Assembly (NCBI RefSeq): GCF_021129305.1
Contig: NZ_JAJOMB010000020.1
Coordinates: 62,001 to 126,000, forward strand
Direction of reading: 5' to 3'
DNA length: 64,000 nucleotides
Source of the DNA: Kineosporia babensis
GTDB lineage: Bacteria > Actinomycetota > Actinomycetes > Actinomycetales > Kineosporiaceae
Shown here: positions 1-64,000 of the stretch, piece after piece
Layout: every line of letters begins with the position of its first letter
Numbering within the stretch: position 1 is the stretch's first letter
Notes under the pieces: model-generated
The model's input: only the letters and a program-made list of their open reading frames with translations
Database searches by the model: none
What the model was told of the DNA's origin: nothing
Made by a program: the position numbers and the translations under genes

Positions 1-49
1 CGACCGCACCAAGGCTCACCAGCTGACGGGGACGGCGACTCAGGGCCAT
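1..49 (-). CDS. 5' end of an unidentified protein, possibly secreted (partial)
   Basis: The minus strand has an ATG at 49 preceded by GGAG with an 8-nt spacer. The frame stays open for 16 codons to the left edge of the window. The peptide begins MALSRRPRQLVSLGAV, a basic stretch followed by the start of a hydrophobic one, as in a signal peptide. Too little is present to name a product. The gene would diverge from the chitinase gene at 293. Confidence 0.35.
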   Translation of the reverse strand, partial: MALSRRPRQLVSLGAV

Positions 50-241
50 GGGAGGTTCTCCAGATCAGAGCAGGCGGAAGCAGGCGGGATTGGGCGCATT
101 CAGAAGGAACCGGATGAATGCGCTCAGAGCGTACCGCCTGCGCCGGGCGCCGATTACCAGCACAATGCGCCCCCGTCGGGCGACGTCCGGCGTTTTACCT
201 TCTTCCCATTTGCGGGTCCGGACTTGTACCCTTGGTTCAGC

Positions 242-265
242 ATTAAGTAAGGCCTCCTCACTAAT
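242..265. promoter_or_regulatory. Imperfect palindrome upstream of the chitinase gene
   Basis: ATTAAGTAAGG (242-252) faces CCTCACTAAT (256-265), an imperfect inverted repeat 28 nt before the start codon and just before the GAAGGGA ribosome site. The position suits an operator or the 5' end of the message. It does not match the DasR or CebR operators known for chitin and cellulose genes in Streptomyces. The binding protein is unknown. Confidence 0.3.
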
Positions 266-292
266 CATGCCTCCCGCCCTGAAGGGATCGTC

Positions 293-1744
293 ATGAAACG
301 TGTTCGACTGGCCGCTGCCTGCCTTGCGGCCACTGCCACCGTGGCGCTCGTCGCCACCCTCGTCCCGGCCGGCGCCCAGGCCGCCACCCCCAACCGGTCG
401 GCCGTCTCGGCCGCCTGCACCGGTCCTGCCTGGGCCAAGGACGTGGCCTACAACGGCGGCGCCGTGGTCACGTACAACAACCACACCTGGACCGCGAAAT
501 GGTGGACGTACGGCGATGTTCCGGGCGCCAACGCGCAGGACGTGTGGGTGGACGGGGGTGCCTGCGGCGGCACCGACCCGACCACGCCGCCCACCACTCC
601 CCCGCCGACCACCGATCCGCCGCCCAACCCCAGCGGCAAGAAGGTGATCGGTTACTACACCAACTGGAGCACCTACCAGCGCAACTTCCAGGTCAAGGCG
701 CTGGACACCAGTGGCGCGGCGGCCCGGCTCACCCACATCAACTACGCCTTCGGCAACGTCACCGGCGGCAAGTGCGTGATCGGTGACGCCTACGCCGACT
801 ACCAGAAGACCTTCACCGCAGCCGATTCCGTGAGCGGGGTGGCCGACACCTGGGACCAGCCGGTGGCCGGCAACTTCAACCAGCTGCGCCAGCTGAAGAA
901 GAAGTACCCGAACCTGAAGGTGATCTGGTCGTTCGGCGGCTGGACCTGGTCGGGCGGCTTCGGTGAGGCGGCGAAGAACCCGACGGCCTTCGCCCAGTCC
1001 TGCCGGGCCCTGGTCGAGGACTCGCGCTGGGCTGATGTTTTCGACGGAATCGACATCGACTGGGAGTACCCGAACGCCTGCGGCCTGTCCTGCGACACCA
1101 GCGGAGCAGCCGCGTACCGCAACCTGATGCAGGCGCTGCGCACCGCGTTCGGCAACGACCTGGTCACCTCCGCGATCACCGCCGACGGCACCGCGGGCGG
1201 CAAGATCGAGAAGGCCGACTACGCCGGGGCGGCCCAGTACGTGGACTGGTACCTGCCGATGACGTACGACTTCTACGGGGCCTTCGACGCCGACGGCCCG
1301 ACCGCCCCGCACTCCCCGCTGAACAACTACACCGGTGCCCCGAACCCCGGCTTCGACTCCGACACCGCGATCAAGAAGCTGAAGAGCCTGGGCATCCCCA
1401 GCTCGAAACTGCTTCTGGGCGTCGGTTTCTACGGCCGGGGCTGGACCGGGGTGTCCCAGGCGGCGCCGGGCGGATCAGCCACCGGCCCGGCCCCCGGTAC
1501 CTACGAGGCCGGCATCGAGGACTACAAGGTCCTGAAGAACACCTGCCCGGCCACGGGCACGGTGGGTGGCACCGCCTACGCCAAGTGCGGCAGCAACTGG
1601 TGGAGCTACGACACACCGGCCACCATCGCCGGGAAGATGACCTACGCCAAGCAGCAGAGCCTGGGCGGGTCGTTCTTCTGGGAGCTGTCCGGTGACACCA
1701 GCACCGCCGAACTCACCAAGGCCGTGGCCAACGGCCTGAGCTAG
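293..1744 (+). CDS. Secreted GH18 chitinase with N-terminal chitin-binding module
   Basis: This enzyme should hydrolyse beta-1,4 bonds in chitin outside the cell. A Sec signal peptide with cleavage near AQA-AT covers about residues 1-31. A small CBM5/12-like module follows (about 44-92, rich in Trp/Tyr, e.g. HTWTAKWWTYGD). A Pro/Thr linker (about 94-114) leads to a GH18 barrel (about 116-483). The GH18 signature is intact as D251-G-I-D254-I-D256-W-E258, with E258 the catalytic acid. Length (483 aa) fits a single-module chitinase. The start has GAAGGGA 5 nt upstream. A secreted beta-1,3-glucanase follows downstream, past a hairpin. Confidence 0.95.
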   Translation: MKRVRLAAACLAATATVALVATLVPAGAQAATPNRSAVSAACTGPAWAKDVAYNGGAVVTYNNHTWTAKWWTYGDVPGANAQDVWVDGGACGGTDPTTPPTTPPPTTDPPPNPSGKKVIGYYTNWSTYQRNFQVKALDTSGAAARLTHINYAFGNVTGGKCVIGDAYADYQKTFTAADSVSGVADTWDQPVAGNFNQLRQLKKKYPNLKVIWSFGGWTWSGGFGEAAKNPTAFAQSCRALVEDSRWADVFDGIDIDWEYPNACGLSCDTSGAAAYRNLMQALRTAFGNDLVTSAITADGTAGGKIEKADYAGAAQYVDWYLPMTYDFYGAFDADGPTAPHSPLNNYTGAPNPGFDSDTAIKKLKSLGIPSSKLLLGVGFYGRGWTGVSQAAPGGSATGPAPGTYEAGIEDYKVLKNTCPATGTVGGTAYAKCGSNWWSYDTPATIAGKMTYAKQQSLGGSFFWELSGDTSTAELTKAVANGLS

Positions 1745-1750
1745 CAAGCC

Positions 1751-1785
1751 GGCGCCCGGCTCGGCGGGGGGCCGGGCCGGGCGCC
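1751..1785 (+). terminator. Stem-loop terminator after the chitinase gene
   Basis: A perfect 10-bp stem, GGCGCCCGGC (1751-1760) with GCCGGGCGCC (1776-1785), begins 6 nt after the chitinase stop and is followed by TTCCT. The T-run is short, as is common in high-GC actinobacteria, so attenuation of read-through into the glucanase gene is as likely as full termination. Confidence 0.65.
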
Positions 1786-1820
1786 TTCCTCCGCAGTGAA
1801 ACTCGAAGAAGAGGATCACC

Positions 1821-3149
<1,329 letters not shown>

Positions 3150-3168
3150 AGATTGTCCTGGTTGGGAC

Positions 3169-3210
3169 AACGGGTGCCTCTTCAGTCATCATCGAAGGGG
3201 CACCCGTTCT
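3169..3210 (+). terminator. Stem-loop terminator after the glucanase gene
   Basis: AACGGGTGCC (3169-3178) pairs perfectly with GGCACCCGTT (3199-3208), followed by CT-rich sequence, 19 nt after the glucanase stop. It lies upstream of the CBS-protein start chosen at 3240, which supports that start over an in-frame ATG at 3153 that would put the hairpin inside the gene. Confidence 0.75.
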
Positions 3211-3239
3211 TCGCAGTGACGTCACAAGGAAGTGAAGCA

Positions 3240-3710
3240 ATGTCTGGCACCACCCCGGCCGATCTGCGCGCACCCTCCGCCGAGCTCCTCGGCCTGCAGG
3301 TGGGCGACGTGCTGGTGCGGATGCCGAAGACGCTGCCGACCGGCGTCACCGTGCCGCAGGCGCTGGCCGAGTTCGACGACGACCACGTGCACATGCTGCT
3401 GCTGGTCGCGCCGGACGGGACCCTGGCCGGGACGCTGGTGCGCGACGACCTGCCCGATGCGGCGAACGGCCCGGCGCTGGCGTACGCCACGCTGGACGGG
3501 CGCACCCTCGAGGCCACGCTGAGCGCCGAGGAGGCCCGCCAGCAGCTGCTCGCAGCCGGGCAACGCCGACGCGCGGTGGTGGACGATGCGGGCCGGCTGA
3601 TCGGTCTGCTGTGCCTGAAGCGGAGGCGCACCGGATTCTGCTCGGACGCGAACGTGGCCTCCCGGGCAGCCGAGCGCTCGGGCCGGCCCTGCGCCCCGGA
3701 GTCCGCCTGA
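3240..3710 (+). CDS. Small CBS-domain-pair protein
   Basis: A 156-residue protein that looks like two tandem CBS repeats and little else. The first (about 15-70) contains the segment around TLPTGVTVPQALAEF and DGTLAGTLVRDDL. The second (about 90-140) contains ARQQLLAAGQRRRAVVDD and GRLIGLLCLK. Such pairs often bind adenine nucleotides; the ligand here is not visible. The ATG at 3240 has AAGGAAG 7 nt upstream. The C-terminal tail (RSGRPCAPESA) is disordered-looking. It appears to be a single-gene unit behind the glucanase terminator. Confidence 0.75.
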   Translation: MSGTTPADLRAPSAELLGLQVGDVLVRMPKTLPTGVTVPQALAEFDDDHVHMLLLVAPDGTLAGTLVRDDLPDAANGPALAYATLDGRTLEATLSAEEARQQLLAAGQRRRAVVDDAGRLIGLLCLKRRRTGFCSDANVASRAAERSGRPCAPESA

Positions 3711-3798
3711 ACCCGCAGGAGCGACTGCTCCAGCCGCCGAATCGCCCCGAACCCGGATAATCTGCCCGTTACTGTTCCCCGTGGTTCGAGGAGTCGCC

Positions 3799-4731
3799 GT
3801 GATCAAGCTCGGGATGAGCCTTCCGCAGTTGCACTGGTACGACCTGCGCACCGACATCACCGCCACCGCCCAGGCTTTCGAGGAGATCGGCCTGGACAGC
3901 GCCTGGGCGTTCGAGCGGCTGCTGGTGCCGGAGGACCAGAGCGGCGGGCACGGCCTGTACGGCATGCCGGACGTGCCCTGGCCCGAGTACTACCGCAACT
4001 CCCCCGACCCGCTCGCCGTGCTCACCGCGGCCGGGGCGGTCACCTCCCGGCTCGAGCTCGGCACCAACGTCCTGGTCGCTCCGCTGCACCTGCCGGTCGT
4101 CCTGGCCAACTCCCTGGCCAGCATCGACCGGATCATCGGCGGGCGGCTGATCGCCGGGCTGGGCACCGGCTGGTCGATCGACGAGTACGACGCCAGCGCA
4201 CCTCGCCCCTTCGCCGAGCGGGGCGCCGCCCTGGACGAGTTCCTCGACGTGGCCGAGGCGGTCTGGGGCCCGGACCCGGTCAAGTTCCGCAACGAGCGCT
4301 ACACCATCTCGCCCTCGACGGTCGGGCCCAAGCCTGCGCGCCCGATCCCGGTCGTCCTCGGCGGGGGCCGGGGCAAGGCACTGGACCGGATCGCCCGGCG
4401 GGCCGACGGCTGGCTGCCGACCAATCTCACGCCGGCCCAGATCGGCGCCCAGCTGGCTCAGTTGCGCGAGAAGGCAGCCGAGTACGGGCGGGACCCGGGT
4501 GCCGTCACGTGCATCACCCAGGTGATCAAGCGCGATTTCAGCCGGGTCACCACGGCCGGGCGCGAGCCCTACGCCGGCGATTTCGAGCAGTTCACCGAGG
4601 ATGTCGCGGCGCTGGCCGAGCACGGGGTGGACCACGTGTTCCTGGCTTCCTCCAGCGCCGCGCGGGACCGGGCCGAACTGGTGGACTGGGCCGCCCAGTT
4701 CCACGGCGCGGTCCGCGCGGCGGGGCTCTAG
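3799..4731 (+). CDS. Luciferase-like (LLM) F420-dependent oxidoreductase
   Basis: A 310-residue TIM-barrel protein of the bacterial luciferase-like superfamily, the subgroup that usually uses F420H2 in actinobacteria. The N-terminus KLGMSLPQLHWYD, the core TSRLELGTNVLVAPLHLPV, the segment GGRLIAGLGTGWS and the later RARPIPVVLGGGRGKALDRIARRADGWLP-like stretch are typical. Substrate is unknown. The GTG at 3799 has GAGGAG 5 nt upstream and is preferred to a GTG at 3781. A candidate -10, TAATCT, lies near 3757. The gene ends 32 nt from a converging gene. Confidence 0.85.
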   Translation: MIKLGMSLPQLHWYDLRTDITATAQAFEEIGLDSAWAFERLLVPEDQSGGHGLYGMPDVPWPEYYRNSPDPLAVLTAAGAVTSRLELGTNVLVAPLHLPVVLANSLASIDRIIGGRLIAGLGTGWSIDEYDASAPRPFAERGAALDEFLDVAEAVWGPDPVKFRNERYTISPSTVGPKPARPIPVVLGGGRGKALDRIARRADGWLPTNLTPAQIGAQLAQLREKAAEYGRDPGAVTCITQVIKRDFSRVTTAGREPYAGDFEQFTEDVAALAEHGVDHVFLASSSAARDRAELVDWAAQFHGAVRAAGL

Positions 4732-4762
4732 AGCGGCCGCACCGCCCACCCGTCGGCGCCGT

Positions 4763-5668
4763 TCAAGCGTCCCTCATCGAAAAATCCTGCAGCAGTTCCA
4801 GAACCGGCTCCCGGTAGGGCAGCACGCCCTTGTACTCCAGGTCGTCCGCGGGCATGACCTCGATCGTCGAGGCCAGGTCCGCGGCCACCTGAGGGCGGTC
4901 GGCCAGCGCCGAGAGCGGCTCGTGGGCGGTACGAATGGTGAACACCACGCTGCTGCGGGCGGGCGGCGGCAGCAGGCGCAGGGTCTGGTACTCCACCCGC
5001 ACGTGCAGAAGCCTGGCCGCCTCCTGCGGGGTGCGCACCGAAACCCCTTGCTGGGCGCGGGAGTCGGCGGCGGGCTGGAACAGGCGCGGGTCGTCGGTGA
5101 TCGCCCAGTTGGCCCGGGTCATGATCCGGTCCTCGCGCAGGCTGGTCAGGAACTTGTCCACCGCGGGTGAGAGCTGCTCGGCGTACCCGGGCACGGGCAC
5201 GTGGATGCCGGCCATGTCCTGGCCCAGCTTCTCGGCCAGCAGCCAGCGGTTGGGCATCGCCAGGCTGGCCCCGACCAGGCGCGGGCGGCCGTCGGCCAGG
5301 TCGACCAGGCACAGGTCCTCGGCCACCAGCCGCCCCGCGACGTCGAGCGGATGACCGCTCGGTGACCCCGCCGCGTCCTCAACCGGGCTTGCGAGCACCG
5401 ACCGGATCAGGCCCAGCAGCACATCCCCGGCCAGGTCGGTACCGGGCAACGCAGCGAACGCCCGGGCGCCTTCGGCGTCCAGCAAGGCCCGCCGCCAGGC
5501 CACCAGCGCCGCATCCTGCTCCCGGGGGCGCAACCACTGCTCGCTCGGGAGCCGACGGGCCCCCACCACGTGCCGGAAGGGGCGTGGGGCCGGTTTCGGC
5601 CACCACGCGTCCTCCGCCCGCAAAGCTGCGGCTGGGAGCGCTGCCTCCAGCTCCTGCGGTGTCGTCAT
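4763..5668 (-). CDS. Heme-dependent oxidative N-demethylase-like protein (DUF3445)
   Basis: A 301-residue protein resembling the DUF3445/HODM alpha-like family, whose studied members include a heme-containing dimethylamine monooxygenase component. Family-like segments are RPFRHVVGARRL near residue 30, EDLCLVDLADGRPRLVGAS in the middle, the NWAITDDPRLFQP block and RVEYQTLRLLP near the C-terminal third. The exact amine substrate cannot be read from sequence. It begins 10 nt after the acyl-CoA ligase stop with no clear ribosome site, so it is probably translated by coupling in that operon. Confidence 0.75.
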   Translation of the reverse strand: MTTPQELEAALPAAALRAEDAWWPKPAPRPFRHVVGARRLPSEQWLRPREQDAALVAWRRALLDAEGARAFAALPGTDLAGDVLLGLIRSVLASPVEDAAGSPSGHPLDVAGRLVAEDLCLVDLADGRPRLVGASLAMPNRWLLAEKLGQDMAGIHVPVPGYAEQLSPAVDKFLTSLREDRIMTRANWAITDDPRLFQPAADSRAQQGVSVRTPQEAARLLHVRVEYQTLRLLPPPARSSVVFTIRTAHEPLSALADRPQVAADLASTIEVMPADDLEYKGVLPYREPVLELLQDFSMRDA

Positions 5669-5678
5669 CCGGCCAGTG

Positions 5679-7355
5679 TCAGGCCTGCTTCACCAGATCG
5701 GCCACCTCGCGGCGCAGGACCTTGCCCATCTGGTTGACCGGCAGCTTCTCCACCACCACGAACCGGCGCGGCACCTTGTAGCGGGTCAGCTCCTCGCGCA
5801 GGTAGGCACCGAGCGCGTCCGGGTCCACCTTCTCGCCCTCGGCCGCCACCACCGCGGCCACCACCTCGTCGTTGCCGTGCTCGTCGGGCACGCCCACCAC
5901 GGCCGCGTCCTGCACGCTGGAGTGCCGGCGCAGGACGTCCTCGACCTCGCTGGGGTAGACGTTGAAACCGCCGACGATCACCACTTCCTTGATCCGGTCG
6001 ACCACGGTGAGGAAGCCGTCCTCGGACATGGTGACGATGTCACCGGTGCGGAACCAGCCGTCCTGCAGCACCTCGGCCGTCTCCTCGGGCCGGTCGCGGT
6101 AGCCGCCGAACACCTGCGGGCCCTTGACCACCAGCTCGCCGCGCTCGCCCAGCGGCACCTCCTCGGCGGGCTGGTCGGGGTTGACGATGCGGACCTCGGT
6201 GTCGGGGAAGGGCACGCCGATCGAGCCCGGGCGGGTCTGGGTCATCGGGTTGCCGATCACCATCGGCGCGGTCTCGGTCAGGCCGTAGCCCTCGACCAGG
6301 GTGCCCCCGGTCGCCGCTTCCCACTCCTTGATCAGCTCGGCCGGCAACGGCATCGCCCCGGACAGCGAGTACTGCATGCTGCGCATCGAGACCCCGCGCT
6401 TGGTGGCCTCGTCCAGGATGCGCCGGTAGATCGGCGGCACGCCGGGCACGAAGGTGGGCCGGCGGCGCTGCAGGGCGTCCACCATCAGCGTGGTGTCCGG
6501 CTTGGGCAGCAGCACCAGCTCGGCGCCGGCCCGGATCCCGCACAGCAGGCCCACGGTCAGGCCGTAGGCGTGGAACATCGGCAGCGACGACAGCCAGCGT
6601 TCCTGGCCGTGCTTGAGGCCGGGCACCCAGGCCACGCCCATCTTGCAGTTGGCGATCACGTTGCGGTGCAGCAGCGGCACGCCCTTGGGGGTACCGCTGG
6701 TGCCCGAGGTGTACAGCAGCAGCGCGACGTCGTCCGGGCCGGGCTTGGGGTGGGCCGGGTCCAGCGGGGCCTTCAGCAGGTCGGCGAACTTGGGGAAGCC
6801 CTCGGCCGGGCCGGTCATCTCGGCCCGGGTGGCCCGGGCCTTGGCGATCGGCAGGCGCAGGGCCAGGCGCTTGGCCAGCGGCAGGTCGAGGGTCATGTCC
6901 AGGGTGACGACGCTCTGCAGGGCCTGGTCCGGGTCGCGCAGGATCGGGGTGATCGTCTTCACCGCCTTGTCCCAGACCAGAGCCACCTTCGCGCGGTGGT
7001 CGGCGAACGGGGCCTTGAGCTCGCCGGTGGTGTAGAGCGGGTTGTGCTCGACCACGGTGGCGCCCAGGCGCAGCACGGCGTGGAAGGCGACGAGGTGCTG
7101 CGGGCAGGTCGGCATCAGCACGGCCACGTGGTCACCAGCCTGCACCCCGAGCCGGCGCAGCGCCTCGGCGGCCCGGGAGACCTGCTCGCCGAACTGCGCG
7201 TAGCTGACCGAGCGGCCCAGGAACTCCATGGCCGGCCGCTCGCCGAACCGGGCGACGGTGTTCTCGAGCTGGTCGACCAGGGTCTCGTCGTCGTACTCCA
7301 GCTGGAGCGGGACTCCCGGTCCGTAGGAACCTGCCCAGATCGACGGCTCGGGCAC
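5679..7355 (-). CDS. fadD: Long-chain fatty-acid--CoA ligase (AMP-forming)
   Basis: This enzyme activates a carboxylic acid, probably a fatty acid, to its CoA thioester through an acyl-adenylate. The P-loop YTSGTSGTPKG lies at residues 215-225. The adenylation motifs GYGLTETAP and WFRTGDI are present further on, as is the hinge DRIKEVVIVGGFNVYP and the C-terminal lysine motif near PVNQMGKVLRREV. Length (558 aa) is normal for FadD. The GTG start at 7355 has AAGGAG 8 nt upstream. The gene heads a two-gene operon behind a palindromic operator at 7378. Chain-length preference is not determinable. Confidence 0.9.
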   Translation of the reverse strand: MPEPSIWAGSYGPGVPLQLEYDDETLVDQLENTVARFGERPAMEFLGRSVSYAQFGEQVSRAAEALRRLGVQAGDHVAVLMPTCPQHLVAFHAVLRLGATVVEHNPLYTTGELKAPFADHRAKVALVWDKAVKTITPILRDPDQALQSVVTLDMTLDLPLAKRLALRLPIAKARATRAEMTGPAEGFPKFADLLKAPLDPAHPKPGPDDVALLLYTSGTSGTPKGVPLLHRNVIANCKMGVAWVPGLKHGQERWLSSLPMFHAYGLTVGLLCGIRAGAELVLLPKPDTTLMVDALQRRRPTFVPGVPPIYRRILDEATKRGVSMRSMQYSLSGAMPLPAELIKEWEAATGGTLVEGYGLTETAPMVIGNPMTQTRPGSIGVPFPDTEVRIVNPDQPAEEVPLGERGELVVKGPQVFGGYRDRPEETAEVLQDGWFRTGDIVTMSEDGFLTVVDRIKEVVIVGGFNVYPSEVEDVLRRHSSVQDAAVVGVPDEHGNDEVVAAVVAAEGEKVDPDALGAYLREELTRYKVPRRFVVVEKLPVNQMGKVLRREVADLVKQA

Positions 7356-7377
7356 AGCGGATCTCCTTCGCGACGGT

Positions 7378-7399
7378 TAACCTACGGGAACGTAGGTTA
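7378..7399. promoter_or_regulatory. 22-bp palindromic operator upstream of the acyl-CoA ligase operon
   Basis: TAACCTACG (7378-7386) and CGTAGGTTA (7391-7399) form a perfect 9+9 inverted repeat around GGAA, 23 nt upstream of the ligase start. Size and symmetry match operators of TetR-family repressors that control fatty-acid genes in actinobacteria. No TetR gene lies in the window, so the repressor would act from elsewhere in the genome. Confidence 0.6.
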
Positions 7400-7617
7400 G
7401 TCGAACCTGAGCCCGTCCGCGCCACCGGTACGGCATTTGCCGGAGTTGATCTCGTCACGGGGACGTACCGTCCCCGCACTGCCGGTACTGGCCCGGCCTC
7501 TTCCGGTCCCGAGGGCGAGGTGGCAGCATGTGTTCGTTCTGAGCGGCTGCCGACCTGGCCACGAAGGCGATCGGAGGCTTCCCGTCCCGATCGCACGTCA
7601 CCGTTGGAGGCATTCGC

Positions 7618-7974
7618 TTGGCCGAGAGCCTGGAGGGCTGGACCGCGCGGCGGCGCCCTCCGTCCCGTAAACGTCAGGAACCGCGAAAACGTCAGGAACC
7701 GCGAAGACGCCGGGAACTGCGGCAGGACGAAGCCCAGATCCGGCGCCCGCCACTACCGGAGGACCGGGAGCGCCGACTCGTCCTCGCCCTGACCCTGGGC
7801 CTGCTGTTCGCGGTCGTCGTGGGGGCCGCTGCCACCTTGCTGGTGCTCAACGGCAGCGGCCGCTACCAGCTCGAGAACAGCGATCTCTACCAGCAGAACC
7901 AGATCGCCGGCTGCAACAGCCTGTTCCCCGACGACCCGGTCAAGGCCGACGAGTGCATCGCCCGGATCCCCTGA
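7618..7974 (+). CDS. Small single-pass membrane protein, function unknown
   Basis: A 118-residue protein with an Arg/Lys/Glu-rich cytoplasmic head (about 1-52), one transmembrane helix (about 54-77, LVLALTLGLLFAVVVGAAAT) and a short outer tail with two cysteines 15 residues apart that could form a disulphide. The head contains a tandem peptide repeat KRQEPR encoded by a near-perfect 18-nt direct repeat around 7673-7706. The TTG start at 7618 is supported by GGAGG at 7606-7610. Not recognised as a known family. It converges on the regulator gene across a hairpin. Confidence 0.6.
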   Translation: MAESLEGWTARRRPPSRKRQEPRKRQEPRRRRELRQDEAQIRRPPLPEDRERRLVLALTLGLLFAVVVGAAATLLVLNGSGRYQLENSDLYQQNQIAGCNSLFPDDPVKADECIARIP

Positions 7975-7986
7975 CCCGTTCCGCAT

Positions 7987-8019
7987 CCACTCACGCCCGG
8001 TCGGCCGGCCGGTGAGTGG
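7987..8019. terminator. Bidirectional stem-loop between converging genes
   Basis: CCACTCAC (7987-7994) pairs with GTGAGTGG (8012-8019), with further GC-rich pairing inside the loop. It lies just after the small membrane protein gene and overlaps the last codons of the converging regulator gene, so it can serve both transcripts. There is no T-run. Confidence 0.5.
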
Positions 8020-9046
8020 TGGAACCGCGATCGATCAACGTGGGTAGCAGCCGCAGGTGCCGGCGGGCCGGCCCGCCGTGCTCGATCCGGCGCACCAGCA
8101 GCCGCAGCGCTTCCTGGCCGATCTCTCGGGTGGGCGGGGCAACGGTGGTCAGGTCCAGGCCGCCCAATCCGGCCACCACGTCGTCGTAGGCCACGATCGA
8201 GACATCTCCGGGCACCTGCAGACCGGCGCCGTGCAGTTGCTCGATCAGGTTCAGCGCGTCTACGTCGTTGTGCACGATCACCGCGGTGGCGCCGTGCCGG
8301 GCAACCTCGTCCGGCAGGTACACCGCGGCCGCGCCGGGCTGCGGATCTGCTCCGGCCGCACTCAGAAAGGGCTCGGCGATCAGATCCGCGCCCTGCAACT
8401 GCCGGAAGGTGGCGCGGACGGTCCGGGCGGTGGGACTGTCGTTGCGGGCGGCCAGCAGGATCCGGGTATGGCCGCGCTCGCGCAGGTGCTCCAGCGCCAG
8501 GTGCACACCGTGAGCATGATCGGCGCCGACCGCATCCAGACCGAACAGCGCACTGCCCGGTGGGGCGAAGCGTTCCACCAGGACAACCGGCTTCTCGCCG
8601 AGCATGTCTCCCGCGCTGGACGAGGCACGCCAGCGCGGGGTCCACAGCACTCCCAGCAGCCGCTCGAGTTCCGCCCCACCTGCGCCGCCGACCGGGTTCG
8701 CCGAGTGCTCAACGCTCAGGTCCAGCCCGAGACGCTGGGCGCCGGAGCGCGCACCCTCGGCGATCTGGGCGTGGTAGTGGCTACGACCGGGCGAGAGCAT
8801 CAGCACCGGCCCACCCGGACCGCGAGAACGGGAACGGGCGGCCGGTTTCTGCGGCAGGACCGCCCCACCGTGCACCCGGGTCAGAAGTCCCTGGGCGGCT
8901 AGGTCGTTCACGTCGCGCCGGATGGTCAGCTCCGAGACCCCGAGCGTGGGCGCCACCTCGCTCACCACCAGTGAACCCTGAGCCCGGGCCAGCTGCAGCA
9001 GGTGGTCGCGGCGCTGCTGCGCGAAACCCGTTCTGGAGACGGCCAT
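7991..9046 (-). CDS. Transcriptional regulator, DeoR-type HTH fused to LacI-type sensor
   Basis: Residues about 5-65 form a DeoR-like winged helix ([21 protein letters not shown], then [23 protein letters not shown]). Residues about 85-350 look like a LacI/periplasmic-binding sensor, with blocks such as [33 protein letters not shown] and VSIVAYDDV. The protein should bind DNA and respond to a small molecule, usually a sugar or sugar phosphate. The ATG at 9046 (351 aa) fits the domain boundary; an upstream ATG at 9136 would add 30 residues and cover the probable operators. It diverges from the acyltransferase operon and is likely its local regulator and autoregulated. Confidence 0.82.
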
Positions 9047-9060
9047 CCACCCTTGCCCGA

Positions 9061-9101
9061 TGTTCGAGTGTGTTCGATTGGTTGCGTTGTTCGATCGAAC
9101 A
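9061..9101. promoter_or_regulatory. Operator cluster between divergent regulator and acyltransferase genes
   Basis: TGTTCGA occurs at 9061 and 9071, and the perfect palindrome TGTTCGATCGAACA spans 9088-9101. Clusters of short direct and inverted repeats in a divergent promoter region are usual for DeoR/LacI-type regulators. This is the likely binding region of the adjacent regulator. Confidence 0.5.
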
Positions 9102-9156
9102 GCATGTACTTCACAGCACCAGTCGGAACTCGTCAAGGCGGACGGGAAGGCGAAGC

Positions 9157-10857
9157 ATGACGCGGGATGTGGCCGGGGACTTCCATCGCCAGGACGTGGA
9201 CTACTCGCCCTGGCTGTTCTGGGACCGGGCCGATCAGGGCGCGCTGGCCCGGCAACAGCAGCTGCAGGAAGGTCTGGCCCGGGCCGACGGCTTCGAGTTC
9301 GGCGAGCGCTGCTTCGTGTCCGAGGCGGCGTCGGTGCAGAATGACGAACTTCGGCTCGGATCAGGCTCTTACGTCGCGGCGGGCGCCTACCTGAGTGGCA
9401 CGCTCAGCACCGGTCGGGACTGCAGCATCAACGCGTACACCGTGGTGCGTGGCGCCGTCACCCTGGGCAACGCGGTGCGGATCGGCGCTCACACCTCGAT
9501 CCTCGGTTTCAACCACACCATGGACGATCCCGACGTGGAGGTGTTCCGTCAGCCGCTGAAGTCGCAGGGCATCAGCATCGGCAACGACGTGTGGATCGGC
9601 TCGCACGTGGTGATTCTCGACGGTGTGGTGGTGGGCGACCGGTCGGTGATCGCGGCCGGGGCGGTGGTGACCAAGGATGTCGCGGCCGGGGCGGTGGTGG
9701 GCGGCAACCCGGCCCGCCTGCTGCGCTGGCGGGTGAAACCGGCCGATCAAGAACAAGAGCAGGAGCAGGAGCAGGAGCAACGGACGATCGGGAGCCTTGG
9801 GCAGCGACTGTCCGCCTGGGCGGACGAGGCGCGCGGATCGGCCCCGGCGATCCTGGCCCGGTCCTGGGACGCTGAGCAGCGCCTGTTCACCGACACCCCC
9901 GGGGCGGCGCCCACCGTGCGCGCGCAGTGCGACGCCATCGAGATCGCCGACCTTCTGCTCTCCCGGGCCCCGGACCAACTGCCCGCCGCCGAGCAGATCG
10001 AAAGACTGCGCGGCTGGCAGGATCCGGTGACCGGGCTGGTCCCCGAACTCGGCCGCCCAATCACCCAACCACCCTCCGCAAGTGAACTTTTCGACGGCGA
10101 GACGGCCTACCATGTCCTCTGCGTGGGATATGCCCTGGACGTGCTCGGCAGCGCTTTCCCCGCTCCGGTGAACGTGGTCGCCGCTGCAAGCGCCGAGCAG
10201 ATCGTCACCGGCCTGCGAGCCCAGCCGTGGCGCACGAACGCCTGGCAGGCCGGGCACTGGGTGGACGGCGTGGGCACGGCCCTGCTCTGGAACCAGAAGG
10301 CTCTAAGCGCCGGGCGGTCGGCTGCGTTCGAGGCGCTGGTCGGCTGGCTGGTGACCAACACTGATCCGGCCACCGGCATGTGGGGCCGGCGCTCGTCGAC
10401 GGAGGGTCTGCTGCAGGTGGTCAACGGCTTCTACCGGGCCTCGCGCGGCACGTTCGCCCAGTTCGGGCTTCCGGTAGGGCATTCCGAGCGGATCGTCGAC
10501 ACGGTACTCGAGCATCTCCGCGACGCCCGCTACTTCCGGCTCGGGCGGTACAACGCCTGCAACGTTCTGGATGTGGCGCACCCGTTGTGGCTGACCCGGG
10601 CGAGCGGCTACCGGTCCGAAGAGGTGGCCGCGGTGGCCCACAAGCTGCTTGAGGACGTCCTGGGTCAGTGGCGCAGAGACGAAGGCTTCGGTTTCGCGGC
10701 AGGGGGTGAGCTGAGGACGATCCCGGGCCTGCAGGGCACCGAAATGTGGTGCGCCGTGATCTGGCTGCTGGCCGACCTTCTCGGCTTGTCCGACCACCTC
10801 GGCTACCGCCCGCGCGGCGTGCACCGGCCGGAACCGGCACTGGACCTGCAGGCATGA
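9157..10857 (+). CDS. Hexapeptide-repeat acyltransferase fused to an alpha-toroid-like domain
   Basis: Residues about 45-200 are a left-handed beta-helix of hexapeptide repeats ([43 protein letters not shown]), as in maltose/galactoside O-acetyltransferases. A charged linker of five Glu-Gln pairs (about 199-208) follows. Residues about 215-560 are an all-helical region with Trp/Gly-rich repeats (e.g. [29 protein letters not shown]) resembling alpha/alpha-toroid folds. The acyl acceptor is unknown. The ATG at 9157 has GGGAAGG upstream (566 aa). The stop overlaps the start of the next gene by 4 nt, so the pair forms an operon. Confidence 0.8.
9751..9780 (+). repeat. Hexanucleotide microsatellite inside the acyltransferase gene
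   Basis: Five tandem copies of GARCAR (GAACAA, three GAGCAG, GAGCAA) encode five Glu-Gln pairs exactly at the junction between the acyltransferase and toroid domains. In-frame hexamers allow copy-number change without frameshift. Confidence 0.85.
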
Positions 10858-11909
10858 CCCAACCGGCCAGCAAGGCCGCAACGGCCAGCAGCACGAGATC
10901 TGCCGGCTTGGAGATGCCCAACGCCCTGGTGGTGATGGACGAGCAGTGGTGGCACACCCAGTTCGACGAACCCCGCCGCCGGCGCCTGCGCAGCCTGAGC
11001 CAAGCCGTGGAACCGCTCTGGCTGCCCGACTTCGACCAGCCCGGCACCGAACAGCGCCTGGCCGAGGTGGAAGTCCTGCTCACCGGTTGGGGCGTACCCA
11101 CCATCGATGCCTGGGCGCTGAGCCGGATGCCCCGCTTGCGGGCTGTGCTGCACTGTGCCGGAAGCGTTCGCCACGTGGTCAGCCCGCAGCTGTGGGAGCG
11201 CGGCATCCAGGTCTCCAACAGCGCCGATCTCAACGCCGACCCGGTGGCCGAGTTCACCTTCGCCGCGGTCGTCATGGCCGGTAAGAAGGCGCCGTTCCTG
11301 TCTGCCGCCGCTCAGCAGGACCCTGATCCCTTCCGCTTCGGCCGGTTGAGCAATACCGGCCTGACCATCGGCGTGGTCGGTTTCTCGCGCATCGGCCGCC
11401 GGGTGGTGCGCCTGATCACGCAAAACCTGCGCGAGGTGACGTGTCTGGTGGCCGACCCCTACGCCGAGCAGGCCGCGGTGGAGGCCGCCGGTGCCGAGCT
11501 GACCAGCCTCGAAGCGATCCTGCCGCGCGTGGACATCCTCACCCTGCACGCCCCGGACCTGCCCTCCACCCGGCAGATGATCGGGGCGCAGCAACTGGCC
11601 GCGCTGCCGGAACACTGCTGCGTGATCAACACCGCCCGAGGTGCCCTGATCGACACCGCCGCGCTGACCGAGGAATGCCGCCGCGGACGTCTCAACGCCA
11701 TGCTCGACGTCACCGACCCCGAACCCCTGCCCCTGGACTCACCGCTGCGCACCCTGCCCAACGTGATGCTCACCCCGCACATCGCCGGCTCGACCGGCTC
11801 CGAGACGATCCGGATGAGCGAAGGCGCGCTGGACGAACTCGAGCGTCTGGTCACGGGCCGGCCCCTGGCCCGCCCGATCCGGCGCGAGAGCGCTGCCCTG
11901 CAGGCCTGA
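10854..11909 (+). CDS. D-isomer-specific 2-hydroxyacid dehydrogenase family protein
   Basis: A 351-residue NAD-linked oxidoreductase that should interconvert a 2-hydroxy acid and a 2-keto acid. The Rossmann motif reads [10 protein letters not shown], with Ser where the family usually has the second Gly. Catalytic Arg lies in NTARGALID, Glu in DVTDPEPLP, and His in [10 protein letters not shown]. The ATG at 10854 overlaps the previous stop as ATGA, so translation is coupled to the acyltransferase. An ATG at 10914 is possible. The locus, with a sugar-type regulator, suggests carbohydrate-acid metabolism. Substrate unknown. Confidence 0.85.
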
Positions 11910-12009
11910 AACCGCAGCTTTCCAGCGTTCCGGGCCGCGAGCGTCCTTTGTTGCCGGATTGCCCTCACGTGCCAATTGGTGAAATTGAGGCGCGTGCTGC
12001 TAGTAATCA

Positions 12010-12036
12010 CCCCAGAATTACCTGATCGATCTGGGG
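12010..12036 (+). promoter_or_regulatory. Hairpin just upstream of the alpha/beta hydrolase start
   Basis: CCCCAGA (12010-12016) pairs with TCTGGGG (12030-12036), ending 10 nt before the ATG at 12046. It could be a terminator of the preceding gene or an operator; position alone does not decide. The 100 bases before it show no other feature. Confidence 0.35.
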
Positions 12037-12045
12037 CGGGAACAC

Positions 12046-13047
12046 ATGGTGAATAGTGGCGAACGGGCCGGCGAGACCGGCACGCGCAGGGGGAAGTCAC
12101 GGATCTGGCGCCGGGTGGGGCTGGGCGTCGGGGCCGTGATCGCAGTTCTGGTTGTGCTGGTCGGCCTGCTCTACGTCTGGCCGCTGGGCAGCGACCGGCT
12201 GCAGAACGCCGAACCGCAGGCGCTGTCCTTCGAGGAGGCCAGGGCCGCGGGAACGGCTGCGGTGGAACAGGACACGGCCAACGGCGAGGTGCTCGAGGAG
12301 TGCCGCAGCGTGCTGCGGGTGCACCCGGAGAAGACCGCCAAGTCGGTGCTGATGCTGCACGGCTACACCGCCTGCCCGAAAGACTTCGTGGCCCTGGCCG
12401 ACGTGTTCTACGAGCGCGGCTACAACGTCTACGTGCCGCGTGAGGGGCACCACGGCCTGACGGACGTGGACGAGGCCAGCCAGGTCAGTGCGGACGAGCT
12501 GGGCGACTATGCCGACGACGCGATGAACGTGGTGGCCGGCCTGGGTGAGGAGGCCGGAGTGATCGGGATGTCGGGCGGTGGGGTGCTGGGCACCTGGCTG
12601 GCCGAGTACCGCACCGACGCGGTGAGCCGTCTGCTGCTGCTCTCGCCGTTCTACCAGCCGGCCGCCTCGCAGGCCCCGCCGTACCTGCTGCGGCCACTGA
12701 CCGTGCTGTACGGCAACCGGGTCCTGCCCGACCGCAAGGTCGGCGACACCAACTTCACCCTCAGCGGCCTGGGCCAGTACCTGCGGATCATGCGCAACCT
12801 GCGCGAGGACCCGGTCAACGACAAGCTCGCCGGCATCGCGGTGGCCTACTCGGCCAAGGACCCGTACATCGACCTGGACGCGGCCACCGCCGTTCCCGGG
12901 CAGATCGCCGAGGCCAACGATCTGAAGGTGGCCGAGCACGAGTTCCCGGCCGAGCTGAACCTGCCGCACAACCTGGCCAACCCCGACAGCCTGGGCGAGC
13001 AGGCCGAGCAGATCCACCAGCTCTACCTGGAGCTTTACGAGGGCTGA
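12046..13047 (+). CDS. Membrane-anchored alpha/beta hydrolase
   Basis: A 333-residue hydrolase with a basic N-terminus and one membrane helix (about 25-47, LGVGAVIAVLVVLVGLLYVW), so the catalytic part faces outward. The fold is marked by SVLMLHGYTACPKDF (oxyanion region), nucleophile elbow GMSGGG near residue 170, an Asp in AKDPYIDLD and a His in LNLPHNLANP. Cysteines in ECRSV and TACPK could pair. Substrate unknown; lipid or ester cleavage is a reasonable guess. A short perfect hairpin (GAGGGC/GCCCTC) spans the stop codon. Confidence 0.85.
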   Translation: MVNSGERAGETGTRRGKSRIWRRVGLGVGAVIAVLVVLVGLLYVWPLGSDRLQNAEPQALSFEEARAAGTAAVEQDTANGEVLEECRSVLRVHPEKTAKSVLMLHGYTACPKDFVALADVFYERGYNVYVPREGHHGLTDVDEASQVSADELGDYADDAMNVVAGLGEEAGVIGMSGGGVLGTWLAEYRTDAVSRLLLLSPFYQPAASQAPPYLLRPLTVLYGNRVLPDRKVGDTNFTLSGLGQYLRIMRNLREDPVNDKLAGIAVAYSAKDPYIDLDAATAVPGQIAEANDLKVAEHEFPAELNLPHNLANPDSLGEQAEQIHQLYLELYEG

Positions 13048-13052
13048 GCCCT

Positions 13053-13133
13053 CTGACGGCCCGGAACGGGACTGTTAGGGTCTAGGACCCCGAAGCGGGC
13101 ATCGACCTGGGATGCCCGGGTGATGTTCAGGTG
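13053..13133 (+). promoter_or_regulatory. Promoter and structured leader of the first secreted paralogue
   Basis: A near-consensus promoter, CTGACG (13053-13058) and TAGGGT (13076-13081) with a 17-nt spacer, precedes a leader of about 55 nt. The leader holds a perfect stem GGGCATC/GATGCCC (13097-13103 with 13111-13117) and the ribosome site AGGTG (13129-13133). The same order and spacing recur before the third paralogue at 23669. Confidence 0.6.
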
Positions 13134-13142
13134 TGGTGCGTG

Positions 13143-14465
13143 GTGAAGCAGCAGTACAAGCTGGCCGTGATCGGCAGCGCGGTGGGTCTGGTGGCGATCG
13201 CGGCCCTGGCGGCGCACACCTTCGCTACGGCCGAGGACCGCGCCCCAGCCGAGGCGAGTCCTTCGGCCCCCTTCTTCGAGGCGGCCGAGTCGATGCGGGA
13301 GGCGGCCGGCATCCGCGTGGAGGGGCACGGGTACGACGTGCGGATCAGCCGGGACGGTGACGCGGTCGGCACCCTGGGGGCCACTGAGATGGTGCGCACC
13401 GACGGCGTCACCTACAACCGTCTGGTCAGCCATGACGTGACCGATCTGCTGCCCTTCGCCATGAGTTTTCCGCCCAGTGCCAGGCCGACCTCGGCCTGGG
13501 CCCGGATCGGGCCCGAGGAGGTGAAGGTCCTGCGCCACGACTACATGCTGCCGGACTCTCCACAGGCACTGGCCGACCACGTCCTGCAGATCCTGCGGGA
13601 GCCGAGCACCAACTTCGTCCCCGACCCGTTCGACGACGACGATTTCGCCGACCTGTACACCAGCGCCCCGCTGCCGCCGGGGGCGCGCAACACCCAGGTC
13701 CTGCTGTACGGCGAGGTCCCGGCGTACATGGCGAACACGTCCGTCGGCCGGGTGTACGTCAGCAAGGCCGAGCCGCATCGGCTGCTGAACCTGCCCGCCG
13801 AGTTGATCGGCAGCCTGCCGTCACCGACCGGCAGCAAGACCGCCGGCAGCTCCAGCTCCGGCGATCCGGCCGGCCAGGCGATGTCTTCGGACAACGTGGC
13901 ACCGGTGGCCTACCAGGAGCCCGACCCGCTCGTTCTTCACGACGCCCGGCCGGTCGCCAGCTTCGAGGTCTCGCAGCGCAGCGCCCAGGACATGGCGATG
14001 GCCGTCGCCAACCTGGCCGTGATCGCCAAGAAACTCACCTACGTCATGGACCCACGGATCGATCTGGTGGTGGAGGAGCCGGAGACCTCGTGCACGGTGC
14101 GCGCCTGCACGCACCGCGTCGAGGTGCTGGCCCAGCCCTCCGAGACCAGCACCGAGGAGCCGACCAGCGTCCCGGTCACCGTGAAGGCCAGCTTCTGGTT
14201 CCCGGACACCCGCTGGAACGGCACCTGCACCTCCACCACCACCGTCCGGCTCGGCGAGCCGCAGTTCCTGTCCTGCTCGACCGGCAAGACGGCGGACGCG
14301 GTCCGCGCGGAGCTCGCCCGGAGCAAGAAGGAGTCGAAGCAGCTCGGCGCCCGGATCAACCCCTACTACCGCAGCAGCGGAACAGCTTTCGCGGTCTCCA
14401 ACCCCGACCTGAAGCAGATCGCCGTCACCCTGAAGCAGCGGGAGAAGGACCTGGCGGCGCAGTAG
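13143..14465 (+). CDS. Membrane-anchored secreted protein, paralogue family member 1
   Basis: A protein of about 440 aa with a short cytoplasmic tail, one signal-anchor helix and an extracellular region. It shares with the genes at 14526 and 23762 the block APFFEAAESM near residue 40, DVRISRDGD, the segment around ALADHVLQILREPSTNFVPDP, GRVYVSKAEPHRLLNL and the end block FLSCSTGKTADAV. Four cysteines are conserved in all three (TSCTVRACT and GTCTS...LSCST), suggesting two disulphides. The N-terminal half recalls LppX/LprG-type lipoprotein folds, but that is a guess. GTG at 13143 is chosen by alignment with the third paralogue; 13140 or 13131 remain possible. Function unknown. Confidence 0.75.
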   Translation: MKQQYKLAVIGSAVGLVAIAALAAHTFATAEDRAPAEASPSAPFFEAAESMREAAGIRVEGHGYDVRISRDGDAVGTLGATEMVRTDGVTYNRLVSHDVTDLLPFAMSFPPSARPTSAWARIGPEEVKVLRHDYMLPDSPQALADHVLQILREPSTNFVPDPFDDDDFADLYTSAPLPPGARNTQVLLYGEVPAYMANTSVGRVYVSKAEPHRLLNLPAELIGSLPSPTGSKTAGSSSSGDPAGQAMSSDNVAPVAYQEPDPLVLHDARPVASFEVSQRSAQDMAMAVANLAVIAKKLTYVMDPRIDLVVEEPETSCTVRACTHRVEVLAQPSETSTEEPTSVPVTVKASFWFPDTRWNGTCTSTTTVRLGEPQFLSCSTGKTADAVRAELARSKKESKQLGARINPYYRSSGTAFAVSNPDLKQIAVTLKQREKDLAAQ

Positions 14466-14525
14466 CGCGACCAGCGGGACGAGATGAGCGGGCAAGGCAG
14501 CGGACGAGGCACTGCAGGTGACGTG

Positions 14526-15794
14526 ATGGATGAGACGAAGAAGTACCCGCGGGCCCGGCTGGCCGCTGCCCTCGTGATCGTCCTGGCCGTCGGGTTCGGG
14601 GTGTACCAGGTGACGTTCGGCAAGAACCGGGATGAGCTGGCCGCGCCGTTCTTCGAGGCGGCGCAGTCGCTCAGGGCGGCGCCGGGGGTGGCCTACAGCG
14701 TCGGCCCCCAGTACGACGTGCGGATCAGCAGGTACGGCGAGGTGAGCGGCACGGTCCTGCCCGAGCTGCCGATTCTGCGCACCGGCGGGCAGACCTTCGT
14801 GGATCTCGAGGGGGGCGCGCTGAGGCAGATCATGCCGTACATCCGCTCGGACCACCGGCCGAAGCACAACTGGACGGCGATGGACGAGAGGGGACTTCAG
14901 AAGCTGCAGCTGGTGCACCCGCTGCCGGAGTCCTCCGTCGCCCTGGCCGACCGCATCCTGAAGCTCCTGGAGCGACCCGACACCGACTTCTCGCCCAACC
15001 CCGACGACCTGTCCCGCTCGTCCTGGCTCCCGAGGCACACCGTGGTGTCCAACGGCCCCAGGCTCTTTCTGATGGTCAACACGGTGGACGGCCCGCTGTA
15101 CGTCACCAAGGAGAAACCGCACCGGGTGACTCATCTGTCCGAGGCCTTCGTGCTCAGCCAGGCGTGGGGAGACCCCGAGACCGAGCGGCGCAGCCCCGGT
15201 AACGGCCTGACCCCGGGGCACATACCGGAACTGCTGCAGATCGGCGGGGCCGACCTGCAGGAGATGAACACCGCCCAGGTCGCCCGGGAGTACGACACGA
15301 TGATCGAGCAGTCCGCGGACCTGGGTGTGGTGTTCGACCCGAGCATCGAACTGGGGCTGGGCCAGGCCACCACCACCTGCACCTACCGCAAGTGCGAGCA
15401 AACCGTCCCGCTGGAGGCCCGGACCTACGCCGAGGCCGACGCGAAGGCAGCCGGCCAGAACGCAAAGCGCCACGTCCCCGACCGCAAGAGTGCCCGGGTC
15501 CTGGTGGACGCCCACTTCACGCTCGTCGGCCGCCACGCCGAGGCCGGTAACTGCAGCGCCATCGTCACCGTCCCTCTGCACCAGTCCGGTACCGTCTCGT
15601 GCTCCACCACCAAGACGAACGCGGCGATCAAGAAGCAGGCGGAACGGCTGGGGTACGGACCCGAGGGCCCGAGCTGGATGCCCGGCCCGTTCTACTGGGG
15701 CTCCCACCTGACCCGGGCGGTCGTCGAGAACGACGTAAAGAAGCTGACCGGCACTCTCCAGGAGCGGCGCGAGGAGCTCACCGCAGCCCCGTAG
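14526..15794 (+). CDS. Membrane-anchored secreted protein, paralogue family member 2
   Basis: A protein of about 422 aa, 60 nt downstream of member 1 in the same direction and probably cotranscribed. It has a signal-anchor helix (about 10-30), then APFFEAAQSLRAAPGV, DVRISRYGE, ALADRILKLLERPDTDF, GPLYVTKEKPHRVTHL and the end block TVSCSTTKTNAAI, with the same four cysteines as its paralogues. The ATG at 14526 has AGGTG 5 nt upstream, the same ribosome site as the other two members; an upstream ATG at 14484 would add 14 residues. Function unknown. Confidence 0.72.
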   Translation: MDETKKYPRARLAAALVIVLAVGFGVYQVTFGKNRDELAAPFFEAAQSLRAAPGVAYSVGPQYDVRISRYGEVSGTVLPELPILRTGGQTFVDLEGGALRQIMPYIRSDHRPKHNWTAMDERGLQKLQLVHPLPESSVALADRILKLLERPDTDFSPNPDDLSRSSWLPRHTVVSNGPRLFLMVNTVDGPLYVTKEKPHRVTHLSEAFVLSQAWGDPETERRSPGNGLTPGHIPELLQIGGADLQEMNTAQVAREYDTMIEQSADLGVVFDPSIELGLGQATTTCTYRKCEQTVPLEARTYAEADAKAAGQNAKRHVPDRKSARVLVDAHFTLVGRHAEAGNCSAIVTVPLHQSGTVSCSTTKTNAAIKKQAERLGYGPEGPSWMPGPFYWGSHLTRAVVENDVKKLTGTLQERREELTAAP

Positions 15795-15813
15795 CTCCCC
15801 TAGGCTGGGGCCC

Positions 15814-16959
15814 GTGCCCGGACAAAACGCTCACGTCGTGATCATCGGTGGCGGCATCGCCGGCACCGCCGCAGCCCTGGCCCTGCACCGCGCCGGCCTG
15901 CGCGTGGTGGTCTGCGAGGCGCACCCGCGCACGGCCACCGACCTGGGCGCCTTCCTGACCCTGGCCAGTAACGGGATGAAGGCGCTGGGGCAGTTCGGGG
16001 CGGCCGCGCCGATCAGCCGGGCCGGGTTCGACCTGACCTCGATGAGCGCGCTGGACGAGAACGGCACCGAGCTGATCGCCCGGCCGCTGGGCGAGGTCGA
16101 GGACGAGCTGACCCGCTTCCGCTGCCTGCGCTGGAGCGAGCTCACCGCTGCGCTGCAGGCCGAGGTCGGGGTGCAGGGCATCGAACTGCGCCACGGCGCC
16201 GGGCTCCTCGGCGCGGTGGAGAACGCCGACGGGGTCACCGCCGAGCTGGCCGACGGCAGCACCGTCACGGCCGATCTGCTGATCGGGGCCGACGGCCTGA
16301 ACTCCCTGGTGCGCACGCTGATCGACCCGAACGCGGCCGGGCCCCGGTACGCCGGGCAGCGCGTGTTCTACGGCTACACCAGCACCGCCACCCCGCCCAG
16401 CGTTCCCGGCCGGATCACGATGGTCCGCGGCCGGGCCGCCAGCTTCGGCTACACGCTCTCCCCCGCCGGGCAGACCTACTGGTTCGCCCGGCAGACCGCG
16501 CCAGCACTGGAGCAGGTCGGGGTCGAGCCCTCGGCCGAGTTGCGCGCGCAGCTGCTGGAAGGTCTGCAGCAGGACCAGACGCCCACCGCCGAGATCGTGG
16601 CCGCCACCGAGGGCATCCTCGTCACCAATGCCCGCGACCTGCCCCAGGTCGAGAAGTGGCGCAGCGAGCGGATGCTGATCATCGGGGACGCAGCGCACGC
16701 GGCTTCCCCGGCCACCGGCCAGGGGGCGTCGATGGCCTTCGAGGACGCGGTGGTGCTGGCGAAGGCGTTGCGGGACAGCCCGGATCAGGACTCGGCGCTG
16801 AAGCTGTACGAGCAGGTCCGGCGGCCCCGGACCGAGTACAACATCGCGGCCAGTGCAGCGATGACCGGTGCTTCGCGGCCGCCGACGCTGCCGCCGGCCC
16901 CGTTCAGCGACGAGGACGTGGCCCGGCACCTGGAATGGGACACCCCGCTCTCGGCCTGA
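15814..16959 (+). CDS. FAD-dependent aromatic-type monooxygenase
   Basis: A 381-residue flavoprotein hydroxylase of the PHBH/TetX-like class. The FAD Rossmann motif VVIIGGGIAGTAAALALHRAG lies at about 8-28. The DG motif LIGADGLNSLVR lies near 155, and the GD motif IIGDAAHAASPATGQGASMAFEDA near 290 binds the ribityl chain. No signal peptide, so it is cytosolic and would use NAD(P)H and O2. Substrate unknown. The GTG at 15814 follows a -10-like TAGGCT by 7 nt, so it may be leaderless. A P450 gene lies 57 nt downstream. Confidence 0.88.
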   Translation: MPGQNAHVVIIGGGIAGTAAALALHRAGLRVVVCEAHPRTATDLGAFLTLASNGMKALGQFGAAAPISRAGFDLTSMSALDENGTELIARPLGEVEDELTRFRCLRWSELTAALQAEVGVQGIELRHGAGLLGAVENADGVTAELADGSTVTADLLIGADGLNSLVRTLIDPNAAGPRYAGQRVFYGYTSTATPPSVPGRITMVRGRAASFGYTLSPAGQTYWFARQTAPALEQVGVEPSAELRAQLLEGLQQDQTPTAEIVAATEGILVTNARDLPQVEKWRSERMLIIGDAAHAASPATGQGASMAFEDAVVLAKALRDSPDQDSALKLYEQVRRPRTEYNIAASAAMTGASRPPTLPPAPFSDEDVARHLEWDTPLSA

Positions 16960-17016
16960 CCGGCCGGTCTCTCGGTATCTTTTGCCTACGCATCAGACAT
17001 CGCGGGCGGGGGCATC

Positions 17017-18288
17017 GTGGCGAATCCCAGTGCAGAAGAGCTGTCCCACAGCGCGCGGACGCAGTGGGAGCTGTTCCAGATCCGGATGTTCTACCAGCTC
17101 GCCGCGTTCCGGAAGGAGCCGCTGGCCGAGCTGATCGTGCGCCGGCCGCAGCGGGCACCGTACCCGCTGTACGAGCGGATCCGCAGCCAGGGCGAGCTGG
17201 TGCACAGCACCCTGGGCCCGGTCGCGATCAGCGCCTCGCACGGCTTCGTCGCCCAGGCCCTGCGCGCGCCCGAGCTGGGGGTGGCCGAGCCGCCGGCGCG
17301 CAGGAGCGGGCTGGTGCGGCCGATCGAGGACTCGTTCCTGATGCGCAATCGCCCGGACCATCCCCGGCTGCGCCGCCTGGTCACCCCCTGGTTCACCGCC
17401 AAGGCCCTGCAGCAGCGCCGCGAGAGCCTGCTCAAGCTGGCCCACCAGCGCATCGACGAACTGGCCGGGCAGCCCTCGTTCGACGTGGTGCAGGACTACG
17501 CCGTGCCGCTGGCCGTGCGGGTGATCTGCGAGCTCACCGGCCTGCCGGTGGGCGAGGACTGGCGGCGCCTGGCCGCGCTCGGCGACATCCTGCCGCTGTC
17601 CACCACAGCCGGGCTGCCCTCCACCCGCAACCAGCGACGTCTCGACGCGGGCTGGGCGAACCTGAACGCCTACCTGGACACCGCGATCGCGCAGAAGTCG
17701 CAGGCCCCTGAGGGTTCGCTGCTGGCCTCGCTGGTCGAGCGCTCGCAGGACCCGGAACAGCTCGGGCGGCACGACCTGCTGGCCACCCTCGGGGTGCTGC
17801 TGATCGCCGGCTTCGAGACGTCGGTGGGGCTGATCGGGCACGTCACCGCGCGCTTCCTCGACCAGCCGGACCTGCGCCGGGCCGCCGTGGCCGACCGCAG
17901 CGTGCTGACCGAGGTGCTGGAGGAGACGCTGCGCTACGAACCGCCGGTGCAGTTCACCGCGCGCCGGGTGAACCAGGACTGCGAGGTGGCCGGGCACCGG
18001 CTGCAGGCCGGCGTCGAGCTGTTCCTGCTGCTGGGTGGGGCCAACCGGGATCCGCAGGTGTTCGAGAACCCGAACGCGTTCCAGCTCTTCCGAGCCAACA
18101 GCAAGGCACATCTGGCGTTCTCAGCCGGCGAGCACTACTGCATCGGCGCCGGCCTGGCCCGGCTGGAGACCGAGGTCGGGTTGCAGGCCCTGTTCGAGCG
18201 GCTGCCCGAGCTACGCCGGGCGGGCCGGGCGCGCTGGCAGCCCACCCAGAACATACGGGCCTACCGCCGGCTACCGGTGCGCGGCTGA
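17017..18288 (+). CDS. Cytochrome P450
   Basis: A 423-residue soluble bacterial P450. The I-helix oxygen-binding motif is LLIAGFETS, the K-helix ExxR lies in ETLRYEPP, and the heme loop is FSAGEHYCIGAGLAR with the axial cysteine at residue 375. It needs ferredoxin partners, which are not in the window. Substrate unknown. The GTG at 17017 has GGGGG 5 nt upstream. It follows a flavin monooxygenase in the same direction, and its last 18 nt overlap the converging ATP-grasp gene. Confidence 0.92.
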   Translation: MANPSAEELSHSARTQWELFQIRMFYQLAAFRKEPLAELIVRRPQRAPYPLYERIRSQGELVHSTLGPVAISASHGFVAQALRAPELGVAEPPARRSGLVRPIEDSFLMRNRPDHPRLRRLVTPWFTAKALQQRRESLLKLAHQRIDELAGQPSFDVVQDYAVPLAVRVICELTGLPVGEDWRRLAALGDILPLSTTAGLPSTRNQRRLDAGWANLNAYLDTAIAQKSQAPEGSLLASLVERSQDPEQLGRHDLLATLGVLLIAGFETSVGLIGHVTARFLDQPDLRRAAVADRSVLTEVLEETLRYEPPVQFTARRVNQDCEVAGHRLQAGVELFLLLGGANRDPQVFENPNAFQLFRANSKAHLAFSAGEHYCIGAGLARLETEVGLQALFERLPELRRAGRARWQPTQNIRAYRRLPVRG

Positions 18289-19086
18289 GAGGGCCTGGAT
18301 TGAGCGTGTCATCGCGGCCACGAACGCCTCCCGCTCCGCCTCGGCCACCAGGTCCAGCGACAGGTACGGGTTGAGGTCCTCCAGCTCGACCAGCAGCAGC
18401 TCACCGTCCGGCGTGCGGCAGGCGTCCACCCGCTGGATGCCGTGCTCGATGTCGTTCCAGTCGATGAACCGCTGGGCGAACGCACGGTCGGCCTCGGTGG
18501 GCTCGTACCGCTGCAACTGCCAGCGCCGGGCCGGGTCGGGGGCGTACAGCGCGTAGTGCAGGGTGCGGTCGACGAAGTAGAAGGACACCTCGTAGCGGAA
18601 GTCGATCCGGGGCTGGACCAGCTGGTCGGTGAAGGCCGCCTGCTCCGGGGAGTCGAGAAAGGTCAGGCCCACCGAGTCGGCACCGAACTTGGGCTTGGCC
18701 ACGAACTGCTTCGCCGGCGGCAACCGGTCCAGGTCGCCGGGCCGGTCGATGGTGGGGATCACCGGGTAGCCGGCCTGGAACAGCTCGATCAGGTACTGCT
18801 TGCCGCGCATGTCGGCCTTGCCGGTGAGCTGGTTGAACACCGGGGTCCCGGCCGCGAGCGCGGCGGTGCGGAAGGCCTGGTACGGGGCCGGGTAGTGGAT
18901 CACCGGGCCGCTGTTGCGCACCACCACGACGTCGAAGCCGCTCATCAGGTTCGCGGCGTCCAGCGGGTGGCACAGCGCCACGTCGAACTCCGCGCGCATC
19001 CGGGCCGAGAGGTAGATGTCCTCGTCGCAGTAGCGGCGGCCCTTCGCCGGGTAGCTCAGGTCGCTGACGTACAGCAGGGTGCTCAT
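18271..19086 (-). CDS. ATP-grasp-like ligase, RimK/glutathione-synthetase type
   Basis: A 271-residue protein with ATP-grasp features: FDVVVVRNSGP in the N-terminal domain, a nucleotide-binding lysine segment QFVAKPKFGADSVGL near residue 135, and the Mg-binding LVELEDLNPYLSLDL near residue 240. Such enzymes join a carboxylate to an amine through an acyl-phosphate; the partners are unknown. The ATG at 19086 gives a protein that starts directly with a beta-strand (MSTLLYVSDL); the frame stays open upstream but with low-complexity sequence through an inverted repeat, so longer starts are rejected. It converges on the P450 with an 18-nt overlap. Confidence 0.72.
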   Translation of the reverse strand: MSTLLYVSDLSYPAKGRRYCDEDIYLSARMRAEFDVALCHPLDAANLMSGFDVVVVRNSGPVIHYPAPYQAFRTAALAAGTPVFNQLTGKADMRGKQYLIELFQAGYPVIPTIDRPGDLDRLPPAKQFVAKPKFGADSVGLTFLDSPEQAAFTDQLVQPRIDFRYEVSFYFVDRTLHYALYAPDPARRWQLQRYEPTEADRAFAQRFIDWNDIEHGIQRVDACRTPDGELLLVELEDLNPYLSLDLVAEAEREAFVAAMTRSIQALSAAHR

Positions 19087-19144
19087 CGTCCGAAAGGTAG
19101 CCGACCCGGATCGATGGCAGGGTGATGGGTTCAGCCGTCTGGTA

Positions 19145-19315
19145 CTAGGGAGTGTTTTGGAATTCGCTGCCGTAGCGAGGAGGTGCCCGGGGCGTCGGCT
19201 GGGCGTGGCCGGTGGGGCCCTTCGTAGCGGTGTTCTACGTAGGGCCCCACCGGACGCGGTCAGACGGCGTCCCGGGCGCCCCGCAGTAGGCATGGAATTC
19301 CAAAACCCGACCTAG
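19145..19315. repeat. 171-bp imperfect inverted repeat element
   Basis: The outer ends CTAGG (19145) and CCTAG (19311-19315) and the perfect 12-mers GTTTTGGAATTC (19154-19165) and GAATTCCAAAAC (19295-19306) frame arms of about 85 bp. The innermost CCGGTGGGGCCC (19209-19220) pairs with GGGCCCCACCGG (19242-19253), continuing as CTTCGTAG/CTACGTAG-like pairing around a 7-nt loop. The middle of the arms matches only in part. The right end abuts the ribosome site of the quinone oxidoreductase gene. It encodes nothing. It could be a MITE-like element, a repeated palindrome or a structured leader. Confidence 0.7.
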
Positions 19316-19324
19316 GAGGCATCG

Positions 19325-20293
19325 GTGCGGGCAGCGCGCATCATCAGCACGGACGGGCCGCGGTCGGTCCGGATCGAGGAGGTGGCCGAGCCGGTCGCCG
19401 GGCCGGACGAGGTCCTGATCGACGTCGAGGCGGCCGGGGCGAACTTTCCCGACGTGCTGATGTCGAAGAACCAGTACCAGTACAAGCCCGAGCTGCCCTT
19501 CGTCCTCGGCGGCGAGGTGGCCGGGACGGTGCGTGAAGCGCCTGCGGGGTGGGGATTTTCGCCCGGCGACCGGGTGGTGGCGGCCACCACGACCGGCGCC
19601 TTCGCCGCCACCGTGGCCGCACCCGTGCATCGGGTCGGCCTGCTGCCCGCCGCGGTGGATTTCGTGGCCGGCGCCTGTCTGCCGCTGAATTACCTGACCA
19701 TGTCGCACGCTCTGGTGCGGCGGGGTGGGTTGCGCAAGGGCGAGACGGTGCTGGTGCACGGGGCCGCCGGCGGTATCGGCACGGCGACGATCCAGCTGGC
19801 GCAGGTGCTGGGCGCGCGGGTGATCTCGGTGGTCTCCACGCCGGAAAAAGCCGAGTTCGTGCGGTCGCTGGGTTGCGAGGAGGTGGTGCTGGCCGACGAA
19901 TTCAAGGACGCGGTGCTCGCGTTGACGTCGGGGGCGGGGGTGGACATCGTGGTCGACCCGGTCGGTGGTGACCGGTTCACCGATTCGCTGCGCTGCCTGG
20001 CGCCGCTGGGGCGGCTGCTGGTGATCGGCTTCACCGCGGGCGAGATTCCCTCGGTGAAGGTGAATCGTCTGCTGCTGAACAACATTGACGTGCGTGGCGT
20101 GGGCTGGGGTGCCTACAACGCCAAGCATCCCGAGGCGTTCGTGCAGGAGTGGGCCCAGCTCGTGCCGCTGCTGTCGTTCACTCCCCCGCTGCACCGCACG
20201 TACCCGCTCGAGCAGGCCGGTGAGGCGGTGGCTTCGCTGGAGGAACGCTCGGTGCTCGGCAAGGTGGTCGTGCTGCCCCGGCAACTCAGCTGA
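19325..20293 (+). CDS. NADPH:quinone oxidoreductase-like MDR family protein
   Basis: A 322-residue medium-chain dehydrogenase of the zinc-free quinone oxidoreductase group. The N-terminal catalytic domain shows FVLGGEVAGTVREAPAGWGF and NYLTMSHALVRRG. The NADPH Rossmann fold shows VHGAAGGIGTATIQLAQVLGA near residue 145 and VDPVGGDRF. It should reduce quinones or enones with NADPH. The GTG at 19325 has a perfect AGGAGG (19314-19319) 5 nt upstream, overlapping the end of the inverted repeat. Its last 8 nt overlap the converging PLP gene. Confidence 0.88.
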   Translation: MRAARIISTDGPRSVRIEEVAEPVAGPDEVLIDVEAAGANFPDVLMSKNQYQYKPELPFVLGGEVAGTVREAPAGWGFSPGDRVVAATTTGAFAATVAAPVHRVGLLPAAVDFVAGACLPLNYLTMSHALVRRGGLRKGETVLVHGAAGGIGTATIQLAQVLGARVISVVSTPEKAEFVRSLGCEEVVLADEFKDAVLALTSGAGVDIVVDPVGGDRFTDSLRCLAPLGRLLVIGFTAGEIPSVKVNRLLLNNIDVRGVGWGAYNAKHPEAFVQEWAQLVPLLSFTPPLHRTYPLEQAGEAVASLEERSVLGKVVVLPRQLS

Positions 20294-21245
20294 CCCAGCC
20301 CAGGTAGGCGTCCGGATCGACGTTGTTCCCGCAGACGATGGTGACCACGTGCTTGCCCTCGAACCGCTCCCGGTCCTCCAGCACGGCGGCCACGCCGAGC
20401 GCGGCCGAGGGCTCGACCACCAGGCCGGCCCGTTCCCGCAGCACCCGCAGGCCCGCGACGATCGACTCCTCCGCCACCAGCACGGCGTCGTCGGCCACCA
20501 GCAGCAGATCGTCCAGCACGGCCGGGATCGGGAAGCGCCCGGCCACCCCGTCGGCGATCGTGTTCATCGTCTCGGTGGTGACCACCTTGCGCTGCCGCCA
20601 GGACAGTGTCAGGGCGGGCGCCTCCTGCGGCTGCACGCAGACCACCTCGGTGTCGGGGGCGAGCCGGCTCAGGACGTACCCCACGCCGGTGGCCATCGCC
20701 CCACCACCGAGCGCGATCAGCACGGTGTCGAACGAGCTCAGGCTCTGGGCCAGTTCCAGGCCGATCGTGCCCGCGCCCTCGCAGGTGCGCAGATCGAGGC
20801 TGTCCTCGACCAGCTGGGCGCCGTCGCGGTGGGCCAGCACCACGGCGCGCTCGCGGGCCACCTCGAAGTCGCCGTCGACCAGCTCGAGCTTGGCACCCAG
20901 GGCGCTGATCCGCTCCAGTTTGGCCCGGGGCGCGTTGCGGCGGGCCACCACCGTGACGTCGAGGTCACGGCGGCGGCCGGACCAGGCCAGCGCGGTGCCC
21001 AGGTTGCCCGCGCTGGCGCAGACCAGGGACTGCACGCCGGCCTGCTCGGCCTGGTGGGCCACCCATTCCGCGCCCCGGCCCTTGAAGCTGCCCACCGGGT
21101 TGGCGGTTTCGAGCTTGATGCTGACCTGGGCCCCGAGCACCGGTTCCAGCGGCTCGCAGCGGTACAGCGGCGTGTTCAGGAACAGCGGGTCGATGGCCGC
21201 GCGGGCCGCCTGGATCCTGGCCAGGTCGAGGCGAGTGTGCTGCAC
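20286..21245 (-). CDS. PLP-dependent threonine/serine dehydratase-like enzyme
   Basis: A 319-residue fold-type II PLP enzyme. The Schiff-base lysine lies in NPVGSFKGRGAEW near residue 53, the phosphate loop is ALGGGAMATG near residue 180, and CASAGNLGTALAWSG is the usual Asn-loop region. It should eliminate or deaminate a hydroxy-amino acid such as threonine or serine. The GTG at 21245 marks the domain start; the open frame upstream is noise. It lies 17 nt downstream of a 132-residue unknown protein and is probably cotranscribed with it. Confidence 0.82.
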   Translation of the reverse strand: MQHTRLDLARIQAARAAIDPLFLNTPLYRCEPLEPVLGAQVSIKLETANPVGSFKGRGAEWVAHQAEQAGVQSLVCASAGNLGTALAWSGRRRDLDVTVVARRNAPRAKLERISALGAKLELVDGDFEVARERAVVLAHRDGAQLVEDSLDLRTCEGAGTIGLELAQSLSSFDTVLIALGGGAMATGVGYVLSRLAPDTEVVCVQPQEAPALTLSWRQRKVVTTETMNTIADGVAGRFPIPAVLDDLLLVADDAVLVAEESIVAGLRVLRERAGLVVEPSAALGVAAVLEDRERFEGKHVVTIVCGNNVDPDAYLGWVS

Positions 21246-21262
21246 CCGCCCGAGGGTAGTTC

Positions 21263-21661
21263 TCAGCGGATGCTGCTGCCGCTCAGGACCGCGTCCGTGC
21301 CCCAGCACTGGCTCAGCCGCATCGCCACGCACAGCTGGTGCAGCGCCTGGGAGTGCAGTTCCACGGTGTGCACCGCACCGGTCACCGGGTCCTCGAACCG
21401 CCCGTTCACGTAGGGGTACTCCGGGGTGCCCTCGGCCCGGACGTGCCGCAGCACCGCGCGTGCCCCGAGCACCGCGGCGCTGCTCTGGCGCAGGCTGAAC
21501 ATCGAGGGTGCGAAGGCGGCCGCGGCGCCGGCCACGGCCTGCTCCATCCCGAGCATCGCGGCCGTGATCGGCGGGCGGGAGCTCAGCTGGGCGTCGATCG
21601 CGCGGATCTGGTCGAGCTCCACGGTGTGCGTGGTGAGGGCAGGCTGGTGACGGTGCATCAT
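21263..21661 (-). CDS. Conserved-looking protein of unknown function upstream of the PLP enzyme
   Basis: A 132-residue protein starting MMHRHQPALTTHTVELDQI with GGAGG 6 nt before the ATG at 21661. It has no membrane helix or signal peptide. A central Ala/Met-rich helix-like stretch (MEQAVAGAAAAFAPSMF) is followed by a segment reading EGTPEYPYVNGRFEDPVTGAVHTVEL. Not recognised. Close spacing to the dehydratase gene suggests related roles, perhaps amino-acid metabolism. Confidence 0.6.
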   Translation of the reverse strand: MMHRHQPALTTHTVELDQIRAIDAQLSSRPPITAAMLGMEQAVAGAAAAFAPSMFSLRQSSAAVLGARAVLRHVRAEGTPEYPYVNGRFEDPVTGAVHTVELHSQALHQLCVAMRLSQCWGTDAVLSGSSIR

Positions 21662-21840
21662 GACGAACCTCCGGTGCCGGGGAGTCCCGAACCCGTACCC
21701 CGTTGTGCGGAAACTGCCGGTCCCCCCGGGACTCAGGTGGAGACGTCCTCGATGATGCGCCGCCCGCCGCAGGTGCGTCCTCGTCGTTCGCCCGCAGCAC
21801 CTTGCGGGTTTGCCGCAGATCTTCGGCATACCCTGATCCG

Positions 21841-22473
21841 GTGGATGGGGATCTGACCTGGCGCATCGTGCTGGCCGACGACCACTCGATGATCCGCACC
21901 GGGTTACGGGCCCTGCTCGAGGCCGATCCGCGCTGTCTGGTGGTGGGTGAGTGCGGTGATCTGGCCAAGGTCGCCGGGACGGTGGTGGAGTCGGCGCCGG
22001 ACCTGGTGGTGCTGGACATCGCGCTGGGTCGCGAGAGCGGGCTGGACGCCGTGCCGGCCCTGCTCGGCCTGCCCCACCCGCCGCGGATCCTGGTGCTGAC
22101 CATGCACGACGATCCGGGTTTCGCCCGGGAGGCGCTGAGCCGGGGCGCGCACGGCTACCTGCTGAAGGATGCGGCGGCGGGTGAGCTGATCCGGGCGATC
22201 GAGATCGTGATGGCCGGCGAGGTGTACCTGCAGCCGCAGCTCGGGGCGCAGCTGCTGCGGCACACCGAGGCCCGCAAGGACGGCCTGAGCGAACGCGAGC
22301 GGGACGTGCTGCGGCTGCTCGCGCGGGGGCACACCAACGCCGAGATCGCCCACGAGCTGTTCATCAGCCTGCGGACCGTCGAGGCGCACCGGGCTGCGTT
22401 GCGGGCCCGGCTGGGCGCCCATCACCGGTCCGAGCTCGTGGACGCCGCTCGCCGATTCGGTCTTTTGGGGTGA
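21841..22473 (+). CDS. Response regulator, NarL/LuxR type
   Basis: A 210-residue response regulator. The receiver begins RIVLADDHSMIRTGL, with the acidic pair DD and the phospho-acceptor Asp in LVVLDIALG near residue 58; KDAAAGELIRAI holds the conserved Lys. The C-terminal LuxR helix-turn-helix reads LSERERDVLRLLARGHTNAEIA and RTVEAHRAALRARLG. The GTG at 21841 follows TACCCT by 6 nt with no ribosome site, so the message is probably leaderless. The cognate kinase lies 55 nt downstream. Confidence 0.92.
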   Translation: MDGDLTWRIVLADDHSMIRTGLRALLEADPRCLVVGECGDLAKVAGTVVESAPDLVVLDIALGRESGLDAVPALLGLPHPPRILVLTMHDDPGFAREALSRGAHGYLLKDAAAGELIRAIEIVMAGEVYLQPQLGAQLLRHTEARKDGLSERERDVLRLLARGHTNAEIAHELFISLRTVEAHRAALRARLGAHHRSELVDAARRFGLLG

Positions 22474-22528
22474 ACTTGCAGACGCTCGCGGCCAGTGTGT
22501 TGAGAGCGATCCGAGGGGTGGTTCTCGG

Positions 22529-23605
22529 GTGGAGCGACGATCTCAGGCCGCTCCCGTGAGCTGGGCCGCGCGATTGCGCACCCCCGGAGGCCGGGGCCTG
22601 CTGGCCTGCGCGGTGGCGGGTATTGCGTTGGCCGTCGCCGGGCTGACCCTGGAGTTCACCGACGCGCAGCCGCACCTGGTCGCCTGGGTCGGCGGGGTGG
22701 CGGCGCTGCTCTTCCTGGCCGGCATCCCCTTGGCCCGGGGGGACGCCGACGAGGTGATGACGCTGCGGGCCCGGCTGCTGATCGGGGCCAGTGCTGGTGC
22801 GGTGCTGGCGGTGGTCGGGCTCTGGCGGGCCACCGGCCGGGACCAGCCGGTGGTCCTGCTCCTGCTCGTCCCCTCCTTCTTGCTGCTGGTCACCGCCACC
22901 CTGGCGATCCGGGCCGCCCGCCTGGCCGCCCACGCCCGGCGGATGCGGCATCTGCGGGCCCGGCTGCAGGGGCAGGAGGAGGAGCGGCGGCGCTGGGCCC
23001 AGGAGCTGCACGACCAGACCCTGCAGGATCTGGCCGCCCTGGAGCTGTGGCTGGCCGGGCTCTCGCGCACCCACGATCCGGACCGGCTGGCGGCGGGTGT
23101 GCAGGACGCGCGCGGCATGGTGCACGAGCAGATCGGGGTGCTCCGGCACCTGATCACCCAGATGCGGCCGCTGGCGCTGGACACGCTCGGCCTGGCCGCC
23201 GCGGTGCGGGAGCTGTCCCGGCGGGCCGAGGGTGCCGAGGGTTCGGTGTCGGTGGCCTGCGACGTGGAGCATCTGCCGGACGACCTGCCGCCGGACAACC
23301 AGGTGGCGATCTACCGGATCGTGCAGGAGGCGCTCAGCAACGCCCTGCATCACGCCGGCTGCCGGCGGATCGCGGTGCGGGCGGTGATCGACGGCAGCGA
23401 TCTGGTGGTCAGCGTGCGTGACGACGGGGTGGGCATGCCGGCCGAAGCGCCGGCCGATGCGCTGACCCCGTCGTTCGGCAAGATCGGCATGCGGGAGCGG
23501 GCCGACTCGCTGGGGGCCGTGCTCGGCTGGGAGCAGGCCGAGGGTGGGGGCACTCTGGTGACGCTTCGGGTTCCGGCGGCCGGGCGCGGGCCGACCGCTT
23601 CCTGA
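22529..23605 (+). CDS. Sensor histidine kinase, HisKA_3 (NarX/DesK-like)
   Basis: A 358-residue membrane kinase. About four hydrophobic segments lie in residues 22-135. The dimerisation helix carries ELHDQTLQDLAALELWL, with the phospho-accepting His. The ATPase has EALSNALHHAGCRRIAV as N-box, SVRDDGVGM as G1 box and KIGMRERADSLGA. It should phosphorylate the regulator encoded just upstream. The signal is unknown; there is no large extracellular loop, so sensing may be within the membrane. GTG start at 22529. Confidence 0.9.
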   Translation: MERRSQAAPVSWAARLRTPGGRGLLACAVAGIALAVAGLTLEFTDAQPHLVAWVGGVAALLFLAGIPLARGDADEVMTLRARLLIGASAGAVLAVVGLWRATGRDQPVVLLLLVPSFLLLVTATLAIRAARLAAHARRMRHLRARLQGQEEERRRWAQELHDQTLQDLAALELWLAGLSRTHDPDRLAAGVQDARGMVHEQIGVLRHLITQMRPLALDTLGLAAAVRELSRRAEGAEGSVSVACDVEHLPDDLPPDNQVAIYRIVQEALSNALHHAGCRRIAVRAVIDGSDLVVSVRDDGVGMPAEAPADALTPSFGKIGMRERADSLGAVLGWEQAEGGGTLVTLRVPAAGRGPTAS

Positions 23606-23668
23606 AATGGATCATGGCTCAAAGGATTTCGTGACTCCGTGATTTCACCCGGGCGAAAACCCCCGCCT

Positions 23669-23751
23669 TTGGTCGCTCCTTCAAAACGGTGTTAACCTCT
23701 GCGCCCCGGTGTGGGGCATCTTCGATGTTGGCCCCAGATGATGCTCAGGTG
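23669..23751 (+). promoter_or_regulatory. Promoter and structured leader of the third secreted paralogue
   Basis: TTGGTC (23669) and TAACCT (23693-23698) form a candidate promoter. The leader contains a stem TGGGGC/GCCCCA (23712-23717 with 23731-23736) closing an inner ATC-TTC-GAT loop, and then AGGTG (23747-23751). The -10 to AGGTG distance is 48 nt here and 47 nt before paralogue 1, and hairpin to AGGTG is 10 and 11 nt. Confidence 0.55.
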
Positions 23752-23761
23752 CGTGGTTTTG

Positions 23762-25372
23762 GTGAATCAGAAGGACTCGTCCGCCCCCGAACCGGGCGAG
23801 CCGCGCAACCAGACCGTCCAGGAGAACCGTTCCCTGCACTGGGATCCGCCCTCCTCGAGCTCCGCCCCCGTCACCCGTCCGACCCCGATGTTGCCGACGC
23901 CCCCGGCCATCGAAATCGGCCAATTGGCGCAGACCGGACCGCTTTCGCAGTGGAACGACACCTCCCCCTGGCGTCCGCCGATGGGCTCGGCCGAGCCAGG
24001 TCAGCGCTTCGCTCCCGGAGTGCCGATCAAGCCGAAACCCGAGCCGGAACTCCAGCCGAACTTCGAGCTGGAGCCTGACCCCGACGTCCCTACGCGGGAA
24101 AGCCCGCTCCCCGTCCGCAAGCCCCGGCCCGCCCCGCATCACCGACGCCGGAATCTGGCCCTGGCCGGTGGGGCCGGTGCGCTGGTTCTGGTTCTGGCCG
24201 CCGGCCTGGCCTTCGCGCTCCTGGGCCGCGACGACAGCGGTTCCGACCAGGAGCCGGCGGCACTGTCCGCGCCCTTCCTCGAGGCCGTACGAGCGTTGCA
24301 GGACGCACCCGGGGTCAGCTACCGGGACGGCGTCCTCGATGTCCGGATCACCCGGGACGGCGACCTGACCGGCAGCTTCGGCTACGAGGACACCCCGATC
24401 GCCCGTACCGACGAGGGCACGTTCGCCCGGCTCTCCCGGGCCGATGTGCTGAACGTGCTGCCGTATCTGGATCCGGCCGGTGTTCCGGCCCGCAGCTGGG
24501 TCCAGATCGACGGCGCCGATCTGTCGGACCTCGACCTGGACCATCTGGCCCCCGCCTCGCCCCAGGCCATGGCCGAGCGAACCCTTGCGGTGCTGAACCA
24601 GCCGGGCACCAGCTTCACGCCCAGCTCTTCCGAGGAGATGCTGAACGGCACGCCCGCGTTGATCGCCCGCACCTCCGCCGGCCCCGTCTACGTCACCCGC
24701 TCCAGCCCGCATCGGCTGCTGCACCTGCCGACCACGCTGTTCACGGGTGAACCGGCGCCCGCTTCGGAACGGTCGGACCAGGCTCCGGTGTCCTACTCAG
24801 AATCCACCTCCGGGCCGGCGCCGCAGGTGTCGGTGTTCGACGGGGTTGCGCTGAGCGAACTGAGCACGGATCAGGTGCGCGAGGCCTACGACGAGCTGAT
24901 CGACCAGACCGGGCAGCTGAAGAACGCGCTCGACGCCCAGGTGGCGGTGACCACCGGGGAGCTGAAGCACGAGTGCACCGCGGACCAGTGCACGCTCAGC
25001 ACCCAGGTCACGGTCAACGCCGCCGCCGGTGGCCCGGCCGCGGCGGTCAGCCGGGTGGCGCTGCGGGCGACCTTCCGGATCAACGACGACGGGGCCAAGG
25101 CCGGACGTTGCACGGCGGTCGTGTCGATCAAGCAGAACGACACCAAGACGCTCTCGTGCTCCACCACGAGCACCGCGCAGGCGATGCAGACCGCTCTGGC
25201 CAACGCGCACGCCCGCGCCAACGAGCGCTCCCTGGAACTGGGTGGCGCGGCGGTGAGTTACGAGGTGCCGTACCGCAGCAGCGGTGAGGTGGTGGGCCTC
25301 GCCCAGATCGACGTCAAGCAGTCGGTGAGCAGCCTGCTCCAGCGGCGCAGCGAGTTCGCCACTGGGGACTGA
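23762..25372 (+). CDS. Membrane-anchored secreted protein, paralogue family member 3
   Basis: A protein of about 536 aa. Unlike its two paralogues it has a cytoplasmic Pro/Glu-rich head of about 130 residues before the membrane helix (about 138-158, LALAGGAGALVLVLAAGLAFALL). Outside, it repeats the family pattern: APFLEAVRALQDAPGVSYRDG, DVRITRDGD, MAERTLAVLNQPGTSFTP, GPVYVTRSSPHRLLHLP, and the four cysteines in HECTADQCTLST and GRCTA...LSCSTT. The GTG at 23762 aligns with the start of member 1; 23753 or 23711 are alternatives. Function unknown. It ends 3 nt from a converging gene. Confidence 0.75.
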   Translation: MNQKDSSAPEPGEPRNQTVQENRSLHWDPPSSSSAPVTRPTPMLPTPPAIEIGQLAQTGPLSQWNDTSPWRPPMGSAEPGQRFAPGVPIKPKPEPELQPNFELEPDPDVPTRESPLPVRKPRPAPHHRRRNLALAGGAGALVLVLAAGLAFALLGRDDSGSDQEPAALSAPFLEAVRALQDAPGVSYRDGVLDVRITRDGDLTGSFGYEDTPIARTDEGTFARLSRADVLNVLPYLDPAGVPARSWVQIDGADLSDLDLDHLAPASPQAMAERTLAVLNQPGTSFTPSSSEEMLNGTPALIARTSAGPVYVTRSSPHRLLHLPTTLFTGEPAPASERSDQAPVSYSESTSGPAPQVSVFDGVALSELSTDQVREAYDELIDQTGQLKNALDAQVAVTTGELKHECTADQCTLSTQVTVNAAAGGPAAAVSRVALRATFRINDDGAKAGRCTAVVSIKQNDTKTLSCSTTSTAQAMQTALANAHARANERSLELGGAAVSYEVPYRSSGEVVGLAQIDVKQSVSSLLQRRSEFATGD

Positions 25373-25375
25373 GGG

Positions 25376-25846
25376 TCAGCGGCGGGCCGAGAACGAGCCC
25401 TGCTGCGGGCCGCGGTTGTCCACCAGGGCCGAGGTGAGGCCGTAGTCGCAGCGGATCTGGTCGGCGTCCTGGAAGTCACAGCTGAGCTTCGTGTTCCACG
25501 GGCCGTTGAGGCTGGCCACCTGGCCCTCGAACCGGGCGTCCTCGCCGTTGATCTGACCGTTCAGGGAGCCCATGCCGTTCAGTGGTGCGACCCACTCGAT
25601 CCGGGCCAGGGCGTCCCCGTCCGCCTCCACCGACTGCACCTCGAAGGTGACGCCCGCGCGCAGACCGGCGTTCTGGGCCTCGCCGTAGTACGTGCCCACC
25701 CGGTTCGCCTCCGGCGGTTCGGGAGGCTTCTCGAATCCCAGTTCGGCCACGATGAAGGCCGCCACCACCGCGCTGGCGATACCCGCCACCCAGGCGAAGA
25801 CCTTGCCGAACACGGCCGTCTTACGGCCCGTTTCCACGAACGCCAC
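25376..25846 (-). CDS. Single-pass membrane protein of unknown function
   Basis: A 156-residue protein with a short basic head, one membrane helix (about 13-36, VFAWVAGIASAVVAAFIVAEL), a Pro-rich spacer and an outer domain of about 105 residues rich in beta-type sequence (TFEVQSVEADGDALARIEWV). Two cysteines (LSCDFQDADQIRCDYG) are likely to pair. Not recognised. The GTG at 25846 has GGGGAG 6 nt upstream. It converges on paralogue 3 with a 3-nt gap. Confidence 0.65.
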   Translation of the reverse strand: MAFVETGRKTAVFGKVFAWVAGIASAVVAAFIVAELGFEKPPEPPEANRVGTYYGEAQNAGLRAGVTFEVQSVEADGDALARIEWVAPLNGMGSLNGQINGEDARFEGQVASLNGPWNTKLSCDFQDADQIRCDYGLTSALVDNRGPQQGSFSARR

Positions 25847-25898
25847 CGTCGGCTCCCCTGCCTGGTCGCATCAAGTTGCCTCGATGCTAAGGCGGGCA

Positions 25899-25938
25899 GA
25901 TGGGGCAGAAACCGTCAAAGAACGGCTTCTGCCCCATC
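25899..25938 (-). terminator. Strong stem-loop downstream of the MFS gene
   Basis: GATGGGGCAGAA (25899-25910) pairs perfectly with TTCTGCCCCATC (25927-25938), and CCG/CGG extends the stem inward. It begins 16 nt after the MFS stop on the minus strand. No T-run follows. Confidence 0.75.
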
Positions 25939-25953
25939 CGACCGATCAACCGG

Positions 25954-27426
25954 TCAGTGACTGGACTCAGCCACGGCATCTTCCGGCTTCACCGACAGGG
26001 TGACGCTCTCGTTTCCCCGGCCGGCCGGGGTGGACGGGATGGTCGCGGCGACGATCGCCGAGAGCAGAGCCACCGCCCCGCCGATCAGCAGAGCCACCCG
26101 GAAGCCGTCCTCCGAGGGCAGCGCCACCGGGCCGAACGAGGTGGTCATCTGGGCCAGCACCACCCCGATCACGGCCGCCCCGATGGTCGTGCCGAGCGAG
26201 CGCATCAGCGTGTTGAAACCGTTGGCGGCAGCCGTCTCCGACTGCGGCACGGCCCGCATGATCAGCGCCGGCATCGAACCGTAGGCGAACGCCACACCGG
26301 TGCTGATCACCAGACCGGAGACCATCAGGCCGAGCGCCGAGCCCATCAGGAACTGGGTGAGCCCGTAACCGGCGGCCAGGATCACCGCACCCAGCACCAG
26401 AGCCGTCTTCGGGCCGCGACGGTCGATCAGCTTCCCGCCGATCGGCGAGACCACCATCATCACGATGCCGGCCGGGGCCATCCACAGACCGGCGGCGAGC
26501 ATGGTCTGGCCCAGGCCGTAGCCGGTGGCCTCGGGCAGCTGCAGCAGCTGCGGGAAGACCAGCATCTGGGCGTACATGCCGATCCCGATAAAGATCGAGG
26601 CGACGTTGGTCAGCAGCACCCGCGGGCGGGCGGTGGTACGCAGGTCGACCAGCGGCTCGGTGGTCCGGGTCTCGTAGAAGCCCCAGGCCAGGAGCACGGC
26701 CACGGCGGTGACCAGCAGGCCGACGGTGGTCGCCGAGCCCCAGCCCCAGTCAGCACCCTTGGAGATGCCCAGGAGCAGGCAGACCAGGCCGATGGCCAGG
26801 CCGATCGCGCCCAGGAAGTCGAAGCGCTGACCCTTGGCACCGGGCGGGGTGGCCGGAATGAAGCGCCAGACCAGGACCATGATGATCGCGGCCAGCACGG
26901 CCGAGCCCCAGAACAGCACGCGCCAGTTGGCGTACTGCGCCACCGCCGAGGCGATCGGCAGGCCGAGCCCGCCGCCGATTCCCATCGAGGCGCTGACCAG
27001 GGCGATCGAGCCGCTGAGGCGCTCGGCCGGGACGACGTCGCGCAGCAGGGCGATGCCCAGCGGGATCATCCCCATGCCCATGCCCTGCAGGCCGCGGCCC
27101 ACGATCATCGGGACGACGGAGGAGGCCAGGGCGCACACGACAGAGCCCGCGATCAGCGGGAAGGTGCAGGCCAGCAGCATCAGCCGCTTGCCCACCAGGT
27201 CGCCGAGGCGCCCGACGATCGGCACGCACACGGCGGCCACGAGCAGGGTGACGGTGATCACCCAGGCGGAGTTGGAGGCGCTGGTGTCGAGGATCTGCGG
27301 CAGCTCGGCGATGAGCGGCGTTACCAGGGTCTGCATGATCGCGGCGGTGGTTCCGGCGAAGGCCAGGGTGGCGACGACGGCACCGGTGCGAGCAGCAGGT
27401 TGAGCGGGGGATTGAGGGGTGCTCAA
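25954..27426 (-). CDS. MFS drug-efflux transporter, DHA2 (14-helix) type
   Basis: A 490-residue membrane protein with about 14 hydrophobic segments, as in QacA/EmrB-like proton antiporters. Typical pieces are SAWVITVTLLVAAVCVPIVGRLGDLVGKR-like loop 2-3 (G-x-L-G-D-x-x-G-K-R) and PIGGKLIDRRGPKTALVLG in the second half. It should export a toxic compound. The TTG at 27426 has GGGAG 6 nt upstream. It diverges from a MarR repressor gene with two palindromes between them, a standard drug-responsive arrangement. The drug is unknown. Confidence 0.9.
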   Translation of the reverse strand: MSTPQSPAQPAARTGAVVATLAFAGTTAAIMQTLVTPLIAELPQILDTSASNSAWVITVTLLVAAVCVPIVGRLGDLVGKRLMLLACTFPLIAGSVVCALASSVVPMIVGRGLQGMGMGMIPLGIALLRDVVPAERLSGSIALVSASMGIGGGLGLPIASAVAQYANWRVLFWGSAVLAAIIMVLVWRFIPATPPGAKGQRFDFLGAIGLAIGLVCLLLGISKGADWGWGSATTVGLLVTAVAVLLAWGFYETRTTEPLVDLRTTARPRVLLTNVASIFIGIGMYAQMLVFPQLLQLPEATGYGLGQTMLAAGLWMAPAGIVMMVVSPIGGKLIDRRGPKTALVLGAVILAAGYGLTQFLMGSALGLMVSGLVISTGVAFAYGSMPALIMRAVPQSETAAANGFNTLMRSLGTTIGAAVIGVVLAQMTTSFGPVALPSEDGFRVALLIGGAVALLSAIVAATIPSTPAGRGNESVTLSVKPEDAVAESSH

Positions 27427-27458
27427 GCCGAACTCCCATGAAGAGACGGATCACGGAC

Positions 27459-27508
27459 GTGCATCACGCACTACACATGTATAGCGCACATCATGTGCAT
27501 GATGCACA
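27459..27508. promoter_or_regulatory. Pair of MarR-type operators between efflux and repressor genes
   Basis: TGTGCAT-G-ATGCACA (27494-27508) is a perfect 15-bp palindrome. GTGCATCACGCAC (27459-27471) is a second copy with one mismatch. Their centres are 36 bp apart. They lie in the divergent promoter region and are the probable binding sites of the adjacent MarR protein. Confidence 0.65.
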
Positions 27509-27550
27509 ATCAATGCCACCGAAGGACCCGCGCGCTGACAGAATGACAGC

Positions 27551-27592
27551 GTGCAGACGTCCTTTGATCCACTCGAGAAGGAGCACACGTGA
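27551..27592 (+). CDS. Possible 13-residue leader peptide overlapping the MarR start
   Basis: A GTG at 27551 opens a frame reading MQTSFDPLEKEHT that stops at a TGA sharing GTGA with the MarR start codon. This geometry would couple translation of the two. It could instead be chance, since the 42 nt also hold the MarR ribosome site. I see no other support. Confidence 0.25.
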   Translation: MQTSFDPLEKEHT

Positions 27593-28032
27593 GGCGTTCA
27601 GCGGCGGTCGAGTACGAGCAGATGCTCCTGGCCCGGCACTCGCTGTCGTCCTACGCCCGCAAGCACCAGCTCGACCGCAGCGCCTACATCCTGCTCAGCC
27701 TGCTGCGGATCAAGGGGGCGATGTCGATCGGTGAGCTCAGCGACGTGCTCGGGCTCGACGCCTCCACCCTGAACCGGCAGACCGCGGCGGCGATGCGGGC
27801 CGGGCTGATGGACCGGATCCCCGACCCGGACGGCGGGATCGCCCGCAAGTTCGTGCTCACCGAGGCCGGGGCCGAGGCCCTGGACGCCCAGCGTGACCAG
27901 ATCCTGATCAGCCTGGACAAGGTGATGGCCGACTGGCCGGACGAGGACATCGCCACCTTCGCCCAGTTCCTGCAGCGGTTCAACACCGACATAGAGCGTC
28001 TCGCAGGGCGGGTCTGGCCTCGTCCGGACTGA
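27589..28032 (+). CDS. MarR-family transcriptional regulator
   Basis: A 147-residue winged-helix repressor. The core reads LLRIKGAMSIGELSDVLGLDASTLNRQTAAAMRAGLM, with recognition helix ASTLNRQTAAA, followed by a wing around DPDGGIARKFVLTEAGAEAL and a C-terminal dimer helix. It should repress the divergent efflux gene and itself until a ligand binds. The GTG at 27589 has GAAGGAG 5 nt upstream. Confidence 0.9.
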   Translation: MRRSAAVEYEQMLLARHSLSSYARKHQLDRSAYILLSLLRIKGAMSIGELSDVLGLDASTLNRQTAAAMRAGLMDRIPDPDGGIARKFVLTEAGAEALDAQRDQILISLDKVMADWPDEDIATFAQFLQRFNTDIERLAGRVWPRPD

Positions 28033-28036
28033 ATCC

Positions 28037-28630
28037 TCAGCTGGGCAGCGCCGATTCGGCCGCGCTGACCGGCGGGCCACCCCGCCGGGCGTAGAACGAC
28101 ACACCCAAACCGAACAGCACGGCGGCGGTGACGATCGCCGCGGTGCTGGCGGCCGGTTGATCGAGCCAGAACAGCACCTGCTGGGGCACCGGCCCGCCCT
28201 GACTGTGAAAGAGCGCCTGCGGGGCGGTCCACAGCAACGCCGGCACCCAGCCGTAACGCACCCCGACCAGCGCGGCCCCGATCCCGACCAGCCCGGCCAG
28301 CCCCAGGCAGTTGCGCAGCACCACCCATCCGGGCGCGTAGCCGATCCCGGCCAGCACGGCGGCGATCAGCAGGGCGAACAGGATCAGGTGCAGGGCCCGG
28401 CGCGGCGGCCAGGGCATCGCCGCGGTCGACTCCAGCGCCTGGTCGAACGTGCCCAGCGTGGGCCCGGCCAGCATCATCGCCGCGCCGGTGGTGATCACGG
28501 CCAGGCGCTCGTCGATCGCACCGTGCTCCGCGGCCAGAAGCCAGATCCCGGCGATCACGGCCAGGGCGGCCAGCAGGGCCAGGAGCACGCCCCGGGAGCG
28601 GACGTAGAGCGGGATCCAGCCGGTGATCAT
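28037..28630 (-). CDS. Polytopic membrane protein, last gene of the sigma/ABC operon
   Basis: A 197-residue protein with about five to six membrane helices and no recognised soluble domain. It lacks a strong family signature. Its start overlaps the stop of the ABC permease gene by 4 nt, so it is probably a second membrane component of that exporter. It ends 4 nt from the converging MarR gene. Confidence 0.7.
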   Translation of the reverse strand: MITGWIPLYVRSRGVLLALLAALAVIAGIWLLAAEHGAIDERLAVITTGAAMMLAGPTLGTFDQALESTAAMPWPPRRALHLILFALLIAAVLAGIGYAPGWVVLRNCLGLAGLVGIGAALVGVRYGWVPALLWTAPQALFHSQGGPVPQQVLFWLDQPAASTAAIVTAAVLFGLGVSFYARRGGPPVSAAESALPS

Positions 28631-29985
28631 GCCGGCCCCGGCGCGATCAGGATGTCCATCAGGCCCTTGGTGCGGCAGGCCCGCAGCGCTTCCCGGAACT
28701 CGCTCACCCGCTGGACCTGCTGCTGGTGCGGCAGGGCGCGGAGTTTCGCCACGGCCGCCCCGATCGCCTGCATCTCCTCAGGCGGTGTCGGGATCGGGAA
28801 CGGCATATCGCGCAGGTAGGGCGAGATCGGCTCGAAGGTGGGGGCGTCGGTCAGCCAGGCGCCGGCCACCGCCAGCGGCCGCGGATCGTCCAGCCGGCAT
28901 CCGTTCAGCGAGGCCCCGGCTCCGCTGACCATGCTCCGCATCAGGTCCGGATCCGTGGCGGCCCCGTCCTTGAGAACCAGCTCGAACTGCATGGTCCCAG
29001 GCGCAACGTCGGGTGTGGTGTCCCAAGGCAGGGTCGAGGTGCTGGTATCGGTCAATCCGGCCGCCACCGGGTCGTAGTTCAGCTCGATCGCCCGCTGCGG
29101 GGCGTCCGGGAGCTGGGACAGGTGCCCGAGAGCCTCGCGGGCCTGGCGGGTGGTGTCCGCCAGCGCATAGGCGTGGACCGCGGTGACGCACACCTGCGGC
29201 GCACCCTCCGAACACACCAGGCGCCGGGCCGCCGGGTCCACCTCGAATCGCTGGACCGGAGTGATCACCAGGGCTGCGGCCACCCCGGCGACCAGCGCAC
29301 CCGCCCCCAGCCCGCGCACGGCCCAGTTCCGGGACGCGGCCAGCAGGATCCCGGCCACCAGCAGGCCTGCTCCCAGTGCGGCCCGGCCGAGCACGACCTC
29401 GTCGGCCAGACGGGTCCAGGTGCTGGCGCCGCTGTTGAAGAACGACAGCGGGTGCGGAACCCCGCTGGCGCTGAACACCACCTGGACGAGTACCAGCCCG
29501 GCCGCCAGCCCCGGCGCCACGAACGCCGAGGACCAGGCCCTACCGGCCGCCAGCCCGAGCAGACCGGCCCCGGCCAGGACCGCCAGATCGGGCCCGAGCT
29601 GCCATACCGCCGAATAGCTCTGGTAGCTCGCGTTCACCCGCACCAGCACCAGCGCCGCCGCCAGGATCAAACCCTGGACCGCCACCAGCCCGATGCTCAG
29701 GGCACCCGCGGTCGGCGCGACTTTCTGCCAGGCCGGACGTCCGGTGCCGGCGAACAGCTCGTCGGCCCGGGAACGCTTCTCCCGACGGCCCAGGACCGCA
29801 CCACCGGCGGCCGCCAGCGCGGCGGTCAGACCCACTGCCTGCTCGGTCATCTCAGCCAGTTGCGACCAGTCGCGCAGCCACTCCCGAAAAGTCAGACCCA
29901 GGACGAGCGCGCTCACCAGGAAGACGCTCAGCGCCACCACGGGCACGTTGGAACGACGCAACTCGATCCGCAGCACCCGGATCAT
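28627..29985 (-). CDS. ABC transporter permease with C-terminal soluble domain
   Basis: A 452-residue protein. About eight to ten hydrophobic helices occupy residues 15-255. A soluble tail of about 195 residues follows, with two close cysteines (VCSEGAPQVCVTAV) and a Pro-rich FPIPTPPEEM. The first loop carries REKRSRADELFAGTGRP, similar to ABC-2-type permeases of the lantibiotic-immunity or multidrug kind. The start overlaps the ATPase stop as ATGA and the end overlaps the next start. The transported compound is unknown. Confidence 0.75.
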   Translation of the reverse strand: MIRVLRIELRRSNVPVVALSVFLVSALVLGLTFREWLRDWSQLAEMTEQAVGLTAALAAAGGAVLGRREKRSRADELFAGTGRPAWQKVAPTAGALSIGLVAVQGLILAAALVLVRVNASYQSYSAVWQLGPDLAVLAGAGLLGLAAGRAWSSAFVAPGLAAGLVLVQVVFSASGVPHPLSFFNSGASTWTRLADEVVLGRAALGAGLLVAGILLAASRNWAVRGLGAGALVAGVAAALVITPVQRFEVDPAARRLVCSEGAPQVCVTAVHAYALADTTRQAREALGHLSQLPDAPQRAIELNYDPVAAGLTDTSTSTLPWDTTPDVAPGTMQFELVLKDGAATDPDLMRSMVSGAGASLNGCRLDDPRPLAVAGAWLTDAPTFEPISPYLRDMPFPIPTPPEEMQAIGAAVAKLRALPHQQQVQRVSEFREALRACRTKGLMDILIAPGPA

Positions 29986-30782
29986 GAGGCGCTCCGGTGC
30001 TGACGCAGCAGCGCCGAGTAACCACGCTCGGCCGGGCTGTCCCCCACCCCGTCGGGATGGCGGCCCCGGTCGACCAGATCGGCGGGCCGGCCCTGGAAGA
30101 CCAGCAGCCCCTGATCCATCACCAGCACATCGGAACAGGCCGCCACCACGTCCTCGACCAGGTGGGTCGAGACCAGCACACAGCTGTCCTGGCCGATCTC
30201 GCGCAGCAGCTCCCGGAACTGCACCCGCTGCTCCGGGTCCAGGCCCACCGTCGGCTCGTCGAGCAGCAGCAGATCCGGATCGTTCACGATCGCCTGGGCC
30301 ACCCCGGCCCGGCGCAACATCCCGCCGGACAACGACTTCAGCTTGGCGTCGGCCCGGTCGGCCAGCCCGACCCGCTCGATCACCCGCTGCGCCGCCCCCG
30401 GCACCGCCGCCGCAGGCATCTCCCGCAGCCAGGCCAGGTACTCCACGTAGTCGCGCACAGTGAACTTCGGGTAGTAGCCGAAGTTCTGCGGCAGATAACC
30501 CAGCCGCCGGCGCAACGGGCGCAGACCCCGCCGGTCGTCCGCCGCCGTCCCCAGCAACCGCAACTGGCCCTGGTGCGGCTTGATCACCGTTGCCAGGGTG
30601 CGCATCAAGGTGGTCTTGCCCGCGCCGTTGGGCCCCAGCAGCCCGTGCACCCCGCTGCCCAGGTTCAGGCTCAGACCCCGCACGGCCAGATACTTGCCCG
30701 CCCTGACCTTCAGGTCCTGGCTCTCGATCGCCCACGGGTTCGTCGTGGGTTGCAGCTCGTCCGCCCGGATCGCGCGCATCAC
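29982..30782 (-). CDS. ABC transporter ATP-binding protein
   Basis: A 266-residue ATPase of an export-type ABC system. Walker A is GPNGAGKTT, the Q-loop lies in LGYLPQNFGYYP, the signature reads LSGGMLRR (LSGGM instead of LSGGQ), Walker B is LLLLDEPTVGLD, and the H-loop is STHLVED. It pairs with the permease encoded next. Its GTG at 30782 overlaps the previous stop as GTGA; an ATG at 30779 is also possible. Confidence 0.93.
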   Translation of the reverse strand: MMRAIRADELQPTTNPWAIESQDLKVRAGKYLAVRGLSLNLGSGVHGLLGPNGAGKTTLMRTLATVIKPHQGQLRLLGTAADDRRGLRPLRRRLGYLPQNFGYYPKFTVRDYVEYLAWLREMPAAAVPGAAQRVIERVGLADRADAKLKSLSGGMLRRAGVAQAIVNDPDLLLLDEPTVGLDPEQRVQFRELLREIGQDSCVLVSTHLVEDVVAACSDVLVMDQGLLVFQGRPADLVDRGRHPDGVGDSPAERGYSALLRQHRSAS

Positions 30783-31570
30783 TGGCCTCTCGATTGTTGG
30801 TGATCACTCGCGCGAAGAAGAGCAGCCGCGCCCAGGCCGAGCGCCGTCAGGCCCCAGATCAGAGCCGCCGAGGAACCCCCGACCAGCACCGGCAGCTGAG
30901 CGGTGACCAACGCCGGCGCCACCACGACCGCCAGCCAGCCCAGCCCCAGGCCCAGTGCCGCCCGCTCCACCCCGACGAAACCGCCCAGCAGCAGCGTGGC
31001 CGAGGTGAAGGCCAGGCAGGGCAGCAGCCACATCACCGGCGAGCGGCCCAGGTACAGCCCGGTCAGGCCGAGGAACGCCACCACCGTGGCCAGCACCACC
31101 AGGGTCCGGCCGAGCAGCAGTTCCAGGCCGAAACGGGCTGTACCCGAGATGGTTTCCCAGGCCGGATCGGCCCGCGCCGACCAGGCCGCGGCCAAGCCGC
31201 TCAGCGGAGCCACCGGCGCCAGCAGCAGCACCAGCGAGGGACGCAGCGGAAAGGCCTGATCCAGCACCGTCGCCGCCACCAGAGCCACCGCGGTGGTGAG
31301 GGTCCAGGGCATCAGCGACCACACCGTCCATCGTTGGGCCAGCACCCGAACCCGGCGCCGCGGCACCGGAGCCGGGCCGGTGGCCACTTGCGCCCGAATT
31401 GCCGTGTGGGCACCGCTGAGCAGCGGATCCAGGCTCGGAGCAGCCGCTTTCGCCAGATCGTCCCGGCACCCGGCGCACTTCTCCAGGTGCACCTCCAGCG
31501 CCCAGAAGTCCACCCCGGTGCCGCCGTCGACGTACGCGGCCATCTCCTGAGCGGTGACATGACTGCTCAT
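30779..31570 (-). CDS. Anti-sigma-factor-like membrane protein with zinc-finger N-terminus
   Basis: A 263-residue protein. Residues 1-40 hold the zf-HC2/ZAS pattern H-x3-C-x2-C (HLEKCAGC) of zinc-binding anti-sigma factors. Residues about 85-255 form six membrane helices, more than the single helix of classical anti-sigmas. It should hold the sigma factor encoded just upstream at the membrane until signalled. Starts and stops overlap both neighbours by 4 nt. Confidence 0.8.
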   Translation of the reverse strand: MSSHVTAQEMAAYVDGGTGVDFWALEVHLEKCAGCRDDLAKAAAPSLDPLLSGAHTAIRAQVATGPAPVPRRRVRVLAQRWTVWSLMPWTLTTAVALVAATVLDQAFPLRPSLVLLLAPVAPLSGLAAAWSARADPAWETISGTARFGLELLLGRTLVVLATVVAFLGLTGLYLGRSPVMWLLPCLAFTSATLLLGGFVGVERAALGLGLGWLAVVVAPALVTAQLPVLVGGSSAALIWGLTALGLGAAALLRASDHQQSRGQ

Positions 31571-32112
31571 CCGAGCGCCTCCCGTAACGACTGCCGGGCC
31601 TGCCGGGCCCGCCTTTTCACCGTGCCTTCCGGCACCCCGAGCAGAATCGACGTCTCGCGCACGGTCAGCCCGTCCAGAACCATCGACCGGATCACGTCCT
31701 GCAGCTCCGGGGCCAGCCGGGACAACGCGGCCCCGACCTCATGGCCCACGGTGGCCGACAGTGCCTCGTCCTCGGCCGCCGGAGTACTGACGGCCGGCAG
31801 ATCGTCGGTCGGTACCTCCGGCCGCCGGGCCTGCCTGCGCAACGCATCCACCAGGCGGCGCGCGGCGATCGTCCACAACCAGCCCGCCGCGCTACCGCGC
31901 GGGTGCAGGTCCGAGAACGAGCCGGCCGCCCGCCAAACCGTGACGAATGTGTCCTGCAGAACTTCGGCGACGATCCCGTCGTCCGGACAGCGACGCCGCA
32001 GGCGCACGGCCAGCCAGGGCGCATTGCGGCGGTACAGCTCGTCGAACGCGTCGGCATCGCCGCGCGCCACGAGCCGCAACAGCCGCTCCTCGTCCAGCCT
32101 GCTCTCCTTCAC
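31567..32112 (-). CDS. ECF-type RNA polymerase sigma factor
   Basis: A sigma-70-family factor of about 181 aa. Region 2 spans LVARGDADAFDELYRRNAPWLAV to EVLQDTFVTVWRAAGSF, and region 4 reads LAPELQDVIRSMVLDGLTVRETSILLGVPEGTVKRRARQARQ. It should direct polymerase to a small regulon, likely including its own operon. The GTG at 32112 gives a typical ECF N-terminus (MKESRLDEERLL); a TTG at 32175 would add 21 residues but overlaps the probable promoter. It is the first gene of a five-gene operon with a membrane anti-sigma and an ABC exporter. Confidence 0.9.
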   Translation of the reverse strand: MKESRLDEERLLRLVARGDADAFDELYRRNAPWLAVRLRRRCPDDGIVAEVLQDTFVTVWRAAGSFSDLHPRGSAAGWLWTIAARRLVDALRRQARRPEVPTDDLPAVSTPAAEDEALSATVGHEVGAALSRLAPELQDVIRSMVLDGLTVRETSILLGVPEGTVKRRARQARQSLREALG

Positions 32113-32178
32113 AACCTGCTGATCGCTGGGGCGACCCCGGACCGGACCACCGGATTCAAGTGATCGCCGCCACAAACG

Positions 32179-32200
32179 CCCGTCAGGTAACCGTCAGGCG
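32179..32200 (+). promoter_or_regulatory. Tandem 11-bp direct repeat upstream of the MBL hydrolase gene
   Basis: CGTCAGGTA (from 32181) is followed exactly 11 bp later by CGTCAGGCG (from 32192), the second copy 86 nt before the ATG at 32278. Tandem 11-bp repeats are the usual OmpR/PhoB-family binding pattern. The same repeat lies at 35409 upstream of the MMPL gene. It also sits between this gene and the divergent sigma-factor operon. Confidence 0.6.
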
Positions 32201-32277
32201 CTCCGGGGCGCAACGCGAAGGTCGTCTCCCGAGGCTGAGGACGTCGATAAGAGTCCAGCCGAAAGGACGCCGTCCCG

Positions 32278-33249
32278 ATGTTCGCCAAGACCTCTGTCCC
32301 TCAGACCGGCACCCACGTCGTGCTCCTGGGCACCTCCGGCGGGCCCGTGCCGTTCCCCGGCCGCAGCGGCATCTGCACCGCCGTCGTCGTGGACGGCTAC
32401 ACGTACCTGGTCGACCTCGGGCACGGCGCGTTCGACCAGCTGGGCGCCACCGACCTGTCACCCGAGCGCATCCCCGCCGCCTTCGTCACCCATCTGCACT
32501 CGGATCATCTGGCCGATGCCTTCGCCCTGCCCTGGCTGCGGTTCGGTGGAGTGAACCCGCTGGGCCTGCCCCTGCACGTCTACGGTCCCGGCCGGGCCGG
32601 CTGGCTTCCCGAAGGACGCGTCGAGGATCCGCCGCCGCTGGTGAATCCCGGCAACCCCACGCCGGGTATCAGCGACTTCTTCGCGAGCGCGATCCAGGCC
32701 GCCGCCTACGACATCAATCTGCGCACCCGGGACGAGGGCTGGCCGGACATCCGCCAGATGCTGGTACCGCACGACATCGAGGTCCTCGACGGCCAGGAGC
32801 CGTTCGAGGTGATGAAGGACGAACGGGTCCGGGTCAGCGCGGTCCTGGTGGACCATCCGCCGGTGACCCCCTCGTTCGGGTTCCGGTTCGACACCGCCAA
32901 GGGTTCGGTGGTGATCAGCGGCGACACCACGGTCTCGGCCAACCTGATCCGGCTGGCCCAGGGCGCCGACGTGCTCGTGCACGAGGTGATCGACCTGGAG
33001 GTGATGGCCCTGGACCCGGACCTGAGCCCGGAGCAGATCGCCCACCTGACCGAGAGCCACACCGACGTCAAGCGGGTCGGCCAGGTCGCGGCCGCGGCCG
33101 GGGTGCGGCAGCTCGTGCTCTCCCACCTGGCCCCGGGCACCCCGAACGTGCCCGATGCCAGCTGGAAAGCCAAGGCGCAGAACGGGTTCGACGGCCCCGT
33201 CCACGTCGGCCACGACCTCGACGTGATCACTCCAGGCGGGGCAGGCTGA
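32278..33249 (+). CDS. Metallo-beta-lactamase-fold hydrolase
   Basis: A 323-residue MBL-fold enzyme. The metal motif THLHSDHLAD lies near residue 73, VISGDTT near 216 supplies the bridging Asp, and VLSHLAPG near 280 the last His. The start GTHVVLLGTSGGPVPFPGRSG resembles RNase Z/arylsulfatase-like hydrolases. There is no signal peptide. Substrate unknown. It is preceded by a direct repeat shared with the MMPL gene, and its last 23 nt overlap the converging histidine kinase gene. Confidence 0.85.
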   Translation: MFAKTSVPQTGTHVVLLGTSGGPVPFPGRSGICTAVVVDGYTYLVDLGHGAFDQLGATDLSPERIPAAFVTHLHSDHLADAFALPWLRFGGVNPLGLPLHVYGPGRAGWLPEGRVEDPPPLVNPGNPTPGISDFFASAIQAAAYDINLRTRDEGWPDIRQMLVPHDIEVLDGQEPFEVMKDERVRVSAVLVDHPPVTPSFGFRFDTAKGSVVISGDTTVSANLIRLAQGADVLVHEVIDLEVMALDPDLSPEQIAHLTESHTDVKRVGQVAAAAGVRQLVLSHLAPGTPNVPDASWKAKAQNGFDGPVHVGHDLDVITPGGAG

Positions 33250-34654
33250 TCGTCACGTTCGTGCCCTGATCCGGCCCGGCCCCGGTCTGCGAGGTGGCGC
33301 TCACCGTACCGCCGTGCGCCACCACCACCGCCTCGACGATGGCCAGGCCGAGGCCGGAGCCGCCCTGGGCCCGGCTGCGGCTCTCCTCGGCCCGCCAGAA
33401 CCGCTCGAACAGCTTGGGCAGTTGCTCGGCCGGGATGCCGTCGCCGTGGTCGCGGACCGAGATCAGCACCGTCTGCTCCTGGGTCCGGAGCGTCACCTCG
33501 ACCGCGGCGTCGGCCCGGGTGTGCTGCACGGCGTTGCCCACCAGGTTGCGCAGCACCCGGCGCAGCCGCTCGGCGTCGCCCCGGACCCGTACCGGCGCAG
33601 CGGGCTCGTGGAACGTGAAGTCCCGCTGCGCCGAGACCACCTGGGCATCGTCCAGCACTTCCCGCACCAGCGGCCCGAGGTCGAGCTCGACCAGGTCCAG
33701 CGGCACCTGCGCGTCCAGCCGGGCCAGCAGCGACAGCTCCTCCACCAGCAGGCCCATCCGCCCCACCTCGGCCTCGACCTTCTCCATCGCCGCCTGGGTG
33801 CCCTCTTCCCCGCGCAGCCCGCCCTGCAGGTACAGGTCCACCCAGCCGCCGATCTTGGTCAGCGGGGTGCGCAACTCGTGGGAGGCGTCGGCGACAAACG
33901 AGCGCAGCCGGTCCTCGGCCCGGGCCCGCGCGGTGAACGCCTCGCGCACGGCCGCGGCCACCTGACCGGTCTCCGTACTGCCCTGCAGAGCGATCGAGGA
34001 GGGCCCGCGCTCCCCCCGGCCCACCGCCTGCACCGCGTCGGCGAGCTCGGTCAGCGGCCGCAGCCCGGCCCGCACCACCACCGCGGTCAGCACCGCCAGC
34101 AGGCCCAGGGCCAGCACCCCGACCAGCACCCCGATCCGGACCAGCCGGTTCAGCGTCTCCAGGTCGTCGCTGCGGGAGACCACCAGCACCACCGAATCCA
34201 CCTCCACCGGCTCGGTCCCGGTCTCCAGGGCGATCCGCAGGCCCTTGGTCGGCACCGTGATCGCGGCCGAGGGCCCGTCCACGAACACCACCTCGCCCGG
34301 CGCCCGCCCGGACTCCCGCACCGCCTGCCCGGTGGAGACGATGGGCAGGTTCATCGAGAACCCCGGCTGCCCGTCCAGCACCAGGATCAGCCCGGTGCGC
34401 TCGCCCAGCAGCGGTTCCAGCCGCTCGATCCCGACCTCCAGCCCGCCCTGGTTGGCCACGTTCAGGGCGACCGCCTGCTGGATCTGATCGCGCACGCTCT
34501 CCAGCCGCTCGCTCACCCGGTCCTCCAGAAAGGTGCTGAGCGACCAGGTCACCGCCCCCGCCGACCCGGCCAGGACCAGCGTGAGGACCGCGAGCACGGA
34601 GGCGATCAGGCGCAGGCGGATGCTGCGCGGCCGGTGCGCCGCCAGCATCCTCAA
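33227..34654 (-). CDS. Sensor histidine kinase, OmpR-partner type
   Basis: A 475-residue kinase. One membrane helix (about 15-37), an extracellular sensor of about 130 residues, a second helix (about 173-195), then a HAMP linker (LRPLTELADAVQAVGRGERG). The H-box reads FVADASHELRTPLTKIGGW, the N-box RVLRNLVGNAVQHT, and G-boxes RDHGDGIP and GGSGLGLAIV. It should control the regulator encoded upstream. The TTG at 34654 overlaps the regulator stop (TTGA); an ATG at 34648 is an alternative. Confidence 0.92.
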   Translation of the reverse strand: MRMLAAHRPRSIRLRLIASVLAVLTLVLAGSAGAVTWSLSTFLEDRVSERLESVRDQIQQAVALNVANQGGLEVGIERLEPLLGERTGLILVLDGQPGFSMNLPIVSTGQAVRESGRAPGEVVFVDGPSAAITVPTKGLRIALETGTEPVEVDSVVLVVSRSDDLETLNRLVRIGVLVGVLALGLLAVLTAVVVRAGLRPLTELADAVQAVGRGERGPSSIALQGSTETGQVAAAVREAFTARARAEDRLRSFVADASHELRTPLTKIGGWVDLYLQGGLRGEEGTQAAMEKVEAEVGRMGLLVEELSLLARLDAQVPLDLVELDLGPLVREVLDDAQVVSAQRDFTFHEPAAPVRVRGDAERLRRVLRNLVGNAVQHTRADAAVEVTLRTQEQTVLISVRDHGDGIPAEQLPKLFERFWRAEESRSRAQGGSGLGLAIVEAVVVAHGGTVSATSQTGAGPDQGTNVTISLPRLE

Positions 34655-35358
34655 TGCGGGGCCCGGATCGAGTAGCCGAACCCGCGCACGGTGTGGATCA
34701 ACGGCTCGCGCCCGTCGTCGAGCTTGCGCCGCAGGTTGCTCACGAAGCGCTCCACCACACTCGCGTCGCCGCCGAAGTCGTACTGCCAGACCTGCTGCAG
34801 GATCTGGGCTTTGGACACCACCCGGCCGGCATTCAGCATCAGGTACCGCAGCAGCCGGAACTCGGTGGGCGACAGCTGCACCGCCTGGCCGCCGCGGGTC
34901 ACGCTGTGCACCGCCTCGTTCAGCTCCAGATCGGCCACCCGCAGCACCCCTTCGTCCTCGGCCGGCTCGTCGGCCGGGCGGGCGCGGCGCAGCAGGGCCT
35001 CCAGCCGGGCCGCCACCTCGACCACGCTGAACGGCTTGGTCACGTAGTCGTCCGCGCCCAGACGCAGCCCCCGCACCCGGTCCTCGACCGCGTCCCGGGC
35101 GGTCAGCAGCAGCACCGGCACCTGCTCACCCCGCGAGCGCAGCAGCTGCACCAGGTCGAACCCGTCCGTGCCGGGCAGCATCACGTCCAGCACCAGGGCG
35201 TCGAACTCGCCGTCGGGGATCTGCCGGAGCGCCTCGGCCACATCGGCCACTGCCGTCACCCGGAACCCGGAGAACTCCAGGGCCGAGCCGAGCAGATCGC
35301 GGATGCCCGGGTCGTCGTCCACCACAAGAATTCGGTCCGGCCTGATCACCCCGGTCAT
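34651..35358 (-). CDS. Response regulator, OmpR/PhoB type
   Basis: A 235-residue regulator. The receiver begins RILVVDDDPGIRDLL with acidic residues, phospho-acceptor Asp in ALVLDVMLPGTDG, and Lys in DDYVTKPFSV. The C-terminal winged helix reads VQLSPTEFRLLRYLMLNAGRVVSK and DASVVERFVSNLRRKLDDG. It should bind tandem 11-bp repeats like those at 35409 and 32179. It is cotranscribed with its kinase. Confidence 0.94.
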   Translation of the reverse strand: MTGVIRPDRILVVDDDPGIRDLLGSALEFSGFRVTAVADVAEALRQIPDGEFDALVLDVMLPGTDGFDLVQLLRSRGEQVPVLLLTARDAVEDRVRGLRLGADDYVTKPFSVVEVAARLEALLRRARPADEPAEDEGVLRVADLELNEAVHSVTRGGQAVQLSPTEFRLLRYLMLNAGRVVSKAQILQQVWQYDFGGDASVVERFVSNLRRKLDDGREPLIHTVRGFGYSIRAPH

Positions 35359-35408
35359 CCTGCCATCCGCCGGGCCGGGCTCCGGTTCTGCGGGGCTTTC
35401 CGGGACGA

Positions 35409-35430
35409 ACCGTCAGCTGACCGTCAGGTT
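35409..35430 (+). promoter_or_regulatory. Tandem 11-bp direct repeat upstream of the MMPL gene
   Basis: ACCGTCAGCTG (35409-35419) is followed directly by ACCGTCAGGTT (35420-35430). The second copy lies 95 nt before the ATG at 35517 and 50 nt beyond the start of the divergent response regulator gene. It repeats the sequence and 11-bp spacing found at 32179, so one OmpR-type protein probably binds both. Confidence 0.65.
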
Positions 35431-35516
35431 CCGCGAGGTGAAGCCGTCGGCTGGGCTCGCTGGCATAGGGATCCGACCGGGCGAGAGCCGTCCGGTCCCT
35501 GATCCCGAGGGTTGAC

Positions 35517-37679
35517 ATGGCATCCGCTCTGTACCGTCTCGGCCGGTTCTCCTACCGGCGCCGGCTGCTGGTCCTGACCGGCTGGCTGCTCGTGCTGCTG
35601 GCGGTGGTGGGTACGGCCGGGAAACTCGGCCCGAATCTCGACGACGAGTTCTCGCTGCCCGGTTCCGGTTCCCAACAAGCAATGGACGATCTCGGCGGGG
35701 CGATCCCCGCGGCCGCCGGTACCAGCGCCCAGCTGGTTTTCCAGGCGCCGGACGGCGCCCGGATCACCGATCAGCAGTACCAGCAGCCGATCCAGCAGGC
35801 GCTGGCCGCGGCCGCCGAGGCTCCTCAGGTGGCCGCGGTGAGCAATCCCTTCGAGACCGGCACCGTCTCGCCAGACGGCAGCACCGCCCTGGCCAGCGTC
35901 TCCTACCCGGTCGAGAACGCGGAGCTGGAGTCGGACGCGTTGTCCGAGCTGGAGGCCGGGGTCGAGGTGGCGCGCCAGGCCGGTCTGAGCGTCGAGACCG
36001 GTGGTCAGGCGTATTCCGACCTGCCCGGTGGCGTGCACGCGACCGAGCTGATCGGGGTCGGCGTGGCCGTGCTGATCCTGCTGGTCACCTTCGGCTCGAT
36101 GCTCGCTGCGGGGATCCCGCTGATCACCGCGCTGATCGGGGTCGGGATCGGGATGGCCGGGCTGATGGCCGCCTCGCACGCGTTCACCATCTCCTCCACC
36201 GCCCCCACCCTGTCGCTGATGCTGGGCCTGGCCGTCGGCCTGGACTACGCCCTGTTCCTGGTCTCCCGGCACCGCCGGCAGCTGGCCGAGGGCATGCCGG
36301 TCGCGGAGTCGGTGGCCCGGGCCAACGGCACCGCCGGCAGCGCCGTGCTCTTCGCCGGCGCCACCGTGGTCATCGCGCTGCTGGGTCTGGCCGTGGCCGG
36401 CGTGCCGATGCTGACCGTGATGGGCCTGAGCGCCGCGGCGGCCGTGACCGTCGCCGTCCTGGTCGCCCTCACCCTGGTACCGGCCCTGCTCGCCTACTGC
36501 GGGGAACGCCTGCGCCCCCAGCAGCGTCGCCCGGAAACCACCAATGCGAGCGAACGCTGGGTCAAGGGGGCTTCCCGCCGCCCCTGGCTCACCGTCGTCG
36601 CCGGCATCGCAGCCCTGGCCTTCCTGGCCGTGCCGGCTGCCGATCTGGAACTGGCTCTGCCGGACAACTCCACCGCCGCGGCCGAGAGCACCGAACGCAA
36701 GACCTACGACATCGTCGAGGAGAAGTTCGGCCCCGGCGCCAACGGCCCGCTGATGGTGGTCGCCGACACCCAGGGCCACGACGAACCCCAGCGCTCGGCC
36801 CAGGCCGTCGCCGAACACCTGCAGGCCCTGCCGGGCGTCGCCCAGGCGGTACCGGGCGCCGTGGCCGAGGACGGCTCGGTGGCCGTGGTGCAGGTCGTGC
36901 CCACCACCGGCCCCCGGGATGCGGCCACCGCCGACCTGGTCACCGAGATCCGGGCCGCCGAGCCGCAGATTCTGGCCGACACCGGAACCCCGACCCAGGT
37001 CACCGGCCAGACCGCGATCCAGATCGACCTGTCCGAGAAGCTCGCGGACGCGCTGGTGCCCTACGGCGTCGTGGTGGCCGGGCTGTCGCTGATCCTGCTG
37101 ATGATGGTGTTCCGCTCGATCGCGGTGCCGGTGAAGGCCACCCTGGGCTACCTGCTCTCGATCGGCGCCGCCCTCGGCCTGACCGTCGCGGTGTTCCAGT
37201 GGGGCTGGGCCCTGGACCTGTTCGGCGTGGAGGAAGCCGGTCCGATGATCAGCTTCATGCCGATCGTGCTGATGTCGGTGCTGTTCGGGCTGGCCATGGA
37301 CTACGAGGTCTTTCTCGTCTCCGGCATGCGCGAGCACTACGTGCACACCGGTGACCCCCAGGACGCGGTGTTCACCGGCGCCCGGCTGGCCGGCCGGGTG
37401 GTGATCGCCGCCGCGCTGATCATGATCGGGGTCTTCGCCAGTTTCACCCTGAGCGACAACCCGACGATCATGAGCATCGCCTTCGCCCTGGCCGCCGGTG
37501 TTCTGGTGGACGCCTTCGTGGTCCGGATGACGCTGGTCCCGGCCGTGCTCACGCTCCTGGGCCGCCGGGCCTGGTGGCTCCCGGCCTGGCTGGAGCGTCT
37601 GCTGCCGGACCTCGACGTGGAAGGCGCCAAGCTTCCCAGCGCCCCGGCCGAGCAGCCGACCGCAATGACCATCACGTGA
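35517..37679 (+). CDS. MMPL-family RND transporter
   Basis: A 720-residue membrane transporter with two repeats of the RND fold. Each has one N-terminal helix, an extracellular domain and five more helices, the usual MMPL plan. Typical pieces are LMLGLAVGLDYALFLVSRHR and its counterpart LMSVLFGLAMDYEVFLVSGMREH, both with the charged Asp-Tyr of the proton path. MMPL proteins export lipids or lipid-linked molecules. The ATG has GAGGG 5 nt upstream. The stop overlaps the next gene. Confidence 0.93.
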   Translation: MASALYRLGRFSYRRRLLVLTGWLLVLLAVVGTAGKLGPNLDDEFSLPGSGSQQAMDDLGGAIPAAAGTSAQLVFQAPDGARITDQQYQQPIQQALAAAAEAPQVAAVSNPFETGTVSPDGSTALASVSYPVENAELESDALSELEAGVEVARQAGLSVETGGQAYSDLPGGVHATELIGVGVAVLILLVTFGSMLAAGIPLITALIGVGIGMAGLMAASHAFTISSTAPTLSLMLGLAVGLDYALFLVSRHRRQLAEGMPVAESVARANGTAGSAVLFAGATVVIALLGLAVAGVPMLTVMGLSAAAAVTVAVLVALTLVPALLAYCGERLRPQQRRPETTNASERWVKGASRRPWLTVVAGIAALAFLAVPAADLELALPDNSTAAAESTERKTYDIVEEKFGPGANGPLMVVADTQGHDEPQRSAQAVAEHLQALPGVAQAVPGAVAEDGSVAVVQVVPTTGPRDAATADLVTEIRAAEPQILADTGTPTQVTGQTAIQIDLSEKLADALVPYGVVVAGLSLILLMMVFRSIAVPVKATLGYLLSIGAALGLTVAVFQWGWALDLFGVEEAGPMISFMPIVLMSVLFGLAMDYEVFLVSGMREHYVHTGDPQDAVFTGARLAGRVVIAAALIMIGVFASFTLSDNPTIMSIAFALAAGVLVDAFVVRMTLVPAVLTLLGRRAWWLPAWLERLLPDLDVEGAKLPSAPAEQPTAMTIT

Positions 37680-38293
37680 AACTCCGAGTGATCGCGGCCG
37701 CCACGCTGGTGATGCTGATCGCGCTCATCACCGCCGAGTTCGTGGTGGCCCATCAGGTGCGCAGCCGGATAACCGAGGCCCTGAGTTGCGCAGCCGACGG
37801 CGCGGCCACCCCCGAGGTCTCGCTGGGCCACACCCCGGTCCTGCTCGAGCTGGCCACCGGCGGACTCGGCCCGGTCACCCTGACCTTCGACTACGACTCC
37901 GTCGCGGAGCGGATCGGCGCTCAGGTGCAGGCCCTCTCCGGCGCCACCCTCGGCGAACAGGACGGCCTGCTCACCATCACCCTGCAGGAGCAGATGCTCG
38001 GCCGACCGCTGAAAGTCCTGCTGGACTTGACCACTGACGGCTCCAGCCTGGTCCTCACGCCCCAGAGCCTGGTCATCGGCGACCGGCAGGTGCAGGCGGC
38101 GCTGCTGCAGCGGCTCACCGGCGAGCAAGACGCCCTCGAGCCCCGGACCTTCGACCCCGAACTACCGGAAGGCGTCTCCTTGGAAAAGGTGTCGGCCACC
38201 TCGGACGGTCTCGCCGTGACGGTCGCGATCGATAAGGTCACGGGCCATGGCCAGTGCAGTCGTGATGGTGAACGGACTCCCGGGCTCGGGTAA
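37676..38293 (+). CDS. LmeA/DUF2993-like secreted lipid-binding protein
   Basis: A 205-residue protein with an N-terminal membrane/signal segment (VIAAATLVMLIALITAEFVVA) and a DUF2993-like body (PEVSLGHTPVLLELATGG, FDYDSVAERIGAQV, PLKVLLDLTTDGSSLVLTPQSLVIG). The family includes mycobacterial LmeA, a phospholipid-binding envelope protein. The GTG overlaps the MMPL stop as GTGA. The 3' end runs 47 nt into the next gene in another frame, giving an atypical hydrophilic tail (HGQCSRDGERTPGLG). Confidence 0.75.
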   Translation: MKLRVIAAATLVMLIALITAEFVVAHQVRSRITEALSCAADGAATPEVSLGHTPVLLELATGGLGPVTLTFDYDSVAERIGAQVQALSGATLGEQDGLLTITLQEQMLGRPLKVLLDLTTDGSSLVLTPQSLVIGDRQVQAALLQRLTGEQDALEPRTFDPELPEGVSLEKVSATSDGLAVTVAIDKVTGHGQCSRDGERTPGLG

Positions 38294-38789
38294 GACCACC
38301 CTGGCCACCTCCTTGGGCCGGTGCCTGGACATCCCGGTTCTCGCCAAGGACCGGTTCAAGGAGAGCCTGGCCGACCTCGTCGGCCCGGCCGCGCCCCGGG
38401 CCCTGCTCGGCCGGATCGCGATGGACACGATCTGGTCGCTGGCCGAAGGGCTCACCGGGCCGGTCATCGTCGAGTCCTGGTGGTTCCGGCCCCGCGACCG
38501 GGAATTCGCCCGGGCCGGGATCACCAGGTCTGAGGCCCGAACGGTGCTGGAGATCTGGTGCGACGTCCCGATCGACGTGGCTCAGCAGCGGTATCGCGAT
38601 CGCACTCGCCACCGCGTGCACCAGGACGAGCGGGACATGACCGAGGAGTGGAGGGACTGGGCCGCCCGCGGTGCCCCGCTGGATCTGGGGAAAGTGCTGC
38701 GGGTGGACACGACCGGACCGGTCGATCTGGGCCGGCTGACAGCGTGGGTGCGGGACCCGGAGGATCCCGCACCCACGCTGACGCGGTAA
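38247..38789 (+). CDS. P-loop kinase-like protein
   Basis: A 180-residue nucleotide-binding protein. Walker A is VNGLPGSGKTTLATSL near residues 8-23, followed by AKDRFKESLAD with a catalytic-type Asp and by VIVESWWFRP as the second acidic strand. This is the layout of small AAA_33/zeta-like kinases that phosphorylate a small molecule. The substrate is not evident. It overlaps the LmeA-like gene by 47 nt. Its last 16 codons contain a perfect 15-bp inverted repeat. Confidence 0.78.
   Translation: MASAVVMVNGLPGSGKTTLATSLGRCLDIPVLAKDRFKESLADLVGPAAPRALLGRIAMDTIWSLAEGLTGPVIVESWWFRPRDREFARAGITRSEARTVLEIWCDVPIDVAQQRYRDRTRHRVHQDERDMTEEWRDWAARGAPLDLGKVLRVDTTGPVDLGRLTAWVRDPEDPAPTLTR
38741..38779. terminator. 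Perfect 15-bp stem-loop inside the 3' end of the kinase gene
   Basis: AGCGTGGGTGCGGGA (38741-38755) pairs perfectly with TCCCGCACCCACGCT (38765-38779) around a 9-nt loop. It lies within the last codons of the kinase gene and 12 nt beyond the end of the converging arabinofuranosidase gene, so it can stop transcripts from either side. No T-run follows. Confidence 0.65.
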
Positions 38790-38790
38790 G

Positions 38791-41502
38791 TCAGCCCAGC
38801 GCAGGCAGTTTCACCGTCTGCATCGGAGTACGGTTACCGGCCCGGTCGGTGGCCGTGTACTCCAGGATCTGCGGTTCTTCGCGCAGCGCCCGGGTGAACG
38901 GCTCCTGGTACACGCCCAGGAACGTCTCCTCGGTGCGCCACTGGATCCGGTCCAGGCCGGAGACGTCGTCCTTGGCGTCGAGAGTCACCTCTACGCTGCT
39001 GGATCCGAGCGAACGGACGCGGACGGTCGGCACCGGCGCCGTGGTGTCCACGTCGATCTCGCGCACCGCGTGCACGGTCCGGCCGGTGGCATCGGTGGCC
39101 CGGGCCCGCACCCGATAACGCCCGTCGGTCTCCAGGGCGAGAGAGCCCGAGACGGGCGTCCACTCGTCCTGGGTGGCGATCTCGACCGAAGCAATACCCG
39201 GGCCCGGCGAAACCACGGCGACCGAAACCGAAGGCGCGCTGGTGTACCAGCCCGACGAGGCCCGCTCCCCCGCCACGTCCACCCGGATCACCGGCGCCGC
39301 ATGCTCGGAACCGACGTCCGCAGGCAGCTCCCAGACCACCACGTCCTCAACGGATTCCGCAGACCGGAACATCTGGAACCCCGGACCCGAAGCTTCGGGA
39401 CGCTCGGTCCAGGTGTGACCGGCCGGCAACTCCCAGTCGGTGGTCCCGCGGCGCGCAACAGCTGGGTTGTCGAGCGTGCTGGCGGCCGCAGAATTGAGGA
39501 CGCTGATGGTCTCGGATCGGCTCAACAGCCCGGCTTTGGCTGCCTGGACGGCATTGTGGTGAACCGCAGCCAGGAAGTCCTGCGTACGGGAGTAGCCACC
39601 GTTCGACCACAAGCCGGTCAGGAACGACCAGCCGTCCTGATCCTTGCGGTCGGGCACCCCACTGTCGCCGCCCTCACCCAGGAAGGCGATCCGCTCGTCC
39701 TCGATCCGGACGTACAGGTGGTAGCGGTGATCACCGCCCGACCAGGCCGGCTCGAACGTGTGCCCCAGGGCGTTGACCAGGTCGCCGTCCGGCTGGAATC
39801 CGCTCAGCGTGCCGTCGAGAAGGCGGAACGCGGCCGGGGCCACCGTGCGGGTGGTGGTGGCGTCGTCGCGGGCCATCAGCACCGTCGGGCCGAGTTCCAG
39901 ACTGGCCAGGGTGGGGTCGTCCGTCGTCGGGACCAGCCGCAGTTTCAGCGGCATCTCGATGATGATGCAGTCACCGGCCGCGAACTCACGCCGGATCGTG
40001 ACGAACCCCGGATGCTGTTGTTCGAGCTCGATCTCGTGGTCGTTCACCGTGACCAGCTCCGAACCCCGGGCCCAGCTCGGGATCCGCACGTGCACCGCGT
40101 ACGTACCCGCCACGTCGAGCTTCAGCGCGACCTGACCCTCCCGCGGATAACGGGTTTCCAAGGTGACCGTGCCATCGGCCCACTTCACCTGCGAGGGGAT
40201 GTACTGCAGCACGAACAGCTCACCCGGCGCCTGGAAGAACACCGATTCCTGGTGCTTGACATGGCTTTCCAGGCCGGTTCCGCCGCAGCAGGTTCCGACG
40301 TTGCCGTACTCACGGACCGCACCCGGGTCGACCGGGTACATGTACACGACCTCGGGATCGACGTCCGAGCTGACGTCGGCCCGCGAGCCCACGATGTGAT
40401 TCAGCCAGGCGCGCTCGGCGTAGTCGGCGTAGCGCACGTCCAGGGTGTGGGCGAACAGGCCACGGCCGATCTTGAGCAGGTTGTACGTGGCACAGGTCTC
40501 GGCGTTGCGGCGGCCGATGAAGCGGGACACGGCCTCGGCCGGACCCCAGAGTTCGCCCTCGCCGGTACCGCCGTGCGCGAACGTGCGGCCGGGCACGACC
40601 TGGTCCCAGAGGTTGAGCACGGCCTCGAGGTAGCGGGATTCACCAGTGGCCTCGTACTGCCCCAGATGCCCGACCAGCATGGGCAGGTGCTGGTTGGCGT
40701 GCATCCCGTCGAGAATGTCCTGCCCGGCCGCACCCGCGTCCAGCAGGCTGTCCATCTCGAAGGCGGAAGCAGCCTCCAGGAAGGACTTCTCGCCGGTGAT
40801 CCGGTACAGCGCCACCATGCTCTCGTTCATCCCGCCGTACTCACCGGCGATGTAGAGCGACCACATTCGCTGCAGCTGCTCACGTTCCACCCGCTGCATC
40901 CGGGCGGCCGTCCAGTGCCCCATCGCGGTGACCACGTCGAGGGCCTGCTGCGAACCGGTGTGCTCGTAGGCGTCGAGCAGCCCGGCCATGATCTTGTGAC
41001 AGGTGTACCAGGGCGCCCAGATCTCCCCGTAGGGCGCCATGCCCTCCAGCCGGTCGAACTGCCATTCCCCGTACGCAGCGAGGAATCCCGGATGGGTGAA
41101 CCGCTTGGTCTCGGCCAGCGCAGCCTGAACCTCGGCCAGACCGGCAACCATCTCGTCCGACTTCTGCCGGAACACCTCCTCCCCCGTCGAGGCGTAGGCC
41201 AGGGCGAGCATGGACAGGAAGTGCCCGGCGTAGTGCCCACGCAACAGGCTGGCGGTGGGCGCGACCCCGGCGCCCGGGTAGTCGGCACCGGACCAAGGCT
41301 GTTCGTCCGGGTGACCGAAATCTTCCCAGTTACCCGGCGGCACAGCGCCCTTGGTGTCCAGACCGGCGTTGGCCCGGAACACCGCGAGCGCCCGGTCCAC
41401 CGGGTAGACCCGGGCCAGGTGGAGCATCTGGTCCTGGGCGCGCGACTGCACGCCGTCGAGCAGGGTGACGTCGGAGAGCGGGAAGGGCTGGGCGAGCGTC
41501 AA
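38791..41502 (-). CDS. GH127 beta-L-arabinofuranosidase (DUF1680 type), cytosolic
   Basis: A 903-residue glycosidase. The alpha/alpha-barrel spans about 1-430, with beta-sandwich domains behind. The GH127 active site is intact: E335-T-C337 in NAETCATYNLLK and C405-C406 in GTCCGGTG, equivalent to the zinc ligands and catalytic Cys of HypBA1. That enzyme releases L-arabinose from beta-linked arabinose on hydroxyproline. The C-terminal 200 residues look like an added Ig/F5-type module (RVRARATDATGRTV). There is no signal peptide. It is the last gene of the peptide-import operon, with a 4-nt overlap upstream. Confidence 0.88.
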   Translation of the reverse strand: MTLAQPFPLSDVTLLDGVQSRAQDQMLHLARVYPVDRALAVFRANAGLDTKGAVPPGNWEDFGHPDEQPWSGADYPGAGVAPTASLLRGHYAGHFLSMLALAYASTGEEVFRQKSDEMVAGLAEVQAALAETKRFTHPGFLAAYGEWQFDRLEGMAPYGEIWAPWYTCHKIMAGLLDAYEHTGSQQALDVVTAMGHWTAARMQRVEREQLQRMWSLYIAGEYGGMNESMVALYRITGEKSFLEAASAFEMDSLLDAGAAGQDILDGMHANQHLPMLVGHLGQYEATGESRYLEAVLNLWDQVVPGRTFAHGGTGEGELWGPAEAVSRFIGRRNAETCATYNLLKIGRGLFAHTLDVRYADYAERAWLNHIVGSRADVSSDVDPEVVYMYPVDPGAVREYGNVGTCCGGTGLESHVKHQESVFFQAPGELFVLQYIPSQVKWADGTVTLETRYPREGQVALKLDVAGTYAVHVRIPSWARGSELVTVNDHEIELEQQHPGFVTIRREFAAGDCIIIEMPLKLRLVPTTDDPTLASLELGPTVLMARDDATTTRTVAPAAFRLLDGTLSGFQPDGDLVNALGHTFEPAWSGGDHRYHLYVRIEDERIAFLGEGGDSGVPDRKDQDGWSFLTGLWSNGGYSRTQDFLAAVHHNAVQAAKAGLLSRSETISVLNSAAASTLDNPAVARRGTTDWELPAGHTWTERPEASGPGFQMFRSAESVEDVVVWELPADVGSEHAAPVIRVDVAGERASSGWYTSAPSVSVAVVSPGPGIASVEIATQDEWTPVSGSLALETDGRYRVRARATDATGRTVHAVREIDVDTTAPVPTVRVRSLGSSSVEVTLDAKDDVSGLDRIQWRTEETFLGVYQEPFTRALREEPQILEYTATDRAGNRTPMQTVKLPALG

Positions 41503-43025
41503 CGCGTTTTCTCCTGGGTCCAGCGTTCGAGTCCGGCGGCGTCGATCGGCAGCGCCCCGGAGAGCACCTCGTGGCCGTTTTCGGTGACCAGCAGGTCGTC
41601 CTCGATCCGCACGCCGATCCCGCGCAGTTCCGGCGGCACGGTCTCGTCGTGGGCGTGGAAGTACAGACCGGGCTCGACCGTCATCACCATGTCGGCCTGC
41701 ATGGTGGCGCCGGCGTACTGCTCGTAGGCCGAGTTGCCGCAGTCGTGCACGTCCAGGCCGAGGTGGTGGCCGATGCCGCAGACGATGTACCGGCGATGCT
41801 GCTGCCCTTCCGGGGCCAGCGCCTCGTCGACCGAGACCGGCAGCAGACCCCAGTCGTGCAGGCCTTCGGCCAGGACCTCGAGCGAGGCGAAATGGAAGTC
41901 GGAGTACTGGTTCCCGGCCCGGACCTGGGCCATGCCGGCCCGGTGCGAGGCCTCGACCAGATCGTGCACCTTGCGCTGGACCTCGGTGAACGCCCCGCCG
42001 ACGGGCAGCGTGCGGGTGACGTCGGCGGTGTACAGCGAGCGGGCCTCCACCCCCATGTCCAGCAGCAGTGTCTCGCCGGGCAGGATCGGGCCGTCGCAGC
42101 GCACCCAGTGCAGGATCGGGGCGTGCGGGCCGGAGCCGACGATGGTGGCGTAGCCCGGTCCGTTGCCGAACGTGCGGGCGTACCGGTCGAACGTGCCCTG
42201 CAGCCAGCGTTCGCCCAGGCCTTCGGCCGAGGCGCGCGGGATCTCGGCCGCGACGGCCTCGAATCCGCCGACCGTGGCGTCGATCGCCTCACGGAGCTGG
42301 GCGAGTTCCCAGTCGTCCTTGATCATGCGCAGATTGGAGACGATCTCGGCCAGTCCGTCGGACGGCGCGGGCTTGTGGATGTCGGCCACCGGGCGCACGG
42401 GCAGGTCCAGCGCTCGGGACCAGGCGTCCACCCCGGCGGACGGGCCCACCCAGAGTTCGCCGTGGGTGGCGCTGGCGTAGAAGTTCTTCTCGCTGGGGCC
42501 GGCCGGCGGAGGGATGTACAGGACGGACTCGTGCCCACCCTCGCGCGGCGTCATCACCAGCACGGCGCCTTCGGTCTGGCACGAGGTGGCCCAGACGAAG
42601 TCGCTGTCGGCGCGGAAGGCGTAGTCGGCGTCACCGTTGCGGTTGGGCGCCTGGCCGGCTTCCAGCACGATGGTCTGGCCGGGCATGGCCGCGCTCAGCC
42701 GGGCCCGGTGGTCGGCGGCCGCCTGAGCGGCGGCGGCATCGACGGGGGCGGCAACGTCGCGCTCGCCCCAGCCTTGCGCAATCCACTGCTGGAAGCCGGT
42801 GCTCACCTCGCCCAGACGGGGCGGCCGGGTGCCGATCCAGCGCGGGCGACGGTCGGCCGGGGCCGGTCGAGCACCGTCTATTTCTTGCGACGGCCTGTTA
42901 TCGCCGGTCGGAGTGGTGGCCGGGGAGGTGGGCGTAGCGCCCCCGGTCGGCGCCGTGGGAGTGGCGCTCTCCGCGCCCATCACGTCTGTCCCGTCCGGTG
43001 TTGCCGGCGTGCTGTTCGGGTTCAT
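41499..43025 (-). CDS. M24-family aminopeptidase P-like peptidase (Xaa-Pro type)
   Basis: A 508-residue pita-bread metallopeptidase that should remove an N-terminal residue before proline. A Thr/Pro/Ala-rich head of about 60 residues precedes a creatinase-like N-domain. The metal ligands are present in order: LLLDMGVE, LYTADVTRTLPV, GIGHHLGLDVHD, TVEPGLY and VRIEDDLL. Overlaps of 4 nt with the genes on both sides place it in the peptide-import operon, next to a prolyl aminopeptidase. Confidence 0.9.
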   Translation of the reverse strand: MNPNSTPATPDGTDVMGAESATPTAPTGGATPTSPATTPTGDNRPSQEIDGARPAPADRRPRWIGTRPPRLGEVSTGFQQWIAQGWGERDVAAPVDAAAAQAAADHRARLSAAMPGQTIVLEAGQAPNRNGDADYAFRADSDFVWATSCQTEGAVLVMTPREGGHESVLYIPPPAGPSEKNFYASATHGELWVGPSAGVDAWSRALDLPVRPVADIHKPAPSDGLAEIVSNLRMIKDDWELAQLREAIDATVGGFEAVAAEIPRASAEGLGERWLQGTFDRYARTFGNGPGYATIVGSGPHAPILHWVRCDGPILPGETLLLDMGVEARSLYTADVTRTLPVGGAFTEVQRKVHDLVEASHRAGMAQVRAGNQYSDFHFASLEVLAEGLHDWGLLPVSVDEALAPEGQQHRRYIVCGIGHHLGLDVHDCGNSAYEQYAGATMQADMVMTVEPGLYFHAHDETVPPELRGIGVRIEDDLLVTENGHEVLSGALPIDAAGLERWTQEKTR

Positions 43026-44311
43026 CGAAGCTCTCCTCCTCGGTCGCGCACCATCTCCCGCAGCCGGCCGAACGTGCGCCCGCTGCCGATCCCGTCGTGC
43101 TCGAACTCGTTCGTCACCCAGGCCTGCGCGTTCCCCAGGCGAGAGAGCGTGTCCCGCTGCAATCCCTCGTCCACGAACAGATCATCGTGGTAAACCGCTG
43201 CTGCGAGCGGAACTTCGTTGCCCGCCAGCCGCTCCAGGTCGTACAGAGGCGACCAGACCGCCTGCTCAGCCAGAACGTCCATTGCTGCCTTGAACGGACG
43301 CAACGCCGTGAACTCCTCGAACATCCACGGGAAGGCCATTTCCGAGGTGAACAGCAGGGGACGCTGGTCCTCGCCGAACTCGGGACGGCGCTCACGTTCG
43401 CGTTGCGCGGACCAGCGGAACGGCCCGTTCCCCTCGTGCCCGTAGATCGATTCCTGCAGCGTCCAGAACAGCGGGTTTCCGGCGGTGGACGACTTCACCA
43501 GAACCTGCTCCAGGAAGCCGTCGGTGAGTCGGCCGTCCGTTCGTAGTCCTTCCGAGACCAGCCAATGCAACCGCAGATGGCCAGGTCCGAAACCCAGGTC
43601 TCCACCCAGGCTCTGGAACCTCCGGGCCGAAAGCGGCGAACCGTCCGCAAGTTTGATCTCCCCCGAGCCGAGCAGGTCGGCGATCCGGCCGACGGTGTCC
43701 ACGTCCTGGGGATAGCGCCGGTAGAAGTCCGCCGTCTTGTCCGCCGCACGGGTGAAGGTGCGCCGATAGACCTCGTCGGGATCCGGCGGAGTGCCCGGAA
43801 TGCCGCCGCAGACGTAGCAGGCCTTGAGTGCCTCGGGCGCCAGCGACAGGTAGGTCAGGGTGATCCAGCCGCCGAAGCTCTGCGCGAGAGTGGCCCATTT
43901 CCGGCCGTCATAGGCGGTTTTCCGGACATGCTCCAGATCGCGCACGATCGAGTCGGCCCGGAAGTTCAGCAGGTAGTCCGCGGCCGCCCGGCCGTCGGGG
44001 AAAGTACTGATCACCCCACCGTCCACCGGTGAGCTGCCACCCGTCCCCCGTTGATCGACCATGACCACGCGGTAGTGCGGCAGCGCCTCGGCCAGCCAGC
44101 CCCCCAGCGGCGCGGGCCGGGGGTTGGCGCCACCCGGGCCGCCCTGCAGGAAGGTGAGCAGGGGCAGGTCGTCGTGGCGGCGTTCCGGGTCGGCCAGCTC
44201 GCGCACGAAGACTTCGATCGCCGGACCGGAGGGGTTGGACCAGTCCAGCGGGACCTCGACCCGGAACTCACGCACCCAGGCGCCCGGGATCGGGTATTCG
44301 ACAACGTTCAT
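43022..44311 (-). CDS. Prolyl aminopeptidase-like alpha/beta hydrolase (S33)
   Basis: A 429-residue peptidase likely to release N-terminal proline or hydroxyproline from peptides. Family marks are the oxyanion loop LTFLQGGPGGANPRP, DQRGTGGSSP, and the nucleophile segment LAQSFGGW, where the usual Gly before Gln-Ser is Ala. The His lies in TNEFEHDGIGS near the C-terminus. There is no signal peptide. It starts by 4-nt overlap after the second ABC ATPase gene. Confidence 0.88.
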   Translation of the reverse strand: MNVVEYPIPGAWVREFRVEVPLDWSNPSGPAIEVFVRELADPERRHDDLPLLTFLQGGPGGANPRPAPLGGWLAEALPHYRVVMVDQRGTGGSSPVDGGVISTFPDGRAAADYLLNFRADSIVRDLEHVRKTAYDGRKWATLAQSFGGWITLTYLSLAPEALKACYVCGGIPGTPPDPDEVYRRTFTRAADKTADFYRRYPQDVDTVGRIADLLGSGEIKLADGSPLSARRFQSLGGDLGFGPGHLRLHWLVSEGLRTDGRLTDGFLEQVLVKSSTAGNPLFWTLQESIYGHEGNGPFRWSAQRERERRPEFGEDQRPLLFTSEMAFPWMFEEFTALRPFKAAMDVLAEQAVWSPLYDLERLAGNEVPLAAAVYHDDLFVDEGLQRDTLSRLGNAQAWVTNEFEHDGIGSGRTFGRLREMVRDRGGELR

Positions 44312-45147
44312 GACTTCACTTTCTCAGCATTACGCCGCCGCGCCGCTTCCCACTCCGGGCGGATCCGGGGCACCGCGGCCAGCAACTTGCGGGTGTACTC
44401 GTGCTGCGGGTGGTCGAACACCTCGTCACGTTCACCCGTCTCGACCACCTGACCGGCCGTCATCACCGCCACCCGGGTGGCGATCTGCCGGACCACGGCC
44501 AGGTCGTGGGCGATGAACAGGCAGCCGAAGCCCTCTTCGCGCTGCAGATCGCGCAGCAGGTTGATGATCGCGGCCTGCACCGACACGTCCAGCGCCGAGA
44601 CCGCCTCGTCGCAGACCAGCACCCGCGGGCCCACGGCCAGGGCCCGGGCGATCCCGATCCGCTGGGCCTGACCGCCGGAGAACTGCGAGGGGAAGCGGTC
44701 GACGTGCTCGGGGTTCAGGCCGACCCGCTCCATCAGGCCCTGCGCCACCTTGCGGGCGCCGCCGGGCATCGGCCGCTTCTGGTAGCGCAGCGGCGCGGTG
44801 ATGATCTGGGTGATCTTGTGCCGGGGGTTGAGCGAGGAGAACGGGTCCTGGAAGACCACCTGCACCTGACGGCGTACCTCCAGCAGGTCCGCGCCCTGCA
44901 GCGAGGTGATGTCCTGGCCGTCCAGGTGCACGGTGCCGGAGGTGACGTCGATCAGCCGGGAGGCCAGCCGCGCGGTGGTGGACTTGCCCGAGCCGGACTC
45001 GCCGACCAGGGCCAGGGTCTGCCCGGCCTGCAGCTCGAACGAGACCTGGTCCACCGCGGTGAACTTCTTGGCCGGGGTGAACAGCCCGGCCGTGCCGGCC
45101 ACCGGGAACTCCTTGACCAGGTCGGTGGCCTTCAGCAGCGCGCTCAT
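44308..45147 (-). CDS. Peptide ABC transporter ATPase, DppF/OppF type
   Basis: A 279-residue ATPase. Walker A is [13 protein letters not shown], the Q-loop lies in VVFQDPFSSLNPRHK, the signature is FSGGQAQRIGIARAL, Walker B is LVCDEAVSALD, and the H-loop is FIAHDLAVV. The C-terminal CP.HEYTRKLL segment (HPQHEYTRKLLAAVP) is typical of oligopeptide ATPases. It pairs with the ATPase at 45144. Overlaps of 4 nt on both sides. Confidence 0.93.
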   Translation of the reverse strand: MSALLKATDLVKEFPVAGTAGLFTPAKKFTAVDQVSFELQAGQTLALVGESGSGKSTTARLASRLIDVTSGTVHLDGQDITSLQGADLLEVRRQVQVVFQDPFSSLNPRHKITQIITAPLRYQKRPMPGGARKVAQGLMERVGLNPEHVDRFPSQFSGGQAQRIGIARALAVGPRVLVCDEAVSALDVSVQAAIINLLRDLQREEGFGCLFIAHDLAVVRQIATRVAVMTAGQVVETGERDEVFDHPQHEYTRKLLAAVPRIRPEWEAARRRNAEKVKS

Positions 45148-45959
45148 GCCTTGCCTCCGGTGGTTCGCAGTTCGCCGATCGAGTCGTCGATCCGGGGCAC
45201 GGCGTCGAGCAGCGCCTGGGTGTAGGAGTGCTGCGGGTCGGAGAAGATCTGCTCGGCGCTGCCGGTCTCCACCACCTTGCCGTGCCGCATCACGATCAGC
45301 TCGTCGGCCACCTCACTGACCACGGCCAGGTCATGGGTGATCAGGATCAGCGCCGCGCCGGTGTCGCGCTGCACCTCGGCCAGCAGTTCCAGGATCTGCG
45401 CCTGCACGGTCACGTCCAGCGCCGTGGTCGGCTCGTCGGCGATGATCAGTTCCGGGTCGGTGCTCAGCGCCATCGCGATCATCACGCGCTGGCGCATACC
45501 GCCGGAGAACTGGTGCGGGTAGTCGTCCACCCGCCGCCCGGCCTCGCGGATGTGCACCCGTTCCATCGCCTCGATCGCCGCCTGCTTGGCGGCTTTGCGG
45601 CTGACCCCGGAGCGGTGCGACCGGTAGGCCTCGGCGATCTGCGTGCCCACCGTGTAGTACGGGTTCAGCGAGGACAGCGGATCCTGGAACACCATCGCGA
45701 TCCGGTCACCACGCACCGCCCGCATCTGCGGTTCGGACAGCGCGGTCAGTTCCGTGCCGTCGAAATCGAGGCTTCCTTCGCGTTTTCCGCCCTTGGGCAG
45801 CAGACCCATGATGGCCAGGCTGGTCATCGATTTGCCGGATCCGCTCTCGCCGACGATGCCCAGGGTGCCACCGCGCGGCACCCCGAAGCTGATCTCGTCG
45901 ACCACCTTGGCGGCGCCGAAGCTCACGCTCAGCCCGTTCGCCTTCAGCAGCTGGCTCAT
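45144..45959 (-). CDS. Peptide ABC transporter ATPase, DppD/OppD type
   Basis: A 271-residue ATPase. Walker A is [17 protein letters not shown]-loop [14 protein letters not shown], signature [15 protein letters not shown], Walker [14 protein letters not shown]-loop LITHDLAVV. The ATG at 45959 overlaps the permease stop by 4 nt; the open frame further upstream is the permease gene read out of frame. With its partner it forms the ATPase pair of the importer. Confidence 0.93.
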
Positions 45960-46945
45960 GCCGGGGCACCCGCCTTCACCCGAGGGTCGATCACCGAGTA
46001 CAGCAGGTCCACCACCATGTTGCCGACCACCACGAAGAACGCCGCCAGCAGGGTCACGCCCATGATCACCGGCTGGTCGTTCTTGGTGATCGAGTCGGCC
46101 GCGAGCTTGCCCACGCCGTTGATCCCGAACACCGTCTCGGTGATCAGCGCGCCTCCCAGCAGGCCGGCGAAGTCCATCCCGGCGATGGTGACGATCGGGG
46201 TCAGGGCCGGGCGCAACGCGTGCCGGCGCCAGACCAGATCCGGGCGCAATCCCTTGGCTTTGGCGGTGCGCACGAAGTTCTCGTTCAGCGTGTCGATCAC
46301 GTTGGCCCGGGTGAGGCGCGTGTAGCTCGCCGCGTAGCCGATCGCCAGCACCGACCAGGGCAGGATGAAGTTCAGGAACCACTGCACCGGGTCGTCGGCG
46401 AACGGTACCGCCTGCGAGAACGGCAGCACCTGCAGCCAGACCACGAAGACGTACTGCAGGGCCAGCGCCAGCACGTAGTTCGGCACCGACATCCCACCGA
46501 GAGTCAGCCCGGCGATGAACTTGTCGGCGAACTTACCCTCCTGCACCGCGCTCAGCAGGCCGCCGATCACGCCCATCAGCAGCCACAGCACGGCCGCCCC
46601 GATCGCCACCACCGCGGTGACCGGCAGGCGCTGCACGATCATGTCGGTGACCAGCTGCGAGGTCTGGAACGAGTAGCCCAGGCAGGGCGCCGCGCACTCG
46701 ATCCCGCCGCCGTAGGTACGCCCGGCGAACAGGCCGGACAGGAAGTTCCAGAACTGAGTGAGGAAAGGATCTGTCAGGCCGAGGTTCTCGCGGATCTGGT
46801 CGATCCGCTCCGGCGTGCAGTTCTTTCCGCAGATCTGCACCGCCGGGTCGGGCGAGAGCAGGAAGAACACCATGTAGGTGAACAGGCAGACCAGGAACAG
46901 GACCAGCAGCATGCCGGCCACACGGTTGACCACGAACCGGGTCAC
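45956..46945 (-). CDS. Peptide ABC transporter permease, DppB/OppB type
   Basis: A 329-residue permease with six membrane helices. The N-terminal helix (MLLVLFLVCLFTYMVFFLL) is followed by a large outer loop carrying CGKNCTPERIDQIRENLGL, as in OppB. The EAA loop reads YTRLTRANVIDTLNENFVRTAKAKGL. Loop cysteines (CGKNC; CAAPC) may pair. GTG start at 46945 overlapping the previous stop. Confidence 0.92.
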   Translation of the reverse strand: MTRFVVNRVAGMLLVLFLVCLFTYMVFFLLSPDPAVQICGKNCTPERIDQIRENLGLTDPFLTQFWNFLSGLFAGRTYGGGIECAAPCLGYSFQTSQLVTDMIVQRLPVTAVVAIGAAVLWLLMGVIGGLLSAVQEGKFADKFIAGLTLGGMSVPNYVLALALQYVFVVWLQVLPFSQAVPFADDPVQWFLNFILPWSVLAIGYAASYTRLTRANVIDTLNENFVRTAKAKGLRPDLVWRRHALRPALTPIVTIAGMDFAGLLGGALITETVFGINGVGKLAADSITKNDQPVIMGVTLLAAFFVVVGNMVVDLLYSVIDPRVKAGAPA

Positions 46946-47904
46946 GAACGGCCTCCCGGGTCGACTGCGGCACGGATCCGGTCACCCAGAACCATGAACG
47001 AAAGGACGAGCAGGGCCAGGAAGGTTCCCGGCACCAGGAAGTAGGTGGGAACCACCGCGTACCAGCTCACCGAGCTGGCGATCATCTGACCCCAGGACGG
47101 GGTGGGCGGCACCACACCCACACCGAGGAACGACAGGCCGGCCTCGGTGCCGATGTAGCCGGGCACCGCCAGGGTCACCATCACCAGGATGGTGGAACGC
47201 AGGTTGGGCAGGATCTCGGTGAACACCACGGTTCGCCGCGATGCGCCGGAAGCCACTGCCGCCTCGACGAACTCACGCTGCTTGAGCGACATCGTCTGGC
47301 CCCGCACGATCCGGGCCAGGTACGGCCAGCCGAACACCGAGATCACCAGGACCAGCAGGTAGGCCCGGTCGTCGGCGGGCAGCGCCGAGAGCACCGCGAT
47401 CATGAAGATCAGCGCGGGGAAGGCCATCAGGAACTCCATCACCCGCGAGATCACCATGTCGGTGCGGCCACCGAAATAGCCCGCCAGCAGCCCGAAGACC
47501 ACGCCGAGAAGGCTGGTCAGCAGCGTCGCACTGAGCGCGATCAGCAGCGAGGAACGAGCACCGTAGACGATCCGGGCGAAGATGTCGCGACCGGAGCCGG
47601 GTTCCACGCCGAGCCAGTGCTCGCCGGAGATGCCGCCCCAGCTGCCCAGCGGGATGCCGCCCATGTTCGGGTCGATCGCGCTCTGGTCGAACTCGTACGG
47701 GCCCCAGCCGCTGACCTTCACGATCAGCGGGGCGAACACCGCCATCAGCACGATCAGGCCGACGTAGCCCAGGCAGGCCAGGGCGGCCCAGTCGCGCAGC
47801 AGGTTCCGCAGCACGCTCCAGCGTGCCGGCGGGGTGGTGCCGGCGGAGTCCCCCTCGTTCGGGGACTCCGCCGGCACCTGCAGACCGGTTGAAGGGATGG
47901 TCAT
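46942..47904 (-). CDS. Peptide ABC transporter permease, DppC/OppC type
   Basis: A 320-residue permease with six membrane helices. The first follows a cytoplasmic head (LRDWAALACLGYVGLIVLMAVFAPL). The EAA loop reads FVEAAVASGASRRTVVFTEILPN. It begins 1 nt after the binding-protein stop if the ATG at 47904 is used. A GTG at 47814 with GGAG upstream (MLRNLLRDWAAL) would leave a 17-bp hairpin between the two genes, which may be the true layout. Confidence 0.9.
   Translation of the reverse strand: MTIPSTGLQVPAESPNEGDSAGTTPPARWSVLRNLLRDWAALACLGYVGLIVLMAVFAPLIVKVSGWGPYEFDQSAIDPNMGGIPLGSWGGISGEHWLGVEPGSGRDIFARIVYGARSSLLIALSATLLTSLLGVVFGLLAGYFGGRTDMVISRVMEFLMAFPALIFMIAVLSALPADDRAYLLVLVISVFGWPYLARIVRGQTMSLKQREFVEAAVASGASRRTVVFTEILPNLRSTILVMVTLAVPGYIGTEAGLSFLGVGVVPPTPSWGQMIASSVSWYAVVPTYFLVPGTFLALLVLSFMVLGDRIRAAVDPGGRS
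47837..47877 (-). terminator. 17-bp perfect stem-loop between binding-protein and permease genes
   Basis: GTGCCGGCGGAGTCCCC (47837-47853) pairs perfectly with GGGGACTCCGCCGGCAC (47861-47877) around CTCGTTC, starting 28 nt after the binding-protein stop on the minus strand. Such hairpins commonly protect the abundant binding-protein message and reduce transcription of the permeases. It lies within the first codons of the permease if the ATG at 47904 is used. Confidence 0.6.
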
Positions 47905-47905
47905 G

Positions 47906-49612
47906 TCAGCTCTTCGAGGGGTCCTTCAGCCCGATGATCGTGTAGTCGATGTCACCGCTGGGGGTGATCACCCCGCCCACGTTCTCGCCCGGCAGGTAGA
48001 GCCGGTTCTCCACGTTCAGCGGCACGATCGGGGCCAGCTGCATGATCTGCTCGTCCAGCGCACCCCAGGCGGCGTTGGCGGCCTCCACGTCGGTCTCGGC
48101 CTTGGCCGCGTCGATCGCCTTGTTGACCGCCTCGTCGTTCAGCTGGGCCAGGTTGGAGTTGCCCTTGTCGTAGATGTTGCGGCCGTCGAACAGCGGCGGG
48201 ATGAAGGTCGAGGCGCTGGAGTTCCAGTCCGGGCACCAGCCGGTGATCGCCATGTCGTTCTGCTGCGAGGTGGTGCCGATGGTCTCGTAGTAGGTGGACG
48301 TGTCGATCACGTTGAGCTTCACGTCGATCCCGACCCGGGCCAGCGACTCCTGCACGGCCTCACCCTGACGCTGCATGGCCGGGGTGGCCCGGATGTCCAG
48401 GGTCAGCTCGAAGCCGTCGGCCTGGCCGGCCTCGGCCAGCAGGGCCTTGGCCTTCTCCACGTCACCGCTGCCGTCCGCACTCGGGTACAGGTCGAAGCCG
48501 GTGTGGCCGGAGACCGTGGAGGGGATGATCGTGCTGGCCATGGTGGCGAACTGGGTGCCGCCGGTGGCGTTCAGCACGCTGCTCTTGTTCACCGCGAACT
48601 CGATCGCCTGACGCACCTTCACGTCGTCCAGCGGCGCCTTGGTGGTGTTCATCCCCATGTAGGTCAGGCAGGTCGACGGGTTCTTGATCAGCCGTTCCTG
48701 CAGCTGCGGGGTCTGCACCCGGGCGATCGTGGCGGTCTGCAGGGTCGGGGCGCTGGTCATCGTGTTGATGTCGGAGCCCTGCTGGGCGATCAGCCGCTCG
48801 TCGATGGTGGCGCCGTCCACCCCGATGGTGAACTTCCAGGCGTCCGGGTAGGCCTTACGGATCTCGTCGGTGCTCTCGTCCCACTCCGCGTTGCGCTTGA
48901 GCTGCACCAGGCTGCCGGGGGTGAACTTCTCCAGGTCGTACGGGCCGGAGGCGACGATGTCGTTGATGAACTCGTCGCCCTCGCCGGTGCCCTCCGGGAA
49001 CGGGGTGGCGCTGGGCTGCGACAGGGCCGCGTCGAACTCCGGGAACGGCGCCTTCAGATGGAAGACGATGGTCTGGTCGTCCGGGGTCTCGATGGTTTCG
49101 AGGTCACCGGACTTGTAGGGGCCCTCGTAGTCGTCCGGCGCGTCGATCAGCTGCTTCATGTACGGCGAGCCGATCCCGATCTCCGGGTCCCAGCTGCGGC
49201 TGATGCCGAACTTGACGTCCTTGGAGGTGATCGGGGCGCCGGTGTCGAACTTGACGCCCTGCTTGATCTTGTACGTCCAGGTCAGGCCGTCCTCCGAGGC
49301 CTGTCCCAGCGACTCGGCCAGGTCCGGCACCATCGCGTTGGGGTCGGCCGCGTCGTTCGGGGCCTTCGCCACCAGGGTGCGGTAGACCAGCCGGTAGAAG
49401 GAGTTGACCCCACCGTCCCAGCCGCGCGTCGGGTCCAGGTAGGAGAAGTCCGAGGTCTGCAGCACCTCGACGGTCCCGCCCTTGACCGGGGCCTCACCGC
49501 CGGCGCCGCTGGTGCTGCCGCCGCCGGACGAACCGCCCGAGCAGGCCGACAGGGCCAGGACCGAGGCCATCATCAGGCCACCCATCGCCACCGGGGGTGC
49601 GCTTCTCTTCAC
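47906..49612 (-). CDS. Peptide-binding lipoprotein of an ABC importer (SBP family 5)
   Basis: A 568-residue binding protein. A lipoprotein signal ends at LALSAC with the lipidated Cys at residue 24, followed by a Gly/Ser spacer. The body shows the SBP_bac_5 pattern: LAESLGQASEDGLTWTYKIK, GAPITSKDVKFGISR, VRQAIEFAVNKSSVL and a C-terminal WCPDWNSSASTF. It should capture oligopeptides outside the membrane. The GTG at 49612 has AGGA 6 nt upstream; an ATG at 49666 would add an unlikely head. First gene of an eight-gene operon. Confidence 0.93.
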   Translation of the reverse strand: MKRSAPPVAMGGLMMASVLALSACSGGSSGGGSTSGAGGEAPVKGGTVEVLQTSDFSYLDPTRGWDGGVNSFYRLVYRTLVAKAPNDAADPNAMVPDLAESLGQASEDGLTWTYKIKQGVKFDTGAPITSKDVKFGISRSWDPEIGIGSPYMKQLIDAPDDYEGPYKSGDLETIETPDDQTIVFHLKAPFPEFDAALSQPSATPFPEGTGEGDEFINDIVASGPYDLEKFTPGSLVQLKRNAEWDESTDEIRKAYPDAWKFTIGVDGATIDERLIAQQGSDINTMTSAPTLQTATIARVQTPQLQERLIKNPSTCLTYMGMNTTKAPLDDVKVRQAIEFAVNKSSVLNATGGTQFATMASTIIPSTVSGHTGFDLYPSADGSGDVEKAKALLAEAGQADGFELTLDIRATPAMQRQGEAVQESLARVGIDVKLNVIDTSTYYETIGTTSQQNDMAITGWCPDWNSSASTFIPPLFDGRNIYDKGNSNLAQLNDEAVNKAIDAAKAETDVEAANAAWGALDEQIMQLAPIVPLNVENRLYLPGENVGGVITPSGDIDYTIIGLKDPSKS

Positions 49613-50039
49613 GAGGTCCTGCCTTCCGGGATGCCGCGCGGACCGGGCCTGAATCCTCGGCCTCAACGGTCCGCGCTGGTCTGGATCAGCGAAAAACGTT
49701 CTCTAAAGCAGATGCCCGCGCCATCGGGGCAGGCTGGCGGGGCGTCGCGGCGACCACGTGGACCAGCACGGAGACATCCCTGTCCTGGCTCACCCGGTCA
49801 CCGGGCGACGGGTGCCGATCCGCTGCTGCGGTCCCGGCCACCTGCAGGAACAGTAATATGTCACACCTCATAGGTGAAGGGTCCAGGACCAACTAGTTAC
49901 AAGCCGGCAATGTTTGTTTCGACGGATGGCACATTTTCGTCAGGGCGCCGCGAAATGTGGTCACTGCAGCAGGTTTCTGAGTAACCCACCGCAACGATGA
50001 GCCGGGCCCTCCTACTTAAGCGCTCAAGCCCGGCAACCG
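49613..50039. other. Promoter-side region of the peptide-import operon, no gene
   Basis: No supported coding frame. The palindrome CACCT-CAT-AGGTG (49864-49876) lies about 250 nt before the operon start and could be an operator, perhaps of the nearby GntR regulator. A second hairpin, CACATTTTCG (49930-49939) with CGAAATGTG (49951-49959), follows. The stretch is noticeably less GC-rich than its surroundings around 49850-49990. Confidence 0.4.
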
Positions 50040-50139
50040 CGCCGTAACACTTCCGCCCAGCGATGGTGAGCAGCACCTTTCAGCCAGGCGAGGCGGCCGG
50101 CCAGCGAGGCGGCTGGGCGGAGCGCTGGGCACGCGGTTG

Positions 50140-50550
50140 GGCGAGGCAGCCGGTGGGGCCTGCAGTTGAGTGAAGCGGCCTGTGTCGTGGCTTGATGTGG
50201 CAATTCGGCGTCGGTGGCCGGGCATGGCGGCAGTTTGATGTGGATGGCGGTCCGAGCCGCAGCTCGGCGTGGCCGCTTGGCATTGGGTCGCGACCTGGCG
50301 TGGGTGGCCTGGCGCAGCAGCCCGGCATAGCTGCAGTCTGATGCGGCGGGCCCGGCGTAGCGACGGCTCGGCATGGGTTGCGACCCGGTGCGGGTGGCCT
50401 GGCGCAGCAGCCCGGCATAGCTGCAGTCTGATGCGGCGAGCTCGGCGTGGCGACGGCTTGGCATGGGTCGCGACCCGGTGCGAATGGCCTGGCGTAGCAG
50501 CCTGCCGTAGCTGCAATTTGATGCGAGGGCCCGGCGGGGGCGGCGGATTG
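50140..50550. repeat. Minisatellite A: about 90-bp units
   Basis: Three well-preserved tandem units begin at 50279, 50370 and 50460 with GGCATTGGGTCGCGACC or close variants. Each contains GGCCTGGCGCAGCAGCCCGG and a GCTGCAGTCTGATGCGGC-like stretch near its middle. A degenerate fourth copy precedes them (about 50140-50278, with GGCATGGCGGCAGTTTGATG). Frames stay open through the block in several phases only because the unit is close to a multiple of three; codon use is not gene-like. Confidence 0.8.
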
Positions 50551-50787
50551 GCGTGGGTGGCGTCTTGGCTGGGTGACGTGGCGTAGCGGCTCAGGCGGTC
50601 GAAGTGGCCAGGCTGACCAGGTGGATTGGCCAGTGCAGCGGCCAGGTCCGCGAGCTGAAACTAGCTGGGTCGACCCGGCAGAGCCACGCGCCCGGCCACG
50701 AAATGCCTCAGCCACCGGGGGAACAGCTAGGCTGACCAGCCGAATGAAGCAACCGGACTGAGCACACACCCAAGCTTCACCAGCCAG

Positions 50788-51250
50788 CATCCACCTTCAC
50801 GGCCGGTGCCCCCGCTTCACCAAACGGCTTCCCTGCTTCACCAACCGGTGCCGCTGCCTCACCACCCGGGGCCGCTGCCTCACCACCCGGTACTCCCCTC
50901 GCCAGCCAGCGTCCCGGCATCAACAGCCAGTGCCCCCTTCACCGGCCGGCGCCCCGCTTCGCCAGCCGGTACCTCACCCTCGCCAGCCAGCAACCGACTT
51001 CACCCGCAGACGTCCCGCTTCGCCAGCCGGCCCCATGCTCGCCAGCCAGCATCCGACTTCACCCGCAGGCGTCCACGCTTCGCCAGCTGGTACCTCATGC
51101 TCACCGGCCAGCGCCCCGCTTCGCCAGCCGGTGCCCACCCTCGCCGGCCGGCATCCGACTTCACCCGCAGGCGTCCACACTTCGCCAGCCGGCCCCATGC
51201 TCGCCGGCCAGCATCAAGCTTCACCAGCCAGCGTCCCCACATCACCAGGG
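50788..51250. repeat. Minisatellite B: about 20-22-bp units
   Basis: Roughly 22 tandem degenerate units with the core CTTCACCAGCCGG or CTCGCCAGCCAGC. In the right half the units form a higher-order pattern of about 60 bp, seen in repeated runs of GCATCCGACTTCACCCGCAG and CTTCGCCAGCCGGCCCCATG. There is no constant repeat with variable spacers, so it is not a CRISPR array. No coding function is apparent. The 240 bp between blocks A and B hold nothing I recognise. Confidence 0.8.
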
Positions 51251-51357
51251 GTTGCGCTGGCGAGCCGTGAGCTGACCTGGGGTTTTGGCGCTGTGCGAGC
51301 TCCTGCCAGGTCACGGACGCTGGTCAGGCAGTTGGGGGCTGTGCAATGGCACTGCCC

Positions 51358-52026
51358 TCAGTCGCGCTCGACCCGGCCGTTCCACCAGCCCAGCACGTGC
51401 TCGATGTGGGCGTGCATCAGCTGCTCCGCACCCCGGCCGTCGCCCTGCTCCAGCCGGTCCATCAGGTGGTGGTGTTCCACCGCCGAGCGGGCCAGTTCCT
51501 CGGTGCCGATCATGTTCACCAGGCCGACCATCCGGGTCTGCTGGCGCAGGTCGCGGACCATCTCGACCAGGCGCCGGTTGCCGGTCAGCTTCAGCAGGGT
51601 GAGGTGAAAGTCCACGTCGGCGTCGAGATACGTGGGAATGTCGGCTGCCTCGGCGCTGCGCACGATCAGGTCGGCCTTCACCCGCAGCTCGGCGCAGGAG
51701 GCGGGCTGGATGGTCCGGGCGATGTCGCGCATCGGGGGCACCTCCAGCAGCTGGCGCAGCCGGACGATCTCCCACAGGTCCTGCTCGCTGACCTCGGTGA
51801 CGCGGAAGCCCTTGTTGCGCACCGCCTCCACGAAGCCGCGCTTCTGCAGGTTGAGCATGGCCTCGCGGACCGGCGTGGCCGAGACCCCGAAGCGGGCGCC
51901 CAGGGTGGGGGCGGTGAGCAGTTCCCCGGGCCCCAGCTCACCGGAGACGATGGCCGCAGCCAGCGCCTCCTCGACCGTGCCCCGCAGGTTGGCGCTCACG
52001 GCCAGCGGACCGATGTGTGAAACCAC
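51358..52026 (-). CDS. GntR-family regulator with FCD ligand domain
   Basis: A 222-residue regulator. The N-terminal winged helix reads EEALAAAIVSGELGPGELLTAPTL and VSATPVREAMLNLQKRGFVEAV. The C-terminal helical FCD domain carries metal-ligand-type residues in YLDADVDFHLTLL, HHHLMDRL and HAHIEHVL. FCD regulators usually respond to organic acids or amino-acid derivatives. Its place between the peptide-import operon and the hydroxyproline operon makes both likely targets. The GTG at 52026 has GAGGT upstream. Confidence 0.9.
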   Translation of the reverse strand: MVSHIGPLAVSANLRGTVEEALAAAIVSGELGPGELLTAPTLGARFGVSATPVREAMLNLQKRGFVEAVRNKGFRVTEVSEQDLWEIVRLRQLLEVPPMRDIARTIQPASCAELRVKADLIVRSAEAADIPTYLDADVDFHLTLLKLTGNRRLVEMVRDLRQQTRMVGLVNMIGTEELARSAVEHHHLMDRLEQGDGRGAEQLMHAHIEHVLGWWNGRVERD

Positions 52027-52116
52027 GACCTCTACCTCCCCGGCGGGCCTGCGAAACCGGCAGGCACCCGTCCCTACGCGCTGTCCAACCCTAGAGCCTT
52101 CACGAACGAGTCAGGT

Positions 52117-52160
52117 TCACCCGGACGTGATCGCAAGGAACTGCGACCACGTCCGGGTGA
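52117..52160 (-). terminator. Long stem-loop terminator of the hydroxyproline operon
   Basis: TCACCCGGACGTG (52117-52129) and TCGCA (52131-52135) pair with TGCGA (52142-52146) and CACGTCCGGGTGA (52148-52160). This makes an 18-bp stem with one A/C mismatch and a 6-nt loop. On the minus strand it starts 10 nt after the aldehyde dehydrogenase stop. Confidence 0.8.
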
Positions 52161-52170
52161 TCCGCGTGGA

Positions 52171-53556
52171 TCAGGAGCGCAGGTGGGCGGGCAGAAGGGC
52201 CGGGGGGAAGTTCTGGAAGGCGACGGGACGCTGGAAGCGCTCGATCGCGGCCAGACCGACCGAAGTGCTGAGCGGGCTGGTGGACGCGGGATAGGGGCCA
52301 CCGTGCTGCTGGGCCGCGGTGACGCTGACGCCGGTGGGCCACTGGTTGTACAGCACCCGCCCGGTCCGAGCGCTCAGCACCGCGGTCAGTGCCCCGGCCT
52401 CGAATCCTTCGGTCGTGCCCTGCACGGTGCCGGTGAGCTGGCCGGGCACGGTGCGCAGAAGTTCGAGCAGGCCGAACAGGTCGTCGCCGTACGAGACCAC
52501 CAGCCCGGCCGGGCCGAACATCTCCAGGTCGAGGGCCTGGGGCGAGGCCACCACGTCGGCCAGCGAGGCGGTGAAGACCCGGGCCACCACACCCTGCTCG
52601 TTGGCCGGGCCGGCCTGCGCCTGCGCCACGCCGGGCAGTCCGGCCATCACCTCGACCGACTGGGCAAAGCCCTTCTCCAGGTGCGAGTTCAGCATCCGCC
52701 CCGGGGCCGGCAGCGAGAGCCCGGCCAAGAACTGTTCGGCGTCGGGCACGAACACCAGGCCGGGGTTGGTGCAGAACTGGCCGGAGCCCATCAGCAGCGA
52801 ATCGAGCCAGCCGGAGGCGATCTCGTCCGAACGCTCGGCCCAGCCCTCGGCGGTGACCACCACCGGGTTCACGCTGCCCAGCTCGCCGTAGAACGGGATG
52901 GGTTCCGGGCGGGAGAGCGCGATGTCGTGCAGCGCGCGCCCACCCGCGGTGGAACCGGTGAACCCAACGGCCTTGATCCGGGGGTCCCGCAGCGCGCTCA
53001 AGGACGGTTCGACGTCTTCAATCAGAGCGAACACACCCGCCGGCGCGCCCACCGAGGCGAGCGCCTGCTCGACCAGCGCGGCGGTCCGGCGCGAGAGCAC
53101 CGGGTGCCCCGGGTGAGCCTTGACCACGACCGGGCAGCCGGCTGCCAGGGCCGAGACCGTGTCGCCGCCGAAGACGCTGAACGCGAACGGGAAGTTGCTC
53201 GCCGCGAACACCAGCACCGGCCCCAACGGGAGCACCGTGCGACGCAGGTCGGGGCGTGGGCCGCTGCCCCACTCGGCTTGCGGCGGGTCGATCTGGGTGG
53301 GCAGCACCGTGCCCTCGCGCAGCGCCGTGGCGAACAGCCGGGCCTGGAACGTGGTCCGCTTCAGCTCACCGGTCAGCCGCGCGGTGGGCAGGTGGGACTC
53401 GTTCTGGGCCAGCTCCACCAGTTCTTCGGCGGCACCGTCGAGCGCCGCGGCGACCGCTTCCAGCCAGCCGGCCCGGGTGTCCGGTGAAGGGCTGGAGGGC
53501 CCGGTCAGCGGAACGACGGCCGCGGCGGCGAGGATCTGGTCCAGCTCTGTAGTCAT
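52171..53556 (-). CDS. 2-Oxoglutarate semialdehyde dehydrogenase
   Basis: A 461-residue aldehyde dehydrogenase, predicted to oxidise 2,5-dioxopentanoate to 2-oxoglutarate. LGPVLVFAASNFPFAFSVFGGD and GCPVVVKAHPGHP form the cofactor site, VGFTGSTAGGRAL the nucleotide loop, FYGELGSVNPV the catalytic Glu, and GSGQFCTNPGL the catalytic Cys. KAHP rather than KPSE at the coenzyme Lys fits the NADP-using semialdehyde group. The ATG at 53556 has AGGAAG upstream. It is the last gene of the hydroxyproline operon. Confidence 0.9.
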   Translation of the reverse strand: MTTELDQILAAAAVVPLTGPSSPSPDTRAGWLEAVAAALDGAAEELVELAQNESHLPTARLTGELKRTTFQARLFATALREGTVLPTQIDPPQAEWGSGPRPDLRRTVLPLGPVLVFAASNFPFAFSVFGGDTVSALAAGCPVVVKAHPGHPVLSRRTAALVEQALASVGAPAGVFALIEDVEPSLSALRDPRIKAVGFTGSTAGGRALHDIALSRPEPIPFYGELGSVNPVVVTAEGWAERSDEIASGWLDSLLMGSGQFCTNPGLVFVPDAEQFLAGLSLPAPGRMLNSHLEKGFAQSVEVMAGLPGVAQAQAGPANEQGVVARVFTASLADVVASPQALDLEMFGPAGLVVSYGDDLFGLLELLRTVPGQLTGTVQGTTEGFEAGALTAVLSARTGRVLYNQWPTGVSVTAAQQHGGPYPASTSPLSTSVGLAAIERFQRPVAFQNFPPALLPAHLRS

Positions 53557-53588
53557 GTCGTCTTCCTGCACTAGAACGGCCAAGTGGC

Positions 53589-54590
53589 TTAGAACGTGAA
53601 CCCTTCCGGGTACGGGTCGCTCGGGTCGAGCAGGTACTGCCCGATGCCGGTCACCCAGGCGCGCCCGGTGATCGTGGGCAACACCGCCCGGTGCGGGCCG
53701 ACCGTGGTCTCGCCGACCAGCCGGCCGACGAAGCGGCTGCCGATGAACGACTCGTTCACGAAGTCCTGGTTCAGCGGCAGCTCACCACGTGCGTACAACT
53801 CTGCCATCCGGGCCGAGGTTCCCGTGCCGCAGGGGGAACGGTCGAACCAGCCGGGGTGGATCGCCATCGCGTGCTGGGAGAGCCGGGCGTCCGAGCCGGG
53901 GGCGATGAACTCGACGTGGTGCACGTGGTCGACGCCGTCGATGGTCGGGTGCTTGGGCGGGTTCTGGGTGTTGATCGCGTCCATGATCGCCAGGCCGGCC
54001 TGCAGGATGTCCTGCTGCCGGGCCCGGTCGAACGGCAGGTTCACCGCCGCCAGATCGACCATGGCGTAGAAGTTCCCGCCGAAGGCCAGGCTGTAGGGCA
54101 CCTCGCCCAGGCCGGGCACCGGCACCACTTCGTCGAGCCGCTCGCAGTACGAGGGGACGTTCTCCAGCGTCACCGACTCGGCGTGCCCGTCCTTGACCGC
54201 GACCTGGGCCACCACCAGCCCGGCCGGGGTGTCCAGCCGGATCGTGGTGACCGGTTCGCTCACCTCGACCATGCCGGTCTCGACCAGCACGGTGGCCACC
54301 CCGATGGTGCCGTGCCCGCACATCGGCAGGCAGCCGGAGACCTCGATGTAGAGCACCCCGAAGTCGGCGTCGGGGCGGGTGGGCGGCTGCAGGATCGCGC
54401 CGCTCATCGCCGCGTGCCCACGAGGCTCGTTCACCAGGAACCGCCGGATGTGATCCATCTCGGCGATGAAGTGCAGCCGGCGCTCGTTCATGGTGGCGCC
54501 GGGGATCACCCCGATGCCCCCGGTGACCACCCGAGTCGGCATGCCCTCGGTGTGCGAGTCGACCGCCGAGTAGAGCCTCGTGGACCGCAT
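53589..54590 (-). CDS. 4-Hydroxyproline 2-epimerase (proline racemase family)
   Basis: A 333-residue enzyme predicted to convert trans-4-hydroxy-L-proline to cis-4-hydroxy-D-proline. Both catalytic cysteines are present, Cys91 in MCGHGTIG and Cys254 in DRSPCGTGTSA. This argues for an epimerase or racemase and against the trans-3-hydroxyproline dehydratases, which have Thr at one position. The neighbouring D-hydroxyproline dehydrogenase genes settle the substrate as hydroxyproline rather than proline. Confidence 0.92.
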   Translation of the reverse strand: MRSTRLYSAVDSHTEGMPTRVVTGGIGVIPGATMNERRLHFIAEMDHIRRFLVNEPRGHAAMSGAILQPPTRPDADFGVLYIEVSGCLPMCGHGTIGVATVLVETGMVEVSEPVTTIRLDTPAGLVVAQVAVKDGHAESVTLENVPSYCERLDEVVPVPGLGEVPYSLAFGGNFYAMVDLAAVNLPFDRARQQDILQAGLAIMDAINTQNPPKHPTIDGVDHVHHVEFIAPGSDARLSQHAMAIHPGWFDRSPCGTGTSARMAELYARGELPLNQDFVNESFIGSRFVGRLVGETTVGPHRAVLPTITGRAWVTGIGQYLLDPSDPYPEGFTF

Positions 54591-54603
54591 GTCAGAACCT
54601 CTT

Positions 54604-55530
54604 TCAGACGGAGGCGGTGGCCTTCAGCGATTCCAGGCCCGCGATCGCGCGTTCCATGTCGGCGCGCACCTGAGCGGTGTGCTCGGCGGTGAGCGGGCCG
54701 CGCGGCGGGCGGCACGGGCCACCGTAACGCCCGACCATCTCCATGCCCAGCTTGATCGCCTGCACGAACTCCACCCGCGAGTCCCAGCGGAACACCGCGA
54801 CCAGGTGCTTGTACAGCTCCCGGGCCTCGTTCACCCGGCCCGCCCGCATGTGCTCGTAGATCTCCACCGACTCGCGCGGGAAGGTGTTGGGGAACCCGGC
54901 GAACCAGCCCACCGCGCCGTCCACCATCAGCTCGAACAGCACGTCGTCGGCGCCGGCGATGACGTCGATGTCGCACAGTTCGGAGATCTCGAACATCCGC
55001 CGGACGTCGCCGCTGAACTCCTTGATCGCCGAGATGTTCGGGATCTGGGCGATCTCGGCGACCAGCTTGGGCACCAGGTCGACCTTGGTGTCGATCGGGT
55101 TGTTGTAGATCATCACCGGCAGGCCGACTTCGGCGATCTTCTCGAAGTGCTCGACCACCTGGGAGTTCGAGGCGCGGTACATGGTCGGCGGGAGCGAGAG
55201 CACGCCGTGCGCGCCGTCCTCGGCGGCCAGTTCGGCCCAGTGCCTGGCCTGGTGCCAGCCGGGACCGTGCACGCCGGCCACGACCACGCCGCGATCGCCC
55301 ACGGTCTCGACCGCGACCTGGATCACCTTGCGGCGCTCGGCGTCGGTCAGCGAGGAGTACTCCCCCAGCGAGCCGTTCGGGCCCACGCCGCGGCAGCCGT
55401 TGCTGATCAGCCAGTCGCAGTGCTCGGCGAACTTGTCGTAGTCCACCTCGAGACCGGCCGGGGCCGAGGGGTTCTCCTTGTACGGCAGGGCGGTGGCGAC
55501 GATGACGCCGCGCAGGTCGGTGGCGCTCAT
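54604..55530 (-). CDS. DapA-family deaminase of 1-pyrroline-4-hydroxy-2-carboxylate
   Basis: A 308-residue TIM-barrel aldolase-family protein. The Schiff-base lysine lies in ISAIKEFSGD, with MIYNNP and the Tyr segment LPPTMYRAS nearby. Members of this branch in hydroxyproline clusters convert 1-pyrroline-4-hydroxy-2-carboxylate to 2-oxoglutarate semialdehyde with loss of ammonia. The ATG at 55530 overlaps the upstream stop by 4 nt. Context, not sequence alone, separates this from dihydrodipicolinate synthase. Confidence 0.88.
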   Translation of the reverse strand: MSATDLRGVIVATALPYKENPSAPAGLEVDYDKFAEHCDWLISNGCRGVGPNGSLGEYSSLTDAERRKVIQVAVETVGDRGVVVAGVHGPGWHQARHWAELAAEDGAHGVLSLPPTMYRASNSQVVEHFEKIAEVGLPVMIYNNPIDTKVDLVPKLVAEIAQIPNISAIKEFSGDVRRMFEISELCDIDVIAGADDVLFELMVDGAVGWFAGFPNTFPRESVEIYEHMRAGRVNEARELYKHLVAVFRWDSRVEFVQAIKLGMEMVGRYGGPCRPPRGPLTAEHTAQVRADMERAIAGLESLKATASV

Positions 55531-56948
55531 GGCGTTTCCTCTCGTTGGGAGCTGGTGGTGGCGGCGAGTTCGCCGAGCCGGACCGGGATCGCGATCGGAC
55601 GACGGGCGGTGCGGCCCGGATCGAGCAGACCGCAGGAGCTGAGGATCTCTTCGGTGTTGCGGCCGCAGGTGCGGCCCTGGCACGGCCCGAGACCGGCTCT
55701 GGTGGTGAGTTTCAGTGAACGCAGCCCGCGCGCCTGGGTGGCGGCGGCCACCTCGCGGACCTCGCCGACCGTGACGTCCTCGCAGCGGCACAGCGTGGTG
55801 CCGGGTTCGGGCCAGGTCTGCCATCCGGGCCGGATGCCGTGCGCCGTCTGCAGGCGTTCGGCAAAGGCCCGAAAGACGTTACGGGCTTTGACAACGGACG
55901 CTCGGGGTTGCGTTCCGGCGGCGGTGGCCCCGGCGATCTCTCCCTCGGCCAGAGCCAGATCGACTCCGCCGATGCCGGTGAGCTCTCCCGCGCAGAAGAC
56001 GTTTTCGACGGACGTGCGCTGCTGGTCGTCGACCACGACGAATCCGTGGGCGTCGACGGTGCAGCCGACCGTGAGGGCGAGCTCGGTGCGCGGGACGAAC
56101 CCGTGGCTCACGCAGACCGCGTCGACCTCGACCCGGCGTTGCGTGCCAGGAACAGGTTTCCAGTCGGCGTCGAGTCTGGCAAGGGTGACCGATTCGACAC
56201 TTTCCTCGCCGTGTGCCGCGATCACGGTCGTCCCGGCGCGATAGGGCACGCGGTGATGCACCATCTCGCGCAGGTAGCCGCCGAGCTCACCGGCCTTCGA
56301 GCGAGTGGCCGCCAGCTCCCAGGGACGCGAAAGCCAGCCCTTGGCAAGTCGTTTCCAGCCTGATGCCTCAGCTACGCCGATCACCGTGGCCCCGGTCCTG
56401 ATCAGGCTGGTGACCACCGGCAGCAGGAACGGACCGGCACCGGCCACGAGCACCCGCTGCCCCACCGCGACCCGTTCGCCCTTGGCCAAGGCCTGGGCCG
56501 CACCGGCGGTGTACACCCCGGGCAGGTCCCAGCCGGGGAAGGGCAAGGTGCGTTCCTGCCCACCGGTGGCGAAAATGATGCTCTGGGGCAGGTAGGTGCG
56601 CGGTTCGCGATCGGCGCCGTCCGGCGGGCCGACCATGACGTGCACCGCTGGGGCCTGGCCGCCGTCCGGCCGCTCGATCGCCCAGACGTGCGCGCCGAGA
56701 ACGACTTCGCACCCCGGATCGTCGCGCAGTTCGCGCTGCACGGTGTTGAAGTGCCGCCACTTGTGGTGCAGCACCTGCTCCTCGCCGCCCTTGCGCGACT
56801 CGGGCAGATGCCGCCAGAACTGCCCGCCCAGGGCATCGCCGGCTTCCAGCAGCACCACCTGCGCGCCACCGGCCAGAGCCGCCCGGGCCGCGGACATCCC
56901 GGCCGGCCCACCGCCGATGATCAGTACCTGGCAGGCCTTCTCAGACAT
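55527..56948 (-). CDS. D-hydroxyproline dehydrogenase subunit, FAD/NAD(P)-type with [2Fe-2S] tail
   Basis: A 473-residue flavoprotein like HcnB-type subunits. The first Rossmann motif is LIIGGGPAGMSAARAALAGG near residue 10; a second, VLVAGAGPFLLPVV, lies near 167. The C-terminal domain holds a BFD-like iron-sulphur pattern, CRC in TTLCRCEDVTV and C-x4-C in GPCQGRTCG. It should transfer electrons within a hetero-oligomeric dehydrogenase. Its ATG lies inside the last codons of the [2Fe-2S] subunit gene (8-nt overlap). Confidence 0.9.
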   Translation of the reverse strand: MSEKACQVLIIGGGPAGMSAARAALAGGAQVVLLEAGDALGGQFWRHLPESRKGGEEQVLHHKWRHFNTVQRELRDDPGCEVVLGAHVWAIERPDGGQAPAVHVMVGPPDGADREPRTYLPQSIIFATGGQERTLPFPGWDLPGVYTAGAAQALAKGERVAVGQRVLVAGAGPFLLPVVTSLIRTGATVIGVAEASGWKRLAKGWLSRPWELAATRSKAGELGGYLREMVHHRVPYRAGTTVIAAHGEESVESVTLARLDADWKPVPGTQRRVEVDAVCVSHGFVPRTELALTVGCTVDAHGFVVVDDQQRTSVENVFCAGELTGIGGVDLALAEGEIAGATAAGTQPRASVVKARNVFRAFAERLQTAHGIRPGWQTWPEPGTTLCRCEDVTVGEVREVAAATQARGLRSLKLTTRAGLGPCQGRTCGRNTEEILSSCGLLDPGRTARRPIAIPVRLGELAATTSSQREETP

Positions 56949-57255
56949 CCGAAGCCTCCTGCGTGGTGATCACGTCGCCCTCCCCCGCCCGCCGCTGGCA
57001 GGCGCGCACGTCGGGGATGTCGTTCACCGTGAGCAGGCAGTCGAAACACACGCCGATCCCGCAGAACACGCCGCGGGGCCGACCGGTGCGCGGGCTGCGC
57101 CGCCACGACTGCCGGCCGTTGCCCATCAGCACCCCGGCGATGCTCTGGCCCTGGAGGCCGCTGAGCGACTCACCGTCCACGGTGATCGTCACCGGGCCGG
57201 AGTCCTTCGGGCGGACCGGGTCCTGCTCGGCGGGCAGACGACGAGGTCCCCTCAC
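56941..57255 (-). CDS. D-hydroxyproline dehydrogenase small [2Fe-2S] subunit
   Basis: A 104-residue HcnA-like protein. The ubiquitin-type fold carries VTITVDGESLSGLQGQSIAGVL and the cluster ligands FCGIGVCFDC followed by ACQ. It bridges the two flavoprotein subunits. The GTG at 57255 overlaps the upstream stop as GTGA and has GGAGGAGG 4 nt before it. The gene is short and lies between two larger genes that overlap it on both sides. Confidence 0.85.
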   Translation of the reverse strand: MRGPRRLPAEQDPVRPKDSGPVTITVDGESLSGLQGQSIAGVLMGNGRQSWRRSPRTGRPRGVFCGIGVCFDCLLTVNDIPDVRACQRRAGEGDVITTQEASDV

Positions 57256-58430
57256 GCGGCCTCCTCCAGATAGGGCTGAAGACTGGGACGGTCGACCCGG
57301 AAGGGATTCTCGCCCGGGGTCTCCAGCAGTTCGCGGGTCAGGATCTCGGCGGTGGCCAGACTCAGGCCGATGCCCGCCCCCTCGTGCCCCGTTGCATGCC
57401 ACAGGCCGGGAACTCGCGGATCGGCTCCGATCACCGGCAGATGATCCGGCATGAACGGCCGGAAGCCGCCGTACGCCCGCATCACCGCGACGTCGGACAG
57501 GAAGGGGAACAGCAGAAGCGCTTTGGCTGCGAGCGCGGCCAGGACCCGGGCCTCGATCCGGTCGTCGAAACCGCGCCGTTCCCGGGACGATCCGATCAGC
57601 ACGGTACCCGCGGCGGTGGATTCGACCACGCTGGAGACCTGTAGATCGGCGGCCCCGGAGCCGACCGCGCCGACGTAGTCCGCGTCGTAGACCTTGTGCT
57701 GGATCCGTTGAGGCATGCGGGTGGTGACCATGACCGTTCCTCGCCGGGGCTTCACCGGCAGCGAGGCGCCGAGTTTCGCGGCCAGCTGTCCTGACCAGGG
57801 CCCGGCCGCGACCACCACGGCATCGCCCAGGAAGTCGCCGTTGCTGGTGCGCACTCCGGTGATCCGGCTGCCGCTCGTCACCGCGCCGAGCACCTCAACG
57901 CCCTGGTGCACCTGGGCCCCGCCGGAACGGGCCGAGGCGAGCAGTGATTCGGTGGCTATCACGGGCTGGACCTGGGCGTCCTGCGGATAGTAGACGGCGC
58001 TGGTGTAGTTGCGGGTGAGGTCCGGCTCCAGTTGGCGCACCTGTTCCTCTCCCACCTCCTCGGCCAGCACACCGGCCGTGCGCTGCTGAGCCGCGAACTC
58101 CCGCAGGCCCTGCGCACCCTGCTCGGTGGTGGCGACGACCAGCCCACCTTTGTACTCCAGTTCCAGGCCCGGAAAGCCCGACGGCAGCTCATCGCGCAGT
58201 TGCGGCCCGATCTCGCGCCACAGTTCTAGCGAGCGCTGCATCAGTTCCAGCTCGCTACCTGGGCCTTTGTCCGAGACCAGGAGGTTGCCCTCGCCGCTGG
58301 AGGAGGTTCCCCCGGCGGAAGGACCGCGGTCGAGCACCACCACGTCGCTCCCGCCGCGCACAAGGGAGCGGGCGATGGCGGCGCCGATGATCCCAGCCCC
58401 GATTACGATGACGCGCCCTCGCTCTGCCAC
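57252..58430 (-). CDS. D-hydroxyproline dehydrogenase catalytic subunit (DAO family)
   Basis: A 392-residue FAD enzyme of the D-amino acid oxidase/glycine oxidase fold. VIVIGAGIIGAAIARSLVRGG at about 8-28 binds FAD. The C-terminal GATGHEGAGI-like segment is LWHATGHEGAGIGLSLATAEIL. With the two other subunits it should oxidise cis-4-hydroxy-D-proline to 1-pyrroline-4-hydroxy-2-carboxylate. The GTG at 58430 is preferred because no ribosome site precedes the TTG at 58454. First gene of the operon. Confidence 0.9.
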   Translation of the reverse strand: MAERGRVIVIGAGIIGAAIARSLVRGGSDVVVLDRGPSAGGTSSSGEGNLLVSDKGPGSELELMQRSLELWREIGPQLRDELPSGFPGLELEYKGGLVVATTEQGAQGLREFAAQQRTAGVLAEEVGEEQVRQLEPDLTRNYTSAVYYPQDAQVQPVIATESLLASARSGGAQVHQGVEVLGAVTSGSRITGVRTSNGDFLGDAVVVAAGPWSGQLAAKLGASLPVKPRRGTVMVTTRMPQRIQHKVYDADYVGAVGSGAADLQVSSVVESTAAGTVLIGSSRERRGFDDRIEARVLAALAAKALLLFPFLSDVAVMRAYGGFRPFMPDHLPVIGADPRVPGLWHATGHEGAGIGLSLATAEILTRELLETPGENPFRVDRPSLQPYLEEAA

Positions 58431-58894
58431 GCCTGTAATATTGCACAGGGACAAGCCGTTGAGAACCCGTCAGATCACCTCGCTCGCCGCGAATACGGCT
58501 ATCTCGTAGGAGTTAACACGGCCGTAGCATTCACCGGCCGGGTTGGCCAGAGCTGGAGAGGTCCGGCTCCACGTCAATGCAGTTGCGGTGTGACATGGCA
58601 CTGAACCACCATTCAAGCCGACCGCTCCGCCTGCTGCTCCCCATCAAGCCGACCACCAGCCCAAGGTGCCACCAAGTCGGGAACCCAGCCACAGCGTCCT
58701 TCAATCTCCCCCACGACCCACCGCGAGCGGTGCGTGACATCCGCCTCACCAGCATGGCGCGCTTCACTCGTTCGGAGCACCGTGTTAGTAAGAAGCATGC
58801 ACGGGCTGATGTCGTCCTCACGCACCACACCTGATGCCGTGCTCTGCGCAGCACCGGCGCGAGCACCCCGCAACCGCGAGAAGGGGTGGCCGGT
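58431..58894. other. Intergenic region with no recognised gene
   Basis: This gap separates the divergent hydroxyproline operon and PH-domain gene. Several short frames are open but none has a ribosome site, conserved motif or gene-like codon use. AATATT lies just upstream of the GTG at 58430 on the minus strand and could be a -10. No tRNA or hairpin of note was seen. Confidence 0.5.
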
Positions 58895-59488
58895 ATGAGG
58901 CACTCGGAGCGCTACGGACCGGGTGTCCCGGCCGAGCTCGACCGCTACCTGATCCCCAGCGAGAACATCGTCTTCATGTTCCGCCGGCACTGGATCATCC
59001 TGTTCGAGCCGGCCGCCAGCGCGATCTTCGGCCTGGTGATGCTGGCCTGGCTGACCAGCCTGACCAGCGGCCTCTTCGTCACCATCGCGGCCGGGGCCTG
59101 GCTGATCCTGCTGGCCCGGCTCGGCCTGCACCTGTGGTGGTGGTGGGACGAGCTGATCATCGCGACCAACCGGCGGCTGATGCGGGTGCACGGGATCATC
59201 ACCCGCCAGGTCGACATCATGCCGATGTCCAAGGTCACCGACATGCGCTACGACCGGACGGTGCCCGGCCAGATCCTGGGCTACGGCCGGTTCGTGGTCG
59301 AGTCCGCCGGTCAGGACCAGGCGCTCAGCTCGATCAACTACATCCCCGACTCCGACCTGCACTACCAGCAGATCTCGCAGATCATCTTCGCGCCCTCAGA
59401 CGCCAAGATCACCCAGAAGACCAAGGCGCCGGGTACCCGGGTGCCGATCACCGAGCCGGACCAGGCCGGGTTCCGCGCCGGCAAGTAA
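58895..59488 (+). CDS. PH-domain (YdbS-like) membrane protein
   Basis: A 197-residue protein. A cytoplasmic N-terminus leads to two close membrane helices (about 32-75), followed by a bacterial PH-like domain: WWWWDELIIATNRRLMRVHGIITRQVDIMPMSKVTDM, with the ring of VESAGQDQALSSINYI. Such proteins are common in actinobacterial envelopes; the role is unclear. The ATG at 58895 has AAGGGG 8 nt upstream, which favours it over a GTG at 58886. A strong terminator follows. Confidence 0.82.
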   Translation: MRHSERYGPGVPAELDRYLIPSENIVFMFRRHWIILFEPAASAIFGLVMLAWLTSLTSGLFVTIAAGAWLILLARLGLHLWWWWDELIIATNRRLMRVHGIITRQVDIMPMSKVTDMRYDRTVPGQILGYGRFVVESAGQDQALSSINYIPDSDLHYQQISQIIFAPSDAKITQKTKAPGTRVPITEPDQAGFRAGK

Positions 59489-59498
59489 CCGCGAACAC

Positions 59499-59535
59499 AG
59501 AGGGCGGGTGCACACGGAGCACCCGCCCTCTTTTC
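59499..59535 (+). terminator. Intrinsic terminator after the PH-domain gene
   Basis: AGAGGGCGGGTGC (59499-59511) pairs perfectly with GCACCCGCCCTCT (59519-59531) around a 7-nt loop, and a TTTT run follows. This is the clearest rho-independent terminator in the window and insulates the SOS-regulated polymerase gene downstream. Confidence 0.93.
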
Positions 59536-59541
59536 TGCGGC

Positions 59542-59562
59542 TATGATCGAACACATGTTCGA
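59542..59562 (+). promoter_or_regulatory. LexA box overlapping promoter and start of the polymerase gene
   Basis: TCGAAC-ACAT-GTTCGA (59547-59562) is a perfect match to the actinobacterial SOS box. The -10-like TATGAT (59542-59547) touches its left edge and the ATG at 59555 lies inside it, so LexA binding would block both initiation and the 5' end of the message. Confidence 0.85.
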
Positions 59563-60598
59563 ACGCCCGCTGCTGCACGCGGATGCCGACTGCTTCTTCG
59601 CCTCGGTCGCCCTCCGGGCCCGGCCCGAGCTGCAGGCCCGGCCGGTCGCGGTGGTCAACCACGTCATCATCGCCAGCGCGAACTACCCGGCCCGGGCCCG
59701 GGGCGTGCGCTCCGGCACGCTGGTGCAGGAGGCGCTGTACCAGTGCCCCGAGCTGGTGGTGCTCGAGGTGCCGCACGCCGAGGTCGAGGAGGTGGCCGAC
59801 GCCCTGTTCGAGGTGTTCCACCGCCACGCCCGCGCGGTCGAGCCGGGTTCGATGGAAGAGGCCTTTCTGGATGTCGCGGCGCCGGACCAGTCCGCCGCCC
59901 GCCAGGCCGCCCAGGCGATCCGGGCCGAGGTGGCCGCGCAGCTGGGCATCGCCGTCAGCGTCGGCGTGGGCCGGACCAAGCTGATCGCCAAGCTGGCCTC
60001 GCGGGCGGCCAAACCCGATGGACTGCACGTGATTGCGGCGGATCAGGAAGCCCGGTTGCGGGCCGAGCTGCCGATCGGCCAGGTCTGGGGCATCGGGCCG
60101 AAGACGGCTGCCCGGCTGCGGGACCTGGATGTGCACCGCCTGCTCGACCTCGACCGGATCCCGAAAAACCAGCTGCAGTCCATCTGCGGCACCGGGATGG
60201 CCCGGCGGCTGGGCCAGATCCGCGCGGGCACCGACGACGCCCAGGTCCGGCCGGTGCAGCATCGCGAGTCACTCAGCGCCGAGACGTCCACCTCCGGCTA
60301 CGGGCGGGCGGATCACACGCCTGCCGAGCTGGCCGAGACCTGCCTGGAGCGGGTGCTGCGCCGGGCCGAGAAGGCCGGGCTGGTGGGCACCGGGATCACG
60401 CTGACCATGCAGCCCAGCGACCAGGGCAGCCCGCTGCGCCGAAAACAGAGCGACCTGACGGCCGGTACCGAGCGCTCCGGGTGGCGCAGCACGGTGAGCC
60501 GGTTGCTGCGCAGTGAGCCGTTGCCACCGCTGAGCGGCCTGAGGGTGACGCTGACCGGCCTGATGCCCGCCGACCAGGTTCCCCAGACGCTGTTCTGA
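59555..60598 (+). CDS. dinB: Y-family DNA polymerase (DinB-like), SOS-controlled
   Basis: A 347-residue translesion polymerase. The palm begins LLHADADCFFASVALR; the fingers segment reads IIASANYPARARGVRSGT. The second metal site reads EPGSMEEAFLDV, where most DinB proteins have S-I-D-E-A, so one catalytic Asp is replaced by Glu. Helix-hairpin-helix (VWGIGPKTAARLRDLDVHRLLDL) and little-finger regions follow. The ATG at 59555 lies 7 nt after TATGAT and suits a leaderless message; an ATG at 59543 falls within the promoter. Confidence 0.88.
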   Translation: MFERPLLHADADCFFASVALRARPELQARPVAVVNHVIIASANYPARARGVRSGTLVQEALYQCPELVVLEVPHAEVEEVADALFEVFHRHARAVEPGSMEEAFLDVAAPDQSAARQAAQAIRAEVAAQLGIAVSVGVGRTKLIAKLASRAAKPDGLHVIAADQEARLRAELPIGQVWGIGPKTAARLRDLDVHRLLDLDRIPKNQLQSICGTGMARRLGQIRAGTDDAQVRPVQHRESLSAETSTSGYGRADHTPAELAETCLERVLRRAEKAGLVGTGITLTMQPSDQGSPLRRKQSDLTAGTERSGWRSTVSRLLRSEPLPPLSGLRVTLTGLMPADQVPQTLF

Positions 60599-60603
60599 GA
60601 CGT

Positions 60604-61044
60604 TCAGGGCGCCTTGACCACGAAGACCTCCAGAGCCCGGCTGCCCTCGGGTACGGTCGGCTCGAACAGGGAGATCACCACGAAGGCGTCCTCGAACTGG
60701 AGGTATCCCTCGGAAAGAGCGGTCGGGTCCTCGAACTCGCTGCGCTCGAGCTGGGTCCACCCGTGATCGCGCACCAGGCCGGGCAAGGGGTCCTCGGTGC
60801 CGACCAGGGCGATGCTCGCGGCCGGACCGCCGCCCGATTCGGTGCAGCCGTCGAAGGACGCCACGTCCATCTGGGAGGCGGGCAACTGGTGAACCACCAG
60901 GTCCAGAGCCCGTTCGTGCCGTTCGACCACCTCGTCGGCGGCGCAACCGTCCAGCCCGGAGAGCACCGCGTACCCCGCCACCATCCACGAGCCGACCATC
61001 ACCCCGGTCAGCGCCTTGTATCCCCAGTGCACGTTGCCCACCAT
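60604..61044 (-). CDS. Membrane-anchored protein of unknown function
   Basis: A 146-residue protein with one N-terminal membrane helix (about 10-31) and an outer region of about 110 residues containing two cysteines (DGCAADEV and DGCTESGG). The outer part shows alternating strands (AFVVISLFEP, ALEVFVVKAP). Not recognised. It converges on the polymerase gene with a 5-nt gap and diverges from the PEP-mutase-like gene. Confidence 0.6.
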   Translation of the reverse strand: MVGNVHWGYKALTGVMVGSWMVAGYAVLSGLDGCAADEVVERHERALDLVVHQLPASQMDVASFDGCTESGGGPAASIALVGTEDPLPGLVRDHGWTQLERSEFEDPTALSEGYLQFEDAFVVISLFEPTVPEGSRALEVFVVKAP

Positions 61045-61076
61045 TCCGCCGAGCCGGACCCGCAGAAACCGTGATC

Positions 61077-61865
61077 ATGACAGAAGAGGGCAAGCTGGAG
61101 CCCATGCCGACCACCAGATTCGCCGCGCTGCACCGCCCGGGGCAGCCGTTCATCCTGCCCAACGCCTGGGACGTGGCCTCGGCCGCACTGCTGGCCCAGG
61201 CCGGGTTCCCGGCGCTCGGCACCACCAGCCTGGGCATCGCCGCTGCGCAGGGCCTGCCGGACGCCACCCGTCAGGGCCGGGAATCAACCCTGACGCTGGT
61301 CCGCCAGATCGTGCCTCTGGCGATGGTCACGGTGGATCTGGAGGACGGCTTCACCGATGATCCGGCCGAACTGGCCGACCTGACGGCGCAGCTGTCCGAG
61401 CTGGGGGTGTGCGGGATCAACCTGGAGGACGCCACCAAGGGCGCCCTGGTCGATCCGGCCCGGCACGCGGCCAAGATCGCCGCGGTCAAGGCCGCCGCAC
61501 CGAGCCTGTTCGTCAACGCCCGCACCGATACCTACTGGCTGAGCTCCGAGCTGGAGTCCACCCCGGCCCGCCTGCAGGCCTACCAGGACGCCGGGGCCGA
61601 CGGGGTGTTCGTACCGGGCCCGCTCACCGAGCCGGACATCGCGCAACTGGCCCACGGGCTGCCGCTGAACGTGCTGGCCTCGCCCAGGTACACCCGCAGC
61701 CAGCTGGCCGAACTAGGCGTCGCCCGGATCAGCACCGGCTCGCTGCTCTACCGCCAGGCCCTGACCGCTGCCTTACAGACGGCGAACGAACTGGCTCAAG
61801 ACCGGCCCGCTCCCGCCGACACCGTCAGCTACCAGCAGGTACAGGCGTTCAGCCGCCCGAGGTAG
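61077..61865 (+). CDS. Isocitrate lyase/PEP mutase superfamily protein
   Basis: A 262-residue barrel protein. Family marks are ILPNAWDVASAALLAQAGFPALGTTSLG at the N-terminus, VTVDLEDGF for metal binding, GINLEDATKGALVDP, and LFVNARTDTYW. Relatives cleave or rearrange carbon bonds next to a carboxylate or phosphonate, but many members are uncharacterised. Starts at 61077 (ATG) or 61104 (ATG with GGAG 3 nt upstream) are both possible; relatives begin near the latter. Confidence 0.85.
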   Translation: MTEEGKLEPMPTTRFAALHRPGQPFILPNAWDVASAALLAQAGFPALGTTSLGIAAAQGLPDATRQGRESTLTLVRQIVPLAMVTVDLEDGFTDDPAELADLTAQLSELGVCGINLEDATKGALVDPARHAAKIAAVKAAAPSLFVNARTDTYWLSSELESTPARLQAYQDAGADGVFVPGPLTEPDIAQLAHGLPLNVLASPRYTRSQLAELGVARISTGSLLYRQALTAALQTANELAQDRPAPADTVSYQQVQAFSRPR

Positions 61866-61908
61866 GGGTTCACCAGGCCTTCAGGTCGGCGGGTTACCCT
61901 AACGGAAC

Positions 61909-62730
61909 GTGATCGGTAAAGACGTGCTGGAGGTAATCGTGGGTGGGGCGGCCGACCCGGAGCATCGGGCGGGCGAGCTGGTGGCATCCGCCGAGGTCGT
62001 GTCGCTCGACGCCGAGCGGATCGAGTTCTTCCGCCGGATGCGCGACGACTTCAACCGGTTCGAGATGGAGTACCGCTGGGCCGTGCAGGAGATCCTGACC
62101 AAGGTCTCGATTCTGCGCGAGGAGTTCCTGCAGCTGCACCGCTACAACCCGATCGAGCACGTCAACTCCCGGGTCAAGACCCCGGTCAGCATCCTGGAGA
62201 AGGTCGCCCGGCGGGGTGTGCACCCCAGCCTGCCCTCGATCCGGCGGCACATCACCGACATCGCCGGGGTGCGGATCACCTGCAGCTTCCGGGCCGACAC
62301 CTACCGCGTGCTGGAGGCCCTGACCTCGCAGGACGACGTGCGGCTGATCCAGGTCAAGGACTACATCGCCAACCCCAAGGCGAACGGCTACCAGAGCCTG
62401 CACGCGATCGTCGAGATCCCGGTGTTCCTGTCCACCGGCCCGGTCCCGGTGATCGTCGAGCTGCAGCTGCGGACCATCGCGATGGACTTCTGGGCCAGCC
62501 TGGAGCACAAGATCTTCTACAAGTACGACCGCGAGGTGCCCGAGGACCTGCGGGCCGACCTGAAGCAGGCCGCCGACGCGGCCGAGCAGCTCGACCTGCA
62601 GATGGAGCAGTTGCACCATGAGGTGCACGGCGCCGCCGGGCGCACCGATCTGCAGCCCGGCCCGGAGCTCGACCCCGACCTGCTGCAGCGCCTGTGGCAG
62701 CTCTCGCTCCAGGCCGACCCGAGCACCTGA
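61909..62730 (+). CDS. Small alarmone synthetase ((p)ppGpp synthetase, RelA/SpoT domain)
   Basis: A 273-residue single-domain synthetase that should make (p)ppGpp from GTP or GDP and ATP. Present are SRVKTPVSILEK, HITDIAGVRITCSF, YIANPKANGYQSLH and VELQLRTIAMDFWASLEHKIFYKYD, the core of the RelQ/RelP-like class. There is no HD hydrolase, TGS or ACT domain. The GTG at 61909 follows TACCCT by 8 nt with no ribosome site, so it is probably leaderless. A C-terminal helical tail may mediate oligomerisation. Confidence 0.9.
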   Translation: MIGKDVLEVIVGGAADPEHRAGELVASAEVVSLDAERIEFFRRMRDDFNRFEMEYRWAVQEILTKVSILREEFLQLHRYNPIEHVNSRVKTPVSILEKVARRGVHPSLPSIRRHITDIAGVRITCSFRADTYRVLEALTSQDDVRLIQVKDYIANPKANGYQSLHAIVEIPVFLSTGPVPVIVELQLRTIAMDFWASLEHKIFYKYDREVPEDLRADLKQAADAAEQLDLQMEQLHHEVHGAAGRTDLQPGPELDPDLLQRLWQLSLQADPST

Positions 62731-62786
62731 TCCGGGTGCTGACCGGGCCTCCCACAGCCCGGTCACCAACCGGTTGGATGGTGGCC

Positions 62787-62957
62787 ATGAGTCTCTGGCT
62801 GATGCACCTGGACCGCGTCCTCACCCGCATCGGGGTCTGCCTGATGCCGGCCCCCATCGCGGTGCCGATCTACCTCGAGGAGCGCGACCGCTGGGACAAT
62901 GCGCTGAAGTCGCTTACCGACGAAAAGCCGCACCCCGACGGCGAACGCACGCACTGA
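62787..62957 (+). CDS. Possible 56-residue protein downstream of the alarmone synthetase
   Basis: An ATG at 62787 (or 62778) opens a short frame. It gives a hydrophobic start (LTRIGVCLMPAPIAVPIYL, weakly membrane-like) and a charged tail ending PHPDGERTH. The ribosome site is weak (GGATGGTGG). No family recognised. It could be a genuine small protein or chance. Confidence 0.35.
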   Translation: MSLWLMHLDRVLTRIGVCLMPAPIAVPIYLEERDRWDNALKSLTDEKPHPDGERTH

Positions 62958-63051
62958 CGTCTGCCGTTCGACCCGAAACCGGCCAACCGGTGGCGCCCGG
63001 CCCGCGGTGATGATCTACTCGGCTGCGTCCAGACACCGAAGGGATGCTCGG

Positions 63052-63492
63052 ATGCCTGATCAAACCCCTGCCGAACTCGCCGCCGCCTGGGTCGACCTCT
63101 GGAACGGTGATCTCGCCCTCTCCCCCAGCATCGTCGCTACCGATTTCGTCTCCCACGCCGCGCCGCTGTTCGGAGGCGCGGCGGCCGACAACACCGGCCG
63201 GGACCTGCTCGAGCGCTGGATCTCCGGCGCCCACGCGGTCTTTGCCGACCTCCGGTTCAAGGTGCAGCTGGGCCCCTTCCAGGACGGGGACTTCGTGATC
63301 CTGCGCTGGAAGGCCCAGGGCACCTACACCGGTGTGCTGCCGGGCACCGCCCCCAACGCGAAGGGCCGGACCGTGGAGTTCTACGGCACCGACACCCTGC
63401 GCATCAGCGACGGCCTGATCCGCGAGTACTGGGCCAACGCGGACAGTCTGTGGGTGGTGCAGCAGATCGGCCGGCAGTACGTTCCGGCCTGA
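63052..63492 (+). CDS. SnoaL-like / NTF2-fold protein
   Basis: A 146-residue protein with the cone-shaped NTF2/SnoaL pattern: AAAWVDLWNGDLALSPSIVATDFVSH near the start, DLLERWISGAHAVFADLRFKV in the middle, and FVILRWKAQGTYTGVLPGTAPNAKG with the strand-turn-strand. Such proteins are cyclases, isomerases or ligand binders; the role here is not evident. The ATG at 63052 has AAGGGA 7 nt upstream. It converges on the MmyB-type gene. Confidence 0.82.
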   Translation: MPDQTPAELAAAWVDLWNGDLALSPSIVATDFVSHAAPLFGGAAADNTGRDLLERWISGAHAVFADLRFKVQLGPFQDGDFVILRWKAQGTYTGVLPGTAPNAKGRTVEFYGTDTLRISDGLIREYWANADSLWVVQQIGRQYVPA

Positions 63493-63498
63493 GACCTT

Positions 63499-64000
63499 TC
63501 AGAGCGTCGAAAAGTCGACCGCGCTGAGCAGTTGCAACTTTTCGTAGGCCTCGGTGCCCGGCGCGGCCGTGTACACCAGCAGGGTCTGGTGCTGCTCGGG
63601 ATCCACCAGCGTCTGGCACTGCAGGTCGAGCACGCCCAGCTGCGGGTGCAGGTACCGCTTGCCCTCGGTGTAGATCAGCCCCACCTCGTGTTCCGACCAG
63701 TACCGCACGAACTCGGGGCTTTTCGCCAGCAGGTCGTCCACGTACTCGGCCACCCGGGGCAGCTTGCGCCCGTACCGCTCGCGCATGCCCGCGGCGAAGA
63801 TCCGGCTGTGCATGTCGTGGTCCTCCGGCGGGTAGATGCACCGCGCCTCCGGTTCGGTGAACCAGCGGTAGCCCAGGCTGCGGGCCTTGCCGGTCCAGCG
63901 CTGGTCGTCCCCCATCAGGGCGATGGCCGGCCGGGTCTGCTTCAACGTCTCGCCCAGATGGTTCAACACCTGCGCGGGCGTGTCTTCCAGCCGGTCGATG
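63499..64000 (-). CDS. MmyB-type transcriptional regulator, C-terminal part (partial)
   Basis: The frame continues past the right edge of the window, so the N-terminal helix-turn-helix is not visible. The 166 residues seen match the MmyB-like ligand-binding domain: EARCIYPPEDHDMHSRIFAAGMRERYGR, EFVRYWSEHEVG, GKRYLHPQLGVLDLQCQTLVDPEQHQTLLVYTAAPGT. In this family the N-terminal part is an XRE helix-turn-helix, and the domain may bind fatty-acid-like ligands. Confidence 0.85.
   Translation of the reverse strand, partial: IDRLEDTPAQVLNHLGETLKQTRPAIALMGDDQRWTGKARSLGYRWFTEPEARCIYPPEDHDMHSRIFAAGMRERYGRKLPRVAEYVDDLLAKSPEFVRYWSEHEVGLIYTEGKRYLHPQLGVLDLQCQTLVDPEQHQTLLVYTAAPGTEAYEKLQLLSAVDFSTL

Follow-up and report, generated by a model that had tools for sequence, protein, structure and literature searches.

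Hydroxyproline-rich glycoproteins are abundant in plant cell walls and hard to digest, and to our knowledge little is understood of how bacteria of soil and roots exploit the protein portion. A 64,000-nucleotide stretch of Kineosporia babensis DNA (contig NZ_JAJOMB010000020.1, positions 62,001 to 126,000; hereafter the window) carries two neighboring operons that raise the question of whether such material could be imported with its sugar attached and consumed inside the cell. All genes named below were confirmed, by open reading frames and Pfam profiles, to be present and open on the minus strand (Table 1). They comprise a hydroxyproline (Hyp) operon (58430-52171), a GntR/FCD regulator gene and an Opp-type operon with the gene order SBP-OppCBDF-PIP-PepP-glycosidase (49666-38791). 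The regulator gene sits between the two operons, which are separated by an intergenic gap of ~1.7 kb containing repeats. Pfam domains bore out the preliminary description as to one operon for a peptide ABC importer with a prolyl and an M24 aminopeptidase and another with the gene set for conversion of trans-4-hydroxy-L-proline to 2-oxoglutarate; its statement that a dedicated hydroxyproline permease is lacking is true of the genes of the two operons.

Table 1. Genes and operator-like sites of the two operons, by descending position
Feature	Position	Strand	Evidence or remark
HypR-consensus-like site CAGTGCCATGTCAC	58590..58603	-	One mismatch to S. coelicolor HypR consensus; ~160 bases upstream of DAO start
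Operator-like motif TGTGCAATATTACAG	58433..58447	-	Directly before DAO start
FAD-dependent D-hydroxyproline dehydrogenase subunit (DAO family)	57252..58430	-	PF01266 (E=4e-68); orthologues in all Kineosporia examined
2Fe-2S (Fer2_4) dehydrogenase subunit	56941..57402	-	PF13510
Pyr_redox_2 + BFD-type [2Fe-2S] dehydrogenase subunit	55527..56948	-	PF07992, PF04324
DHDPS family, probable pyrroline-4-hydroxy-2-carboxylate deaminase	54604..55530	-	PF00701; 89-96% identity in Kineosporia
Probable hydroxyproline 2-epimerase, proline racemase family	53589..54590	-	PF05544 (E=6e-126); both catalytic Cys
Aldehyde dehydrogenase (ALDH), probable 2-oxoglutarate semialdehyde dehydrogenase	52171..53583	-	PF00171
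GntR/FCD regulator, probable HypR-type repressor	51358..52026	-	PF00392, PF07729
HypR-consensus-like site CTGTGCAATGGCAC	51339..51352	+	One mismatch to S. coelicolor HypR consensus; between GntR and SBP; weak evidence
Operator-like motif TGTGACATATTACTG (reverse complement CAGTAATATGTCACA)	49851..49865	-	Upstream of SBP operon
Peptide-binding lipoprotein (SBP_bac_5)	47906..49666	-	PF00496; nearest PDB 2wok, 302 bits
OppC-type permease	46942..47904	-	PF00528, PF12911
OppB-type permease	45956..46945	-	PF19300, PF00528
OppD-type ATPase	45144..45959	-	PF00005, oligo_HPY
OppF-type ATPase	44308..45147	-	PF00005, oligo_HPY
S33-type alpha/beta hydrolase, probable prolyl (hydroxyprolyl) aminopeptidase (PIP)	43022..44311	-	PF00561
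M24 aminopeptidase P type (Xaa-Pro aminopeptidase, PepP)	41499..43025	-	PF00557, PF05195
GH146-like beta-L-arabinofuranosidase family protein, C-terminal OmpL47-type domain, predicted cytosolic	38791..41502	-	PF07944

In the Hyp operon, the genes for the epimerase, the dehydrogenase subunits, a DHDPS-type deaminase and an ALDH are co-directional and kept in relatives. The DAO reading frame opens at TTG 58454, the likelier start being GTG 58430, immediately behind an operator-like motif; the first 36 residues of the Fer2_4 subunit are unmatched in K. rhizophila, and its true start is probably further inward. The epimerase has both catalytic Cys, in the motifs MCGHG and SPCGTG. At the sites that discriminate among proline racemase-family epimerases (PMC4364671), it has Ser at the position of TlProR Phe62, as is HypE-like, and Ile at that of TlProR Trp241, where HypE has Cys or Tyr. 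Its nearest PDB structures are proline racemases, and neither the epimerase nor the ALDH reached an NCBIfam equivalog cut-off.

The Opp-type operon encodes an Opp/Dpp importer with an SBP_bac_5 protein, two BPD permeases and two oligo_HPY ATPases. The binding protein has the lipobox LSAC, as judged by eye, and likely starts at a GTG at about 49612. PIP matched the NCBIfam prolyl aminopeptidase model weakly, below its cut-off, and its nearest PDB entries are 8jgm/8jgn (At3g61540; 306 bits). The N-terminal 41-57 residues of PepP are unmatched in most relatives.

The glycosidase had been described as a GH127 enzyme devoid of a signal peptide; the latter part of this claim stood, whereas the family had to be revised. 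Its profile scored higher against GH146 structures (5opj, 286 bits; 8k7x/8k7y, 228 bits) than against those on the GH127 side (6ex6, 102 bits; 4qjy, 98 bits; 3wkw, 52 bits), the GH146 labels of these entries being in part our assumption, and the enzyme is therefore called GH146-like, GH127 sensu stricto being rejected. The nearest solved structure, 5opj, we take to be the arabinan enzyme BT0349. Both the PF07944 fold and the Glu-Cys-Cys-Cys site for Zn and the nucleophile were found, with E335, C337, C405 and C406 invariant in 28 sequences and aligning with 5opj. The TTG start of the gene overlaps the pepP stop, and no in-frame start codon occurs within 262 codons upstream; the protein thus lacks a signal peptide. 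A secreted glycosidase was rejected on this ground and because twin-arginine signal peptides occur in 0/36 cluster-linked relatives, as against 41 of the 43 other, stand-alone ones (79 of the 80 loci were scored, L073 being excluded). In a tree, a single branch (SH-aLRT 99) separated the signal-less from the twin-arginine types. L073, a contig fragment that is among the 44 unlinked loci in the flank and motif counts, was labeled as secreted in this comparison and placed by the tree in the cytosolic clade. As to activity, passages of PMC10850190 describe two GH146 enzymes, XeHypBA1 and Bll4HypBA1, that act on Araf-beta1-Hyp, and other characterized members of the family are described as cleaving arabinan or AGP arabinosides. 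The window's enzyme would be a beta-L-arabinofuranosidase acting on Hyp-linked beta-arabinose, a reading against which the latter activities speak.

The pairing of operons on which the preliminary description turned is found in many relatives. It is kept in 5/5 Kineosporia relatives searched (split by contig ends in G002), although PIP is missing from three of the four with an unbroken cluster (G003, G004 and G005), and none of eight tested flanking genes adjoins the cluster in other Kineosporia. Rearranged versions recur in Actinoplanes, Catenuloplanes, Kineococcus, Glycomyces, Microbacterium, Promicromonospora and others. The layout, judged from these genomes, is beyond chance: five further Kineosporia retain the block without the tested flanks, and it recurs in other genera. 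Two overlapping scans centered on the binding protein (394 and 396 genomes) found it in 15 genomes from eight genera. In 14 of these (7/8 genera) the cluster also includes PepP and a member of the PF07944 family, and in 11 (5/8 genera) the Hyp operon is linked. The weakest match, G754, had no glycosidase, peptidase or Hyp genes in the DNA examined, and no linked full Hyp operon was seen in G032, G240 and G312.

A similar picture was obtained from 80 named loci of glycosidase relatives, in 36 of which PIP and/or PepP adjoins. The examined flank held at least one Hyp-pathway gene in 25/36 of these cluster loci (in ten of the 25 a single Hyp gene, at or near the cut edge) versus 1/44 of the others (an ALDH at 37%); wider flanks added L083 and L106, giving 27/36. 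HypE was encoded somewhere in the genome of 19/19 cluster holders, as against 21/118 relatives (E <= 1e-60 for both; L069 was left out of this search), and away from the cluster in ten of the 19 (L074, L082, L089, L090, L098, L109, L111, L113, L117 and L144). The glycosidase slot is occupied by a GH127-type enzyme in some lineages and a GH146-like one elsewhere. A GH36 alpha-galactosidase, not present in the window, is added in seven loci (6/36 cluster loci and 1/9 SBP-scan genomes outside Kineosporia), which fits the alpha-Gal on extensin Ser described in passages of PMC7933510. This recurrence of one gene set, in rearranged form, across many related bacteria points to a real, possibly undescribed pathway.

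We then considered how the operons might be regulated. The GntR/FCD regulator shares 74-90% identity with proteins whose genes have the same neighbors in K. rhizophila, Actinoplanes, Symbioplanes, Catenuloplanes, Kineococcus and one Streptomyces. Exact shared words of 8-12 bases and perfect palindromes were sought in both promoter sets, and none was found. A motif emerged from the promoter alignment, post hoc in Kineosporia, with other genera serving as its test: it stands before both operons in 6/6 Kineosporia and in several other genera, and the copy at 49851-49865 is identical to sites that precede DAO in other genera. The 9.4 Mb genome has four sites at <=1 mismatch, two of them at these promoters; the 44 unlinked loci (844 kb) have none; at <=2 mismatches, the motif is absent from 9/9 Microbacterium cluster loci, seven of which have linked Hyp genes. 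Its weight rests on these stricter genome-wide and cross-genus counts; the window-only count, using TGTGNNATATTACTG at <=3 mismatches, was not significant (4 matches; 7/100 shuffles reach 4). The site at 49851-49865 has the ATGTCAC core in common with the S. coelicolor HypR site and four mismatches to that consensus, while at the Hyp genes the regulator gene adjoins and the site at 58590-58603 is one mismatch off. The published consensus at <=2 mismatches is a weak criterion, with 14 matches in 43 unlinked loci (839 kb), where CAGTNNNATGTCAC at <=1 mismatch gave three. As the motif stands before both operons, these are likely to be co-regulated through it, a point absent from the preliminary description.

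Taken together, the two operons are probably one regulon for using O-arabinosylated, Hyp-rich plant wall peptides, with deglycosylation in the cytosol and HypR-type control; extensin fragments would be the most likely substrate. The lipoprotein-dependent importer would take in short peptides still bearing Hyp-linked beta-L-arabinofuranose, which the GH146-like enzyme, or a GH127-type one in other lineages, would strip in the cytosol; GH36 could take off Ser-linked galactose where present. After deglycosylation, the peptide would be degraded to amino acids by PepP (Xaa-Pro) and, in clusters that have it, PIP (Pro/Hyp-Xaa). Hyp would then pass through the 2-epimerase, D-Hyp dehydrogenase, pyrroline-4-hydroxy-2-carboxylate deaminase and semialdehyde dehydrogenase to 2-oxoglutarate, and the HypR-type GntR/FCD repressor would act on both operons through the common operator. 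To a more specific version we give even odds: a dedicated import of whole O-glycosylated extensin peptides, with arabinose and in some lineages Ser-galactose attached, followed by stripping by signal-less GH146, GH127-type and GH36 enzymes and digestion by Pro/Hyp-specific aminopeptidases, with a single HypR-type regulator in control of all steps; the cytosolic GH146 clade would be the counterpart of the twin-arginine-secreted one.

Opp binding proteins are often broad in specificity, and bare Hyp peptides and a separate arabinoside may therefore be what is imported. The operons would then serve Hyp/Pro-rich peptides generally (extensin, PRP, collagen-like) that are deglycosylated outside, and the glycosidase would handle co-imported arabino-oligosaccharides, linked to the rest by a common plant-wall origin. 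B. longum HypBA1 is such an intracellular GH127 cleaving imported Ara2 (passages of PMC7263609), S. coelicolor HypR controls a collagenase gene too (sections of PMC6608401), and in K. babensis itself another PF07944 gene, which is of the GH127 type and encodes no signal peptide, neighbors a sugar-type ABC importer. That locus, however, is separate; the importer in the window is of the peptide type, and no sugar importer was found in its operon. Moreover, the glycosidase is retained in all but one of the binding-protein holders while PIP is sometimes lost, and the cytosolic GH146 clade accompanies Hyp genes in most cluster loci. We consider this reading rather unlikely.

Small arabinosylated plant signals of the CLE, PSY1 and HypSys types, which have the same inner Hyp-arabinose linkages (passages of PMC7933510) and whose size should suit Opp import, are very improbable as the substrates in place of extensin, with the system removing or feeding on host signals: they should be far scarcer as carbon, a complete Hyp catabolic route coupled to the importer suggests bulk nutrition, and GH36 in some clusters better matches extensin Ser-Gal. 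That the operons are unrelated and stand together only through the close kinship of Kineosporia genomes is scarcely credible. Their separateness and the repeat-containing gap would suit such a coincidence, but the linkage turns up, variously arranged, in many further genera, and this already contradicts it, as do the unshared flanks and the motif common to both promoters; simple adjacency by descent was rejected on the first two grounds.

If the regulon reading is true, import before deglycosylation would explain how hydroxyproline-rich glycoproteins could be used without yielding sugar and amino acids to competitors. Such a pathway would also extend the known Hyp regulon by enzymes for deglycosylation and an importer of glycopeptides, suggest what cytosolic GH146/GH127 enzymes so far labeled only by family may do, and make the gene set a genomic marker of extensin use by actinobacteria.

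A full-text search of the open-access literature, with subscription journals outside its scope, found no description of the full combination; its parts resemble four known systems. The B. longum HypBA system (GH121 HypBA2, a sugar ABC importer and GH127 HypBA1), as portrayed in passages of PMC7263609, likewise joins beta-L-arabinosides of Hyp-rich glycoproteins, an ABC importer and a cytosolic beta-L-arabinofuranosidase. There, however, Ara2 is cut off extracellularly and enters by a sugar-type importer, whereas the window has a peptide-type importer, proline-specific peptidases, a GH146-like enzyme and linked Hyp catabolism. XeHypBA1 and Bll4HypBA1 share the PF07944-type Zn/Cys site, and in those passages of PMC10850190 neither Opp import nor Hyp catabolism is reported as coupled to them. 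In the neighborhoods of the proline racemase superfamily (eLife 2014, PMC4113996), the relevant sections report 4HypE-DAO-DHDPS-ALDH, as in the window; they place peptidases and ABC transporters beside another branch, a Bacilli cluster, and report no glycosidase coupling. The S. coelicolor HypR regulon (SCO6289-6294; sections of PMC6608401) has the same Hyp enzymes, a GntR/FCD-type regulator and an operator with the ATGTCAC core, its ALDH lying outside the operon, unlike that of the window. Besides the collagenase gene, genes for a 2-oxoglutarate dehydrogenase and a multidrug-type ABC protein are among its listed targets, and the main text of PMC6608401 has no word starting with peptide or aminopeptidase; the window's regulator, by contrast, seems to act on an importer of peptides together with peptidases and a glycosidase.

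Every gene listed in the preliminary description was confirmed in the window, which spans C13:62001-126000 of a 9.4 Mb Kineosporia genome; the order of transcription of the two operons is given in the table. The GntR/FCD gene follows ALDH, and ~1.7 kb then separate it from the operon that begins with the gene for the peptide-binding lipoprotein (SBP). Imperfect tandem repeats (periods ~60, 90, 102 and 162) occupy much of this gap, which measures only ~0.3–1.2 kb in other Kineosporia. The predicted hydroxyproline 2-epimerase (HypE) has both cysteines (MCGHG and SPCGTG) and a serine at the position of Phe in proline racemases. Its second site discriminating the two enzymes (PMC4364671) is Ile, unlike the Cys or Tyr of HypE enzymes, and the solved structures closest to it are those of proline racemases; its substrate is therefore assigned mainly by context. 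The S33-type protein, a probable prolyl aminopeptidase (PIP), is closest among solved structures to two entries, At3g61540 and DM3Hh0 (306 bits), and matches classical proline iminopeptidases weakly.

Positions and gene order of the features discussed
Feature	Position	Strand	Content or remark
Hydroxyproline (Hyp) operon	58430-52171	minus	DAO, Fer2_4, Pyr_redox/BFD, DHDPS, proline-racemase family, ALDH
GntR/FCD gene		minus	between the two operons
SBP operon	49666-38791	minus	SBP_bac_5, OppC, OppB, OppD, OppF, S33-type hydrolase, M24 aminopeptidase P (PepP), PF07944 glycosidase
Glycosidase	38791-41502	minus	OmpL47-type domain at residues 835-898
Tandem repeats	50275-51248		GntR-SBP gap
Operator-like motif	49851-49865		before SBP
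Operator-like motif	58433-58447		before DAO
Second HypR-like site	58590-58603		before DAO
Flanking gene	58886-59488		
Second PF07944 gene	L174:12145-14019 (G000:C31)		outside the window, GH127-type
Motif site	C31:13690		
Second glycosidase of G767	L192:5282-7921		beyond the Hyp operon

The array of Hyp operon and cluster (importer, peptidases and glycosidase) was kept in 5/5 Kineosporia relatives obtained from a 118-genome search, split by contig ends in one of them (G002). None of the eight flanking genes tested directly adjoins the cluster in other Kineosporia (~3–13 kb read per side); the flanking gene in the table was found ~5 kb upstream in K. rhizophila (G001), and two of the eight gave short partial matches. 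Both the window and K. rhizophila have PIP, and the contig break of G002 falls at the position of this gene. The operons of G004, G003 and G005 (L055, L056 and L057) have no prolyl aminopeptidase gene between OppF and PepP.

The glycosidase had been labelled GH127. It is not a classical member of that family; profile scores favour GH146 structures. A profile of seven relatives scored 286 bits against 5opj and 228 bits against 8k7x/8k7y, versus 102, 98 and 52 bits against 6ex6, 4qjy and 3wkw. We take 5opj to be BT0349 and 8k7x/8k7y to be Bll3HypBA1, both GH146, in agreement with PMC10850190. Within GH146, XeHypBA1 mainly hydrolyses Araf-β1-Hyp and Bll4HypBA1 acts on Araf-β1-linked Hyp of the HRGP backbone, other GH146 enzymes having arabinan or AGP as substrates (PMC10850190). 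The β-arabinosidase activity originally claimed is plausible in view of these two enzymes, under a different family label. All 28 relatives compared keep E335, C337, C405 and C406, the counterparts of the Zn and nucleophile residues. The OmpL47-type domain is of a kind usual in surface proteins and stands here on a glycosidase predicted to be cytosolic; in G054, a separate downstream ORF beside a secreted relative holds a similar C-terminal region.

The start codon of the window glycosidase is a TTG overlapping the pepP stop, and the 262 codons upstream hold no in-frame start codon; the other five Kineosporia enzymes have at most 7 extra codons available short of pepP. A species-genome collection was scanned with the glycosidase profile, the best 80 of 548 confirmed loci were analysed, and N-termini were read in 79 of these 80 by eye and by a twin-arginine rule (a start codon, then RR and a hydrophobic segment), not by SignalP. 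Among these best 80 of 548 loci, the signal was found in 0/36 glycosidases adjoining PIP or PepP and in 41/43 of those adjoining neither, the two misses (L124 and L141) starting near a contig end. The N-terminus of one of the 36 (L078) is rich in Ala but carries no charge at its start, and was read as having no signal. In a tree of 85 catalytic domains, 42 cytosolic-type and 43 secreted-type rows fall on opposite sides of one branch (SH-aLRT 99), with a contig fragment, L073, as the sole apparent exception. Because start context, N-terminus counts and tree split agree, the cytosolic location predicted in the preliminary description is strongly supported.

In the same scan, PIP and/or PepP adjoin the glycosidase in 36 of the best 80 of 548 loci, most of them beside a complete Opp set. 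One or more Hyp-pathway genes were present in the flank of 25/36 such cluster loci versus 1/44 others, the latter an ALDH at 37%; ten of the 25 have a single Hyp-pathway gene, at or near the cut edge of the flank. When a locus had to show HypE, DHDPS or two or more Hyp genes to count as linked, the figures among these best 80 were 17/36 versus 0/44 (Fisher P 8e-8, relatedness ignored). With wider flanks, the full Hyp operon adjoins the cluster in L071, L072, L075, L078 and L083; ALDH of L070, and DHDPS and ALDH of L106, were not matched as orthologues. Adding L083 and L106 brings linkage to 27/36 (best 80 of 548). HypE was found somewhere in 19/19 searched cluster-holding genomes, adjoining the cluster in nine (L070, L071, L072, L075, L078, L083 and L106, and by coordinates only L079 and L080) and away from it in ten (L074, L082, L089, L090, L098, L109, L111, L113, L117 and L144), a sample that understates linkage because it was drawn from loci with HypE not fully seen. 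An 87% DHDPS lies beside GntR in L144, and L098 has pieces of DAO and ALDH.

The Hyp operon lies upstream on the same strand in Kineosporia, Actinoplanes, Catenuloplanes, Symbioplanes, Kineococcus and one Streptomyces, downstream on the same strand in Glycomyces and, with another gene order, Microbacterium, and divergent from the cluster in Promicromonospora. Linkage rebuilt in such differing gene orders points to function, so that its recurrence would reflect more than descent. The linked Hyp operons of seven Microbacterium loci (L076, L077, L084, L085, L091, L092 and L114) are of a different lineage with other gene order, their DHDPS only ~45–48% identical; the HypR-like motif was not found in them.

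To avoid selecting on the glycosidase, we searched with SBP (E ≤ 1e-140) in two overlapping samples, 394 genomes from the class and 396 from the order, which gave 15 holders from eight genera, six of the genomes being Kineosporia. A PF07944-family gene and PepP are in the cluster in 14/15 genomes and 7/8 genera (in G002 across the contig break). Retention of the two operons together in relatives had been proposed as a test, and they are linked in 11/15 holders and 5/8 genera. G032 has its Hyp operon elsewhere in the genome, G240 has only a DHDPS gene, G312 shows no Hyp operon within the 36 kb examined, and G754, whose SBP match is the weakest (43% identity), has none of the partner genes.

Immediately upstream of SBP, the genomes G032, G240, G312, G316, G386 and G767 carry a PF07944-type gene of another kind. 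The G316 protein scored 338 bits against 6ex6 (presumably the aceric acid hydrolase BT1003), 320 against 4qjy and 291 against 3wkw, all GH127-type, and only 28 against 5opj; the enzymes of the other five are 56–77% identical to this predicted GH127-type protein, and four N-termini (G032, G312, G316 and G386) have no signal peptide. Two PF07944 families thus appear to have been recruited beside the same importer and peptidases, and the slot would count for more than the enzyme family. G767 also has a gene 44–48% like the window glycosidase, and its cluster thus holds both families.

In aligned promoters, TGTGNNATATTACTG lies upstream of both SBP and DAO in 6/6 Kineosporia, with one mismatch at the window DAO. 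At ≤1 mismatch it has four sites in the whole genome, two of them these promoters, and a reversed control pattern has none. At ≤2 mismatches, six Glycomyces loci (among the best 80 of 548) carry it ahead of both operons, as do Symbioplanes, Catenuloplanes, Kineococcus, Streptomyces NBC_01549, G316 and G386; 44 unlinked loci (844 kb; best 80 of 548) have no site. Another Glycomyces locus (L107) has it before SBP only; 0/9 Microbacterium cluster loci (best 80 of 548) and likewise the Brachybacterium locus have none. The operons of G032 are unlinked; it has one site before the importer cluster (L159) and another within the Hyp operon, ahead of DHDPS (L176). The reverse complement, CAGTAATATGTCAC, has CAGTNNNATGTCAC in common with the second pre-DAO site, CAGTGCCATGTCAC; exact CAGTNNNATGTCAC occurs four times in the genome, both promoters included. 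CAGTGCCATGTCAC is one mismatch from CTNTGC(A/C)ATGTCAC, the consensus measured in S. coelicolor for HypR, the Streptomyces GntR/FCD regulator of Hyp genes (PMC6608401). Since the SBP-promoter site differs at four positions from this consensus, HypR control of the importer operon can be called no more than likely.

Gap genes in Pseudoclavibacter (L074), Leucobacter (L090) and G240 (L163) are GH36, and four Glycomyces loci (L088, L109, L111 and L113) have GH36 divergent from SBP, amounting to 6/36 cluster loci (best 80 of 548) and 1/9 SBP-scan genomes outside Kineosporia. Three of the GH36 N-termini were read and have no signal peptide; the window's cluster has no GH36. GH36 enzymes also act on other α-galactosides. 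Their combination with an arabinosidase points to extensin, whose repeats have α-galactose linked to Ser and as many as four or five arabinoses per Hyp (PMC7933510).

The best-supported reading, which we consider probable, is that arabinosylated Hyp peptides would be imported and deglycosylated in the cytosol, the bare peptides digested by the aminopeptidases and Hyp passed to Hyp catabolism, the freed arabinose going to an arabinose isomerase homologue encoded elsewhere in the genome, outside the cluster. The main alternative, import of bare Hyp peptides with the glycosidase handling arabinosides imported alongside, has a precedent in B. longum (PMC7263609) and seems to us rather unlikely. 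For the arabinoside role this genome has another gene, of the GH127 type and next to a sugar ABC importer, which argues that the cluster glycosidase does something else. This second gene has no signal peptide and adjoins a LacI regulator and the sugar-type importer, in a locus resembling the arabino-oligosaccharide system of B. longum; ~6.5 kb from it lies one of the four motif sites of the genome.

For import followed by cytosolic deglycosylation, the parts are already known; full-text searching of one open library returned no account of a peptide importer and proline-specific peptidases joined with a cytosolic arabinosidase and Hyp catabolism. Extensin use has been proposed for Latescibacteria, where a GH127 would free arabinose that is then imported (PMC4454575).
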